Assembly (NCBI GenBank): GCA_963971285.1 | Contig: OZ020250.1 | Span: 7,300,499-7,364,498, forward strand | DNA length: 64,000 nucleotides | Direction of reading: 5' to 3' | Source: Astropecten irregularis | Taxonomy: Eukaryota > Echinodermata > Asteroidea > Paxillosida > Astropectinidae | In this document: positions 1 through 64,000 of the stretch, in pieces | Layout: the number at the start of each line of letters is the position of its first letter | Numbering within the stretch: the stretch's first letter is position 1 | Notes under the pieces: model-generated | Database searches by the model: none | What the model saw: only the letters and a program-made list of their open reading frames with translations | What the model was told of the DNA's origin: nothing | Translations under genes and position numbers: made by a program

Positions 1-46
1 CCACGGAGAATGCTGTACTGACCGCTAGACACAGGGATTTCAAACC
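1..46 (+). CDS. Gene D exon: end of CTLD N-half
   Basis: The reading ends in ATENAVLTARHRDFK followed by a GTAAG donor at 47, phase 2. The same residues with small changes end the N-half exons at 10559 and 33031 on the minus strand. The exon is cut by the window start. Confidence 0.85.
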
Positions 47-1408
47 GTAAGAAGAATCGATTGCTTAGGCCTAAATGAGTAATAGTTGGGCAGACATTAT
101 ATTTCTACTTCTTAGGTTATTCAAACCATTGCATGGTCTCGTGCTGAAGACCTACATGACCAGGAAATACAACGATATATTAACCTGTAAGACAAATATT
201 AAGCTGTTCCCTTCACAAAACTGTTTGACCGTCTACAATAGTCTAAGTGTTTTCATGAAAGAGATCATTTGGAGTCATTTTGCTGGACATTGATTTGAAT
301 TGAACCTAACGCTCCTTGACATGTGCCAACTGTGATAATGTTAACGGTTTTAACGTAGAACTGCTGCTTTCGAACTAATTGTATTGTTTAACTTTGTCAG
401 AATAGTGACCATTGTATGAATGCTCACATTCAACAATTTCCGTTATATACAGCTTCAAACCGTACATCAATGTTTTAAAACTCTCATGTTAGATACAACT
501 ATTCCTTTGATTCCAGATTCAACGACTTCTACTGGGTTGGTCAGAACGATCGAGATGATGAGGGAACATGGAAGTATGCATCTAACGACACGCCCTCTGG
601 TGTCGAGGTTTTCCTGAACTGGAGACCTAGCCAACCAGACGGCGATACATCAGAGAACTGCATCGTGATGGATCAGGGAGGCGAGTGGAGTGACATGAAT
701 TGCAACGATGCTTACTTTGTAACCTGTAAGAAACAAACAGGTTATGGTAAGTTTACGTTTTTGAGTTGCTCGAGTTTCCCGATCCATTATGTTTTGATTG
801 TGAAAACGAGTCCTTGTTTGCAACGAGATAAGCTTACAGTTTTTCTCTAACAAAAGATTTTGTTTTTGGAAATCCAAAAAGAAACGAGAGTCTTCAAATC
901 GGTGTCAATTTGTATATTGTGATCAAATTATCTCAACTGCAAACTATTAAATCCCATAACCGTTCCAACATATTCCCATTTGTGATTTTGTTTTTCAGAA
1001 GAACCCGAAGCAAACTCTTGTGCAAAAAGTAAGATCATAGTTGTCCATATCTAGTTTTAGTAAATATGCATTGTTTCATTCATGACTTGAAAGTTCGCCT
1101 CATACATACATGTAAATGTGGAAAATATTGTTATTACCTTTATACCAGATATATCCACGCCAAGATCAGGCATATTTTCGTTCTTCGCAACGGACGCAAC
1201 TTGTCGCCCAGAAGACGTACTAACTCCCAGCTACCGTGTCAAGACCAGAGTTCAGTGCGCACGGGAATGCTCTATGGAGGCTGTCTGCCAGAGCTTCGGC
1301 TTCTTGACCTCTGGGAATGAGGATAACTGCGTGCTATGTAGCAAGGCTCTCAATATGTATGCCTTAGTGCAGAGAGCTGGAAGCGAGGTCTACAACAAAG
1401 CCCAGTAG
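1..1408 (+). CDS. Gene D (partial, 3' end): secreted C-type lectin / PAN-domain protein
   Basis: Exons are 1-46, 517-746, 999-1028 and 1149-1408; the 5' part lies outside the window. They encode the end of a CTLD N-half, a CTLD C-half, a 10-residue linker with one Cys, and a terminal PAN/apple-like domain. Each junction has GT/AG borders and the phases (2, 1, 1) match the three minus-strand paralogues. C-type lectin domains bind sugars or other ligands, often with calcium; PAN domains bind proteins or carbohydrates. Secretion is inferred from the disulfide-rich domains and from the signal exons of the paralogues. The ligand is unknown. The gene runs towards gene A, so the two are convergent with about 7 kb between their stop codons. 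Confidence 0.85.
517..746 (+). CDS. Gene D exon: CTLD C-half
   Basis: The exon follows a TTCCAG acceptor and ends at a GGTAAGT donor, phase 2 in and phase 1 out. It begins FNDFYWVGQNDR, carries a QPD motif (QPDGDTSENC), WSD in place of the usual WND, and the closing Cys pair in NCND and TCKK. QPD is the galactose-type signature in calcium-dependent CTLDs, but the altered WND makes true sugar binding uncertain. Confidence 0.88.
999..1028 (+). CDS. Gene D exon: 10-residue linker
   Basis: A 30-base phase 1-1 exon between a TTTTTCAG acceptor and a GTAAG donor encodes about EEPEANSCAK. Same-length exons are at 9008-9037, 31577-31606 and 61707-61736. Its lone Cys is conserved and may form an interchain bond (inference). 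Confidence 0.82.
1149..1408 (+). CDS. Gene D terminal exon: PAN/apple-like domain and stop
   Basis: After an ATACCAG acceptor the exon encodes ISTPRSGIFSFFATDATC and onward to a stop at 1406-1408. Six Cys (in TCRPED, QCARECSMEAVC and DNCVLC) fit a PAN/apple-like fold. It is very close to the terminal exons of A, B and C but ends in an extra Gln before the stop. Confidence 0.87.
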
Positions 1409-1468
1409 AACAATACAAGTATTCGTGTATCACCCTCTTTAACAGGAAAACATGTTTAAAGGGCTTTG

Positions 1469-1474
1469 AATAAA
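1469..1474 (+). terminator. Polyadenylation signal of gene D
   Basis: A canonical AATAAA lies 61 bases after the gene D stop codon, a normal spacing for a short 3' UTR. Confidence 0.7.
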
Positions 1475-1479
1475 CTAGA

Positions 1480-4370
1480 AACTGGATTCTTTGATCGAAT
1501 GTTCTTCATTGAAAACCACGCTTGACCCTATGGTGGGTACTTTGATCGTTAACACAAAATGCAGTTCATTTACACTGTTACAATTGATAAACAGTCATTT
1601 TTTTATGAACTATCATTTACAAATTTGAAGGTGAAATAACGAGCTTTATTGCAACCAACTCTCAGTGGCACACTGTTGATGCTATTTTGATAGCAGTGTG
1701 TATGGTCGGTTGCTTTGGAAATGAAGATGCGAACACGATTGATACAATGCCGATTATACTCTACATTACCTAATTAAATAAAAATCATTAAATAATTATT
1801 TTCAAATAAGTAAAATCAATGAAATATCTCACTTTTTTCTTTATTAAAATTATAATATATACATTTCGACTGAAACGTTTTAGTTCCCTCGTTATTTAAT
1901 AAGATGTTCAATGTAAACCGCGAATCTTAATGATGTACTTGGTTGGAATAGTGATGTAAAATAATGGTTTATTAATACAACATTGGCTTTCTAATATACT
2001 CTACATTTCCTAATTAGATATACAAAGAAATCAATGAAGTATTTAGCAAGAACATGGCTCGCACTTTTCTACATGTATTTCTGTTGATCTAATGAATGTG
2101 TCAATCACGAATTTTGCGAGTCATATGAGTTTGGACTGAAGCAGGATAGGAACTGAGACTTGTCGAAATATATTTTTTACATTTCGTATGACAAAATATA
2201 ATTGTGTAGATGTATGCCTCATTTGAGTTACACTCGTATTCATAATTATGTAGATTGTGACCTCTCTATGCACGGTGATGTAGCATATATTCCGTGATCA
2301 GCCTATTTAACTATAAGTAACACAATAATTCTTCGTAAAAAAAAAACAATTAATGTTGATTAACATATTATTAAAAATGACATTCGTATTATTTTGATGT
2401 TAACGCTTAATTAATGTAATATCTGAACAAAAAAAAAGACATTTGGAGACAAATTCAAGGTATAATGTTTAGATATTCTACAAGTTGTACAGATATCTCA
2501 ATTATTTTAATTTTTTTAATATTTTTAATTGGTCATAATATTTTGTTTTTTTTCGTTGAGGTGATACAAATATCTAAAATAGGCTTACTCTTCGTCAATT
2601 GCGGTACCGGACCCGTTGCAATAGCGAATTCAAATATACCTGTTAACCTCTAGCGATAAGACATCTGAACAAAGAGATCGTTGGTTCGAACATCACCTGA
2701 GCCAAAGCATGCATTCCATTGAACATTTAGTGGTGCTGCACATCGGTTGAGGGTATGCCTAAATTAATTGTTTTTTTTCTGTGATGATTCTTGTAATAAA
2801 TAATAAATAAGTTTTTTATAACATTGCTATTTGTAATTCAAGTGAATACTCTTGTGTTAGTCAGTGTAATGAAATTTGCAGCTTGCGATCAATGTATTGA
2901 ATAATTTTATTTCACTAGCTCCCCTGTTAATAGATTTTGATTGGTCTGCATGTACACCTAACTAGACATGCATCAAAAACCATTAAACGTGACACTATTA
3001 ACTTTTATAAAACACAGGATTCATAGCTAGGTACAAGATATCATGCTATTTGAAGATTTACGCCAGGAAAGCACATAGAATCACATGGAAAATATTGTAA
3101 ACATTAGGAACCCCCAAGCAACGGAATTGCAGGCAGGTTTACGTGAATCACATTATAAGAAAATGACAAGGCTTGACAAAGATTTTGAAGATTAAAGGGT
3201 GAAGAAGGCCCTGAATGGCTAGTGCCTTTTACGGGAAAATAAATCAGTATATTATTAACTTTTTGCTTGAGCTTTGTATTTAATATTATAAACTAGCAAT
3301 TTCGAATATAGAATTTACTAATACCATCGCTATTTAATCAGATGTTTAAAGTTATGTTTAAATGTGTGTGAATGTAAATGGTGTTCTTTATTTAAATATT
3401 ATAGTGAAGTAAAATAATTGTGATTTGTTAATATCATATTCAGGGTTTTTTTTTTATAGGTAGTATCATACTTTGGTTTTTATCAAAGAAATACAGATCC
3501 GTTGGCACAAGTACCAAGACAGATACATAAACATTCAACTGTGAAAATTCCAGTCCTATACGTTGCCCACTTTTTGAGAAAACAGGGAAAAACAGCAACG
3601 GTATTTATTAAGTCTTTTCTCTTTAATTTTTGATTTTTTTAAAGATGACAAAGATTTTGGCCAAGACAGCGCTTGTGAAAAGATTCATGAATTCACTCGA
3701 TTTTCAGTGTGGTAACGACATTACGACACACAATGAAACATTAAATTCCTCGCTGGATGCAACGTCGAACAACTGTAGAACATTCAGTTTGTAACACTTA
3801 ATGTTAGGGACAAACTTCCCGATGAAAACTCGACAACATTGTGACAAGGTTAAGATCGCTGGACACGCTCATGAAGTGGTTCAACATACCTAGAGTAACT
3901 CACATGTATGACCGACCTGCATTACCATACACTATTATACTATAAACAGTGAGGCTGGTACTTGTGTGCAGTTGCAGTTACCAGGAGTTGATCTATGACA
4001 CGCTAGTAACACTATTTGGCGCCCTCTATTGATTGAAAAAAGAACCTGCGGTGGTGTTTATCGATCTAAAAGCACTACAACTCCTGCTTGGTGCGTTGTG
4101 CGCGATTTATTTCTGAAAGAAACAATATTCAGCATGGACAAAATCTTCCGGATTACTCCACATGTATTATGTTAATGATTAGCTTTTGGCTGCGGTTCGG
4201 AAATAGATTATCTGGTTTGAAAAAGGGAAATAGAGTTTTAGCTTCAATGAAAAACCACAACCCATATTTTCAGCACGTAGATGTTAGTGCTGGAGCCTGA
4301 GCCTGAGCCTCCGTTTCGTATACGCCCATTGTGTGCCAAGTGAGGCGTAAAATAACCAGTTTCCTCTTAA
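1480..4370. other. AT-rich intergenic DNA, no gene seen
   Basis: This stretch between the convergent genes D and A has many A/T runs and stop codons in all frames. No exon like those of the lectin family and no recognisable transposon coding was found. Confidence 0.6.
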
Positions 4371-4379
4371 AATGCATTG

Positions 4380-5285
4380 TTCAGCTCACTGTCGTTCGGA
4401 CAACCAGTGGCCCTTCCGAGTCCAGGCGAGTCCGAGTCCAGGGTATCAAGCACGAATATATTTAAGGTCGAGTACAGGGCCGAGTCCGAATACCGAAGTC
4501 TGACTGCACGTCCGGGTACATGCACACTACCAATGCATAGTTCCACAAATGCCAACAAAGTTTCGCAAAGATGTTAAAAGTTGGACGTTGTGCCACTCTT
4601 CTTGGAAATCGGCTTGTTTTACAAACCTTGCAAATGACACTGTGCTACTCCATTGGATACTAAACTCCCGATGATCTTCATACTCCCATTGTATAATTTA
4701 TTGCAAATCGCCAACAAAGACACTAATCTACGTGAAATTGTATAACCCCCCCCCCCCCCAAAAAAAAATGAAATATACACTAAATGGTTCGGTACTCCAA
4801 CAATTCGAGTACATGTAATGGAGTACGGGCCAAGTAAATTTATTTTGGAGTGGTTTTTCTTATCGAATGCGGGCCAAGAACATATTGTGTTGGAGTACTT
4901 TTGATCCAGTAGGGGTCGAGTATTTGCATGTATTTGAGATGTACTCGAGTACGAGTACTCAAACACTGTAAGTATTGCACTCAGTCCTGACAATCGGAGC
5001 CTCAGTTTCAACTTGAGTAGAAACACGGTCTAGCCCAATGCATATTAATAAGGAAAGGTTTGCGGGGACACCATGTATAATCTCTTTATTATAGATGTGT
5101 GGTTCTGAGAAGAACCGGTGAGAAGTTGGATCTCGACGTTCCGGCCAGTGTACTCTGGCCGTCCTCAAGAGAGTATAAAGAGATTATACATGGTGTATCC
5201 GCAAATATTTCCTTTTTACGTGACTTCCACCATGCAAAGCTTCAAATTCTACCAATGCATAGCCTTTTCATATCATCTGGATAAG
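4380..5285. repeat. GAGTAC/GAGTCC-rich repeat with an inverted-repeat core
   Basis: Short GAGTAC, GAGTCC and CGAGTA words recur from 4430 to 4960. Arms at about 5056-5095 and 5172-5207 are inverted copies of each other, reading ACCATGTATAATCTCT and its complement, which suggests a small palindromic element. Related GAGTAC-rich patches occur at 25240-25740 and 56345-56535. Confidence 0.55.
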
Positions 5286-5885
5286 ACTGGATAAAGACCA
5301 AACCTGATCAAAGTTGATCACCCCCATCCCTCAACGCTTTTCATCCATAAAAGTCGAATTACTCTACAGTTAGGTCACAGTCATTTGTCTTTAGATCTAC
5401 ACATGAAAAAAAACAGTGCGACAAAAAAAAAATGCCTCAAAGTCTCCAGTTTATTTGGTCATGTTACAGCTTTTATTCTTATAACAATGATATATTCTAA
5501 GACACATTTCACAATGTTTTCAAAAGCAGTTCAATGAATAAGCTCCTTTTTAATGTCACTTGACGTAACACAACCTGCATGGCGATGCATGGCAGATGTA
5601 GGAAAACATACCAAATTACCATATTAAAAACAATTAACAGTTATTTTGCTTTAAGATTCAATTAAAGTACGTACACCATTTAATTCCACGATTAATATTC
5701 GCAAATCGCATTTAATAACGATGCTACGTTTCATTCGAAAATGATAGTATATAAAATACTAAAATACAGAGATCAAGCAATTGACTAATAATAACTTTGT
5801 TTGACAGATTTACGACTTAGTGCCGGCCTAAGCATTCTCAATAGGGGCATTATATCTTCATAATATTTGCCTAGCCTCTTTCTTT
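5285..5885. other. Intergenic DNA, nothing recognised
   Basis: AT-rich sequence with no exon, repeat border or transposon motif that I could identify. It ends where the LINE 3' tail begins. Confidence 0.5.
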
Positions 5886-5887
5886 AC

Positions 5888-7500
5888 TTATAATAATTAT
5901 TATTATTATGGTGTTTTATTTAATCATCATTGCAGCCAAACAGGCTGAATTCCACATGATTTCACATTGCTACAAAATACAGTAAAATACAATAAAATAC
6001 ACAGAAATAAAGATAAAATACAAGCACAAATATAAATACACAGATAAAGAGTGACCCAACACAATACACCACTGTAGAAGTAAATAGTAATTACAATGAT
6101 CAGGAATTGGATAAGTTTAATTACATGTATTTAGGAGTCTAGTAAGGAAGGGAATTGGGCTATTTTTGAAACGATTGGTTTTACACATGACTTCCCTAAA
6201 AGGCTTACGATTACGTAAGTTCCTAGATGTTGGCTTATAGTGGCAACCAGTGGTTAAACTGAGGGGATTTAACAAGTGATTGAGCAAATTTCAGGCAAGA
6301 GTCTAATCCTTCTATCACTGAGTGTTTCAAGCTGAACAATGCTAAGGGCAGTTTCGTATGTTTGATACTGAAAGCCTAGAATTAAACGTAGTACTCGTTT
6401 CTGAACTCTTTCAATTTGGTGAGTTTGGCTTTGAGTTAAAGCTGAATGCCAAACAGGTGCAGCATACTCAAGAACCGGCCGAATGTACCCTATATATATA
6501 TATATTGTAATGATATTACATCTAGGCAGGTTGAAAGGGATCAGTTGACGTATTACATATGCACTTCTTTTTTTTACAAGTTGTTGGATGTGATTATCCC
6601 ATTTGAGATTAGGCTAAATAAGAACACCCAGGACTCTCACTGACTCAATTTGTTTTAATACCTGGTTGTCAATGGTCAAATGGAGTGGCTGAAGAGTAAT
6701 TTTACCAAAATAAAGTCTCATAGCATGACATTTGTTAATATTGAGACGCGTGTTGTTTTCAATACACCATTTGTCTTAAGTATCAAGAGTGGCTTGGGCT
6801 TTAGTTTCAGTGGTCGCATCCCGCGGTGCTGATTCAGCGATTGTCATGTCATCGACATACTTCCAACATTGGGGCTCCACAGAAGCAAGAGCATCATTAA
6901 TAATAACAAGGAAGAGCACCGGTCCCAACCGTGTTCCCTGAGGAACTCCCGCAGTAACTGGGGACCAATCAGACAGACAACCACGATATCGCACACACTG
7001 GGAGCGGCCACTGAGGAAATCAGCAATCCAATGAATCAGCCAGCCACAATGATTTAACTTGCACAGTTAAGATATTACAATGGAATGGTCTACCCTATCA
7101 AATGCTTTGGAAAAATCAGTGGTAATTAAAGTTGAAACATTAGTAGGTTTATCAGCACATTTAGCAAGATAATTAACAATATCCACCAAACAGTGAGTAG
7201 TAGACATTCCTGGACGACTGCCAAATTGATTCAAGTCTAAGCAATGATTAATATCCGTTAGGAGCCATCTAGTAATGAACAACTCGGCTATTTTAGCTAG
7301 GTGGTCAGTAAGTGCAATGGGGCGCAATATTTACCTAGAGATGCTGGTCGTTCCTTAGGCACAGGGACCACTATTGTTTTTTCCACTGCTGGGGGACCCG
7401 ATGTTCAGCAAATGAACTATTCAGAATGTCACAAAATGGAGCACTGAGTTCATAGGCAAATAAATTCATCAGTCTTGCTGGAATAGCAATGTGACCCACA
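5888..7500 (-). mobile_element. Non-LTR retrotransposon (CR1/jockey-like LINE) 3' fragment, broken
   Basis: Read on the minus strand from about 7500 down, degraded frames encode reverse transcriptase blocks in the normal order. These are a segment ending VPQQWKK, RPIALTDHLAKI, FGSRPGMSTTHCLVD, TDFSKAFDRVDHS, PQGTRLGPVLFLVIIND and YVDD (the catalytic box, intact), then the thumb region around 6500-6300. Frames shift near 7330 and 7060 and there are internal stops, so it is dead. The 3' end is the ATTATTATTATT stretch near 5890, consistent with a LINE tail. The CR1-like assignment rests on motif style only; the endonuclease half is missing. Confidence 0.8.
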
Positions 7501-8400
7501 TACAAGTGATGCAATGTAATCCATTGTTGAAGCTTTCTTTCTAAAACTCTGCATTAACACAAACAGTTTCCCCATGATTCTATGAGCGCTTTCCTGGCTT
7601 ACGCATACTTGTATATGATACCTTGTTTAAGACTCTATATTAACCGAGTAACATTAATTATATTTACCTCTATAGTATACACGATATCAATATCACATTT
7701 TAAAATAGCTAGGCTCTCCCTCAATCAACGTGTATAAGAACTTAGTGTTCAGTGTTTTGAGTGCAAAAAAACAAATTCATGTGCCGGCTCAGGTGAGATT
7801 GGAACCCACGACATCGAATACAGGCATAGACCAAGTATCGAAGAATATCCTGTGTTGGTTGAATATTTGATTGATGTTCTTGATGAACGAAGAATTGTAA
7901 TCTTGCTATTCAAATATAGTTTGTCATACCAATTGATGATGCGCCACCACAAGTTGGTTGCATGAAAATTGTTTTCACCTTTACAAACTTAGCAAAAAAA
8001 AAGCCCGTTTTAACAGGGCATTGTAAATTAAGCTTGTTTTCTGACGAAGTACAGTATTTGGTCATGCTGGGTTCTCGAAAGAGAGCTTGCGATCCAATAA
8101 TCTAGCTTAAAGATTGTATTTCACTTAACTTTACACCACTTTTTACGTGGATTTGTTCAAGTTCCTTTTGAATGTGTTTCATATCGATTTTGAGATCGAA
8201 ATTGGTTAATACGTTTTTTCTTTTCTTTTTAATTCAGGTGCAATTTAATTTTTCCTAGGACTACAAATTGAAGAAAAAAAAGCACAACTAAAACATTCAT
8301 ACACAAAAATTTAATCATCTCTTATGTTTTCGTAATTACGTTCAACGCCCATTAATACAATTTTCCAGTGAAAAATGGCGATTCAAGAATACATGCACTG
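7500..8400. other. Intergenic DNA with a tRNA-like SINE remnant
   Basis: On the minus strand near 7830-7785 the sequence reads GGGTTCCAATCTCACCTGAG, which resembles the 3' half of a tRNA with a weak B box. A related string TCGAATCCCACCTGAG is on the plus strand near 18480. No A box or cloverleaf could be built, so I treat it as a decayed SINE fragment. The rest has no recognised content. Confidence 0.4.
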
Positions 8401-8405
8401 CTCAA

Positions 8406-8662
8406 CTAGGCTTTGGTATACACCACACTTCCAGCTCTGTGCACTATGCCATATATGTTGAGAACCTTGCTACAGAGCACGCAGTTATCCTCATTCCCAG
8501 AGGTCAAGAAGCCGAAGCTCTTGCAGCCAGCCTCCATAGAGCAGTCCCGTGCGCACTGGACTCTGGTCTTGACACGGTAGCTGGGAGTTAGTACGTCTTC
8601 TGGGCGACAGGTGGCGTCCGCAGAGAGGAACAGGAATTTACGTGGTCTTGGTGCGGGCATAT
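8406..8662 (-). CDS. Gene A terminal exon: PAN/apple-like domain and stop
   Basis: The acceptor is ATTAG; the exon enters in phase 1 and ends at a TAG (8408-8406). It encodes the six-Cys block TCRPED, QCARDCSMEAGC, DNCVLC. It differs from the B and C copies mainly near the end (IYGIVHRAGSVVYTKA). Confidence 0.87.
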
Positions 8663-11600
8663 CTAATGAAAACAAAAACAAAATCTTGGGAGGTAAATCT
8701 GTCGTTCATATTTGGAATAGATAAATCACTCACACTCAACTATCATTTAACATTTAGCACAGAATATAATTTTGAAATAGCTCATCTCGAATATAAATAT
8801 TGCGATACGCTCAAGTGTAAAGCTCATACAAAATCCAAATCAAAGTTCAATGCATTTAGACAAATAAACGTTGGTGTTTATAATGATTATTTTGACATTT
8901 TTACTTTTTACGGATTATTTTTTTTTCCGCTGGTTTCCATACGTTTCGCTTCTATTTTGAAAATTTTGAAGAAAAAAAATCACAAATTAAGGAGTGTACG
9001 GACTTACTGTTAGAGCAAGAATCCTTGGTAGTTGGCTCTGAAATAAACCATGCAGGGAAAAATCATATAGAAAAATGTACCTGTCAGGGGTCAAAAATTG
9101 TTTAGACGTTCAACTAATTACCCAAAATAATACTTTTGCAGGGGACGCCATTTCTAAGACTCATTTCCGCTATGTCTTATTATTATAATCATGAAATAAC
9201 TACAAGGGAAACTGAAATTTTAAGTCATTGAAACGTGAACAAAGACAAATTGACTGGAGCGGGATTCGAAGTTAGTAGTTGGTAGAGCGCCTGTACGGTA
9301 TTCAGGAGGTCGCCGGTTCGAATCCCGCTCCAGTTAATTCTTCTTTGTTCACTTTTCAAAGCAATTGACATAATATCATAAAATGCGTTTTTGGCGCGTA
9401 ATAACAGACAATATCCACTGTTTTATAGGATGCTGTTGTTGTGTTCTTTCTTTCTTTCTTTTTTCTCCCCCCCCCCCTTTTTCTTGGGGGGGGGGGGGAA
9501 GGTAACCCACCTTACCCCCTTCGAATCACATATTTTGTTCAGACCCCCTCTGGCATGTGCCCATTTTCCACTGGGAATAGGCGAATTGGACAAGGGACCG
9601 ATTGCTGTTTTTTTATTTCTTAGGGACACGTTTCCAGGGAGGAGAGTATTTGTTTTTTTAAGGACCAACCATGTGAGGCATACACACCTATTTTGAGTTT
9701 ACACAGTGTAAAGTAGTTTGCACTGCAGTCTTTATCCTGAAAAAGTCCACCATCCGATTTGAACATGACCACACAATCCTGACTGCCGTCATCGTTAGGC
9801 TGCCCGTCGCGCCAGTTGAGATACACCGGAGTCTGCTCGCTGGAGGTATAATTATACACGCCTTCTTCCTCCCGATCATTTTGCCCAATCCAGTAGGCAT
9901 TGTTATTGCTGTTGGTATCAAAATCAACATTTGTTTATATATTTTTATATATGTTAACGGCTTTCAGCCTTGACAGAAATAACGTCAAACAGCATTTATC
10001 GCAGATACGAAAGCGGGATTTAAAGCCGGTGGTTTTTTTATTTGAAAAAAAAAAATATACAATTTAAGAAAAATAGGATGCAATAAAATAATTGTGTGAA
10101 TCTATTAGGAATTAAACCAAAAAATGAGATATTCAAATAACCAAAAGAGAATCTAAGTAGTTAAGTTATTGAAACGTGAACAATAAATATTGACTGGAGC
10201 CGGATTGGACCCAGTAAGCTCCGAAATACCATACCGGCACTCATAAAAACTGAGTCTATTAACCCTATGTTGATGATGTCCCTAATAGTCAATCATCTTT
10301 ATTCGTTTGGCAGTCAATGTCTATAGATTAATCAGTCAGTTTCCCTTGTGGTTATTTGATGACATTTTATGATTACGATTAAAATATCGTATCCTCTGGT
10401 ATCTCTCATATACAGTGTGTCAGATTGCAAAATTGCTAACGATGCGTGTATCTTCAATTATCCATGAGATTTAGCGGTATGTCTCATAAGTGGTTTCATA
10501 GCTTTTGGCTGCCAAACGAATAGATATAATGGACAATCTGTGAGTGCAATTCGCTTACGGTTTGAAATCCCTGTGTCTGGTTGCCAGTAGTGCATTCTCC
10601 GTAGCGTCCTCAACGTCGACCAAAGTCCAACCTTCCCCCTGGCAATACTCGACGGCCGATTCCCAGGTAAGCTCTAGGTCCGTCATGAAATAGCACATGC
10701 CCGGTTTAGCCACGCTGCCAAAGGCTCCTGGACGCAGGTCTGAACAGGCTGATGGAGGCAAAATTCGAAAAAAGACAATCAATAAAGACCTTTTTCAAGC
10801 AGGATATTTCAAAAAAGAGGCACGCTGATTTATTATGGTGAAGACGAAGAACTTACCTGTCTCTTCACGTGGTAAAGCACTACCGTTACACCTAGTCAAG
10901 GGATCTCGGGTTGGCTCTGGATCTGCAGAGATAAAATGATGCGTGTGACTAGAACGAACGCCAATGAGACATTTTCGTCATTTCCCCTAAAATAAGAAAT
11001 GCAATCTTTTTTGGGAAATGAAGGTTATATTTTTTTCTGTAACAGGTTCCAAATGATATTTTAATGGACCATCCCCACTATCCCCACACGACTGGGAATG
11101 GAGGATAGGCTGTCAGCCTCCTATTTTCAGTTTGTATTTCGTATAGAGAATGTTGTTGCAATCTGCGTCAGAAAAGCATCTTTCTCGAGTATTTTACCCA
11201 TAACAAAAATGAAATTCTCATTTCCTGCACCGTGGGATGGCTTTTGTCCCAGGACACCGGACACTGCCCACTGGAGGTATACCGGAAATCGCCTTCTTGC
11301 TAACAATAATTATGACCAATGCAATAGCCATCATGTTTGCTGTTGATTTGTGATGTACAGTAACAACAACGACGATGGCGACAGCAGTAGCAACAACATC
11401 AACGGCAACAGGAGCAGCAGCAGCAAAAGCAACAGACACAGCGCTGGCTACAGCAACGGCAACTGCACTGGCCACAACAGTAGCAGTATCAACAGCAGCA
11501 GATTTTCGTTTTCAGGAGATAGACTGAACGTACCAATTTTGAGTTTGCAAAGCGTGTAGTGCATCTCGCTGCAATCTTTATCCTGAAAACATCCATCCTG

Positions 11601-14600
11601 GTGTTTAATCATGACCATGCAGTTCTGTCCGCTTGCACCGTTAGGCTGACCGGCGTACCAGTTGAGATACACCGGGCACTGCCCACTGGAGGTATACCGA
11701 TAATCGCCTTCTTGCTCCCGATCATTTTGGCCGATCCAGTAGCCACTATTTTTGCTGTTGGAGCAAGTTAAGAAAGAGACAAGGGTATATGAAAACAACA
11801 CACTTCAGTTTTAGGTGCGCATGTCACGCGTACTTTAATGATGTCTTCAGAAAATCTACAAAAATTCCATGGGGGGACTTTTTTTGGGTTCCTGCTCGTC
11901 TGCAACGTCCTACACTTCTATAACAGCGACGACATAAAATGAGCCTAATTTCTGCAAATTGTCGGACTAGAATCACACGTATCTAATGGATAAATAAAAT
12001 GATAACAACAATATTTCGTAGGCTTATCTTCCTTACATGCATTTTTGGTGCTATCATTACTAAATGATGCGGCTAAACAACTTGACAGAGTTGCTAGGAA
12101 TAAATGCAGTAGAACATCAATACTGTTTAATATTGGGGAGAAAGGAAAACTTGATGACCAGAAGAAAAGCCTTTGAGTACATTCGTTACTCCCCTCACAT
12201 CTAAATGGCGTGCAAAGTTAACATTTAATCCAGGAGATATTTCTATTGTTAATAGAGATATCTATATTGTAATAGAGATATCTCTTTTCCGGGATTAAAT
12301 GCTAACTTTGCACGCCATACATCCCACTATGTTATAGGTTCCATGTTACGCAGTTGTCGGCTTCGTCTTCGTCTTAAGAGAAAACATAAACTTACCGGAA
12401 ATTGTCTATGTTCCACACTTCAAGAAACAGATTTTCGTCGGCGTCCTCGATGTCAACCACCGACCAGGAACCACCGGAGAGAGATCGGCAAAAATCCACA
12501 GCCGCCTGGAAGGGAAACATCTGGTTGATGGCGCTGGCGTAACAAACCCCAGGCACCAAGGGATTACTGAAGGCGGACGGCAAGATGTCACGGCAATCTG
12601 GTCAAACGAAAATAATCTTGTTTGAGTGATTAACAAGACAATCACAAAATGTGTAGGCGACACAAACCGTTTTTACTTTATCTTCAGCATACGGGTTTGG
12701 ACCCTTCTTTTACCGTATTATAAACTTTCGGTACCCGGCTTCACATTATTAAGGGTCCACTCAAGCATATAACACATATGTTTTGACGCAATATTCTTAG
12801 GGCCTCCATTAAGAGTTAACGAGTTATTCACTGATCACCGAATGCTTCGTCGTGAATATCGCTGCAAGACACGGCTGGGTTGCTTGACACTGATAAGGAG
12901 GGAATAATCAATTGGGTCATACAAATGTTATAGACTACAATACGGTTCTGAAAGGGTTCCTGATTCTTTTTTCAGTCAGGTTATTTTATTGCCTTAATAC
13001 AGAGAATATACTGACAGATAATGAATGACAAGTCTTATTTTGGTTTCAAACTAGCATTTGGTTTTCCTTTGAATGGGTTTGCGAAATGGGGGATTTTCAT
13101 GCATGCTCATGTGGGGAACCAGCACCAAAATTAAGAAAAATATAAAAAAATGAAGAGGCAAATTTGACCCACACAAATGGTTTGGCAAGTGAATCACACC
13201 ACCAGTTGAGTTAAAGGAACATATTCGGCACAATAAAAAGCCCATTGAGGAGGAAAAGTTCTGTCAGAAAACCTATATTAACAACCCAAACTTTGTGAGC
13301 ACAAATCAATTGGGTTACTGCTCTCAGTTACCTAGATGACATCACAGTTTTACTCATGAATATGGAAATTCTACTTAGCATACAAACCTAAAAAAAAAAT
13401 ATGTTGTTAACCCTGAAACAATGTGAGGAAGTGGGTAAAATCACAGACGCCATAAAACAGTTTGCTTTTTTGGCACATGTTCAAGCCATAATATTTATTT
13501 TGCACAGACCCTTTAAGTTAAAGTTAATATTGATTCCGACTCGAGTGGATATATCAATGTTTAAATCCTTATAGAGATATTTTGTCCAATCAGATGATTA
13601 TCGAAATTTTTAAACTGGAAACAAACAGTGTAAAGCTTTTGTGTGTAAGAACGCTATATAGATACCTTTAAAGGTACAATACATAATTGGTAAAGTTTCA
13701 CAGGACAACACATATATTTTGTCTGATCAAACATGTACATGAAATAATAAAACTGTGAACATTTGAGCTCAATCGGATGAGTCACGAGAAAATAGCGAAA
13801 ACCCGACTAAATTTTTCTTATAAAACATGAAGAATGGTTTTGATCTTACCCCGAGATCAAAACTTTTTTGGTCTTTGTTTTACTAATTTCTGGATAAATA
13901 CAGCATTTCAGGTGGAAATATTCAAACGGTATGTTTCCACCAGCACCATCTTCATACTTTGAGTGAAAGGGGATAACTAAAACAACTCAAGTGAGGGTGT
14001 CCTTTATGTTTGTTCCAAAAATCGTTCGGACGAACGATCTTTGGAAAAGACACTAAATCTTGATTTCATTGAAAAACCCAGCATCTGATGAACCAAGATT
14101 TCCCATGGTGACTGTTTGCACTGTTTACGAACTGTTGAGTCCATTTTCTGTCTCAAACTCAATAAAAAATGTGTGGAGAACTTGCAAATCCTATATGCTC
14201 CCTTTAAGTTATCATTATTATAACACTTATAACTATAGTTTCACAACGGCAAAATTGACATTAAACAAACGGTCGATAGCATCAGTTATCACATAATCTT
14301 AATCGAATCTAATCTTATCGAATAATATATTATCATATAATCAAATCTCTTATCAAATAATGATACACGAAATTAAGAAGCAAACTGTAAAATGTATCGT
14401 TAAATGAATATTGCAGGGCGTGACGGCGGGGGGGGGGGGAGTGGCGCGAAGGGCAGGGCAGGGCAGTGGTTTCCATTGTCAAAAACTAAGTTTTGTACAT
14501 ACTAAAATCACCTTGAAATTAAATAATCTGAGGTGCTTTGTATTCACAGCATGGGAATGTATGCCAATGTTTAATCTTTCAAGTATTAAACTTGTTAAGC

Positions 14601-17600
14601 ACAAATGTGACGAATGCTGCTCATTTTCGTATTTAAGGTAATGTCATACTGTAGGAAACCAAACAGAAATGTATGGTGGCTTTAAAGGGACTTCGCAAAC
14701 ATTTACTGACGCCAATATTGACGCCAATATTCGCGACTTTTACCCTAAGTCGTAAATATTGACGCCAATATTTACGACTTTGGTCATGTCGTGAATATTG
14801 GCGTCAATATTGGCATAAATATTTGCGACTTGGTGTAAAAGTCGCAAATATTGGCGTCAATATTGGCGTCAATATTTGTTTGCGATGTCCCTTTAAAGTC
14901 ACCATAGTAATGTTCACAGATTTACGTATAACTTTGACAATAAAGATGGTGCTGGTAGAAACATACCGTTAACAAACTTCCGCCTGAAATGGTGTATTTA
15001 TCCGAAATTAGTAAAACCAAGGACCGAAAATATGTTTGATCTTATCACCGTATGGGACTGAGAATTTCCACAGATATCTGTTGCTGTATCTTTCTTGATA
15101 TTTTGCCCATGAATCTGTATTTCGTTGCCAAAAAACGTATGATATAACCTTTAAATCAGATTCCTCAAATGCAGAAACCTGTTAAGTGTCAGTCCGCGAG
15201 AAGACACTGCAACATCTTGAAAAATCGACAAGGTAAGGGGTCAGCGAATAAAGTTCAAATCTTGGCCATTGTATCCCCACCTGGTACCCTATCACATGAC
15301 CGAGTACGGGGCGAGTTTCGGCAGAAAGTGTACTTTTTTGAACTAATTTTGGACGGTCAATTTAAGATGTGTTGGGGGAAAAGTTACAACCGCGTTTCTG
15401 CCCTAGAGTTATACATCAAAAGAAAGAACGTGATCTCCTCTACATGATGAAAGAAAAATAAATGCTGTATAAGCATTTATTGCAGATATATAGGCGTTAG
15501 AAAAATAGGTATCAGCTTTACAAGAAACAAAATCGTGTACAAAGTAAGCTGTATCTCAATTAGTGCAGACCTGACGGTAACCAAATTTGGACAAAATGTA
15601 ATTGAAATACAATTGTACAAGGGCAAAAAATAAAACATTTGTCAGCTGTTTTCGATTTTCTTTTTTTTTGGCGGTCAAATATATTTAAAATTCTTCAATT
15701 TGAGATAAACCTACAATGAACAGTTTGAGTGTTATAATTGCATTTCATCATTTCACATTTTGGTTTAGATTCTATTTTGACCTTGCAAAATATTTGCAAT
15801 ATAATGAATAATTTTAGTTTCACTTGCATTTTTGTTTGGGGGTTAGACACAAATTTTTGGGGCTACAGGGTTTTTTGGTTACGGTTAGCGTATTTCACGG
15901 AAGAGTTTCCTTTTTGTTTTTGGTAAAAGGAATTTGTGCAGAATGCATACTACAGCGCGTTAGCAGAAAATGATCACAGTTACCCTAGAAATTCTTTGCT
16001 TACCGAAAGTCTTGCTTACGGATTCCATGAAATGAGATTACACGCGCAGCAGTGTCCGTAAGCACAAAAATAGGCCGTAACGGATTCCATGTTATTGGGC
16101 CAAGGTTGTTTCAATTTGTTTACTTTAATAGCATTAGTAAACAAATTCTAACACAAGTAGTAGTCCAAATATCAGGGCGCCCTTATGACTCAACGTAAAC
16201 AAACGATTAAAATAATGCCGTCGCCGACTCGACCACAGCAAGCAAAGACAATAGTGCGCCCTTTATAGTCAGGCGAGATCCAGTGCGACGGTGACGGTGA
16301 CAGGGACGGTGACGGTGACAGGGACGGTGACGGCGACGGCGACGGCGACGCACTCGTCACCCGATTTTGTGCACACGTTAAAGGGCCAAATGCGACGGCG
16401 ACGGCGACGCAGCATGAGCGTCGTCGTAGCCGTCGCCCATTCACGAAGCGACGCGATGTGTCGTCTTTCGAACACCATAGTTAAACACTTAACACACCTC
16501 GCTTTATTTGTTAGAACTATAATCATTAAATTACTTGACATGAGAAAAAAAATATTTATCTCACAGTGAACACAGAAAGAGAGTCTTTTTGATGATTTTT
16601 CTCTCAACATGCTCAACCCGCAAGCTACCCAAAAATTGAAACTGTCTGAATTTCGTCAATGGGAGCTATTCATTAAATGAAAAGCTCAGGACGTCACATT
16701 ACGGAGCCTTTTCATTAAATGTTTGTTGCCCTCAAGACAACATTCAAACAGTTTTAATGTTGGGGTAGCTTGCGGGTTGAGCGTGTTGAGAGAAAAATCA
16801 TCAAAAAGACTCTCTTTCTGTGTTCACTGTGGGATAAATATTTTTTTCTCATGTCAAGTAATTTAATGATTATAGTTCTAACAAATTAAGGCGAGGTTTG
16901 TTGAGTGTTGAACATCCTCTTTTTTTTTAGCATTGTAAAGAAATCGAGTGCGGTGTCTATCGGTATTATCTGCGTAATGTATGTTCAGTGATCCTTCGTC
17001 ACTGTACGAAAGATATACGTAGGCATTTGCAGTTATTAGAAAGTAGAACATTATTCTCCTCCTACGATGTGGATTGATAATGGTTTATTGAAAGCATCAA
17101 TAAAACTTGTGTCAGCAGTTTTTGGTATAAATTAACAGGAGCATGTTTGTAGCACTATTTTAGAGGAATTTAGCAGGTTTTGAGGAAAAAACGGGTGAAA
17201 GCTTCAAGTTTGAAACAATTTGCACATGGAAATAACCTGTATCACCCAGCATAGGTTCAGATTATTTTGTTGCAGGGGCAAAGACAGCGGGGTATGGGTT
17301 GGTGGGGGGGGGGGGGGGGGGGGTGATGGTTGAGGTACGCCCCCAATATATATATTTGTGCACAAGGCATTATACATAATGTGTTATATGAAAATACGAC
17401 CCATAGAGTTTCATACATCCCCCGTCTGAGGACATGTCTATGCCATTGATTCGTTTGTCCCGACAATATTTACAAATATCCAGCAAAGGAACAGCATGTT
17501 CAAGTAGGCCCTACTTACAACAGAAAATTGCCTGATTTGCATTTTTCAGTGTACTCTGCAGATATCTCATTGATTGCGATTCATCTCAAATTTGTTACTG

Positions 17601-20600
17601 CGTCCCATAAGCTTTTAAGTCTTTAGGGTGGGTATTTAGCTTCCTTCAGGTTCAATCAGTGTCAATTTGTTTGGGGCAATTCCAGCTGTTAAAGGTCATT
17701 ATTCTGTTGGATTTCTTTCAAAGCAATATATCTTTATCTTCAGAAAACAAAATTACACACAAGGCACTTTAATAATTAAGAGGTGACAAAATAGATTCCT
17801 TTGAAACTCTCTTCATTTATTGTTAAAAAATGAATATTACACAATCATCTTAAAGCCATGAATGAAGGCGTACTGTTGCATACAAAAATAAAGAGGAAAA
17901 CCTTTCGGTTGCATGTTTCACAAGAATAGAAGTTTTGCAGAAATATCGTCAACATCACCAAGACCATTGGCTGAAGTTCTCCGCTGAACTCTCCCCAAAA
18001 GGGAAAACATCATTTAAAAAAGGAAAAATAAATAAATCCCCCATTTACCGTTCCCAGGTTGCAGCCTTTCTGCGTGTATCATTGAAACGATCCTTTGGGT
18101 ATGGCGCTGTGTGCGTGGTTTCATGGCTTCTGACTGCCAAACGAAAAAAGATAATTGACTATTGGGGTCACCACCAACGTAGGGCTGGATGGCTCAGTTG
18201 GTAGAGCGCCTGTATATTATTCAGGACTGGTCGCCGGTTCGAATCCCGCTCCAGTAAGTTTTTCTTTGTTCACTTTTAAATGACTTTAAATAAATAAATT
18301 CAGTCAGTTTCCCTTGTGGTTATTTGATGATTGAAAAATAAATTAGTTAAAATCGAGATTATCAATCTCACTGATTATGTAAGGCATGTAAATCAAAACT
18401 TTTCTTTCCACCAATCCTACATGTACAGTATTATCATTTACAGCTGAATGTAATGAGTGATTCAAATTTCACAATTTTCGAATCCCACCTGAGCCAGCAT
18501 GTGATTTGTTGACGTGCACTCACAAGCACTGAAAATACAGAGCTCATCTACGAAGGGCAAGCCTAATTTGCATATTATTGTTCTTGTTTCTCCCATGAGG
18601 TACATGTTGTTTTGGACATCTTTTTTTCCTACGTTGAGTCATGCACATTTTTTAGTGTGGGTAATTGAGGGACACTACTTACTTTGGTAGCATACCGAAA
18701 CAGAAATCTTCACAGATTTATACAAGATGGTGATGGTAGAAACATACTGTTACAATTTTCTGCCGGAAATGTTGTATTTATCCAAAAAAGAGTACAATCT
18801 GTGCCCACATTTTTGGGGGGATTTTTTAAAGATCAAAAATAAAAGAGAAAAGAAATACTGTGGTTTTCTCAAAAAGTGGGCATCGTATGGGACTGAAATT
18901 TCCACAGATGACTGTTACTGCATCTTCCTTGATATTTTTGTCCATGGATCTGTATTTCTTTGTCTTAAACCAAAATATGATATTATCCTTAACAATGTGA
19001 CAAGTATGAAAACTGTTTGAAATGACAAGGATATTTGCCAGTTACGGGAAATAATAATTGTATTTTTCGGACAGTTATAGAAGATTATTACTGGCTGAAA
19101 TTTGAATCACTCATTACATTGAACTGTAAATGATAATACTGTACATGTGGAATTGGTGGAAAGAAAGGTTTTGCTTTTCATGCTTTACATAATCAGTGAG
19201 GTTGATAATCCCTGATTTGAACTCATTTTTTTTTTTTACTTTTTTTAATGTTTTTATTCCTTTTTTGGAGAGTTCGGCCACTGGTCTCCCCTGTTACCTC
19301 GTCTTTTGAAGAACTGATGATTTTGACATTATTTCTGCCAACCTTCTATTCTTGTGAAACATGCACAATGAAGGTTCTCTCTTTATTTTTGTATGCAACA
19401 GTACACCTACATTTATATGGCTTTAAGATGATTGTGTAATATTCCTTTTTTTACAATAATTGAAGAGAGTTTCAAAGGAATCAATTTGGTCATCTCTAAA
19501 TTACTACAATTCAAACCAACATTAAATTGGCAATATGCATTGCACGTCAGGAAAGTAAGAGTTAAGCCCGTTTCACACCGGCCCTACGTAGAGTTGCGTA
19601 GTGTTGCGTATCGTGTACGCCGAAATAAGGCTGCGTATTCAAGGTGAGCATGCGTAGATGTGCGTAGTGTGACGGCGTATGGTTGCGTACCCTGTGTAGA
19701 GGCACCGCGTACCTACTAGAATATGATCGGCGTACAGGCGTGTAGTATTGGGTGTATTGGCCGGCAGGACACACAGTAGCATAGTGTAGCGTAGATTTGC
19801 GTATAAACTGCGTACTTCCATTGTCCAGTGCTGTACGCTATGACTACGCGAAGAAATTAAACATGTTACATTTTTTGCGTACATGTCGTGTATTCCTTCT
19901 TCGTACTCGGCGTATTGTTACGTAAACGAGCGTAGACTAGCGTAGAAACAGAGTAGGAGCTAGTGGCGGATCTAGCTTTTTGGTAAGGGGGGGGGGGGGG
20001 GGGGTTACCCGGAGTGAAGTTTTGTAGCCAGGCTGTGTGAGGGCGCGAAGTGCCCGTGGTGGGGGGGGGGGTGTATGGTCAACCCCCTTATTTTTTGTAA
20101 AAAAAATAATAATAATGGGAACCCAAGGGGGGGGGGGGGGGGGGGGGGGGGGTTAAACCCCCTAACACCCCCCCCCCCCCCTCGTAGATCCACCACTGGG
20201 AGCAGCGTCGGGTAGCGTAGTCCCTATGCATCGCTACGCAACTGTACGTAAGGCCCGGTGTGAAAGAGGCTTTAGGCGGAACATTGTAGAGGAATTAAAC
20301 ACAGACAGTAGACCAGAGCAAAGGATGCAATGACACAAAACCATTCAAACGATTTAAATCGAACATTTCACAAACAAACAAACAAATACGCGCAGACAAA
20401 ACATCCTGCGCACGTCCTAGTCTGGTTCCCAGACCAAGAATCTCCGAATATTGTCCGTCAATTTATGGTCATTGGTAGGGTCCATTATCAGCTGAATTTA
20501 AAGGAGGGTCATGTGACCAATAAAGAATATATTTTTGTTTTTACTTTTTACGGGTTTATCAGAAACATTACGAACTCTTTTTCGTCCAACTACGGATAGT

Positions 20601-23600
20601 TACGTTGACTTTCGGCTTTTTCTGAACTCTTACATTACCCAGATAAAATTGCATGTGATTACAAAAGTGCAAAACTGAATGCAAAAAATGGAAACTCGCC
20701 AGGCTCTAATCCTAGATTCCGCGCAGTCGCAGACATGACAGCTGTGTCATGTTTTATTTTTAACCGTAGCCCATACCTGACCTTTTATATTTAATAAGAG
20801 TCTTCAGGGATTCTTTGGGCAGGGAACCAGACCACACGCATCCATGGTTTTCAATTGGAATATCCCAATCGTCAGAAGACAGAAAAAAACTAACGTTTTA
20901 AAGGTTCGAGTGTAGTCCTGGATGGCTATTTTAAGGAATAGAACGTTAAAACGTGGTCATTTCAATCTGTATATGAAATTATTTACCTCCCCAAGAGAAC
21001 CTCTCTCCAAAGATGCTGTACAGCATGGTTATAATTCTCAACCATCTAATTTATACTATAGCTACCATAAACCACACAGTGAATGGGGTTACTTTTAATA
21101 TCAACCCAAGCAGCCAAATGCCAATCAATCTATAATTATTAGCCTATTGATATGTCAAGGATTTCTCCCAAACAACTGCCGGAAACCTGACCAATGAAGC
21201 AATCATATTAAATAAAATATGATATCATACAGAAAAATGGCCAATATTATGGCACCAACCGAGGTGACTTAAATTACTGAGTATTAAATCCGCTGGAAAC
21301 GGCGCCAGTGTGTATTGTATTAAGCTGCACGTGATTTACAGTAGGCTGTTTATGGCTAGTTATATAGGTCAGAATGAACCATTTTGTTGTCTTTTTTATT
21401 TCCACTTTTTCCCACCAACAGCTTCCTTCAGTCACAACCACGCAGGGTAAACACCACGCGAATGTTAATCATGAGAATGCTCACGACTAGACCAAGCTTC
21501 AAGCAAATAACACCAAGTTCAAGTTTTTTTAAACCTAATGTTTTGACAAATCGAACATATTTTTTAAGACTCGGGTGCATTTCCAAAAATCTAATCAAGT
21601 TAACAACCGAACATATTCAAGTTTCGGATGTTTTTGAGAATCCGATGGGTTTTTTTTTTTAATCGAACATGTTTCCGATTTCGATGTAATTCCAAAAACC
21701 TGACATGTTATTCGATTCGAATGCATTCTCCAGTTCCGAATCCCACACAAAACAGCTTTAGGCATAAACAGCAGTACAATTTGTATTAGGCTTACGTAAT
21801 TTCATCCGATTTTTCATTTCATCCGATTCTGAAAAGCATCCGAAACTTTTGACCCTCTAGTCTCCCTAGATATTAACGAAGCCATACCGGAGTACTGCCG
21901 ATGTATAACGTTGATACGGTAGCGAATCGGCAGACATTTTTTAGAATGTTCAAAACTTTTTACCGTCACGTGCCGTTGCTATTATTGTTGCCCATGCACA
22001 ACCGATACCCGGATACCCGGATAAAACCCGGCCCAAAGAGGGTCAAACATTTCGGATGTTTTTTTTTCATAATCGGATGAAACTACTTGTTACTGTTTTG
22101 TTGGAATTCTGAACTGTATAATGCTTTTGGTAAGTTTTTGGAATTGCATCCAAATTGGAAACATGTTCGATTTTTTGAAAAATGGTCGGATTCGAGAAAA
22201 ATCCGAAACTAGAATAAATTATGTTCGGTCGTTAAATTTGATTAGGTTTTCGAAAATGCATCCGAGTCATAAAAAAAATATGTTCTATTTTTTTAAAACA
22301 TTAGGTTCAAAATCATGTTAGAATCTTAAGAATATATCCGATTCTATGAGATGTGTTTCAATATGTTTTACCCGATATCTGCTTCGTATAAGGAGATATA
22401 CGATGTATGTTGCAGTGGTTGTACCATGTTCACATGTAAGATAGTGTGGTTCCAAAAAGAGATATTAAAAAGAGCTACATAATTATATGGAGACAGAAGA
22501 AAGAGTTTCTATGCATATCTACAAAAGAACATCCGAAGAGAGACGACTAGATTACATTGATCGAAACGTTGAGTACTTTTTAGGACCAAACTTCTACAAA
22601 AAAGATTACAACCTCCCTAACATCGGATCGGCTGTTGACGTTTACGGATAGCTAAACGTATACGCGTATACGTAACTGTTCGCATGTGAAACCTCCCTAA
22701 CATCGGATCGGCTGTTGACGTTTACGGATAGCTAAACGTACGCGTATGCGTATCCCTTCGCATGCGAAACCCGCTATTAAAGAAATAGAACGTTAACAAC
22801 ACGCGGCTATTTCAATGTGTATATAAAATAACCTCTCAAAAGGACCCCTCTCCAAAGATGCTTTACAGCATGGGATATAATTCTCAACCAACCAAATGTG
22901 AGACTACAGTACTACCATAAACCACACATTGAATAGGGTTGTTTTTAATATAAACCCACGCCTATTGTTATGTCAAGGATTTCTCTCCAACGCAGTAACT
23001 GCCGGAAGTCAGACCAGTGAAGCAATAATAATAAATAAAATATGATATCATATAAAGAAAATTGCAAATATGGCTCCAACCGAGGTGACTTACATTACTG
23101 AGTATTAAATTCGCTGGAAACGGCGAGAGTCTGTATTGTAATGTATTGTATTGTATTAAAGGGATGGTACAGAATTGGTAAGACAAAATACACTTCAAGA
23201 TAACAGATTCACATAAAACTAGCACAGTATAATGGTGATGATAGGAGAAAACATCCCATGAAATGTTTTTGTCTGAAATGCCATATTGTTGAGAAATAAA
23301 TGAAACTATTTTCGGATTGGAATAAATCGCTTTGAAGCGTTTTATTATGAACGCATATAAATATCGTTGAGATGTGTAAACGGGTTTTCACTATTTTCTC
23401 GTGACCCAGATGGCTGATTGACCTCAAACTTCTACAGGTTTGTCAGTTAAGGTATATGATGGATTACATAATGTGCTTTCACTGTCAGCAACGGTTTTGT
23501 CGCAAACAGTTCTGTACCATCCCTTTAAGCTGCACGTGATATACAGTAGTCTCTTTATGGCTTGTTATATAGGTCAAAATTAACAATTTTGTATTCTTTT

Positions 23601-26600
23601 CTATTTTCACTATTTTTCAAAAAAAAAAAAGGTTCCTTCAGCCACAAACAGGGTGAACACCACGCGAATGTTAATCATGAGAAAGCTCACGACCAGACCA
23701 AGCTTCAAGCAAATAACACCAAGTTTACCAAGAAATAAATAACCAACAATGCATTCAACTAAACATGAACGTGAATCTTTGGCGTTGTGGTCTAGCTTTT
23801 GCCCTCCCCTCCACTCATTTATTTACATGGATATGGTCCATAAGATTATCCCACCCCAAATTACCCAAACATACCCCCATGAAACAAAAGTCTACAGGCC
23901 CATTATTTTCGCTGTAAGGGTATAGTACAGGATTGGTAACATACCCAAACAGAAATGTTTACAGATTTACGTTTAACTGTCAGGGTATGGAGATGGGGCT
24001 GGTAGACATATACCGAAAAACAATTTTGATATCAGGTTAAGAGCAAAACCATTTTTTATGTTTTATAACAAAAAGATGTTCACAGGTTTATTTTTTCATG
24101 TTAATTATTATTTTGATCAGGCAATGTGCGAGTGCCGTTATGTGACTTTTACCAATCATGTATTATACTTTCAATCGTATTGAGAAATCGTTTAGTTTTG
24201 TCTTACTGCGTAGTTGCATGTAGATTGGGAGTTTTGGAGATGGGGCTACGAAGCAGAAATCGGGTCAAAAAGATTAGAACACATAACATGGAATAGGATG
24301 TATTTTTTAGAAGCTTACATGTTCTTAAACCTAATATTTTGAAAACTCAAACCTTTTTTAAAGACTCGGATACATTTCCAAAAACCTAATCAAATTTAAC
24401 GACCGAACATATTCAAGTGTCGGATGTTTTTGCGAACCCGATCTTTTGTCAAAATTCGAACATGTTTCCGATTTGGATGAAATTCCAAAAACCTAACATG
24501 TTATTCCGAATCCCACACAAAATAGCTGTAGACATAAAACAACCGTAGACGTAATTCCATCCCATGTTTCAATTCATCCGATTCTGAAAAGCATCCGAAA
24601 CTTTTGACTACCTTCGGACCAGGTTTTTGCCGAGTACCCGAGCCCAGAACTGTTAGTCTTGGAACAAGACGTCGGGGGCAACTCCACGGCCCAAGCCTAC
24701 GGCCAGGGCCACTGTTCAATGCTCTGTGTTGGGGCCTACAAAATTGCACCTCCTGGCTGGTGCTAGTATACTCGTGCCACTATAGTCTGTTGACTCGACA
24801 ACGGCAGTCTTACAGAAATCTGCTTCTTGACAAAAATACTTGGAAAACAATTCTTAATCACGACTCGACGAGGGATGGCCGGTGTGCTATCTGTTGTAGC
24901 CTCAGTCGACTAAATAATCGTTCGATCGTAATAATCTTAGTACATAATAGATGAGACAAACATGGTGAAACAGTTAACCCCAAATGGCGAGTCCGTTGAT
25001 AATTATAATATTCTGCCACCTATGGCAGTAACGTAACACTTATTACAACTAGCTACAACTGGCTCATGACAGTCTTCTATCATGTGACGCTTAGAATGCG
25101 GGATTATAGCTGCGTTTTGTGCGCTGTAAAGGCCCTGTCACTAAATTAAAAAACGGCGAGAAAATCGATAAAGCTCCGTCGAGATAGCATTTGAATAATG
25201 TCTGTCACATCAAGCCGATGTGACTCGCCGGAGCCATACCCAGTATTGAAGTCGGGTACCAACATTCGAGTACCGAGTTTTCCGAGTACACAGTGCCGAG
25301 TATGGGCCTTTTCTGAGTACTTTCTAATCGAGTCCTGGGCCAAAAAAACGAGTTCGAGTGCGGGTCAAGTTCGTGTACAAAGTCATTGAGTACATTGTCA
25401 TTGCGTCATGCGTCCAATAGAGAATGTGATGCGTTTGTGTACATGTACACAACCTGTCACACACATACGATCTGTTCTCGCCTCGTAAATTTGAAAATGC
25501 CCGTGTGATAAACGCTGGTATTTTTGTAGTGTTCTAAAAAAATAGGACAAATTAATAAAAACAAATCTGATTTTTCTTTCGAGTATTTGCAACTGGGCTC
25601 GAGTTCACCGAGTACAATTTGTCGAGTTCGAGGACGAGTTCGAGTACGAAATTACGAGTACGGAGTACGGGCCGACTACTTGTTTTTTGTTTTTTCCAAC
25701 TACTTAAGCGAGTACGGGTCAAGTTCGGGGAAAAGGGTTCAACATATACAGAAGATGTTCTGAACAAAATTTTACTGAAATCTTAAAATGTTATCACAGC
25801 CATGTTCATAAAGCATGCAGTTAATTTCTTCAAATTAAAGTACCTTTTATAATGAAATTTAAATACAAACGTGAACCGTGTTTCATAATTCAAATTAACT
25901 TATATCTTCCAGTTGCATATAATTTGCGTAATTCTTACTTGTATGACTAGTGGCTCAAAGTAGAGTCGGACTCGAGTCTATTTTTTTCTGGGTTTCATGA
26001 CTCGGACTCGAGTCAGATTAAACAAATGACTCGGACTCGGACTCGATCCTACTGACTCGGACTCGACTTGCATGATTTGTGACTAAAAATCGCCAGCTAT
26101 AGATGGGATATGGTCCATTGTTTATACATACATAGTATGTTGAATACTGGGACCGGCATACGAGTCAAAAAGAACTTGACCGGGATTGTGATGTTTTTCT
26201 AAAGACAACAAAATATTGCCACTGAAAATTTTAGTAAAGCATTTAATTGTTTAACAAGCATTCTGTCCTGCTTATTAAAAAAAGGAATGAAACAAATTGA
26301 TCATTCCTAAGAGGAATTATATCAATTTTAATAAAGATTCTAATTTTGCAAAACTGTTAATGTAATGTTAATACTTGACTGAATCTAAACAACTGAAAGG
26401 GTATTAAGAGTAATTTGTTTAGGTACGTACACATCTAAAACGCATACTTTACATTGGTTTTCGTCAAGTATTGTATGGACAACTTGCAAAACGCGTACCT
26501 TCATTGAAATATACATAAGTCCTCTTTTATTTTTATCATTAAGATAAATTATATAACATACTATTGAAGCAGTGTGATCTAATGTATTCTGTATACATGT

Positions 26601-27176
26601 TTTTGCATTGATTAACACAAAAGTCTCCGTTCCTATACGAGAGGAGAATTAGACCTTTGTGTTATATGATGTCCATGTTGATGTCAGCAAGCTTACATTT
26701 TGTTGCAGTTGTGCAGTGTTTTGAGTTTTAGGGGAAATTAAGAGGTGAGTTAATGACACAGCGAATAACACCCTACTTACCCCACATAACTGAAAGTTAA
26801 CGGGGCATACGTATTCACTGCCGAGTCGCAGCAAAAGTGGGCCACATTGTGACTTATTTGCTCAGTGAAAACGGCAATTAAAATTCAAGAAAATACGAAA
26901 TTCGAATTGGGAGGGGTTACTGATTTGTAGTAATGCATTTCTTTGAATGGTTAAAATAATTTTAGAACTATTTTAAACCATTACTTTGAATTTATACATG
27001 AGCCCAAAACGTATTTCAATCAGCTTTCTTTATTTAAATGATTCGAAGAGAGCAACAAATGTCAATTTGAATGAAAACTCACCCGTCGCCGTATTGCCTG
27101 GCGTTGCCATCAGAAACAAGGCAAGAACCACCCAGCCGAATGACCGCACATCTGCACCCCACATGAGCCTCATCAT
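8406..27176 (-). CDS. Gene A: secreted protein with signal peptide, two CTLDs and a PAN domain
   Basis: Proposed exons in order are 27176-27083 (signal peptide), 12597-12396 and 11754-11534 (first CTLD), 10922-10857 (22-residue linker), 10748-10559 and 9908-9688 (second CTLD), 9037-9008 (10-residue linker) and 8662-8406 (PAN, stop). Lengths total 1281 bases, giving 426 residues with all phases compatible. Both CTLDs have the long-form six-Cys layout. Their sugar motif reads QPN rather than EPN or QPD, and WND is FQD, so calcium-dependent sugar binding is doubtful. Its modules match CTLD2 and CTLD3 of gene B; a relic of CTLD1 lies at 12828-12889. Linking the distant signal exon across about 14.5 kb is inference from phase, position and similarity to the exon at 54360. 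Confidence 0.75.
9008..9037 (-). CDS. Gene A exon: 10-residue linker
   Basis: A 30-base phase 1-1 exon with a TTTCAG acceptor and GTAAG donor encodes about EPTTKDSCSN. It has the same length, phase and lone Cys as the linkers in D, B and C but a diverged sequence, which supports it being a real exon under constraint. Confidence 0.72.
9197..9375. mobile_element. tRNA-derived SINE turned into an inverted repeat
   Basis: The centre carries TTGGTAGAGCGCCTGTACGG and a B box GGTTCGAATCC. The arms 9231-9270 and 9317-9356 are complementary (GGAGCGGGATTCGAA against TTCGAATCCCGCTCC, then the TTTGTTCAC tail). The outer left end is the reverse complement of the family tail AGTTTCCCTTGTGGTTAT. It lies in the gene A intron between the second CTLD and the linker exon. 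Confidence 0.65.
9450..9500. repeat. Poly-pyrimidine / poly-C / poly-G hairpin tract
   Basis: A CTTT run is followed by about 11 C, a short spacer and then about 13 G, which could fold back on itself. It lies in a gene A intron. Confidence 0.6.
9688..9908 (-). CDS. Gene A exon: second CTLD, C-half
   Basis: A CCAACAG acceptor leads into NNNAYWIGQNDREEEG. The exon holds QPNDDGSQDC, LFQDKDC and FTLCKLKIG, and ends ATAG before GTGTGT, phase 1. The motif order and Cys spacing are those of a CTLD C-half. QPN and FQD depart from the classical calcium-site residues. Confidence 0.87.
10165..10375. mobile_element. Decayed tRNA-derived SINE copy
   Basis: It shares TTGAAACGTGAACAA and TTGACTGGAGC with the element at 9197-9375 and ends in CAGTTTCCCTTGTGGTTAT, like the copies at 18185-18345 and 63905-64000. 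The tRNA-like body is largely lost. Confidence 0.55.
10559..10748 (-). CDS. Gene A exon: second CTLD, N-half
   Basis: After a CCATCAG acceptor (phase 1) it encodes ACSDLRPGAFGSVAKPGMCY, then WESAVEYCQGEGW, and ends RHRDFK with a GTAAG donor (phase 2). The first two Cys form the long-form CTLD N-terminal pair and the third is the core Cys. Confidence 0.87.
10857..10922 (-). CDS. Gene A exon: 22-residue linker
   Basis: A 66-base phase 1-1 exon (CTCTGCAG acceptor, GTAAGT donor) encodes DPEPTRDPLTRCNGSALPRE and two more residues. Gene B has an equal-length exon at 33345-33410. Pro-rich with one Cys, it separates the two CTLDs. Confidence 0.8.
11262..11350 (-). pseudogene. Decayed partial duplicate of a CTLD C-half exon
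   Basis: The sequence from ACTGCCCACTGGAGGTATAC to GCTGTTG repeats most of 11672-11760, the 5' part of the live exon about 400 bases away. The copy of the WIGQND region is substituted and contains a stop, and the exon's 3' half is absent. It abuts the trinucleotide-rich tract at 11350-11510. Confidence 0.7.
11350..11510. repeat. Imperfect CAA/CAG/GGCAAC microsatellite
   Basis: Runs of AAC, AGC and GGC triplets (for example AGGAGCAGCAGCAGCAAAAG) separate the decayed CTLD fragment from the live CTLD exon. Alanine/valine-rich and Asn/Ser-rich open frames across it are by-products of the triplets. Confidence 0.75.
11534..11754 (-). CDS. Gene A exon: first CTLD, C-half
   Basis: A CCAACAG acceptor leads to KNSGYWIGQNDREQEGDY, then QPNGASGQNC, CFQDKDC and YTLCKLKIG, with a GTACGT donor (phase 1). 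It is most similar to the second CTLD of gene B at 33900-34120. Confidence 0.88.
12205..12319. mobile_element. 115-base palindromic element
   Basis: ATGGCGTGCAAAGTTAACAT at the left is mirrored by the right end GCTAACTTTGCACGCCAT with one or two differences, and the centre is itself a near-inverted GAGATATC repeat. Such a hairpin is typical of a tiny foldback or MITE element. It lies in the intron splitting the first gene A CTLD. Confidence 0.65.
12396..12597 (-). CDS. Gene A exon: first CTLD, N-half
   Basis: A GACCAG acceptor (phase 1) leads to DCRDILPSAFSNPLVPGVCY, then FQAAVDFCRSLSGGSW and WNIDNF before a GTAAG donor (phase 2). It is the closest relative of the exon at 34415-34616, so it corresponds to CTLD2 of gene B. 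Confidence 0.88.
12828..12889 (-). pseudogene. Relic of the CTLD1 N-half exon lost from gene A
   Basis: An acceptor-like TTATCAG is followed in frame by VSSNPAVSCSDIHDEAFGDQ and then a stop. Gene B has VSCSDIHVEAFGNQ at the equivalent place in its intact CTLD1 exon (36063-36312), and the flanking intron sequence also aligns for about 60 bases. The rest of the exon and its C-half are missing, so gene A appears to have lost CTLD1 by deletion. Confidence 0.75.
12895..13660. other. Gene A intron 1 (3' part), no further exons seen
   Basis: AT-rich sequence with no CTLD, linker or transposon motif recognised, apart from the edge of the relic exon. Confidence 0.5.
13664..14040 (-). mobile_element. 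Decayed copy of the TTAA-type interspersed element
   Basis: Blocks such as GTATGTTTCCACCAGCACCA match, in reverse, the copies near 14950, 18730, 23990 and 30310. The left end reads TTTAAAGGTACAATACA like the element at 55218. Confidence 0.5.
14641..15165 (+). mobile_element. TTAA-type interspersed element, interrupted
   Basis: The family blocks AACCAAACAGAAATG and GTTCACAGATTTACGTATAA are neighbours in other copies (near 23950) but are split here by the palindromic element at 14672-14904. Downstream blocks GATGGTGCTGGTAGAAACAT and GTGTATTTATCCG continue the family. Confidence 0.6.
14672..14904. mobile_element. Palindromic MITE with near-perfect 8-base target duplication
   Basis: The ends ATGGTGGCTTTAAAGGGAC and GTCCCTTTAAAGTCACCAT are inverted repeats, and the interior repeats TTGACGCCAATA on both arms, so most of the element can fold on itself. 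The flanks AGAAATGT and AGTAATGT agree at 7 of 8 bases. Its insertion splits the TTAA-type element around it, so it is the younger of the two. Confidence 0.75.
15165..16270. other. Gene A intron 1, nothing recognised
   Basis: I see no exon or clear repeat border. A short string ACGGATTCCATG recurs near 16018 and 16081. Confidence 0.45.
16288..16420 (+). repeat. GACGGT/GACGGC minisatellite
   Basis: Hexamer-like units GACGGTGACGGT, then GACGGCGACGGC, repeat with interruptions and read as Thr/Val-rich or Arg-rich frames that are not genes. The array abuts the left arm of the inverted repeat at 16470-16920. Confidence 0.75.
16470..16920. repeat. Long inverted repeat (foldback) with about 180-base arms
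   Basis: The left arm (about 16470-16650) contains AAAGAGAGTCTTTTTGATGA and the right arm (about 16745-16918) contains its reverse complement TCATCAAAAAGACTCTCTTT. Complementarity continues outward through TAATCATTAAATTACTTGAC and inward through the GCTCAACCCGCAAGCTACCC block. The spacer is about 90 bases. A foldback transposon is the simplest reading. Confidence 0.75.
17300..17325 (+). repeat. Poly-G run
   Basis: A run of about 19 G preceded by GGTTGGT could form a G-quadruplex, or may simply be a hard-to-sequence homopolymer. Confidence 0.6.
17740..19490. repeat. Large inverted repeat with about 450-base arms, left arm split by a SINE
   Basis: Blocks on the left (GAAACTCTCTTCATTTATTG near 17808, TTGCATACAAAAATAAAGAG near 17876, CTTTCCACCAATCC near 18404) reappear as complements on the right (near 19465, 19390 and 19155). 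The order is mirrored, so one element folds on itself around a loop of roughly 560 bases. The left arm is interrupted at about 18060-18345 by SINE sequence. The loop (18660-19020) is a TTAA-type element copy. Confidence 0.65.
18185..18345 (+). mobile_element. tRNA-derived SINE
   Basis: The head has an RNA polymerase III A box TGGCTCAGTTGG (18190-18201) and a B box GGTTCGAATCC (18235-18245) at tRNA-like spacing. The tail runs TTTGTTCACTTTTAAATGAC and CAGTTTCCCTTGTGGTTATT. Related copies are at 9197-9375, 10165-10375 and 63905-64000. The extra bases between the boxes and the shared non-tRNA tail argue against a working tRNA gene. Confidence 0.75.
19563..20272. mobile_element. GCGTA-rich element with inverted ends, split by a second element
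   Basis: The left end AAGCCCGTTTCACACCGG pairs with the right end CCGGTGTGAAAGAGGCTTTA. The interior is full of GCGTAG and TGCGTA words in both orientations. The hAT-like element at 19961-20198 sits inside it. Confidence 0.7.
19961..20198. mobile_element. G-rich hAT-like MITE nested in the GCGTA element
   Basis: The ends TAGTGGCGGATCTAG and TAGATCCACCACTG are inverted repeats (the first base has probably mutated from C). The interior has several runs of 10-24 G or C. The ends resemble the CAGTGGCG termini at 28567 and 52712, but no clean target duplication is visible. Confidence 0.6.
20418..20837. mobile_element. MITE with TAGTCTGGTTCCC ends
   Basis: The left end TAGTCTGGTTCCC and the right end GGGAACCAGACCA are inverted. 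Interior blocks (GTCATGTGACC, TCGTCCAACTACGGATAG, GCAGACATGACAGCTG) match, in reverse order and strand, the element at 53004-53525. A clean target duplication is not seen here. Confidence 0.65.
20890..21520 (+). repeat. Local duplication, copy 1
   Basis: Shared blocks with 22780-23735 include TCTCCAAAGATGCT, ATAATTCTCAACCA, ACCATAAACCACACA, TATGTCAAGGATTTCTC and CACGCGAATGTTAATCATGA in the same order. No coding function is seen. This copy lacks the TTAA element present in copy 2 and so serves as its empty site. Confidence 0.75.
21527..22318. mobile_element. Palindromic element with about 190-base arms
   Basis: The left arm (21527-21715) starts AACCTAATGTTTT and the right arm (22120-22318) ends AAAACATTAGGTT. 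Matching inner words are CGAACATGTTTCCGATTT and its complement region, and AATTCCAAAAACCT against AGTTTTTGGAATT. A single decayed arm is at 24315-24600. The left border is at the point where the paralogous copy near 23731 continues without it. Confidence 0.7.
22610..22768 (+). repeat. Two tandem 80-base units
   Basis: AACCTCCCTAACATCGGATC starts at 22610 and again at 22690, with the whole unit repeated. Each unit ends in an alternating purine-pyrimidine stretch (CGTATACGCGTATACG in the first). Confidence 0.85.
22780..23735 (+). repeat. Local duplication, copy 2
   Basis: Counterpart of 20890-21520 in the same orientation. It differs mainly by the inserted TTAA element at 23160-23524. Confidence 0.75.
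23160..23524. mobile_element. TTAA-targeting MITE (piggyBac-like insertion signature)
   Basis: The terminal inverted repeats AGGGATGGTACAGAA and TTCTGTACCATCCCT are perfect over 15 bases. The element is flanked by TTAA on both sides (23156-23159 and 23525-23528). The duplicate locus near 21320 has a single TTAA in the same context (TGTATTGTATTAAGCTGCAC), an unoccupied site. It is non-autonomous, with no transposase frame. Only the TTAA duplication suggests piggyBac; the ends are not the usual piggyBac start. Confidence 0.85.
23915..24200 (+). mobile_element. Decayed TTAA-type element copy
   Basis: GGTATAGTACAGGATTGGTA, AACAGAAATGTTTACAGATT and TATACCGAAAAACAATTTTG match the family. The right end is not clear. 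Confidence 0.5.
24310..24600 (+). repeat. Single arm of the 21527-22318 palindromic element
   Basis: AAACCTAATATTTTGA, AACGACCGAACATATTCAAG and CGAACATGTTTCCGATTT follow the order of the left arm at 21527-21715. The rest of the element is missing. Confidence 0.6.
24600..25180. other. Gene A intron 1, GC-richer patch, unidentified
   Basis: The stretch 24600-24780 is richer in G and C than its surroundings and is open in more than one frame, but I recognise no domain, splice pattern or transposon motif in it. Confidence 0.4.
25240..26085. repeat. GAGTAC and ACTCGG word clusters
   Basis: GAGTAC, GAGTTCGAGT and GGGTCAAGTTCG recur from 25240 to 25740. A second patch at 25965-26070 repeats GACTCGGACTCG. 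The same vocabulary is found at 4380-4960 and 56345-56535, which points to a dispersed repeat with a hexamer-rich core. Confidence 0.55.
26090..27080. other. Gene A intron 1, 5' end; nothing recognised
   Basis: AT-rich sequence leading up to the signal-exon donor. No repeat border or exon was found. Confidence 0.45.
27083..27176 (-). CDS. Gene A first coding exon: signal peptide
   Basis: The reading is MMRLMWGADVRSFGWVVLAL and onward through FLMATPGNTATG, a hydrophobic core followed by a likely signal-peptidase site near TPGNTA. It ends ACGG before a GTGAGT donor in phase 1, the phase needed by the CTLD N-half exons. The exon at 54360-54444 shares MWG, WLVLAL-like core and PG. ATG at 27176 or 27173 is chosen because this is where similarity to the other exon begins; an upstream in-frame ATG at 27212 is possible. 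Confidence 0.72.
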
Positions 27177-27179
27177 CCG

Positions 27180-28510
27180 TAGTGGTTTGAAGCAAAGCTC
27201 CATGCAGACCACAAAGAGGTTGGCACCTTTGCCACCACAGTGAAGTCAAAGATAAAGGCCTAAACTTGTCTTGATCAGCACGATTATCAGTGGTATCAGA
27301 TCTAACACACCTCCAGCATGCCTGATACCGCTCAGCACTGATATGATCTGATGGCATCAGCAAAACTCAAACCGACACGTCATCATACTACGGATGCGTA
27401 TTTAGGACATGGCTGAACATTGGCTGACAATGTCGCCCTTGCGGAAAAGTATTTCGCCTCCGGAAACTGGGATCGGGGAAATATGCAATAATATGGAGGT
27501 AATGCTGAATATATATCCGTCCGGTTAAAATGCTAATTGCCTGGGCGAAAAAGAGGGTCTTTTTTCCTTTTTATTTGTTCAGTCATGTCTGAAATATAGT
27601 AATACCTTTGCCTCGGCTAGCGATTTTGTGTTTATGTACCGCGCAAATTCGCCACATCTGCTAATTTTGGTTTTCAGCAGAGCGGCTTCGACATTGTGAG
27701 AATGTTCTTAAATTAAATATAAACAGATACATACCTGTTTTGAAAGTCTTTGTCTATTTTTCATTAACTTCATTGTTCTTTTCACCTTTTTCCATTTTGT
27801 CATTCTCTTTTTTTGTTTCACGTTTCTTTGCTTCACCATTTTCAAATATTTCACCGTTCTGGTCATTGGTGGATCTTGGAGAAATAGCTGTATACATGGC
27901 GGTTACTGTGCAGTTCTACACATGAATGCTGGAACGCCGACTGCGGGACAACTCGAGACAATTCGACCGCAGCGTGCCTGCCAGGGTCCATTTGGCCGTC
28001 TGCCATGGCCGAACTGAGGATGCGGCCCGAATATGCCGTCTCTCTTAAGACCCTTGAGCGGCCCTTTTTGTCCTAGTTACTAATATCAGACTATTATTTC
28101 CCGTCAGTGCCACTTATAATTCAGATATAGTTAAACATTGCATCACATCGGCAGATATGGGGGTCAGGCTTGCGGCGGGTTGTTTTTGCTGTCGAGCTGT
28201 CTCGGAGTCGAGTTGCCTTTGCAAACTTGGTGAATCAGTCCATCTTCTAAAATGAGAGGCCTGCGGGAAGTACACAACATTGGGTTGTATTTTTCTTAAC
28301 ACACATTTTGCAAGGTTGATGTGTATGATGTACAGCAGCAGCAACAACAACAACTGCTTTAACTGAAACCCAACCAAAAAAATCCATACTAGACAGTAAG
28401 ATAGGGTACTGATCTTTTATTGCTTCCATTTCCAAACATCAGAGCAAAAACATTATCAAATGAAATCAGATTTTGATTGAAATCAAACCCTTTTCAGAAT
28501 ACATGTAACG
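27180..28510. other. Upstream region of gene A; no gene seen
   Basis: It should contain the 5' UTR and promoter of gene A if the signal exon is correct. I see no convincing TATA box or initiator. Open frames here have no recognisable domain. Confidence 0.4.
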
Positions 28511-28800
28511 TAAGGTAATGTAACGCAACGTAATATGACACGTAACGTAACGTAACGGTGTGTAGCCAGTGGCGTCGCCAAGGGGGGGCCAGGGGGGGGG
28601 GGGGGTGGGGGGCACGTGGCCCCCCTGGAAAACCTTGTGCCCCCCCGCGATATAATATATATTGTAATGGTGCCCCCCTAACAATTGCAAGTGCCCCCCT
28701 TGTGCCCCCCCAGACTCAAAAGTCTGGTGACGCCACTGTGTGTAGCGTGACGTAACACAGTGTATAGTAACGCAAACGTAACGCAACGCAACGTCATGAC
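28510..28800 (+). repeat. ACGTAACG-type simple satellite hosting a hAT-like element
   Basis: ACGTAACGTAACG and ACGCAACG words flank the element at 28567-28738. A shorter version of the same tract is at 58190-58250 in the duplicated segment. Confidence 0.65.
28567..28738. mobile_element. G-rich hAT-like MITE with exact 8-base target duplication
   Basis: The ends CAGTGGCGTCGCCA and TGGTGACGCCACTG are near-perfect inverted repeats. TGTGTAGC occurs directly before (28559-28566) and directly after (28739-28746), the 8-base duplication expected of hAT transposases. The interior has long G and C runs. The second copy is at 52712-52911 in the opposite orientation. Confidence 0.85.
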
Positions 28801-31175
28801 ACGTACAGTACATATGTTTCTAATTCACGATTTATAATGAGAATCTGACCATACAATGAGGGTGTTGCTGCATTATAGTGCACTGTAGTTAAGCTAGTGT
28901 AATAAGCTGAAATATTGTGAGCACCCTGACATATCAACCATGTTTGGCTTTTATGACCTCCTTGTCTTTCGTGGGAAGCATATTGCAACCCTTCACCTGT
29001 CCAAATCCGAACATTTTACCCGTGTTTACGTATACATTGACAGCTCGCCTATTAACTATGCATTGAATAAACGCAAACAGAGTATGATAAATTTTAATCC
29101 AATAAAAATGAAAAAAAAATGTAATAAATAATAAGTAATCAAATAATTAAAACAAATCCTTTTCAATCTGGCTAGTATTCTGTACATAAAAAGCAATAAC
29201 TAAAAAGCACCGAGCCTAAAACACACTTCAATTTATCGTCGGAAACAAGACTTTCTAGTAAGCGACTTTCTTAATAATATTAATCTGAAGAAAAACAATT
29301 ATGATCAATCTTTGAGTTGAAATCTCGTACATGTAATGCCAGTAACAAGAATAGTGTCCCATCATCAACTCTTGATCAATTTTTCACGAATTCGACTTCG
29401 TGACTGATATTTTTTAGCAGTGTGTTATTTAAATTCAAATAATGACATTTCCTCTTGACCAGAACAGTAGAGGTGACAACTATTTGGGGGTTTCATAAAC
29501 GAATATGTCTGACATAATAATACTCTGTATTCAGTGTCGTGTTTTGTACTGTTACAGTAAAAAAAAAGAGTACCAAATAATCAAAAAAAACCGTACATTT
29601 CCATTATTATAGCCATAAAACACCAATAAATAGTAAAACATTTTGATTTATACAATTATATAACGTACTTGTGTGCTGCTATAATTATTTACCATACCAA
29701 AGGAGAGTATTATTACTAAATTTCAAACTTGAAATGAAAATGAAGATGTACTTTGCTTCATTTATCTTCTGTCTTTCAATCAGATTTATACAACCTTTTG
29801 GACACCTACTCGGCTTACCTGTGGGATATGTGGAACCAGGCTTGAGGCCAGGCTTGAAAATGATTTTGCTACTGCCATTCGAGCCTCCAATGATACGATA
29901 CGCAATACGAAGGGATCAGGCCACATGAGGGAAACCGGAAGGGAACCCTCCAGCTTTGCCATGTGTCTGATGCCCTTTATTTCACCCAGGACACAAAATG
30001 ACGGTGGCAAAATAAATCCGAAGTCTACCCTTAAGCCTCATTGTGTAAAGGCCCAGAGTCAATTTCATTCGTACTCTCCCTAGTTTGTTCGTGCATTCTA
30101 CATAAATCCTTACTTCAAGACAAATTCAACAACTGTATTTCACAATAAAAATTTGTATAAATACATAATAGGGCCAAACAGCATTGCATTACCCGGATAA
30201 AAGACTTCATGTTACATCACGAGCTTAAAATGTACTTTACAGGATCGGTAACGTACCCAGATAGAAAGGCTCACAAATTTAAGTATAACTTTCAGGGTGA
30301 AAAGATGCTGCTGATAGAAACACACCGTTAAACTATTTCCGCCTGAAATAGTGTATTTATTCATTAGTAAGTAAAACAAAGACCGAAAACGATTTTGATC
30401 TCTGGTTAAGATAAAAACCATTCTTTGTGTTTTACAAAGATAATTGAGTCGGTATTTAGCTCTTTTCTCGTGACTCAGATAACCGATTGAGCTCACACAT
30501 CCAAATGTGTGTTATTGTATGTATATTTTGATTAAACAAAGTGTGAGTGCTGTTCTGTGACATTTACCAATCATGCATTATACCTCTTGATAAGACGATC
30601 AAAATACGAGCATAATTACACATGCTAACACTTTTCAGCACACAATTTTTAAGGCACATTATTCGCAATATTTAAAACGTATCTACACGCAGGGATGTGA
30701 ACAACTGTATAATAAACGACGTTTTAAATCTAAGATTAAATCTCTGAATTTGCGTGTAATCCTTTACATGAAATATGTGCATATCCTACTAAGCGTTAAT
30801 TAACCATTATTAATAGTATCACAATTATATCACGCAGAGCAAACATAAAGATTGTCATGCTGAACCCCTTAACATACGTTTTGTTTCATATTAATGCATC
30901 ACTGAGCATTTACTTATATTCTGGGAAAAGTCAATTGTTCCTACCATTACAATTGAGTGACAACTACATGTACCACTAAGATGACCACAACTGTCACTCA
31001 ATTGCAATGGTATAGCAAAATTGACTTTTCAAGACAATCAGTAATTGCACGGTGATGCATCAATGAATTGCAATGCAATTTTGTCAGAATTTACTCAGTG
31101 AGATAGTGAATTCAAAAGACTAAGTAGCTGAAAACAAACAATTTCTTTCACATAAGAGATTCAAATCAAGCTTTC

Positions 31176-31432
31176 CTATGCTTTGTTGTAGACCTCGCTT
31201 CCAGCTCTGTAAACTAAGGCATACACGTTGAGAGGCTTGCTACAGAGCAAGCAGTTATCCTCATTCCCAGAGGTCAAGAAGCCGAAGCTCAGGCAGCCAG
31301 CCTCCATAGAGCAGTCCCGTGCACACTGGACTCTGGTCTTGACACGGTAGCTGGGAGTTAGTACGTCTTCTGGGCGACAGGTGGCGTCCGCAGAGAGGAA
31401 CAGGAATTTACCGGGTCGTGATGGGGATATAT
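31176..31432 (-). CDS. Gene B terminal exon: PAN/apple-like domain and stop
   Basis: It enters in phase 1 after an ATACCAG acceptor and ends at a TAG at 31178-31176. It encodes ISPSRPGKFLFLSADATC, QCARDCSMEAGC, DNCLLC and VYNKA, with six Cys. It is almost identical to gene C over the whole exon. Confidence 0.88.
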
Positions 31433-34400
31433 CTGGTATTAAAGCAATAACAATACTTTTGCTTCACTTACAAGGAGAACTTCCTATTATGATCTTGAGT
31501 AAGAAACTTTCGCTTTGGTTAGGAGCACTGCAGATTGCTAAAACTAGAACTAAATATCTAAATAGTGTGCACTTACATTTTGTACAGGAGTTTGCTTCAG
31601 GTTCTTCTGGAAAACAAAAATATCAATGGGAATACGTTAAAAACAATCGTAGAATATAAGTATTTGATGGAAGTTGAAAGGTTCAGTCCTGGAATTATGA
31701 TCCACTGAAGGGGGGGGGGGGGGATGGGTTCCGGTTCAGAGCTGGCCTGTGGGATCATCATATGAAAGGCCGCCTTTATCTGCTAAGGAACACAATCTTC
31801 CGTTGCCGTTAGCTCAAAACGTACCACGTGTGCGGTATAGTGTGGCAAGATTTATGCCTCTAGATTTATGCCGTGAGACCAATATCTCCCTGTTCGATTT
31901 TATGTCGCCTCTCGTTTAAGATACTTGTGATGTGCGATGTCACTCCTGCGCCACCGTTCTTTGCCGACCTACACATGATAAACATCGTTCATTTTATGAT
32001 GTGAATGATGTGAATGCTGTGGATAATGTAATGTGCGCCCCAAGTGTCATGTGTCATTGCTGCCATAACATCAGTTATTGAACAGTACCGTTTATTATAA
32101 TCAAACTAACATGTATTCGACGTAATTAACCTTTGAGGGCTGACCAAAATGAATTTTACAAAGCTTCTATAATTATAAGATCAAGTACAAGTGGTAGTTT
32201 TTGTTTGTTCGGTCTGTCATTTGTTCGTTTATCCGTTAGTCTTATTTCGAATCGTTACTGGTAGGCTATCGGCATTCCGGTGCCATTATACAATCTTCAA
32301 AATATTTACCTAAACAATATTCACCTAAAATTCCAAACATACGACTGGTTCGACATATTTTTTGTAATGTCAAATTGAAACTTAGCACAGAGTTGACCTC
32401 GACCAGTTGCCATTATAATCGAATGCTTTTCCGTATAGAGAAACAAAAACTGTCTGTGATATCATTTTAATCGAACCTATGCGTTTCTTGCAGATGAAGG
32501 AAATGGCCCAGTTGCAGTCCACATCCTTCCACTTGCCCGCATGGTCAACCCCGATGCAGTTCTCCGATGTGCCACCGTTCGGTTCGCCAGATAACCAGTT
32601 TAGGAACACCTCACCATCAGACGGCGTGTCGTTGGATGCATACTTCCACTTTCCTTCAACCTCCCGGTCGTTCTGACCAACCCAGTAGTTGTTCAATCTG
32701 TGGATGCAATGATTGTTTATTTGCTAACCCTGTAAGAGTGCCGGCGTAAAGACATATAAATGTGCGGGAATCACTATGGCTGGTTTAAATTAAAATATAG
32801 TTCTAAGTCAGGGTTTTTTGAAAGAATTTTTACACAAAGCAGACACATCCATTTAACAACTTGCAGAGGGGTAATACCAGTCCATTTTAGGTTGACATCT
32901 CGGTCATCTCACTGCTGGTATGATAATTATTGGTAAGTGGCGTTATTAATGGCAAACTGAGATCTTTGGCTTGTTGATATCAAGTGATTTGCCCTGTACT
33001 ATGATGCTGCATCAGCAAAATGGGTCTTACGTTTTGAAATCTCGGTGTCTGGCAGCCAGTAATGTGTTCTCCGTGGCGTCCTCAATGTCGACCAGAGACC
33101 AACCTTCCCCCTGGCAATAGTCGACGGCCGATTCCCAGGTAAGCTCCATGTCCATCATGAAGTAGCAGTTGCCTGGTTTGGCTGCGCTACCAAAAGCGTC
33201 CTTACGGAGGTCGGAGCATGCTGAAATGCAAATCCAAATAAAAAAAAATACATAATAATGCAATGGCTACTTTCACCATGAGTTATAAGATATCTACCTT
33301 CTTCACTTTTTGATTTACTTTGTTTGTTCATTTGAAGAAATTACCTGTGAGTTCAGGTAATACAGTACTGCCATCACACCTCGTCAAGGGATCTCGCGTT
33401 GGCTCTGGGTCTGCAATCCAACACGAGTGAAAGGGGGTTTCATTAACCTTATCGAGCAGATATTGTTGCGTGAAATTTTGGAACAAAACTTCTTCTTCTT
33501 TTTTAAATCGGCGTCGAGGAGTAAATGTCATACTTTTGGTTATGACTTAAAGGTGGAGTCACTTAAGTGCATGTAATCTTCGTTGATACCCAAACTTCAT
33601 ATTTTGTGATAATATGAATGAGTTAAATTAAAAACAATGATGTCAGAACACAGGAAATGTCCATGCACTTCGGTAACATTGGTGGAGGGATTCCACTAAA
33701 ATTGGGTTGCAATCAGACTCAACGGTACACAATGTTTGAAAAATTCAGAAGTAAAACAAAAAACGGAATGTGCGGAGTGGTTTGACATAGAATGACTCAT
33801 GTATGTCTGTCAAAATATGTATAGTTACAGTTAAGGCACAGTTAAGGTATAGTTACAGGCTAAGTATAAGACGTTTTAAAAGGAAGAATTTTAACCCACC
33901 AGTTTTGAGTTTGCAGAGAGTAAAGTACTGTCCGTGGCAAGGTACATCATGAAAGCGTCCGTTGCTTGTTTTCCTCATGGCTAGACAGTTCTCATTCCCT
34001 GCCCCGTTGGGTTCACCACTGGCCCAGTTGAGATACACCGGACACTGCCCGCTTGAGGTATACCGGTAATCGCCTTCTAGCTCCCGATCATTTTGACCGA
34101 TCCAGTAATAATCATTCTTACTACGGGTGCATACAGTGTAAACAAAATTAAAAGGTTAAATTGTAATCATATGTTTCTCATTTTTCTCTCCCAGGTTTGA
34201 GGTCTGCATATCAATGACTTGTATAATGTTTCCATACACTAATGATTGAATCTTTAATACAGGGCTGAGTGCAAAATTACATTATGTAATGATAATTCAA
34301 CTGATGCGGGAATAAACCTCCAATAAAAGGTGTTAATTTTCTTCAATGTAAGATGGTGCACCTGATTTCTAGCCGCTTGTTAGTCGTCTTTACCTATTAA

Positions 34401-37400
34401 CAGTTAGAACTTACGGGAAATTGTCTCTGTTCCACACTTCAAGAAACCGATTTTCGTCGGCGTCCTCGATGTCAACCACCGACCAGGAACCATTGGGGAG
34501 AGACCGGCAGAAATCCACAGCCGCCTGGAAGTGAAACTTCTGGTTGATGGCGCTGGCGTAACAAACCCCAGGCACAAAGGGATTACTGAAGGCGGACGGC
34601 ATGATGTCACGGCAATCTGGTAAGGAAACGACGGATGAAAGCATAAACACGTCAGTATATTAAAACAATATCAAGATAATTGGTTTCTAGAAAGAATAGC
34701 TATACAACCAAATTTAGTGATCAACTACTATTAAGTATTATTCTGCTGCAATTGCTGGCTTAAAGTTAAGAGAAACAAAATATATTAGGCCGCCTCAAAT
34801 GTAAGGCGACATGCACGAAGAAAAGAATACAATTTAAACCAATAAAACAGGAAATATGATTTGTAGCACAAAATAAAAAGCCAATGGATATAATATTCAT
34901 AACAGTATCGATAACTTTTCATTATACAATACCACCGTATAAGACACTAAAAATGGAAATACTTGTAATGCCAATTACTGATCAGAATCGTGATGTATAA
35001 TGCTTACCACCATAAACCTCCGTAGAAGATTCCTCAGGCAAACCAGGACACGAAGGCACTGTTTCTGTACAAATCCAGATATTTTTCAGAAAACAAGTCA
35101 ATACACAAGAGTAGTGTACTCACAAGTAAAATCAATAACCCGATGGAAATAATATCAAATACACAAGATGAAATATCAAACATACCAGATGTTATTTTCA
35201 CTTTGCATAAGAAGTTGTAATAGCCATCACAGCGTCGATCATCAAACATCCCGTCTTGATTGTAGTATATCACGCAGTTTTGTCTACGGTTCCCGTCAGG
35301 CTGGCCTGATGCCCAGTTAAAGTACACTGTACGGTTACACTCGTTGGAGCTATCGTCCACATATCTCCAAACATTCTCGGTCTTCATGTCATTCTGGCCG
35401 ATCCAGAATTTGGATGCCCGCCTGTAAAAGCATAAAAATCCCCTCCCTGTTTATAATACATATGTATTGACAAAGTACAAATGACATGAAAATATTATAC
35501 AGTTTTAAATGTGAAGACCAATTTGCTAGAAATCGCAAAACCCATATTGAATTATAAATCACCAATTCCGTTTCTAATAGATGACTTGTATGAATGGCCC
35601 ATTCTATCACTGATGTAAATCATTATTGCATATCATGTGAAACGTTTCCCAGGATACAGGTTATGCGAATGTTATAAAGTATTGGCTTATCAATCATTAT
35701 TGTAAACATATCCTCGTAGGTAGCCATGAGAAGAAAACATCAACATGGTGATAAATTAATGACGAAATAAATGTGATCTTCATGGCTACAACCACACAAC
35801 ATGGCCAAGGTGCTGACATTTCTCTATTCTATTTACACACATTATTTGTATAGCTTTTTATATTTTGTTATGATGTGTTTACACTAAATGTATGTCAACA
35901 AGACCTTATGTTTTGCTTTTTAACACAATAAATCAGCACTTAGAAACAGATTCCATTAAAGTAATGGAAGATGTTCACTCCCAGCTCTTTTGATGTACTA
36001 AGAACTTAATTTACAATTTTATATCATATTAAATTTGCTTAAGAATTGGACTTCAAACTTACAAATTGTCACTATCCTTCAATTCTCTTATTGCATCTTG
36101 GATGAGCTGGTTCTCCACCGCATCTTCTATGTCAGCGACATCCCATCCTATGTTGTCTCCGAGTCCCTGACAGAAGGTCCTAGCATCAAGGAATACTCCA
36201 TTTTCGTCACTCGCCAAGTAGCAAACTCCGGGTTTGAGGGTCTGGTTTCCGAATGCTTCGACGTGGATATCGCTACAAGACACCACGGGGTAACTGTTGT
36301 CTGTCGCTGATACTAAGGGGGAAAATAGGAGGAGTCATAAACTGCATGACCACAATACCATTATTACTAATACAACTTTTGGTTTTCATCCCAAAGAAGG
36401 TCAATGATGGGTAGCGATATTGCATATGACCGTTCGTAAAGGTATATGTGGCTTAAATTGCTTTATTGACGTATGTAGCCGCACTGACCACGTCTACTGA
36501 ACATGTGTCGAAGGAAAGTGGCCCTTCTCAAATTGTTAAGAATTTCAATCTAAATGTGAACTAAATATTGTCGTCTAAAAAGAATTGGTTCTGCCTGCAC
36601 GTATTGTGGACATTGCATTGTCGTGTTGTGGGGATAATTGGAGGGCAATAGCATTATACAAACAGGACTTTACGGGAAGGGAAAGGAACTGTGCGGCGCC
36701 TATGACACTGCAGGCGGAATGTCACCGCTTCAAATGCCGGCGGAAAGGACATATTGCCCAGAATTGCATCTCGTCTGAGAAGAGAAAGAGGTCGAGAAAC
36801 GGGTCCCAGGCAACCCTGCAGCCTTATGGAAAGCAACTAGCAACAAGGTTCAAGAAGATCAGAGGACCATGGAAGCGGACCATGGTTTACCGCACGGTAA
36901 AGTTGACTCGTGCTCAGTAGTTGTGTGTTTTTGTGCAAGTGACTGTGCCAGCGAAGAAACCGAGCGAACCTGTTGGTGTATAGGCTACGCCGTGAGTCCT
37001 TTCATCAACTTTATTGTCAGAAGATCGGCAAGTACTAACATGGAGGCACATGTACGAAGCGCGGATGGATATCCGCTAGAGAGATGTGTATCGGCAGTGG
37101 ATAGGTGGATATTTCTGTTGGGTGGACGACTTACCCTTGCTGCTACATTCGGTAAACTGGAGACCTTCGAATGCATTCTTGGGATGGATCGTTTGCTGCC
37201 TACAGTAAAGGCGGGACCAGTTATTAACACACGCTGGACCTCAGCATTCATGGAGAAAGGGCCAAGTGTATTGACACTGTTACGTGATCTTGGATAAGTA
37301 ATGATACATGTCGCACAAGATTCTCAGAGCACAAGATTATTGGAGCATCACTAATGTCGGCTATGTACTCTGTATGAATTGACTTATCGGAAAATCAAGA

Positions 37401-40400
37401 GGGCGATGTTTTTTAACATCATAGACATGTCCGTTTTTTAACTTGAACAGTTAACAGTTAACAAACTTGGTAATGATACTAATAGTTTGAACAATGTTTT
37501 GTCTCAGACTTGACTTGCCAAAAAGAAAGGACATTGTTGCCAGAAAAATCCAAGTTTCCAGTTTTCTGTAATAATAATAATAAACTTCCGGTGAAATGCT
37601 TTGTTTTCAATAAAACGACATCTCAATCTGAGCAAGTGGGGCTATGCTGATGCGGCTGATACAACCTGCGAATGCGGTGACAAAGAGCAGATAATGCAGC
37701 ATCTACTGCGATGCCCACTCTTTGAGGACGAGTGCTGCCTGGAAGATATGGCAAGTGCAAATGAGAAGGCCCTCAACTGCGCAAGAGCCTGGCTGAACAT
37801 TTGAAGGCAATCAGAGGAGCTAGATGATGGACACGAATTGATGAGTTATACTACAGAGTGTCTAGTTTGGTTGAATTATTATTTTGATGTATCCTTTCGT
37901 GGGCGTGTGATAAATAAATATTGAACCGAATTAAGCATCAAATCTGTCCAATGACGAATCTATTTTAAAAGTGTTTGCCGTTTCTTCTTGTTGTTTCGTT
38001 TAAATCTGCATGGCAATATAGAGGTCATTTTAATGTTTCAAACTACAAAATCCTTGAATGTGTTGGATCGAATACGCGTGGACTTCAACAAGATATTCTG
38101 TGCTCGGGGAAGTTGTCTTGGTTGGACTGGATCTATGGTTGCTGTCATTGCCTCAGCTGCATCAGGTAAAACTGCTGGTTGACTGGGTGATGTGCATAAT
38201 TTAGAGACTGGGCGTAGCTGGATTGGAATTGTCGCTGAAATACAACTGACTGTTGAGTTAATACACTTAAGAGCTTCATGTTACGTCTCAGCACTTGGCC
38301 ACTGTCCAGCTCGACCATCACTGGCAACACGTCCCATGATGTGTTCTTGCTGGTTGGCTGAATTCTGACTGGTTGTCCAATCTGCAGTTCCGATAGTGGC
38401 TTTGCAGATTTGTCATATTGTCGTTTGGCCTTCTGCTTCCTAAGTTGTATATTGTCTGTCACGCCCCAGAAAACATTTGGATGTAGATAGGCTACAGGTG
38501 TTTCCAACATTGTCCTCACCCTCAGTTTCTGAGGTGGGTTGCTATTACACTGGAATCAGGTGTGTTTCGCCAATCTAGAATATAGTTCCCAGAAGTCGAT
38601 GTAGTTGTCATCTGTGACTAGGTAGTCATGCTTGAAGTGAAAGTGATCAGTACGCGGTGGAGCCTCTTTGGAGCTTTATGTTGTGGCTTTGTTAATATAG
38701 GCATCGACTGCTTATGGTTGTTGTCCACCTTGAAAAGCTGGTCAAATGTCTCATACGACAAGGCTAAGCATAGGCACCCCTTCTCTATCCGTGTATAGTT
38801 CTGCTCCGTAGAAGTGCGGGACAGGGGGGAACGCGACTGGTTGCCCATTCTGAAGGAGAGTTATCCCAAGCCCTATGCGTCACACTTTATTGTGACCTCG
38901 TGGTATCATACTATCTTAGTACTGGAGTACTAGCAATCATTACCTTTATCTGCTGAAAGGACTCCTCTTGTTGTTTCTGCCGTGTGAAGATTGTACTCTG
39001 CTCTGTCAACTTTCTAAGTGTCTCTCTCTACTCAGCGAGCCTTGGCAAATATCGTGATAGATAGAAGATCGTTGACACATACAGACGCTGGACTGCTTTC
39101 TCCGAGTCTGTTCGCTGTATGTGTGTAATTGCCTCTACCTTCTACGGTTCTAGGCGGACTCCCTTTGTGGTCAAAACTTGACCCATGTAAGTCACCTCAA
39201 CCAGTCGTAGTCTGAACTTCTTGTGGTTGAGTTTCAATTTGCTTGTTGTGCCCCCTGATGTAGTGCTGTCATGTTCTGCTACATCACAGCGGTACATAAA
39301 GATATCTTCAGCGGCGACTGCTGTAACAGGTAGCTCCTGATATATCACCTGGCAGGTGAAGCTGGACAATGAAGCTAAACATAAATCAGCATTCCTGTTG
39401 AGAAGTGGACTGTATTGCTAGCGCGTGGTGCCATTTGGTTTGTGCAAAACACCATCGCCGTTCGAACGACAGGTGGAGCGAGTTTTGGAAGGCCCATTGT
39501 GGGAAATTGTTCTGGTCTATCTGGAGGAAATTTTCGTCTTTGGAGAGATGCTGCAAGAGTTACTAAAGCTCTTGAAGTTGTCTTACGGCGCATGGGATAT
39601 GCAAGTTTGAAACTTAAGTTAAAGGAGTATAGAAGTGTGACATACCTATGGGGAGTGAGGTACAGGTGTCGGAGCATTGCAAGTGACCCAGAGAAGGTCA
39701 GAGTCTTGAGTGAGTGGCTGACGCCAACGAATGTCACCGTTGTCCATATAGCTTCCTCTGGCTGGCCGATTTAATGATGTTGGTTGGTTATGTCATTCTT
39801 CCATGGTACAATGTCGTTACACCGCTTGACCGAGAAGGGGCAGGAGTGAAGCGAGGAGTATTAAGCCGCATTCCAGAAGTTGAAACAGAAGTTACACGAG
39901 GCTCCTATGTTGGCCTTTCTGGAGGCGGAATACATACTGAACACAAATGACCGTTACTGTGGAGTGTTAGCGGTACTTTCCCAGGTGATAGATAAATTGT
40001 TTAGAGCGAGTGATCCCTTCCAAAAGTACAGCGTTAAGTTAGCCCGGACGAATTTCAAGAAATTCCGTCAGATCATGTATGGGCGTCAGTTCGTCGTATT
40101 TAGCATTGACCATAATGTACTACGCTGGCTGATGAATTACAGTCACACACAAGGGCAGCTTTTCTCGTTGAATGCAGGTCATTCAGCGAGTAAGACATGA
40201 CCATAGTTCATCTCTTCGAAAGGAGATAGGAGATCTCATCGAAACGCTGATGGATTGAGTCTGAGGCACAACAGGCACAACGTGTATAGCTGTGTCAGAG
40301 CAGAAGCAGAAGAGAACGAGTCTACTTTTGTGAAGGCTCTACATTGCATTGGAGACTACATGTGCGCGCGACTCATAGTGAGGGGGCTAAGGAAGCAGAA

Positions 40401-43400
40401 CAAAGAAGAATGGAAGTGGCCAGAAATGGCATCAACTGGATGAGAGGAAAATTATTTACAAAAAGTTGCACTTTTAGGTATACAGTGTCTAGCTGTGCGT
40501 AACCCATTGTAGACCCAAACAATGTCGCCCAATGCAATATAGCGCATTGTAAGTTCAGTAACAACCTGTATACCTAAAAGTGTAACTTTTGGTTTTGTAC
40601 CTTTTGACAAACAATGTTGTGTGCATTGAACAGTGTTGAGTCATTTGCATCAAGTAGGGCATCAAAATGCAGCTTAAGATGTGCTCTAAACACTCATACT
40701 ACTCATATCACCACAAACCGATTAGATTTAGAGGGGTCGGGCGTCAAAATCAACGAAAGTTACTTTTTGTGAACCCTTTAGTAAAGGAAGTACATGGCTT
40801 GCCCAAAGGAGCACACATATAGGTCAGGCAAATACAGTGCAAATGTACGATAGAAGCAGGGTTCTTGCAATGGATGGGAGAAGACGTGAGGTCGTATGTC
40901 AGACAATGTGATGCAATGCGCATTAACGAAGTCATCTGCCAAGGCTCGGAAAGCTTCGCTTCAGCATTACGCTGTCGGTGCGCCTATGTAGCATGTAGCT
41001 TTGGACATACTGGGCCCCTCTCGAGACAGGTCAAGTACGTATTAGTTGTCGAAGAATACCCAAAACCCGACGGGGAGGTAGAAATGGTAGAGATGGCGTC
41101 TAGAGTTTTTGTCGGAGTTCAGCTGCAGGCTCGGTTTCCACATCGAATTGCATTCAGATCAGGGACGCAATTTTGAGTCAAAAAAATATTTTTCGCTTAG
41201 AGTATCCGAAAAACACGCACAACTCATATAATCCCAAATCCGATGGAGTGATACAACAGTTAAATTGGGCCTTATTATGAATGGTTTCCTTTATGATTAC
41301 TCCTCGTCCTCATAAGCATGACTTGGACGAGAAGTCGGCCTTGGCAACGTTTGCATACAGAGCAACACGACACAAGTCTACTGGAGAGACACTTATAAAA
41401 CACGAAAACGTTATGTCGGAAAGAGTATATGCCGTTAGCCTGGCGACTAGAAGAAGTGGAGAGGGTAAAGAAGTGGCGTAGACGATAGCATTATCTTCAA
41501 TGAACTTGCACAGAATTGTTCACAGCCTGTTGTCCTGTACCGATGAAGATTATCAATGTGTTTTACCAACAGAGAAACAATAAGGAGATGATTGAATGTC
41601 TGAAGTGTGGTGGAGAATTTCTACCATATCGAAGTCGTGGCGGCACCTGGAGGTGGAACATGGTCCGAATTTATACTACCGAAGTCGTTGATGAATACAC
41701 AACGCAACAGCAGGCGGGATAACCTCCGGCATCATTAATTACTTGGAATGTTATCCAGATAACCTGAGTGAGGTATCTTACATCAAGGAGAAGTATGTTA
41801 GCAGGAAAAGCCGCAAGATGATACGTGGATGGGACTCCTGGATGATCGATACGGCTGGTGGAGCTGCCCAGACTGAGCTTGCTTCCTCGGCGTTCATAAG
41901 TTAGACCACTCGTTGACGTCGGTTGAGGATGTTAATGTTGATTTTATGAGAACATTAAAACTGCAAAGCTCATTCATCCGATCTTACTGAGTACGAACGA
42001 AGTATTGGGAGCCATTATCATCACTGCCTCGATCTCACTTTGTTATTCCGGTCTACCGATACAACGTTAGCGTTGTAGTTCACTCAGAGGTTGGTATGCC
42101 TTCGCATTATTGTTTTGACCATGGCTTTTGTGCGGACGTTAAAGTTTGTGACCGGGCAAGCCTCCTACAACTTGTATGCCTCGTCAAATGGGGAATGTAG
42201 CCTTAATACAATGCCAAATATGGGGCTTATACCGCCTATCAGAAAAAAAATGTCTTTACATCGGACATTGTTAGCTGAACAAAGGACCGGAGGCGTATGT
42301 TAATATGCGCAACCACTATTCGACTGCTGCACATTCATTATGTGCCAAATGAAAATGTGAAACTGATACACAAACAAATTTAAAAGCTTGAATGAATATT
42401 TACATGAAACCTGTATTAAATTGTAAATCAATGTAAATCTGCACCCGTCTTGAATCGAGTAGCTGACATGGACTCGTTCGCAACTGAGGGCAGATCTTTC
42501 AAGTCGGAATTCCCTGACAGAATTGTCGCAAAGTAATTACGAGGCTCTTTGATAAAGTACGATATGAATCAAGACATTGCTCATAATGCATGTATGCAAT
42601 ATATTGAATCTGCATCGTTTTAGTTTTTCAGTTGACCAATTGTAGAATAGGCCAGAGATTGCGACTCCGTTATCCGGATTTAGCTATTAGGAAATTTAAT
42701 GTTGCCACTGAGTTATGTGATTGTATCATTGTATTAACAAATCAGTATTGTTTATATACGGCATCATTTATAAATGAATTGTTTAAAATAATAATTTTAC
42801 TCATTACCTCTGTATTTGTTTTCAAACAAATTGTACAAGTGAATGTACAGTGTAGACATGTACGGTGCACAGTAAATGTGCGATGTAGATGTAACTTTTA
42901 CGTGTATCTACTATATAAGCGTTAAACATTAATAGCGCAGCGTGAACATTATAAACAATTCGAACTGAATGACGAAATTTATTTTACGAACGCAGTCATC
43001 AAATTTGTGGAGCCCCTTAGGGACGGGTTAAATGTTGAATTAAAAAGAAGTATTCCTCTGAAATGATATAGCTGCGGTCTGTTCATAGTTTGATTTGATA
43101 AAAAAACAAACCCGTACAATTTCCAACTCAATTTATCATTGCAATAGCAATAGAAAAAGAGCGAATTTGTGATTATTTTGTTTTCTTCATATAAATAATG
43201 GATAAATACAGCATTTCGGGCAGAAACTATATGTTTGTACCAGATCTATCTTTATACCTTGTAAGCTATACGTAAAGCTGTGAACGTTTCTTTTTTGGTT
43301 TTCACCTACCAACGTATGGTAGTAGGGAAAGGCTAATTCAATTATGAGTGAGTGAGAAACTGTGGTAGTGCCACCTATTGAGGACCCTTTGTATGACTCT

Positions 43401-46400
43401 AAACCCTGCCACATTGCTTTTGAGACTGAAACAGAACTTTGTGTTGCAGAGGGAAAACTCTGATTTTCAACCATAAAAGTAAGAATAGGCGTAACAGAGG
43501 TATGTGCTGTTTATTCTATATACAACCAAGATCTGATATGGATATTATATGTCAATTGTTAGTTCAGTTATGGGTCTTTATTTTCGTCATAGCCTTTTAA
43601 ACAATGGATGCAAAAGATTTGTGTGTTGTGTATAACTCTCAGAAAGTACAGACTGGGTCAAGCTGAGCCATAGCCTCATGGGGTAAATTGAGCCATGGCT
43701 CAACTTGCAATGTACATAGTGTTTTTAGGTGTTCGGGTTCAAGCCTAACACCTATTGTAATTGTTCGAGTTTTTTTTTTTTGGATTTTCCGTTTTCAACG
43801 GAAAAGGTATTGTTTTTGTTCTGATTTTTTTGGCTTTTCCGTGTTCAACGGAAAAGGTATTGTTTTTGTTCTGATTTTTTTTTTCTTCTTCTTCTTCTTC
43901 GTCTTCTTCTTCTTCTTTTTCTGTTTTGTGAGTTACCATAGACTTTTGTTCGCGGCACTTTGGTCATTTTTAAACAGTCGATTTTGACCAAACTTGGTTT
44001 GAAGGAAGTCCATATGGCGTAGTTGTTTCCCGAAACTTTTCATCATCGTGACGTCATCAGGTGTCATGTGACCAGCAATTTGAATTTAATAATCAAAATC
44101 TTTAAAAATCAACAAAAAATCAACGTTTTGAGATATTAAGTTGATTCTTTCACCAAAAGTAATTGTTAGGCAGGGTCCTTCTTTGTGAAACATTGCTTGA
44201 CCTTTGTGACCTCTACTTCCGGTCAAACAGGAAGTAGCTCCTCATTTAAAAGTGGTAAGAGCTAGGATCATGATTCTTTCACCAAAAGTGAATGTTAGGC
44301 TAGGTCTTTCATTGTGACACATTTCTTGACCTCTGTGACCCCTATTTCCGGTCAAACAGGAAGTAGCTCCTCATTTAAAAGTGGTAAGAGTTACGATCAA
44401 GATTCTTTCGCCAAAAGTCAATGTTAGGCAAGGTCTTTCTTTGTGACACAAATATGACCAATTCATGTGAGTTTATGATTAAAGGTGCACACCTCAAATG
44501 TATTAAACATAATATCATAATCAACTGTCTTTGTGTGTATAAGATTATGACAATTTTTTTCAATAACAGCGGATACGGAAAAGCCTTGTGTTCTGTTTTC
44601 AACAGACACAATCTCTAGTTTTGTCTTCTTCTTCTTCTTATTTTTCTTGTCGTTTGAGTTATCATAGGTTTTTGTGTGCGGCACTTTGGGCATTTTTAAC
44701 GAACCGATTTTAACCAAACTTGGTCTGAAGGAAGTCCATATAGGGAAGTTGTCTCCTAAAGCTTTTCGTCATTGTGACGTCATCAGGTGTCATGTGACAA
44801 GCAATTCAAATTTAATAATCAAAATCTTTAAAAATCAACAAAAATTCAACGGTTTGAGATATTAAAATGATTCTTTCACCAATAGTGATTGTTAGGCAGG
44901 GTCTTTCTTTGTGAAACATTGCTTGACCTCTGTGACCTCTACTACCGGTCAAACAGGAAGTAGCTCCTCATTTAAAAGTGGTAAGAGCTTTGATCATTAT
45001 TCTTTCACCAATATACAATGTTAGGCAAGGTCTTTCATTTGTGACACATTGCTTGACCTCTGTGACCTCTACTTCCGGTCAAACAGGAAGTAGCTCCTCA
45101 TTTAAAAGTGGTAAGAGCTATGAACATAATTCTTTCACCAAAAGTGAATGTTAGGCAATGTCTTTCTGTGTGACAAATTAGTTGACCCCTGTGACCTCTT
45201 CTTCCGGTCAAACTGGAAGTAGCGCCTCATTTAAAAGTGGTACGAGCTGTGATCACGATTCTTTCACTAAAAGTCAATGTTAGGCAAGGTCTTCCATTTG
45301 TGTTACATTGCTTGACCTCTGTGACCTCTACTTCCGGTCAAACAGGAAGTAGCTCTTCATGTAAAAGTGGTTAGAGCTATGATCATGATTCTTTTATCAA
45401 TTGTCCATATAAGGGATCTCTTTCTTTGTATAGCAGTTTATATTTGTATATCAATTTATAATATTATATGCGGAAAAGCCATATTTGCTGTTTACAACAG
45501 CCATAGATGTCTAGTTTTCCATTTTTTTTTCTTCACAAACTTGTCCGCAGGACTTCTACATGACGGTTACAAGATATCGACTTGAAACTTGGTGGGAACT
45601 TCGGTCATGATTCCAAGTTGTATTTAAAAGATTGACGTCATGATGACGTCATCGAGTATCAAATTACACGCGTTTTTAGGAAAAACTTTGGTGCTCTATA
45701 ACTCTATATTGTGTACAAATGACCTCAACTTCCGGTGTTACCGGAAGTTGAAAATTGACTCAAAATAACTCGAAAACGGAATGATTTGAGCACAAAAAAC
45801 CTCAATGGGTAAAAGATAGAGAAGGTCTTGGGCTTTCGGAAAATATAAACAATGACGTCATGTGGGCTATATAGCGCCCTCTACGGTTGATTAAAGACAT
45901 ACAGTGATTACGTTATCCAAAAGTAAACAATACAATTTCCGCCAAATTTAGTAGGTGTCAAGTTCCTATGCACCTTGACATGTTTGTGAAATTTGAAAGT
46001 GGTGACGTCATTAAAGCGGAAGTTATGCTCTTTTAAAGGAGAACTTACGTCATTATTTTTCGTACTTGAGTTATCTTTATTTGGGTCAATAATCAGCTTA
46101 CCCCAGCGTGACACAACTTACTCCAGAGGTTGGATCAACTTGCCCCATAGGCAGGGTAAGTGGAGCCATTTGAGCCATACTGACTTTCCATGAGGGGATA
46201 GAACGTAGGAACTAGCTACAAAATGTTTCCCAAGGATTAAATAAATAGCAAGATACTCATTTTGAGCAAGATAATCCCTAGGTGCAAAAAGCAAAAATTG
46301 GCTCAACTTACCCCGCCTTCCCCTACTTTTTGTAGTAATAAATCGTCAGGAGTGCTATAACTGGTCCAGTGATACATGTAAATATTAAAACACATGTCTA

Positions 46401-49400
46401 CGACAAACGCAGAAATTGCTGAATAGTATTATAGGCCGGTGCACATACGATATTTAGTATGTATGGACGTGCATGATGGTCGGTGGAAACAGCAAAATGC
46501 TTGATTTTCTAGCTCGTTATACCTGTGCCACTGTGCACATGTACAAAATGGGCCCAGTGGAAATATCCATATCAACGGCTCACAGGCTTCCAAATTGTTA
46601 TATTTGACTCAAAACCCTGTGTACAAAGTCTAAGGTAAATACAATTAATTAAAAAAATCACTCTCTCGATGACATCATTATAACATAATATAGTCGATAA
46701 TATTATGCTATAAGATCTTCGCTTGGTTTTTTTTAACTTTGATGAAGATTGAATGAGGCAATGTGGCGCAAAAATAAATTTTTAATAGTTAAAAATAGAG
46801 AATGATGGCGCCAAAACTTACTATGGGAAAAAAGGTGGAAGAAAAAAAAACCGAGAATCTCAAAAAAAAAAAAAAATTTTTTTAACAATTAGTTGAAATC
46901 TTATCCCTAATGAACAAACAAAGATAGATTCCAATTTCATATTGTCTGGATTCTTTTTTTTTTTTCATTGGCATCAGAGCTTGGAAATTGGGGCGCAATT
47001 TTAGCGCTTGCCCAGGGCTCCAATATTCCAACGAGGTAAACACATATTATTAGGGAACGAAACTAATTGAGTTTCTTTGAGAAAACAATCACTTAATCTC
47101 GAAATTATGAAGTGGGCTTCGATCTTGTTTCAAGGCATTAAAAACTAGCATATCACACTCAACATATTATCATTATTATAGTTAGCAAACAAACGTTCAG
47201 CTGCGTAAATATAATGGTATCCGATGGTCCTTAAAATGTGTTGGTCATATCTTGATCAGAATTTAGACCCAAGAACCAACAATTCCTGTCTTTAAAGTCA
47301 CCACAGTGAAAACTGAAATATTTCGTGTATCGTGTCAATTCCCTGTCACAAATCAAACCAAAAATGCGTCTTCACTCTGAACTTGCCATGTTTCTGCACA
47401 TTCATATAACAACTTAAGGCATTCCCACAATATTTCAATGTTCATGTATTGTTTTGAAAGGTTTATGTGCATAAAGATGCAAATGCAAACAACTTTGTAA
47501 AAATAAATGAAAAATAAGAAACTGGAGCAATACCGCCTCTTGCTGACGTATATGGCGATACTCAAATCTTTGTCGCGCCATATAAGGCCACATAATCGTT
47601 CCATTAACACCATGAATAATTGGTCTGCCATTCTTCCTAATTACAAAGACTCCATTAGGCACGTACACGTGTAGTTGCATGGAGCACTTAACATCGATTT
47701 CTTCATTAATTGGTGCCTCGGGTCCAAATGCTCAGGATAAAGATTAAACGCTAAAAGTGGATCTGATCCCGCAGTGTGAAAAGAACTTCTAAACTGCGGG
47801 TCTAATGAGGTTCGAGACACCTATAATACACCGATCCAGTAGGCCAAGCCCACCAATAGCCAGGTCGACACAACGTTGTCACGATAAGCCACGAAAATCA
47901 CTTCTCTCCGTTTGATTTAGGTTTTGGAAAAGGCCAAAAATGTACGTTTGTACATCGAAGGTCATAAACAAAATGAAAATATAAACGCCGGTTGCCCATA
48001 ATGATAAGGTTCAGTTGGGCTTGTGAAAGAATTGCACATACAAAACGAAAGTAAACTCAACGAAAAATGTGAAGTAAAGAATACAACATTTATGAACGTT
48101 AAATATGACAAAATGGCGGCAATTTGTCGGACCTTAAATAACGCATTGTGATTGGTCAATTTGTCAAGAGGCGTGTCCTACTGGATCGGTGTATTATTGT
48201 TGTGTATTGTCGCAAGAACATTGATGAGTAATAAATGTAAATGCAGTGACTTGGTTACACTGGTAGATAAAAAAAAAATGGTGAGGCAGCAGTATAGAGA
48301 CTCGGGCCAGAAAACGATATTTGTTTTTGATGCATGTAATTGAGGAGACTGATATTGATAAGTGCAGTAGGTAAGGCGAGTCAAGCAGGCTAAACGGAGA
48401 CCACTCGGGAACCAATGTCGAGAGATCGACAAATTGTATATGTTTTTTTGACTGGGGTGCCAATTTTGTAAACAATATACATATAAATTGCAATAATAGG
48501 TCGTTAATTTACTCAAGCATTTGCAATCGACGATAGACTTGTTTTATCGGCAATTTCCGTTGTCACAAATGACATTTTTGTTTCGTTAGTGATTTTAGAA
48601 GAAAAATTAAACAGGTCGAAGTACATTAAGTGGCTTCAGTTTAATTATAACTCGAGTCACTGGTCGAGTGATACATGTAAACATAAAAACACATGCATAT
48701 GACAAACGCAGAAATGGCTGAATAGTATTTATGACGGCGCACATACGGTATTTAGTATGTTTGGTTGTGCATGGTTGTCGGTGGAAACAGCAAAATCTTT
48801 GATTTTCTAGCTCGTTATGTCTGTGCACATGTACGCATTTGGCCCAGTGCAAATATCCATATCAACGCTTCACAGGCTTCCAAATTATTATATTTGACTC
48901 AAAACCCTGTGTACAAAGTCTAAGGTAAATACAATTAATAAAAAAAAAATCAATCTCTCGATGACATCATTATAACATAATTTAATTGATAATATTATGC
49001 TATAGGATCTTCGCTTGGAGTAGCTTTGATGAACATTGAATGAGGCTAAGTGGCTGCAAAAAGGCACAGAACGAAGCACAAAAAGAATGGGCAAAATAAA
49101 ATGATCAGAATTCAATAAAGTGATAACGTCATGGTGACTTCATGTTTGGAGGTTCGTCATTGGATGATAGTTGAAGTACGAGCTATTAAGTTTGAAGTTC
49201 TGCTTAGAAATCTCCCATGTTATAGGAATGGGAGAAAGGTGTTAGAGAAACAATCTTAAGGACACCAATAGCTGTTTCCAGCCGGTGTCCTAAACAGCTA
49301 AACAAATAATTGTACTGTGGAAGTTATTATAAATCTAATCCAATGAACAAACAAAGGAAGTATCAATTTTCAAATTGTGTTTGTTCCTCTTTATTTGCAT

Positions 49401-52400
49401 TAGAACTTGATAAGGGGTGCGATTTCAGCGCTTGCGCCACAGAGGTAAACAAATATTCTTATGGAACGAAACAAATGTCGTTTCTTTGTGAAAACAATCA
49501 ATTAATCTCGAAATTATGAATTTGGCTTTGATCTTGTTTCAAGGAATTTAGAACTAGCATATCACACGCTACAGGTTATCATTATTATAGTTAGCAAACA
49601 AACGTTCAGCTGTGTAAATATAAAGGTATTCGATGGTCCATGAAATGTGTTGGTCAAATTTTGATCAGAATTGCCACCCAAGAACCAACGATTCCTGTCT
49701 TTAAAGTCACCACAGTGAATGCTGAAATATCTCGTGTATCGTATCAATTCCCGGTCACAAATCAAACCAAAAATGCGTCTTCACTCGTGAACTTGCCATG
49801 TTTCTGCACATTCATATAACAACTTAAGGCATTCCCACAATATTTCAATGTTCATGTATTGTTTTGAAAGGTTTATGTGCTTAAAGATGCAAATGCAGAC
49901 AACTTTGTAAAAAAACAATGAAAAATAAGAAACTGGAGCAATACCGCCTCTTGCTGACGTATGGCGATACTCAAATCTTTGTCGCGCCATATAAGGCCAC
50001 CTAATCGTTCCATTTACACCATGACTAATTGGTCTGCCATTCTTCCACATTACAAAGACTCCATTAGGCACGTACACGTGTATAGCATGGAGCACTTAAC
50101 ATCGATTTCTTCATTAATTGGTGCCTTGGGTCCAAATGCTCAGGATAAAGATGAAACGCTAAAAGTGGATCTGATCCCACAGTGTGCCTGACTACGTAGA
50201 AAATAACTTCTAAACTGCGGGTCTAATGAAGTTCGAGACACCTATAATACACCGATCCAGTAGGCCACGCCCACCAATAGCCAGGTCCACACATCGTTAT
50301 CACGATAGGCCATGGAAATCACTTCTCACCGTTTGATTTAGGTTTTGGAAAAGAACAAAAATGTACGTTTGTACATCGAAGGTCATAAACATAATGAAAA
50401 TATATACGCCGCTTGACCATAAGTATAAGCTTCAGTTGGGCTTGTGAAAGAATTGCACAAACAAAACAAAAGTAAACTCAACAAAAAATGTGTAGCAAAG
50501 AATACAACATTTATGAACGTTAAATATGACAAAATGGCGGCAATTTGTCGGACCTTCAATAACGCATTGTGATTGGTCAATTTGTCAAGAGGCGTGTCCT
50601 ACTGGATCGGTGTATTATTGTTGTGTATTGTCGCTAGAACATTGATGAGTAATAAATGTAAACGCAGTGACGTGGACACACTGGTAGATAACAAAAAATG
50701 GTGAGGCAGTATAGAGACTCGGGCCAGAAAACGATATTTGTTTTTGATGCATGTAATTAAGGAGACTGATATTTATACGTGCAGTAGGTAAGGCGAGTCA
50801 AGCAGGCTAAACGGAGACCACTCGGGAACCAATGTCGAGAGATCGACAAATTGTATATGTTTTTTTGACTGGGGTGCCAATTTTGTAAACAATATACATA
50901 TAAATTGCAATAATAGGTCGTTAATTTACTCAAGCATTTGCAATCGACGATAGACTTGTTTTATCGGCAATTTCCGTTGTCACAAATGACATTTTTGTTT
51001 CGTTAGTGATTTTAGAAGAAAAATTAAACAGGTCGAAGTACATTAAGTGGCTTCAGTTTAATTATAACTCGAGTCACTGGTCGAGTGATACATGTAAACA
51101 TAAAAACACATGCATATGACAAACGCAGAAATGGCTGAATAGTATTTATGACGGCGCACATACGGTATTTAGTATGTTTGGTTGTGCATGGTTGTCGGTG
51201 GAAACAGCAAAATCTTTGATTTTCTAGCTCGTTATGTCTGTGCACATGTACGCATTTGGCCCAGTGCAAATATCCATATCAACGCCTCACAGGCTTCCAA
51301 ATTGTTAAATTTGACTCAAAACCCTGTGTACAAAGTCTAAGGTAAATACAATTAATAAAAAAAATAAATCTTTCGATGACATCATTATAACATAATTTAT
51401 TTGATAATATTATGCTATAGGATCTTCGCTTGGTGTAACTTTGATGAACATTGAATGAGGCTAAGTGGCTGCAGAAAGGCACAGAACGAAGCACAAAAAG
51501 GATGGGCAAAATTAAATGATCAGAATTCAATAAAGTGATAACGTCATGGTGATTTCATGTTTGGAGGTTCGTCATTGGATGATAGTTGAAGTACCAGCTA
51601 TTAAGTTTGAAGTTCTGCTTAGAAACCTTCCATGTTATAGGAATGGGAGAAAGGTGTTAGACAAAAAATAAAAAAATAAATCTTAAGGAAACCAATAGCT
51701 GTTTCCAGCCGGTGTCCTAAACAGCTAAACAAATAATTGTACTATGGAAGTAATTATAAATCTAATCTTATGAACAAACAAAGAAAGTATCAATTTTCAA
51801 ATTGTTTTTGTTCCTCTTTATTTGAATAAAAAACTTAGAATAAGGGGTGCGATTTCAGCGCTTGCGCCACAGAGGTAAACAAATATTCTTAGGGAACGAA
51901 ACAAATGTCGTTTCTTTGTGAAAACAATCAGTTAATCTCAAAATTAAGAATTTAGCTTTGATCTTGTTTCAATTAATTTAAAACTAGCATATCACACTCA
52001 ACAATTTTTATAGTTAGCAAACAAACGTTCAGCTTTGAAAATATAATGGTATCCGATGGTCCATAAAATGTGTTGGTCAAATTTTGATCAGAATTGCCAC
52101 CCAAGAACCAACGATTCCTGTTTTTAAAGTCACCACAGTGAAAACTGAAATATTTCGTGTATCATATCAATTTCCTGTCACAAACCAAACCAAAAATGCG
52201 TTTTCTCTCGTAAACTCGCCATGTTTATGCACATTCATATAACGACTTAAGGCATTCCCACAATATTTCAATTTTCATGTATTGTTGTTAAAGTTTTTTT
52301 TGTGGATATACAGTAGATGCAAAATAAAGACAACAGTGTAAACAAACAAATACAAATCCTAAAACCGTTTCGGACTCGCGCCACAACATTTTTTTTTTCA

Positions 52401-54444
52401 AAACATATAAAAAAGAAAGAAAAAAAAGGTACACTACCGCCATACTCAAATCCTGGTCGCGCCATGTAAGGCCACCTAATCGTTCAATTTATGGCATGAC
52501 TAATTGGTCCGCCATTCTTCAAAATTACAAAGACTCCATTAGGTAGTTGCATAGAGCACGTAACATCGATTTTCCCCACTAATTGATGGCTCGGGCCCGA
52601 AGGTTCAGGTTGAAACGCTAGAAGTGTATCTGATTCAGCAGTCTACATGACTACGTAGTAAACAACTTCTAAACCAAGGGTCTAACAATATGAGTTTCAG
52701 ACACCTATAATCAGTGGCGTCACCAGACTTTTGAGTCTGGGGGGCACAAGGGGGGCACTAGCAATTGTTGGGGGGGCACTACAATAATATATATTGTATT
52801 TTTTTTCACCAACCCAAATCTCAAATGGGGGGGCACGCGGGGGGGCACGAGGTTTTCCAGGGGGGGGCACGTGCCCCCCCCCCCCCTGGCCCCCCCTTGG
52901 CGACGCCACTGCCTATAATACTCCGATCCAGTAGGCCACGCCCACCATGGCAACGTCCAAGCAACGACGCACACGCACACGCACCCAACATGTCACGATC
53001 GCCTAGTCTAGTTTCCTGCCGAAAGATTCCCTGACGACTCTTATTAAAAATCTTGGGTCAGGTATCGGCTACGGTTAAAAATAGAACATGGCACAGCTGT
53101 CATGTCTGCGCAGGCGCGGAAGCTAGTTTTAGAGTTTGGCGAGATTCCATTTTAGTAATCATTTTTGCACTTTTGCAAGCACATGCAAAGAGTTCAAAGA
53201 GTGGGGGGTAAAACAAACAACAAACTCCTCAAAAGTGCTCCTCAATAGGAAGAGTACTCTGTTGTATTTGGACAATAAGTATGTTCTACTTGGGCTAGCT
53301 TTGGTACGGAATTAAACATATTTACATTAACTGTCTTTCCCTCGTGTGACCTGTCAAAAATAGCCGACAGTCAACGTTACTATCCGAAGTTGGACGAAAA
53401 CGCGTCCGTAAAAAGTCAAAAATTGACTTTTTTGGTCACGTGACCCTCCACTACACGTAGCCGATATCGGAACCTATATTTGACAGACGATAGTCGGGAG
53501 CTTTTTGGGTCCGGGATCCAGACTAACGATCGCCAACACGCGAAGAATTACATACCCTCAACGACCGAAAGCGCTGTACTCCATTGGAGTTTGGTTTTGG
53601 AAAAGGCAAAAAATCCACGTTTAGTATCAGCCAGGGCATCGAGAGTCATAATTATAATGAAAATATTATAAACGCCGCTTGACCATGGTTAAGGATATAA
53701 GTTGGGTTTGTAAGAGAATTGCCTTGTACATACAAAACAAAAGTAGACTCAACGAAAAGTGTGTAGTAAAGAATACAACATCCACAAAATGGCGGTTAAA
53801 TAACATGTTGTGATTGGTCAATCTGTCAAGAGGCGTGGCCTACTGGATCGGTGTATTAATGAGTTGTAATATTATTGATTATTTATAAATGTAAATGCAG
53901 TGACGTGGACACACTGGCAGATACAAAAAATGGTGATGCAGTATAGAGACTCGGGCCAGAAAACGATATTTGTTTTTGATGCATGCAATTAAGGAGACTG
54001 GTATTGATACGTGCAGTAGGTTAGGCGAGTCAAGCAGGCTAACCGGAGGCCACTCGGGAACTAATGTCGACAGATCGACAAATTGTGTATGTTTTTTGAC
54101 TCGGGTGCCAATTTTGTTTTAGGGTTAAAAATATACAAATAACTTGCAATACTAGGTATTATATTCTTAAGGTCGTTTATTTACTGAAGCATTTGCAACC
54201 GATGGACATGTTTTCCTGGCAATTTCCGTATCCATAATACACAATTGTTTTCGTTGGTGATTTTAGAAGAAGAATGAAACAGGTCGAAATACCAAAATGG
54301 CTTCAGTATAATCATAACTCGAGTTTAAATGGGAGGGGGAAATCGGGAAGAGAACTTACCAAACTGTTTCTTGCCTGGCACTACCATTAGAGATAAAGCG
54401 AGGACCAACCAGCTAAGAGAATGCACACCCCACATGATGCTCAT
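31176..54444 (-). CDS. Gene B: secreted protein with signal peptide, three CTLDs and a PAN domain
   Basis: Proposed exons in order are 54444-54360 (signal), 36312-36063 and 35421-35186 (CTLD1), 35065-35009 (19-residue linker), 34616-34415 and 34120-33900 (CTLD2), 33410-33345 (22-residue linker), 33220-33031 and 32697-32477 (CTLD3), 31606-31577 (10-residue linker) and 31432-31176 (PAN, stop). The total is 1815 bases, 604 residues, with all phases agreeing. CTLD1 has QPD, CTLD2 and CTLD3 have EPN, so galactose-type and mannose-type signatures are mixed in one chain. The WND position is FDD, FHD and WKD. An extracellular pattern-recognition or adhesion role is plausible but unproven. The first intron (about 18 kb) is full of transposons; placing the signal exon here is inference. 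Confidence 0.75.
31577..31606 (-). CDS. Gene B exon: 10-residue linker
   Basis: 30 bases, phase 1-1, TTTCCAG acceptor and GTAAG donor, encoding EEPEANSCTK. It differs from gene D only at one residue. Confidence 0.83.
31705..31726 (+). repeat. Poly-G run absent from the paralogous copy
   Basis: About 15 G in a row, whereas the equivalent place in copy 2 (near 61840) has only short G runs. A recent expansion or an assembly artefact. Confidence 0.5.
32080..32476. other. Gene B intron, nothing recognised
   Basis: This part of the intron between CTLD3 and the linker has no counterpart in gene C. No repeat or exon was identified. Confidence 0.45.
32477..32697 (-). CDS. Gene B exon: CTLD3, C-half
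   Basis: A CCACAG acceptor leads to LNNYWVGQNDREVEGKW, then EPNGGTSENC, KWKDVDC and FICKKRIG. EPN is the mannose-type signature and WKD replaces WND. The donor (ATAG before GTTCGA) is weak; the phase-1 end is set by the paralogues. Confidence 0.85.
33031..33220 (-). CDS. Gene B exon: CTLD3, N-half
   Basis: A TTTCAG acceptor leads to ACSDLRKDAFGSAAKPGNCY, then WESAVDYCQGEGW and RHRDFK before a GTAAG donor (phase 2). It corresponds to the second CTLD of gene A. Confidence 0.88.
33345..33410 (-). CDS. Gene B exon: 22-residue linker
   Basis: 66 bases, phase 1-1, encoding DPEPTRDPLTRCDGSTVLPE and two more residues, with a TTGCAG acceptor and GTAAT donor. The first 12 residues are identical to gene A. 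Confidence 0.82.
33900..34120 (-). CDS. Gene B exon: CTLD2, C-half
   Basis: A CCCGTAG acceptor leads to KNDYYWIGQNDRELEGDY, then EPNGAGNENC, RFHDVPC and FTLCKLKTG. EPN is present and WND is FHD. The donor is GTGGGT, phase 1. Confidence 0.87.
34415..34616 (-). CDS. Gene B exon: CTLD2, N-half
   Basis: A TTACCAG acceptor leads to DCRDIMPSAFSNPFVPGVCY, then FQAAVDFCRSLPNGSW and WNRDNF before a GTAAG donor (phase 2). It is nearly identical to 12396-12597 of gene A. Confidence 0.88.
35009..35065 (-). CDS. Gene B exon: 19-residue linker after CTLD1
   Basis: 57 bases, phase 1-1, with a TGTACAG acceptor and GTAAGC donor, encoding about ETVPSCPGLPEESSTEVYG. It has the one Cys typical of these linkers. 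The gene C linker at 62366-62410 may be its counterpart, but the sequences are not clearly alike. Confidence 0.72.
35186..35421 (-). CDS. Gene B exon: CTLD1, C-half
   Basis: A TTTACAG acceptor leads to RASKFWIGQNDMKTENVW, a DDSSNECNRT loop with an extra Cys and an N-glycosylation sequon (NRT), then QPDGNRRQNC, MFDDRRC and FLCKVKITSG. The donor is GTATG, phase 1. Its partner is gene C at 62999-63237. Confidence 0.87.
36063..36312 (-). CDS. Gene B exon: CTLD1, N-half
   Basis: A CCCTTAG acceptor (phase 1) leads to a short Ser/Thr/Asn-rich N-terminal stretch, then VSCSDIHVEAFGNQTLKPG, VCYLASD, ARTFCQGLG and VADIEDAVENQLI, ending at a GTAAG donor in phase 2. It is the longest N-half (250 bases). 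An NQT sequon is present. Confidence 0.86.
37595..37930 (+). mobile_element. LINE 3' end fragment
   Basis: The reading LNLSKWGYADAADTTCECGD followed by QIMQHLLRCPLF matches the Cys/His motif at the C-terminus of many non-LTR reverse transcriptases. It is followed after about 100 bases by GATAAATAAATATTGAACC, a plausible LINE tail. It sits between the protease and RT pieces of the gypsy remnant. Confidence 0.6.
38145..39375 (-). mobile_element. Second Ty3/gypsy fragment, minus strand, internally deleted
   Basis: On the minus strand, in order: the RT C-terminal end at 39369-39142 (LKLNHKKFRLRLVEVTYMGQ), a connection region near 39090-38950 (SRYLPRLAE), a ribonuclease H part at 38848-38618 (RIEKGCLCLALSYETFDQLF, then PKRLHRVL) and the integrase C-terminal tail at 38519-38260 (QYDKSAKPLSELQIGQPV). 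The integrase core is missing. Its position between two parts of the plus-strand gypsy remnant suggests a later insertion. Confidence 0.75.
40455..40597. mobile_element. Small foldback element inside the gypsy remnant
   Basis: The arms AAAAGTTGCACTTTTAGGTA and TACCTAAAAGTGTAACTTTT are inverted, separated by about 90 bases. It interrupts the ribonuclease H to integrase part of the retrotransposon. Confidence 0.65.
41720..43180. other. Gene B intron 1, unidentified
   Basis: This may include the 3' end of the gypsy remnant, but no matching LTR was found upstream. No exon of the lectin family or other domain was recognised. Confidence 0.4.
43195..43480 (-). mobile_element. TTAA-type element copy, decayed
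   Basis: GGATAAATACAGCATTTC, AACTATATGTTTGTACCAG and TATACGTAAAGCTGTGAACG are reverse matches to the family blocks near 14950 and 30280. Confidence 0.5.
43679..46316. mobile_element. Composite repeat element bordered by inverted GGGGTAARTTGAGCC words
   Basis: GGGGTAAATTGAGCCA at 43679 pairs with GGCTCAACTTACCCC ending near 46313. Between them are a 52-base tandem pair (TTTTCAACGGAAAAGGTATT, 43791-43870), a TTCTTC tract, the two block arrays at 43940-45400 and a TGACGTCATCA-rich region with ACTTCCGGT/ACCGGAAGT palindromes (45540-46030). No protein domain is recognisable. Confidence 0.5.
43940..45410 (+). repeat. Array of about 130-base units in two blocks
   Basis: The unit contains GATTCTTTCACCAAAAGT, AATGTTAGGCAAGGTCTTTC, GACCTCTACTTCCGGTCAAA and CAGGAAGTAGCTCCTCATTT. 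Copies begin near 44150, 44270 and 44400 in block 1 and near 44868, 44998, 45127, 45257 and 45387 in block 2. Each block opens with the same header of about 190 bases (GCGGCACTTTGG to ATCTTTAAAAATCAAC, starting near 43950 and 44677), so there is a higher-order duplication. Confidence 0.85.
46361..48657 (+). repeat. 2.3-2.4 kb tandem unit, copy 1
   Basis: It starts ACTGGTCCAGTGATACATGT and runs through AGCATATCACACTCAACA, GGCACGTACACGTGTAG and GTCAAGAGGCGTGTCCTACT to the next copy. Within it, TACACCGATCCAGTAGGC (near 47830) is inverted as GCGTGTCCTACTGGATCGGT (near 48171), giving a hairpin of roughly 370 bases. Open frames in it are not conserved as proteins. Confidence 0.85.
48658..51074 (+). 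repeat. 2.3-2.4 kb tandem unit, copy 2
   Basis: It starts CACTGGTCGAGTGATACATG. The part around 48360-49110 repeats at 50780-51530 at an offset of 2417 bases with very few differences, so copies 2 and 3 have exchanged sequence or duplicated recently. Confidence 0.87.
52712..52911. mobile_element. G-rich hAT-like MITE, second copy, exact 8-base target duplication
   Basis: The ends CAGTGGCGTCACCAG and TTGGCGACGCCACTG are inverted, with CCTATAAT directly before (52704-52711) and after (52912-52919). Copies 1 and 2 of the surrounding tandem unit have a single CCTATAAT at this point (near 47821 and 50243), which serve as empty sites. Confidence 0.88.
53004..53525. mobile_element. MITE with TAGTCT ends and exact 9-base target duplication
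   Basis: The left end TAGTCTAGTTTCC pairs with the right end GGATCCAGACTA. ACGATCGCC lies directly before (52995-53003) and after (53526-53534). The interior matches 20418-20837 in the opposite orientation. There is no transposase frame. Confidence 0.82.
54360..54444 (-). CDS. Gene B first coding exon: signal peptide
   Basis: The reading is MSIMWGVHSLSWLVLALSLM and then VVPGKKQF, a typical short basic-hydrophobic signal peptide with a likely cleavage near PG. It ends TTTG before GTAAG in phase 1. The start at 54444 is chosen because it aligns with the gene A exon at 27176; the frame is open further upstream to an ATG at 54618. Connection to CTLD1 at 36312 is inferred. Confidence 0.72.
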
Positions 54445-54449
54445 ACGGC

Positions 54450-55210
54450 CAGGTGGTTTGGACCAAAGATGCAAAGAGGCTGCCCGGTTGTTAACTCGGT
54501 GCTCAACCTGCAGAAGCTCGAAGCCCAAATTATCGTCCCTTTCAGCACGTAGAATTGTCCCGTCCCTCCAAATATAATTATGGCGCACACAATGATATAT
54601 TAAACGGAACTTTTCCAACGACGATTCAAGTCAAATTGGCATTGGTGTCAACCAAATGAACGCTATGATCACAAGTAACTATGCACAGAAAAACAGTACT
54701 GCTCGCAGTGGGTTCGTTTCACTGACTGCATGACAAACAAGGAGCGTGACTGATCATTTTCGGTGAAGGTGAAGTAAGGAAACGGCTCCTCATCAAGTAG
54801 TCCTACTGAAAGACAGTTCTTTTGAAACCGAGCCAACACGATCCACTGCACGACCAATCGATACCCTGTGCATTACTGCCATACACGATCTGTGAAGCTA
54901 AGCAGTCCAAAATGCCAATTGGCCTACTTTTATAGGAACAATTCATGGTAATTGCTGCATTCATTATCATTTTCACCGTCTGCATTTTTTGCACAGAATT
55001 GGAATGGTTGAGGTGGACAGACGCTTAACAAAAACTTACGATTGAGAATGACTATTCTGCTAAATTCTGTACCTTACAAGCTGCAGCACTCATGATTTTA
55101 GCACATGATTTTAATTTCTTACTTTTCCGTGTATTACCGTATCGCTAAATATTACATATATACCTACTATAACAGTTAAATATACAATCATTATTTGAAC
55201 CTACTGCACT
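54450..55210. other. Upstream region of gene B; no gene seen
   Basis: It should hold the 5' UTR and promoter of gene B. I see no clear TATA box or other exon. It shows no obvious similarity to the upstream region of gene A beyond the signal exon itself. Confidence 0.4.
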
Positions 55211-55217
55211 TACTTAA

Positions 55218-55459
55218 AGGTATAATACAAGAATGGTAAAGGTCACAGAACGGCTCCAAAATTTTGTCTGATACAGCATGTAGGAGGCCTATACAGGAAG
55301 TGGTGAACCTGTAAAAAATTCATCTCAATCGGACATCTGGGCCAAGAGAAAATAGACAACCGACATTATGTTTCTTATAAAACATACATAATGGTTTACA
55401 AGATGGTTTGACCAATATATGGATAAATACAGAATTTCAAGCTATCCTGTACTGTACCT
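55218..55459. mobile_element. TTAA-targeting MITE, shorter copy
   Basis: The ends AGGTATAATACA and TGTACTGTACCT are related inverted repeats, flanked by TTAA at 55214-55217 and 55460-55463. It is about 120 bases shorter than the copy at 23160-23524 but shares the family interior (TATGGATAAATACAGAATTT). Confidence 0.75.
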
Positions 55460-55469
55460 TTAAAAAGGC

Positions 55470-56340
55470 ATTTCATTTTTATAGCTCAGGTTATTGGCTT
55501 TTTTTTTTCTCTTCGCCAAGTAGAATATAATCTATAATGATATCTGAAAAAATCCCCGCGAGACATAAAGTTATACAAAATGAATGAATGTAGGTGTCTC
55601 CGATTTTAATGTAAATGAGCGCAGTGTCGCCACGGCGGTTAAATGACGTAATGTCTCATTTCTGGTCCGGGGTTTTCCCAAATGAGCAATACCTGTCTTG
55701 GGAGTCCATTGTCCACCAAGCTCATTTGCATATGACCTGGCCGTATTGGAGAAACTCCCCTACGCGGTCAACTTATAGTTCCGTTTAAATAATCCCCACA
55801 AACCACTCTAAAATTGGTTTACCGACTGAAATTGTATGATTGTAAAATCATGACGTTGTTTTCTTTTTGGGTTTTATAATTTAGAAATGGTTACGTGTTT
55901 TGAATACAGATTCATGGTTCCCACGGAGAGTCTCACTCTTATAGTATTCTTCCGCGTCGCGTCTAGAACTTTCCCGAAGCTGAAGACGACCAGTTCATGC
56001 ATGTATACATTACGTGCATAGTGCACACAGTACACATTGGACGGCCGTGCTTGCATGTAACGCTTACAACTTGTGTGAGCAAGCGACATTACGGCAATTT
56101 TCGATGCCCGAATAGCGAAGTTCCGGTATTTTGCGGTGAGTGTCTATTTCCAGAATGATCATGGATATACTGTGTCTATTTTGTTCTGTCAGTCATAAGT
56201 GCAATGAGCATAACCTTATTGAGCTATCGATCGTGCAGTTGTCTTATTTGAGTGAGTCCCTCAGTGCATTGTTTTGTATATCATGTGTGTATTGTGTTTA
56301 TAGTGAGACGCATTGATGACCATACAGTATTTCGTCTGAT
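55470..56340. other. Intergenic, nothing recognised
   Basis: The stretch includes ATTTGCAT at about 55724, an octamer-like word, but with no other promoter evidence nearby. No exon found. Confidence 0.4.
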
Positions 56341-56344
56341 GGTT

Positions 56345-56535
56345 TACGTCTCGAGTACAATGCTCGAGTACAATTTTTGATGTCGAGTTCCGAGTATTTT
56401 GTAGCCCGTGTACAAGTACCAAAGGGCGAGTGCGAGTATTTGGAACGTTCGAGTGCGAGTACGAGTACGAGTACTTGGAAAACGGTACTCAAGTAGTACT
56501 CGAGTGCGAGTACCGAACGAGTACTACAACACTGA
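56345..56535 (+). repeat. GAGTAC-rich repeat patch
   Basis: CGAGTGCGAGTACGAGTACG and related words fill this patch, matching the vocabulary at 4380-4960 and 25240-25740. Confidence 0.6.
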
Positions 56536-56539
56536 TATT

Positions 56540-57885
56540 GTAATGTTATCTACTATAACTGAAACATGTATTCTAAAATTGTATTTTAGGGGTCAAGTAG
56601 ATGAAGAAGGTCAAGGTCAAATAAAGTCTAGACAGGGTCAAAGGTCAAATCAAGCCAATAAAACGTTTATAATTATAATACATTGATGCCGGAATAAATA
56701 CTACTGTAATCAAGTAAACCCTACATTACCAATGTCAGCTTCCTCCTGTATTGAGTAGACAAACTACCACCATGGGAACTAGCGGGGCAGGTTACCTCCA
56801 CATTAACCCCGAATGAATAACGAGCATTTACGAGCCTCAGTGAAGTTCCAACACCTATTTAAATCCTTACCCAGAAAGTATCTTTGGCGGTGATAATAGT
56901 AACATATTGTGCAGAAGTCTATGGGAAAACTCCCACAATACCCCGTCAACGGTTATTGTTGATATCATCCTTAATGTGAAACTTCGGCTGCCAACATAGA
57001 TCATTCATTGATAATAGTACGTCAATCATCATGTATCATATACATAGCGTGCCGCTATTCTTTCATGGCGGTGCCATCAAAATGAGAAGATGAAACGCAG
57101 CTTTCGTGACATTTTTATTTTACATGTAATGAAATGATACCTTCTGTTCATCTGAGGCGAAACCAACGGCAAGTCATTGGCTGTAAATGACTGTTGTTTA
57201 AAATGGACCAATCTGATAATATTAGATGTTGAATCGCTAGTTAAAACCATACCATGTAACATGTGGAATATAAGCCTTTCAATTCAAAACCGATCATTGA
57301 GTGTAAATGGCAGTTAATAAAATCGATACAAGGATGTTCCAGCCTGAAAATCAGAAGGGCTACCGGAATTTAGCCATAAGTATCAAAATGTTTCATGAGT
57401 ATGAACACAACTCTCAAGAAGCAGTGAACCATTGCTCTACACAATATATTCAGAACAAAAAAAAACCATTGTTATCATACTGTTAACACATTAAACGCAA
57501 TGTAATGATCATGGTGTCCATTAGGTTAGTGTATATACATGAACGTAGACGCACGTGAATGTTTATAAAACATTATGAACAACTACTATAAACCTATCTG
57601 TTGATTAGTTATCGGTGCTCCTGAGTAATTTCTTTTTCTCGTTAATTATCTGAGGAGCAGGGTTATTTAATGCTCTGTACGGCAACTTCATACGGTAACA
57701 AAAAAAAAACATCCATGTCTAACGCCGCCGTTTGAACACACGAACCGTCTTATTTGGTCTGAACTCTGGACTTTCAGAACGTCCAAGAAATTACGCAATT
57801 TCCAGTAAAGTACACCTTATTTGCAACCTTTATCATGAAAAACGTCTGCTTTCGGTTTTCTGCAACATCAGACACCCCAACTCCG
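56540..57885. other. Intergenic, nothing recognised apart from a short AGGTCAA repeat
   Basis: AAGGTCAAGGTCAAA and AGGGTCAAAGGTCAAA near 56610-56650 form a small direct repeat. No gene or transposon border is visible. Confidence 0.45.
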
Positions 57886-57897
57886 ACAACAACTCCG

Positions 57898-57946
<49 letters not shown>

Positions 57947-57961
57947 CGACAACGACGACAC

Positions 57962-58011
<50 letters not shown>

Positions 58012-58064
58012 CCAACGACAACGACAACGACAACGACAGCGACAGCGACAGCGACAACGAAATA
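57885..58064 (+). repeat. Compound microsatellite (AAC, GACAAC, GACAGC)
   Basis: AAC triplets pass into CAACGA hexamers and end in GACAGC units. Thr-rich, Asn/Asp-rich and Leu/Ser-rich open frames across it arise from the repeat and are not genes. Confidence 0.9.
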
Positions 58065-60489
58065 AAATAATTCTATCTATCTGAGGCCCAAAAGAAATGC
58101 CACATTTGCCACAGGAAAGATTGGGTAATAATGTTTTATTGCTTTATTTCAATTTCGTTATGCAACATAACGTTTTGTAACTTGATAAACAGTACGCAGT
58201 GCGACGTAACACAGTGTTAAGTAACTCATCGAAACGTAACGCAAAGTCATGTCACGCAGAGTACATTTGTTTCTAATTAGCGATGAATACGGAAAATTTG
58301 ACCATACAAGGACGGTGTGTTGCTGCATTTCAAAATCAACTTAATGTCGTATGATACGGTGCTGTAGATGAGCCAATGTGATGAGATTACATTTTTTGAA
58401 CACTGATATATCAACCATGTTGAGCTTTTTTATGACCTTCTTGTATTTCGTGGGAAGCATATTGCAACCCTTCACCTTACCAATTTGCTAACATTTTACC
58501 CGTTTTTACGTATGCATTGACAGCTCGCCTAATAACTATGCATTTAACAACCATTCATAATATATTGAAATCCAATAAAATTTCAAAATAATAATAAATA
58601 GGTACGTATAATAGTTTGTTCACAATTATAACGTAATTAATAATTAATAATCGAATAAATAAAACAATACAATCTGGCCAGTATACTTAAAAAGCAATAA
58701 CTACGAAGCATCGATCCTAAAACACAATTCCCGAAGATTGAAACGAAGTACAAATCTCTCTAGTAAGCAACTTTTCAATACTATTAATCTGAAAAAAAAA
58801 ATAATATGATCAGTCTTTGAGTTGAAATCTCGTACATGTAATGCAAGTAAAAAGAATAGTGTCCTATCATCAACATTGAAGTCATAATCTTGATCCATTT
58901 TTCATGCATTCGACTCTGTGACTGATATTTGTTAGCGGTGTGTTATTTAAATTCAAATAATGACATTTCCTCTTGACCATATCTGTAGAGGTGACAATCA
59001 TTTTTATGTTTCGTAAACTAATACGTCTGACATAATATTGCTTTGTATTCAGTGTCTTGTTTTGTACTGTTACTGTACAAATGAGTACCAAATAATCCAT
59101 TAAAAAAACCGTACATTTCCATTAACCATAACACACAAATAAATTTATACAATTATACAACGTACTTGTGTGCTGCTATAATTATTTACCATACCAAAGG
59201 AGAGTATTATTACTAAATTTCAAACGTGAAATGAAAATGAAGATGTACTTTGCTTCATTTATCTTCTGTTTTTCAATCAGATTTATACAACCTTTTGGAC
59301 ACCTACTCCGCTTACCTGTGGGATATGTGGAACCAGGCTTGAGGCCAGGCTTGGAAATGATTTTGCTACTGCCATTCGAGCCTCGAATGATACGATACGC
59401 GATACGAAGGGACCGGGCCACATGAGGGAAACCAAAAGGGAACCCTCCAGCTTTGCCATGTGTCCGATGCCCTTTATTTCACCCAGGACACAAAATGACG
59501 GTGGCAAAATAAATCCGAAGTCTACCCTAAAGCCTCATTGTGTAAAGGCCCAGAGTCATTTTCATTCGTACTCTCCCTAGTTTGTTCGTGCACTCTACAT
59601 AAACTCTTACGGTACTTCAATAAAAATTCAACAACTGTATTTCACAATAATTTTTTTTTAAATACATAATAGGGCCAAAGACCATTGCATTACACTGATA
59701 AGAAATTTCATGTCTTTTCACGAGCTTAAATGTACTTTACAGGATTGGTAACATACCCGAACAGAAATGCTCACAGATTGTAGTATAATTTCAGGGTAAA
59801 AAGATGGTGCTGATAGAAACACACCGTTAAAATATTTCAGCCTGAAATGGTGAATTAAATCATTAGAAAGTAAAACAAAGACCGAAACCGGTTTTGATCT
59901 CTGGTTAAGATATAAACCCATTTTTTTGTGTTTTATAAAGATAATTGAGTCGGTATTTAGCTATTTTCTCGTGACTCAGATGACCGATTGAGCTCACACA
60001 TCCAAATGTGTGTTATTGTATGTATCTTTTGATTAAACAAAGTGTGAGTGCTGTTCTGTGACCTTTACCAATCATGCATTATACCTCTTAATAAGACGAT
60101 CGAAATACGAGCATAATTACACATTCAAACACTTTTCAGCACACAATTTTTAAGGCACATTATTTGCAATATTCAAAACGCATTCCATATCTACACGCAG
60201 GGATGTGAACAACTGCATCTAATATTAAATCTCTGAATTTTCGTGTAATCGTTTACATGAAATATGTGCATATTCTACTAAGCGTTAATTAACCATTACC
60301 AATAGTATCACAATTATATCACGTAGACCAAACATAAAGATTGTCATTCTGAACCCCATAACATACGTTTTATTTCATATTAATGCATCACTGAGCATTT
60401 ACTGATATTCTGGGAAAAGTCAATTTGTCCTACCATTACAATTGAGTGACAACTACTTCTGCCACTAAGATGACCACAAATGTCACTCA

Positions 60490-60627
60490 ATAGCGCTGCG
60501 CACTTGCGCTAAAAATAGCACCGAACCTCAGACAAACATTGCAACGTGGCCATGTAAACGTGTGGTGAGTGGGGGAATGTGTGCGCGTGCGTGCATAGTG
60601 TGACGTCATTAGTGCGGAACGCTATTG
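60490..60627. mobile_element. Insertion unique to duplication copy 2, with short inverted ends
   Basis: Copy 1 reads GTCACTCAATTGCAATGG without a break near 30992, whereas copy 2 has about 138 bases between CTCAAT and ATTGCAATGG. The insert starts AGCGCTGCGCAC and ends GTGCGGAACGCT, imperfect inverted repeats, with a 2-base AT duplication. A small MITE is likely. Confidence 0.65.
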
Positions 60628-60772
60628 CAATGGTATAGCAAAATTGACTTTTCAAGACAATCAGTAATTGCACGGTGATGCATGAATGGATTGCAATGAA
60701 ATTTTGTCAAAATTTACTCAGTGAGATATTGAATTCAATAGACTAAGAAGCTGAAAACATACAATTTATTTT

Positions 60773-60795
60773 CATATATATATATATATATATTT
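60773..60795 (+). repeat. TA dinucleotide repeat
   Basis: About ten TA units; copy 1 of the duplication has no such run here. Confidence 0.7.
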
Positions 60796-61306
60796 TTGCA
60801 AATGGGTATCGTCTATTGGGGACACACTGTACATGAACCGAAGAAAGCCAGCAATAACATATCGTGGCAGGCTTAATTAATTTCTGCTTTATCCTTATTT
60901 CAGCAAGTCTTTGGAATGTATTAGCATTTGATGGACACTTGTAGAGTTCATCATAATTCAATTTCACTTTTGCATCTGATAAAGAAACTACGGGTAATTT
61001 CATGGCATTATTTATCGGCATACGGCGAATAAGACATCGTATGAAATATGGGACTCAGTGTCGATGTACGTTTATTAGTTTTTATACTCTCTAAATTGTG
61101 CGCATAGCTTATTAACTTTCTAGTATCTAGGACGTACGATGATATGCTCAAGTGATGAAAAATGTGGCTTACTAGTGTCTCCAATAACACCAAACTAATA
61201 TTATTGATGCTTGCAAAAAATAAATGAAGGTCCGCAGGTGCAACAATGAAAGCAAAATAATGCTGAAAGAAAACACTGCAGTTAATGGGATTCAAATCAA
61301 GCTTTC

Positions 61307-61563
61307 CTATGCTTTGTTGTAGACCTCGCTTCCAGCTCTGTACACTAAGGCATCCACGTTGAGAACCTTGCTACAGAGCACGCAGTTATCCTCATTCCCA
61401 GAGGTCAAGAAGCCGAAGCTCCGGCAGCCAGCCTCCATAGAGCAGTCCCGTGCGCACTGGACTCTGGTCTTGACACGGTAGCTGGGAGTTAGTACGTCTT
61501 CTGGGTGACAGGTGGCGTCCGCAGAGAGGAACAGGAATTTACCGGGTCGTGATGGGGATATAT
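61307..61563 (-). CDS. Gene C terminal exon: PAN/apple-like domain and stop
   Basis: Same borders and length as gene B. It encodes ISPSRPGKFLFLSADATC, then HPED where the paralogues have RPED, QCARDCSMEAGC, DNCVLC and VYNKA before TAG. Confidence 0.88.
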
Positions 61564-63237
61564 CTGGTATTAAAGTAATAACAATACTTCTGTTTCACTT
61601 ACAAGGAGAACTTCCTACTATGATCTTGAGCAAGTGAACTTTCGCTTTGGTTAGGAGCACTGCATATTGCTAAAACAAGAACTAAATAACTATAGTGTGC
61701 ACTTACATTTTGTACAGGAGTTTGCTTCAGGATATTCTGGAAAACAAAAATATCAATGGGAATAGGTTGAAAACATTCGTAGAATATAAGTATTTGATGG
61801 AAGTTGAAATGTTCTGTCCTGGAATATGATCCAGCACGGAGGGTTGGGGGTTTGTGGAGGAGTGACGTCCGGTTCAGACCGCCTGTTGGATCATCATATG
61901 AAAGGTCGCCGTTATCTGCTTAGGAACACAATCTCCCGATGCAGTTAGCTCAGCACGTATCACGTGTGCGGTATATTTTGGCAAGATGTATGCGTCTAGA
62001 TTCATGCCGTGAGACCAATATCTCCCTGTCCGATTTTATGTCGCCTCTCGTTTAAGATATCTGTGATGTGCGATGTCCCTCATGCGCCACCGTTCTTTGC
62101 CGATTTGCACATAATAAACATCGTTCAGTTTATGATGTGAATGCTGTGGATATTGTAATGTGCGCCCAAAGTGTCATGTGTCATGGCGACCATAATATCT
62201 CGCCTAATAATAATATCTCAACACTATAGCTGCACAGCGTCCCACTATCTTCGTTTCGAGTGCAAATTCCCTATTATTACACAGGAAAAACTAAAGGAAA
62301 ACACGCCCATACTATTTTGATTCATGCGACTTGTACTGCAGCCGATGCAAAGTGGTAATACTTACTATCAGGAGTCCCAGTAGTTACGGGAACAGAAGAT
62401 ACTGCTACTTCTGCAAAACAAAGATATGCAGATCACTTTGTTTTATATACATGGAATGTAGGTGGACACAATTATGCATATGGACGCAATCCTTACAAAT
62501 TTGAACGGTTTTCAGTACTCGGAATATTAAAAAAGGCTCCAAATGATTATTTTTTTAAGATATGTATTCATTTGTATGGGTTACTTGGAATACAGTCTCG
62601 TATTATGCGGAATATCAGCAGAAGCAATGTATTATTGTCAATTATCTTCAAGGCTGCGCTGCAATGTGAACTGTTAGAATTACAATAATTAAAAGATCTT
62701 CTGTCAAGATACATTTTTTTAACTGACCAGAGGGGAAAGTTTAGGCAGTTGAGAAATTAATTCTAATGACGCCTTTGTTATCGACATTGTTTTGTAGTGG
62801 AATACTTCCTTTATTGGCACAAATTGCGCCTTAATCGCTAGCCCATCAATGTGTCGGCTACCGATCAACCGACCCGGGGTATAGACCCCACCCCCCCTAA
62901 AATAAATGATATAAAATGAACAAATACAAAGTAACGATAATTGTCACTATTACATAAACGTTTCCGCCCAACATGTTCCACTTCCCCAAGTAACTCACCA
63001 GATGCGATCTTAACTTTGCATAAGTAGTTGTAAATGCGATCACAGTATGCATCATGAAAACCCCCAACGTAACTGTGGTAATATATCACGCAGTTTTGTT
63101 CGCGGTCTCTGTCAGGCTGGCCAGATGCCCAGTTGAGATACACTGTGCGGTTACTCTTGTTGGAGCTATCGTCCACATATCTCCAAACATTATCTGTCTC
63201 CATTTTATTCTGGCCGATCCAGAATCTAATGGCACTC
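61307..63237 (-). CDS. Gene C (partial, 5' end outside): C-type lectin / PAN protein with a shortened linker region
   Basis: Visible exons are 63237-62999 (CTLD C-half), 62410-62366 (15-residue linker), 61736-61707 (10-residue linker) and 61563-61307 (PAN, stop). The CTLD is the counterpart of gene B CTLD1, with QPD. Nothing like CTLD2 or CTLD3 lies between it and PAN, so this gene passes from a CTLD1-type domain almost straight to PAN. Phases agree throughout. The N-half exon and signal peptide were not found in the remaining 760 bases of the window. Confidence 0.8.
61707..61736 (-). CDS. Gene C exon: 10-residue linker
   Basis: 30 bases, phase 1-1, encoding about EYPEANSCTK. One residue differs from gene B. 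Confidence 0.82.
62366..62410 (-). CDS. Gene C exon: 15-residue linker
   Basis: 45 bases between TTTTGCAG and GTAAGT, phase 1-1, encoding about EVAVSSVPVTTGTPD. It is Thr/Ser/Pro-rich and, unlike the other linkers, has no Cys. It is called on splice signals, phase and position only. Confidence 0.62.
62999..63237 (-). CDS. Gene C exon: CTLD C-half
   Basis: A TTCACAG acceptor leads to SAIRFWIGQNKMETDNVW, then SNKSNRTVYLNW, QPDRDREQNC, GFHDAYC and YLCKVKIASG before a GTGAGT donor (phase 1). Compared with gene B CTLD1 it lacks the extra loop Cys (NKSNRT against NECNRT), keeps the NRT sequon and has one extra codon. Confidence 0.87.
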
Positions 63238-63299
63238 CTGTGAAAACAGTGTTTACAATATCATTATTGATGCATGATGTTGGTCCAGTTATGACACTG

Positions 63300-63900
63300 T
63301 ATTGAAGTTATGACACTGTATTGAAGTGGTTTTAAACCCTGCCTGTTGTAGCGTTCATACTTTTTGCGATTTGCAATGCCAAGTGAATTTCGTTGACGCA
63401 ATAATTTGTGCGTTTTTGTTCGCAAGTCCGCAAGAAGTGTGTATCGTGCTTTACCGAATCATCAGATAATCTGAAGCATTATTACATTTACACCCTGTAT
63501 TATATACAAAACGTTGGCAATCCGACATCATAGCGAGTTCAAAATGGCGTTCTTGGGAAGAATGGAGCCGGTGTTCAACCGACGTTCGAAGGGCGATTTC
63601 GCAGGGGCGAATGTTGAGGTCGCAGACCTATTAAACAGATCGCCAGTAGATCGCTCAGGCACCGACCAACATTCGATCGATGTTCGGGAGGCAAATTCTG
63701 TCGATTTCAGACCATGATTATTTTGTGCATGCTCCAAAATTGGGACGGAGGTTGGCAGTCACGATCCTGACGGAAATGTTCTCAAAACAGATCTGATTGG
63801 CTGATGTGTCGCGTTGCATAACATTTGCATGCAAGCATGTATCAGACGTTCGCACATGGCAACACAGAGTAGAATGGGTTATACTCAGACTACGCCAAAT
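63300..63900. other. Probable gene C intron, nothing recognised
   Basis: A 19-base phrase (AGTTATGACACTGTATTGA) is repeated in tandem near 63288-63325. A long open frame in both directions near 63514-63737 has no domain I recognise. Confidence 0.4.
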
Positions 63901-63904
63901 GCCC

Positions 63905-64000
63905 CGCGAGTAAAATTTACTTTGTTCACTTTTCAATGTATAAGAAATAATCCAGACAGTTTCCCTTGTGGTTATTAAATGATTAAATGATATCCCAATC
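63905..64000 (+). mobile_element. SINE tail, cut by the window end
   Basis: TTTGTTCACTTTTCAATG and CAGTTTCCCTTGTGGTTATT match the tail of the SINE at 18185-18345. Confidence 0.6.

Follow-up and report, generated by a model that had tools for sequence, protein, structure and literature searches.

The 64-kb window holds parts of four genes composed of CTLD exons and a PAN-like last exon. The genome is that of an echinoderm, most likely a sea star as judged from mitochondrial gene order. The four PAN-like exons are located at 1149-1408 on the plus strand (gene A, with a TAG stop) and at 8406-8662 (gene B), 31176-31432 (gene C) and 61307-61563 (gene D) on the minus strand. When flanking DNA is included, gene models give nine CTLDs for gene A, two for gene B, three for gene C and four for gene D. 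The same exon kit with different CTLD numbers, as proposed in the first-pass annotation, is thus found in the models. Its counts of two (8.4-12.6 kb) and three (31-36 kb) were correct. Its counts of 'at least one' and 'probably one' for the other two genes were too low because these genes are cut by the window edges: they have nine (left edge, plus strand) and four (right edge, minus strand). Which of its letters denoted which edge gene was inferred from coordinates. The observation of four neighbouring genes is real in part; its scale had been underestimated, as the window shows only part of a cluster with 26 PAN exons.

In gene A, whose ninth CTLD is of type III, the window contains the last part of the 5' exon of this CTLD (1-46, plus strand, from the gene model) and its 3' exon with a QPD motif (517-746, plus strand). 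The other eight CTLDs and the signal peptide lie to the left, reaching -38225. Gene B, on the minus strand, has a signal-peptide exon with the phase-1 donor GTGAGT (27083-27173), located 14.5 kb upstream of the first CTLD. This CTLD is of type II (5' exon, 12396-12597; 3' exon, 11534-11754), and the second is a chimera of a type III 5' exon (10559-10748) and a type II 3' exon (9688-9908).

Gene C, also on the minus strand, contains one CTLD of each type: type I (5' exon, 36063-36312; 3' exon with QPD, 35186-35421), type II (34415-34616; 33900-34120 with EPN) and type III (33031-33220; 32477-32697 with EPN). Its signal-peptide exon with the phase-1 donor GTAAGT (54360-54444), a weak match in the exon search (E 0.25), lies upstream, 18 kb from the first CTLD. 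The predicted proteins of genes B and C have 397 residues (about 393 with an acceptor read by eye) and 553 residues, in place of the 426 and 604 given earlier. Gene D has the order I-II-III-I on the minus strand. The 3' exon of its fourth CTLD (type I) is at 62999-63237, and the 5' exon of this CTLD (64068-64317) and three further CTLDs lie to the right of the window. The signal-peptide exons upstream of the arrays agree with the secretion that had been predicted.

The CTLD assignment is supported by PF00059, which scored 35-44 bits on three single exons against a cut-off of 22.6. Full models of genes A, C and B, three of the eight built, contained 9, 3 and 2 Lectin_C stretches, respectively. 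No exon match at E<1e-3 was obtained in any of five triplet-shuffled copies of the window. PF00024 (PAN_1) scored 22.8 and 27.0 bits on two last exons alone, above the cut-off of 21.4, but 17.8, 17.2 and 20.9 bits in the three full-length models scanned. The Pfam check suggested earlier therefore upholds the CTLD and passes PAN on the exons but not in the full models, so that the last exon is likely, but weakly, a PAN domain from its sequence. Six cysteines are invariant in all seven PAN-like exons aligned; the PAN/apple fold, which this exon may have, is a six-cysteine fold. A sequence search of solved structures with the PAN-like exon gave no relevant match. Collectins and selectins recognise glycans through CTLDs. 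The collagen, EGF and sushi domains are, in contrast, absent from the three full models scanned, which bears out the earlier view that the layout is neither that of a collectin nor that of a selectin.

Gene models were built for eight genes in 304 kb; reading by eye supplied four acceptors missed by the script and a better one for three of the type III 5' exons. In these models each CTLD consists of two exons, with a phase-2 intron within and phase-1 introns flanking, and seven of the eight have no internal stop. The models would change if alternative splicing occurs or if further exons lie between signal peptide and first CTLD. Because phase-1 introns surround each CTLD cassette, gain or loss of a cassette keeps the reading frame. 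Types I, II and III each occupy one side of a tree branch (support 100/99, 88/95 and 100/98), with a warning from the tree program that long branches join types I and III. In the tree and dN/dS inputs the type III 5' exons of genes P1, P2 and F were short by a few residues, and gene E, a near copy of gene C, was omitted from the dN/dS, tree, sugar-site and loop analyses. Among the matches listed for 34 core genes, 128 of 141 neighbouring pairs followed the order I>II>III>I, compared with a mean of 54 and a maximum of 79 in shuffles. This suggests that the proteins grow in triplets.

The exon search placed 26 PAN exons within about 1 Mb (C14:6.69-7.70 Mb) and found eight close relatives elsewhere, so the family has expanded inside one genome to 34 core genes. 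This number excludes eight PAN exons at 33-50% identity, seven of which also have upstream CTLD exons. Among the matches listed, core genes carry 2, 3, 4, 5, 6, 7, 9 or 12 CTLDs, and the maximum of 12 corresponds, by exon positions, to four I-II-III cycles. Outside the 304 kb, arrays were read from 3' exons, PAN exons and signal-peptide exons; this includes the 12-CTLD genes (PAN at 6844394 and 7556438). Core-gene modules were counted by 3' exon, with positions copied by hand from the exon searches; as each CTLD exon search scored the best 150 of 511-755 candidates, the counts are lower bounds. Type I rows matched their query at 44-100% identity (60-100% within core genes), type II rows at 58-100%, and type III rows at 54-100% with one at 43%; weaker cross-matches between types were reassigned or dropped. 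The best 150 of 1282 candidates in a genome-wide Lectin_C scan included none inside the cluster, where the CTLD is split between exons. Some cluster genes appear to be damaged: stops interrupt 3' exons in three of the 26 (PAN at 7197896, 7113486 and 7682794), and that with PAN at 7682794 is one of three 9-CTLD genes among the matches listed. The cluster also contains one PAN without a CTLD, and another that has just one CTLD and for which no signal peptide was found.

In CTLDs, sugar binding at calcium site 2 involves an EPN or QPD tripeptide and the WND motif. Eight kinds of tripeptide were found in 28 modules, one of them read by eye: QPD in nine, QPN in nine, EPN in four, EPD in two, and HPN, QPS, EPA and KPA. 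The textbook EPN or QPD thus occurs in only 13 of the 28. At the WND-like site, 27 of the 28 modules have the Asp and none has the Asn. Since the Asn is absent and EPN or QPD is present in 13 modules only, it is uncertain whether the modules bind calcium and sugar.

We consider it probable that these genes encode secreted multivalent lectins, made of in-frame triplet cassettes that are reshaped by unequal recombination, and that recognition of glycans in body fluid is their likeliest use. The predicted proteins of this large tandem family would run from a signal peptide through a row of CTLDs to the PAN-like domain, with three diverged cassette types in the cycle I-II-III and genes differing mainly in cycle number. 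Variation would most likely arise when homologous cassettes, of one gene or of different genes, recombine unequally or lose the DNA between them. Cassettes with different sugar-binding tripeptides may be combined in one protein, and avidity or reach may scale with cassette number. Microbial or self glycans would be the most likely targets of such humoral recognition.

The same architecture may instead have a structural role and not one in immune recognition: the proteins would be multivalent lectins that lend stickiness to tube-foot adhesive, body mucus or an egg coat; we consider this possible, if on the doubtful side. Secreted multi-CTLD proteins would also suit cross-linking, and C-type lectins are mentioned in the literature on marine temporary adhesion. 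The dN/dS values were 0.35-0.61 across seven exon classes, none above 1, with the third CTLD 3' exon of P1 omitted because it has a stop. Positive selection at the ligand loop was also considered and is not supported, as the dN/dS of the loop window ranked 38/74, 33/73 and 52/68 in the three types. An arms race is therefore not favoured, and the absence of observed positive selection is at least as compatible with a structural role. However, Lectin_C was the only domain over the cut-off in the three full models scanned.

Part of the cluster could be an assembly effect, with two haplotypes placed end to end and the gene number inflated. The near-identical blocks are in line with this: genes C and E are 98.2% identical over 14.4 kb, genes P1 and F mostly 98-99% with stretches of 92%, and 4.9 kb is at 99.7%. 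Several PAN and CTLD exons are also paired with identical scores. However, the copies are not collinear, since the copy of C lies 77 kb away, that of P1 276 kb away and an equal-scoring B-like PAN 385 kb away. Between C and E, identity drops from 98.2% in the gene bodies to only 87% in the signal-peptide regions, and the PAN exons of 32 of the 34 core members have 74-94% identity to that of gene C. We thus regard such an effect as improbable.

We think it very unlikely that each long array is made up of several short neighbouring genes and is not a single gene of 9-12 CTLDs, although the genes are predicted from DNA and some inter-module introns are about 6 kb. Of the 23 signal-peptide exons detected in the cluster or immediately next to it, none falls inside a CTLD array; each array is closed by one PAN, and 23 of the 26 cluster genes have exactly one signal-peptide exon ahead of their first CTLD. 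The 23 comprise 21 of 24 homology matches (the other three are outside the main cluster) and two of the P1/F type; ten of the 24 matches are individually weak (E 0.008-0.74). A hydrophobicity search gave clear candidates only for P1 and F, and the others were found through homology to that exon. Since the signal-peptide exons found are all outside the arrays, those of 9 and 12 CTLDs look like single genes. In addition, the model of gene A is open throughout its 20 exons and 1424 aa, and the gap of about 0.2 kb between its sixth and seventh CTLDs is too small for an extra PAN and signal peptide.

The mannose receptor family (MRC1, MRC2, PLA2R and DEC-205) has 8-10 CTLDs preceded by other domains and followed by a transmembrane segment. 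That the sea-star genes are invertebrate members of this membrane family is hardly credible: the CTLDs stand in a row and macrophage mannose receptor 1 is the best match among solved structures for a gene C CTLD (E 1.3e-14), but CTLD matches of this sort are generic (97 PDB sequences with E of 0.001 or less, the best 60 of the 97 listed), ricin-type or N-terminal cysteine-rich and fibronectin-II domains are absent from the three full models at Pfam E up to 0.01, and an in-frame stop closes the PAN-like exon in all eight genes, although alternative splicing might add a further exon. Both groups combine several different CTLDs in one protein. In contrast to the receptors, the sea-star genes have a terminal PAN-like domain, three CTLD types in a cycle and a CTLD number varying to at least 12.

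In the human NBPF/Olduvai (DUF1220) genes, the HLS1-HLS2-HLS3 triplet is expanded in-frame within tandemly duplicated genes. By analogy, the evolutionary process may be alike, with three diverged domain types multiplied as a triplet; the domain and lineage are unrelated, and presumably the function too. The sea-cucumber CEL lectins have a one-CTLD layout. Echinoderm C-type lectins share the CTLD with the genes described here, and CEL-I (PDB 4wqq) is among the solved-structure matches listed. According to one report, urchin spicule matrix proteins have one CTLD with acidic repeats, and C-type lectins are notably absent from the skeletal proteome of the sea star Patiria miniata except for two weak candidates, of which PMI_018577 has two CTLDs (PMC5460417). 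A literature search gave no description of such triplet CTLD-PAN genes among the matches listed.

As predicted multivalent lectins, the cluster genes suggest that protein length in block-duplicated genes evolves by steps of a complete in-frame triplet, with one of each of three diverged lectin domains, and the cluster may be a set of recognition or adhesion proteins that is remodelled quickly. The natural series of 2, 3, 4, 5, 6, 7, 9 and 12 CTLDs with related tails is suited to measuring how valence and domain order affect glycan recognition. A more speculative extension, which we think rather unlikely, is a germline-variable repertoire: gene and CTLD numbers would vary between individuals by unequal exchange of in-frame triplets, splicing might skip the phase-1 symmetric cassettes, and recognition would be combinatorial in an animal that lacks antibodies. 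Variation between individuals could be measured directly at this locus by long reads. If it serves defence, it would be another way in which an invertebrate deuterostome can diversify its innate repertoire.

Gene D differs from gene C by an additional 2.6 kb, which includes one type I cassette. A recent copy from gene A was considered as the source of the fourth CTLD of gene D; this is weakened by the frequency of I-II-III-I-PAN, the layout found most often among minus-strand genes of the cluster (6 of 14 in the matches listed). Because this layout is the commonest, loss of the 2.6 kb in the line of genes C and E is more likely. At the breakpoints between genes D and C, no common repeat was found beyond chance-level matches of 10-14 bases. 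Relics of lost modules adjoin gene B, which also has the III/II chimeric CTLD. One is a type II 3' exon that has decayed and carries a stop (11125-11332, minus strand); the other, left from a type I 5' exon (12831-12887, minus strand), lies upstream of the first CTLD.

Eight genes were modelled in the window and the 120 kb flanking it at either end: P1 and P2 in the left flank, A (plus strand, left edge of the window), B (minus strand, 8.4-27 kb), C (minus strand, 31-54 kb), D (minus strand, 61 kb and beyond), and E and F in the right flank. The window spans C14:7300499-7364498, and a window position is the position on contig OZ020250.1 (C14) minus 7300498. In all eight models, every C-type lectin domain (CTLD) is encoded by a 5' exon and a 3' exon with a phase-2 intron between them, and phase-1 introns separate the CTLD modules, the signal-peptide exon and the PAN-like last exon from one another. 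The models contain 3 (P1), 4 (P2), 9 (A), 2 (B), 3 (C), 4 (D), 3 (E) and 3 (F) CTLDs; that of gene A is 1424 aa long. Seven of the eight lack an internal stop, and P1 has an in-frame TAG where its third CTLD ends. Four exons were left without an acceptor by the script, and in-phase AG sites were present at all four on inspection. In P1, P2 and F, a better in-phase acceptor was seen for the type III 5' exon, and the start of the gene E signal peptide must be the second Met.

The first-pass annotation had read these genes as CTLDs followed by a C-terminal PAN/apple-like domain. The CTLD assignment was borne out by Pfam: three CTLD exons matched Lectin_C at 35-44 bits (cut-off 22.6), and the full models of A, C and B, three of the eight, gave 9, 3 and 2 Lectin_C stretches. 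The PAN assignment stood for two last exons scanned alone, which matched PAN_1 at 22.8 and 27.0 bits (cut-off 21.4), but not for the full models of A, C and B, where the match fell to 17.8, 17.2 and 20.9 bits. The gene A model also matched three unrelated families, each under its cut-off. Triplet-shuffled windows, used as a control, gave no match in five of five shuffles.

The genome (475.7 Mb, 168 contigs) has 42 places matching the PAN exon query. We regard as core genes the 34 with PAN exon identity of at least 74%: 26 in the main cluster at C14:6.69-7.70 Mb, six on C11, one on C17 and one at C14:16.88 Mb. Modules were counted from 3' exons and assigned to genes by joining exons on strand and distance; since only the best 150 of 511, 755 and 670 candidates were scored for the type I, II and III 3' exons, respectively, module counts are lower bounds. 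The core genes hold at least 174 modules. Among the matches listed, the numbers of CTLDs are 0, 1 and 2 in one gene each, 3 in four, 4 in twelve, 5 in four, 6 in two, 7 in four, 9 in three and 12 in two. The cyclic order I>II>III>I is obeyed by 128 of the 141 neighbouring module pairs among these matches, whereas 10,000 within-gene shuffles gave 53.9 such pairs on average and 79 at most. Of the other 13 pairs, eight are II>I and five are II>II. The last module ahead of the PAN exon, among the same matches, is type III in 15 core genes, type I in 11, type II in 7 and absent in one. Eight distant PAN-like exons of 33-50% identity lie on C29 (four places) and at C14:12307651, C14:16787473, C14:16940821 and C16:3582384. 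Seven of them have CTLD exons upstream; therefore, the pairing of CTLD and PAN probably predates the cluster.

In a tree of 28 modules, which excluded gene E because it nearly duplicates C, each of the three types forms one side of a branch, with support of 100/99 (I), 88/95 (II) and 100/98 (III). The second CTLD of gene B, a III/II chimera, falls outside all groups. Gene B looks like a shortened gene, because a 5' exon of type I and a 3' exon of type II survive in it as relics. Its two counterparts, PAN 6787831 and PAN 7693928 (named by the C14 position of the PAN-like last exon), likewise follow a 9-CTLD plus-strand gene and have 6 and 5 modules among the matches listed. All five II>II pairs are in gene B and these counterparts; 5' exons were read in B alone of the three.

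The signal-peptide query matched 24 places, 14 at E < 1e-10 and 10 at E 0.008-0.74, and 21 of these lie in the main cluster or just beside it. With two of another subtype from a separate search, they make a set of 23, none of which lies inside a module array. Exactly one signal-peptide exon stands upstream of the array for 23 of the 26 cluster PAN exons. Thus, the 9- and 12-CTLD arrays look like single genes; no stop was flagged in the 24 3' exons of the two 12-CTLD genes. Neither search found an upstream signal-peptide exon for PAN 6694260, PAN 7147793 and PAN 7628805, the last of which has one CTLD among the matches listed. PAN 6896785 has a signal peptide and no CTLD among those matches, and stop-bearing 3' exons occur in PAN 7197896, PAN 7113486 and PAN 7682794.

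Genes C and D are copies of 84-91% identity that differ by a 2.6-kb stretch with one type I cassette, at whose break we found no repeat beyond 10-14-base matches. D is less likely to have gained this stretch than C and E are to have lost it, because the layout I-II-III-I-PAN is that of 6 of the 14 minus-strand cluster genes among the matches listed. Near-identical blocks, of 98.2% between C and E and mostly 98-99% between P1 and F, show recent duplication. They could in part be two haplotypes laid end to end; however, the signal-peptide regions of C and E are only 87% identical and the near-identical copies lack collinearity. The apparent growth of the CTLD arrays by triplets resembles human Olduvai (DUF1220) triplet expansion.

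Summed over pairs, dN/dS was 0.46 and 0.46 for the type I 5' and 3' exons, 0.35 and 0.38 for type II, 0.35 and 0.38 for type III, and 0.61 for PAN; therefore, the coding sequence of all seven exon classes is constrained. dN exceeded dS in 1 of 36 pairs (type I 5'), 1 of 45 (type II 5'), 1 of 36 (type III 5'), 2 of 21 (PAN) and no pair of 3' exons, and no excess of amino-acid change was found in the ligand loop. EPN is the mannose type and QPD the galactose type of binding tripeptide. The 28 modules, of which the first of gene D was read by eye, carry QPD (9), QPN (9), EPN (4), EPD (2), and HPN, QPS, EPA and KPA (1 each); the WND-like motif has Asp in 27 and Asn in none. Secretion is a prediction made by eye, since the first exon is hydrophobic and signal-peptide-like and a stop closes the PAN-like exon. 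The protein is therefore likely a multivalent secreted lectin. As to its use, immune recognition is a moderately strong guess, and the protein may instead have an adhesive or mucus role. Proteins of the mannose receptor family carry 8-10 CTLDs, and MRC1 was the best solved match, among those listed, of a gene C CTLD; however, Pfam found no other mannose-receptor domains in the full models of A, B and C. Searches of open-licence full texts brought up no comparable genes among the papers listed.

The first intron of gene C contains reading frames (window 36579-41173), covered also by the 98.2% C/E block, which we take by eye to be pieces of a Ty3-type LTR retrotransposon with zinc-knuckle and integrase-like stretches. 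Minus-strand open frames between A and B (window 6272-7330) are presumably, by eye, a LINE-type reverse transcriptase. About 30 copies of the hexamer CGACAA lie at window 57884-58060. Right of the window, a tandem array of ~2.6-kb units, ~99% identical (C14:7375342-7395018; window +74844 to +94520), lies in gene D's long first intron, and the 24-kb intron between the first and second CTLDs of gene F contains two dense tandem arrays (window +149230 to +152733 and +160935 to +163533), whose repeat periods are about 90 and 51 bases.

A COX1-family match on a small contig (C131:32162-33484), a 552-aa open frame free of stops, is at a guess bacterial, possibly from a contaminant or associated microbe. 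A partial COX1 with seven TGA codons on a large contig (C25:9951047-9952018) probably derives from mitochondrial DNA copied into the nucleus. The mitochondrial contig (C168, 16,335 bp) reads COX1-ND4L-COX2-(ATP)-COX3-ND3-ND4-ND5-CYTB on one strand and has ND6, ND1 and ND2 on the other, as named by eye from translations. Judged by this gene order, the animal is an echinoderm, most likely a sea star and less probably a brittle star. According to a review, starfish and sea urchin mitochondria differ by a 4.6-kb inversion with ND1, ND2 and 16S, and mitochondrial gene order places brittle stars with starfish (PMC3308324).
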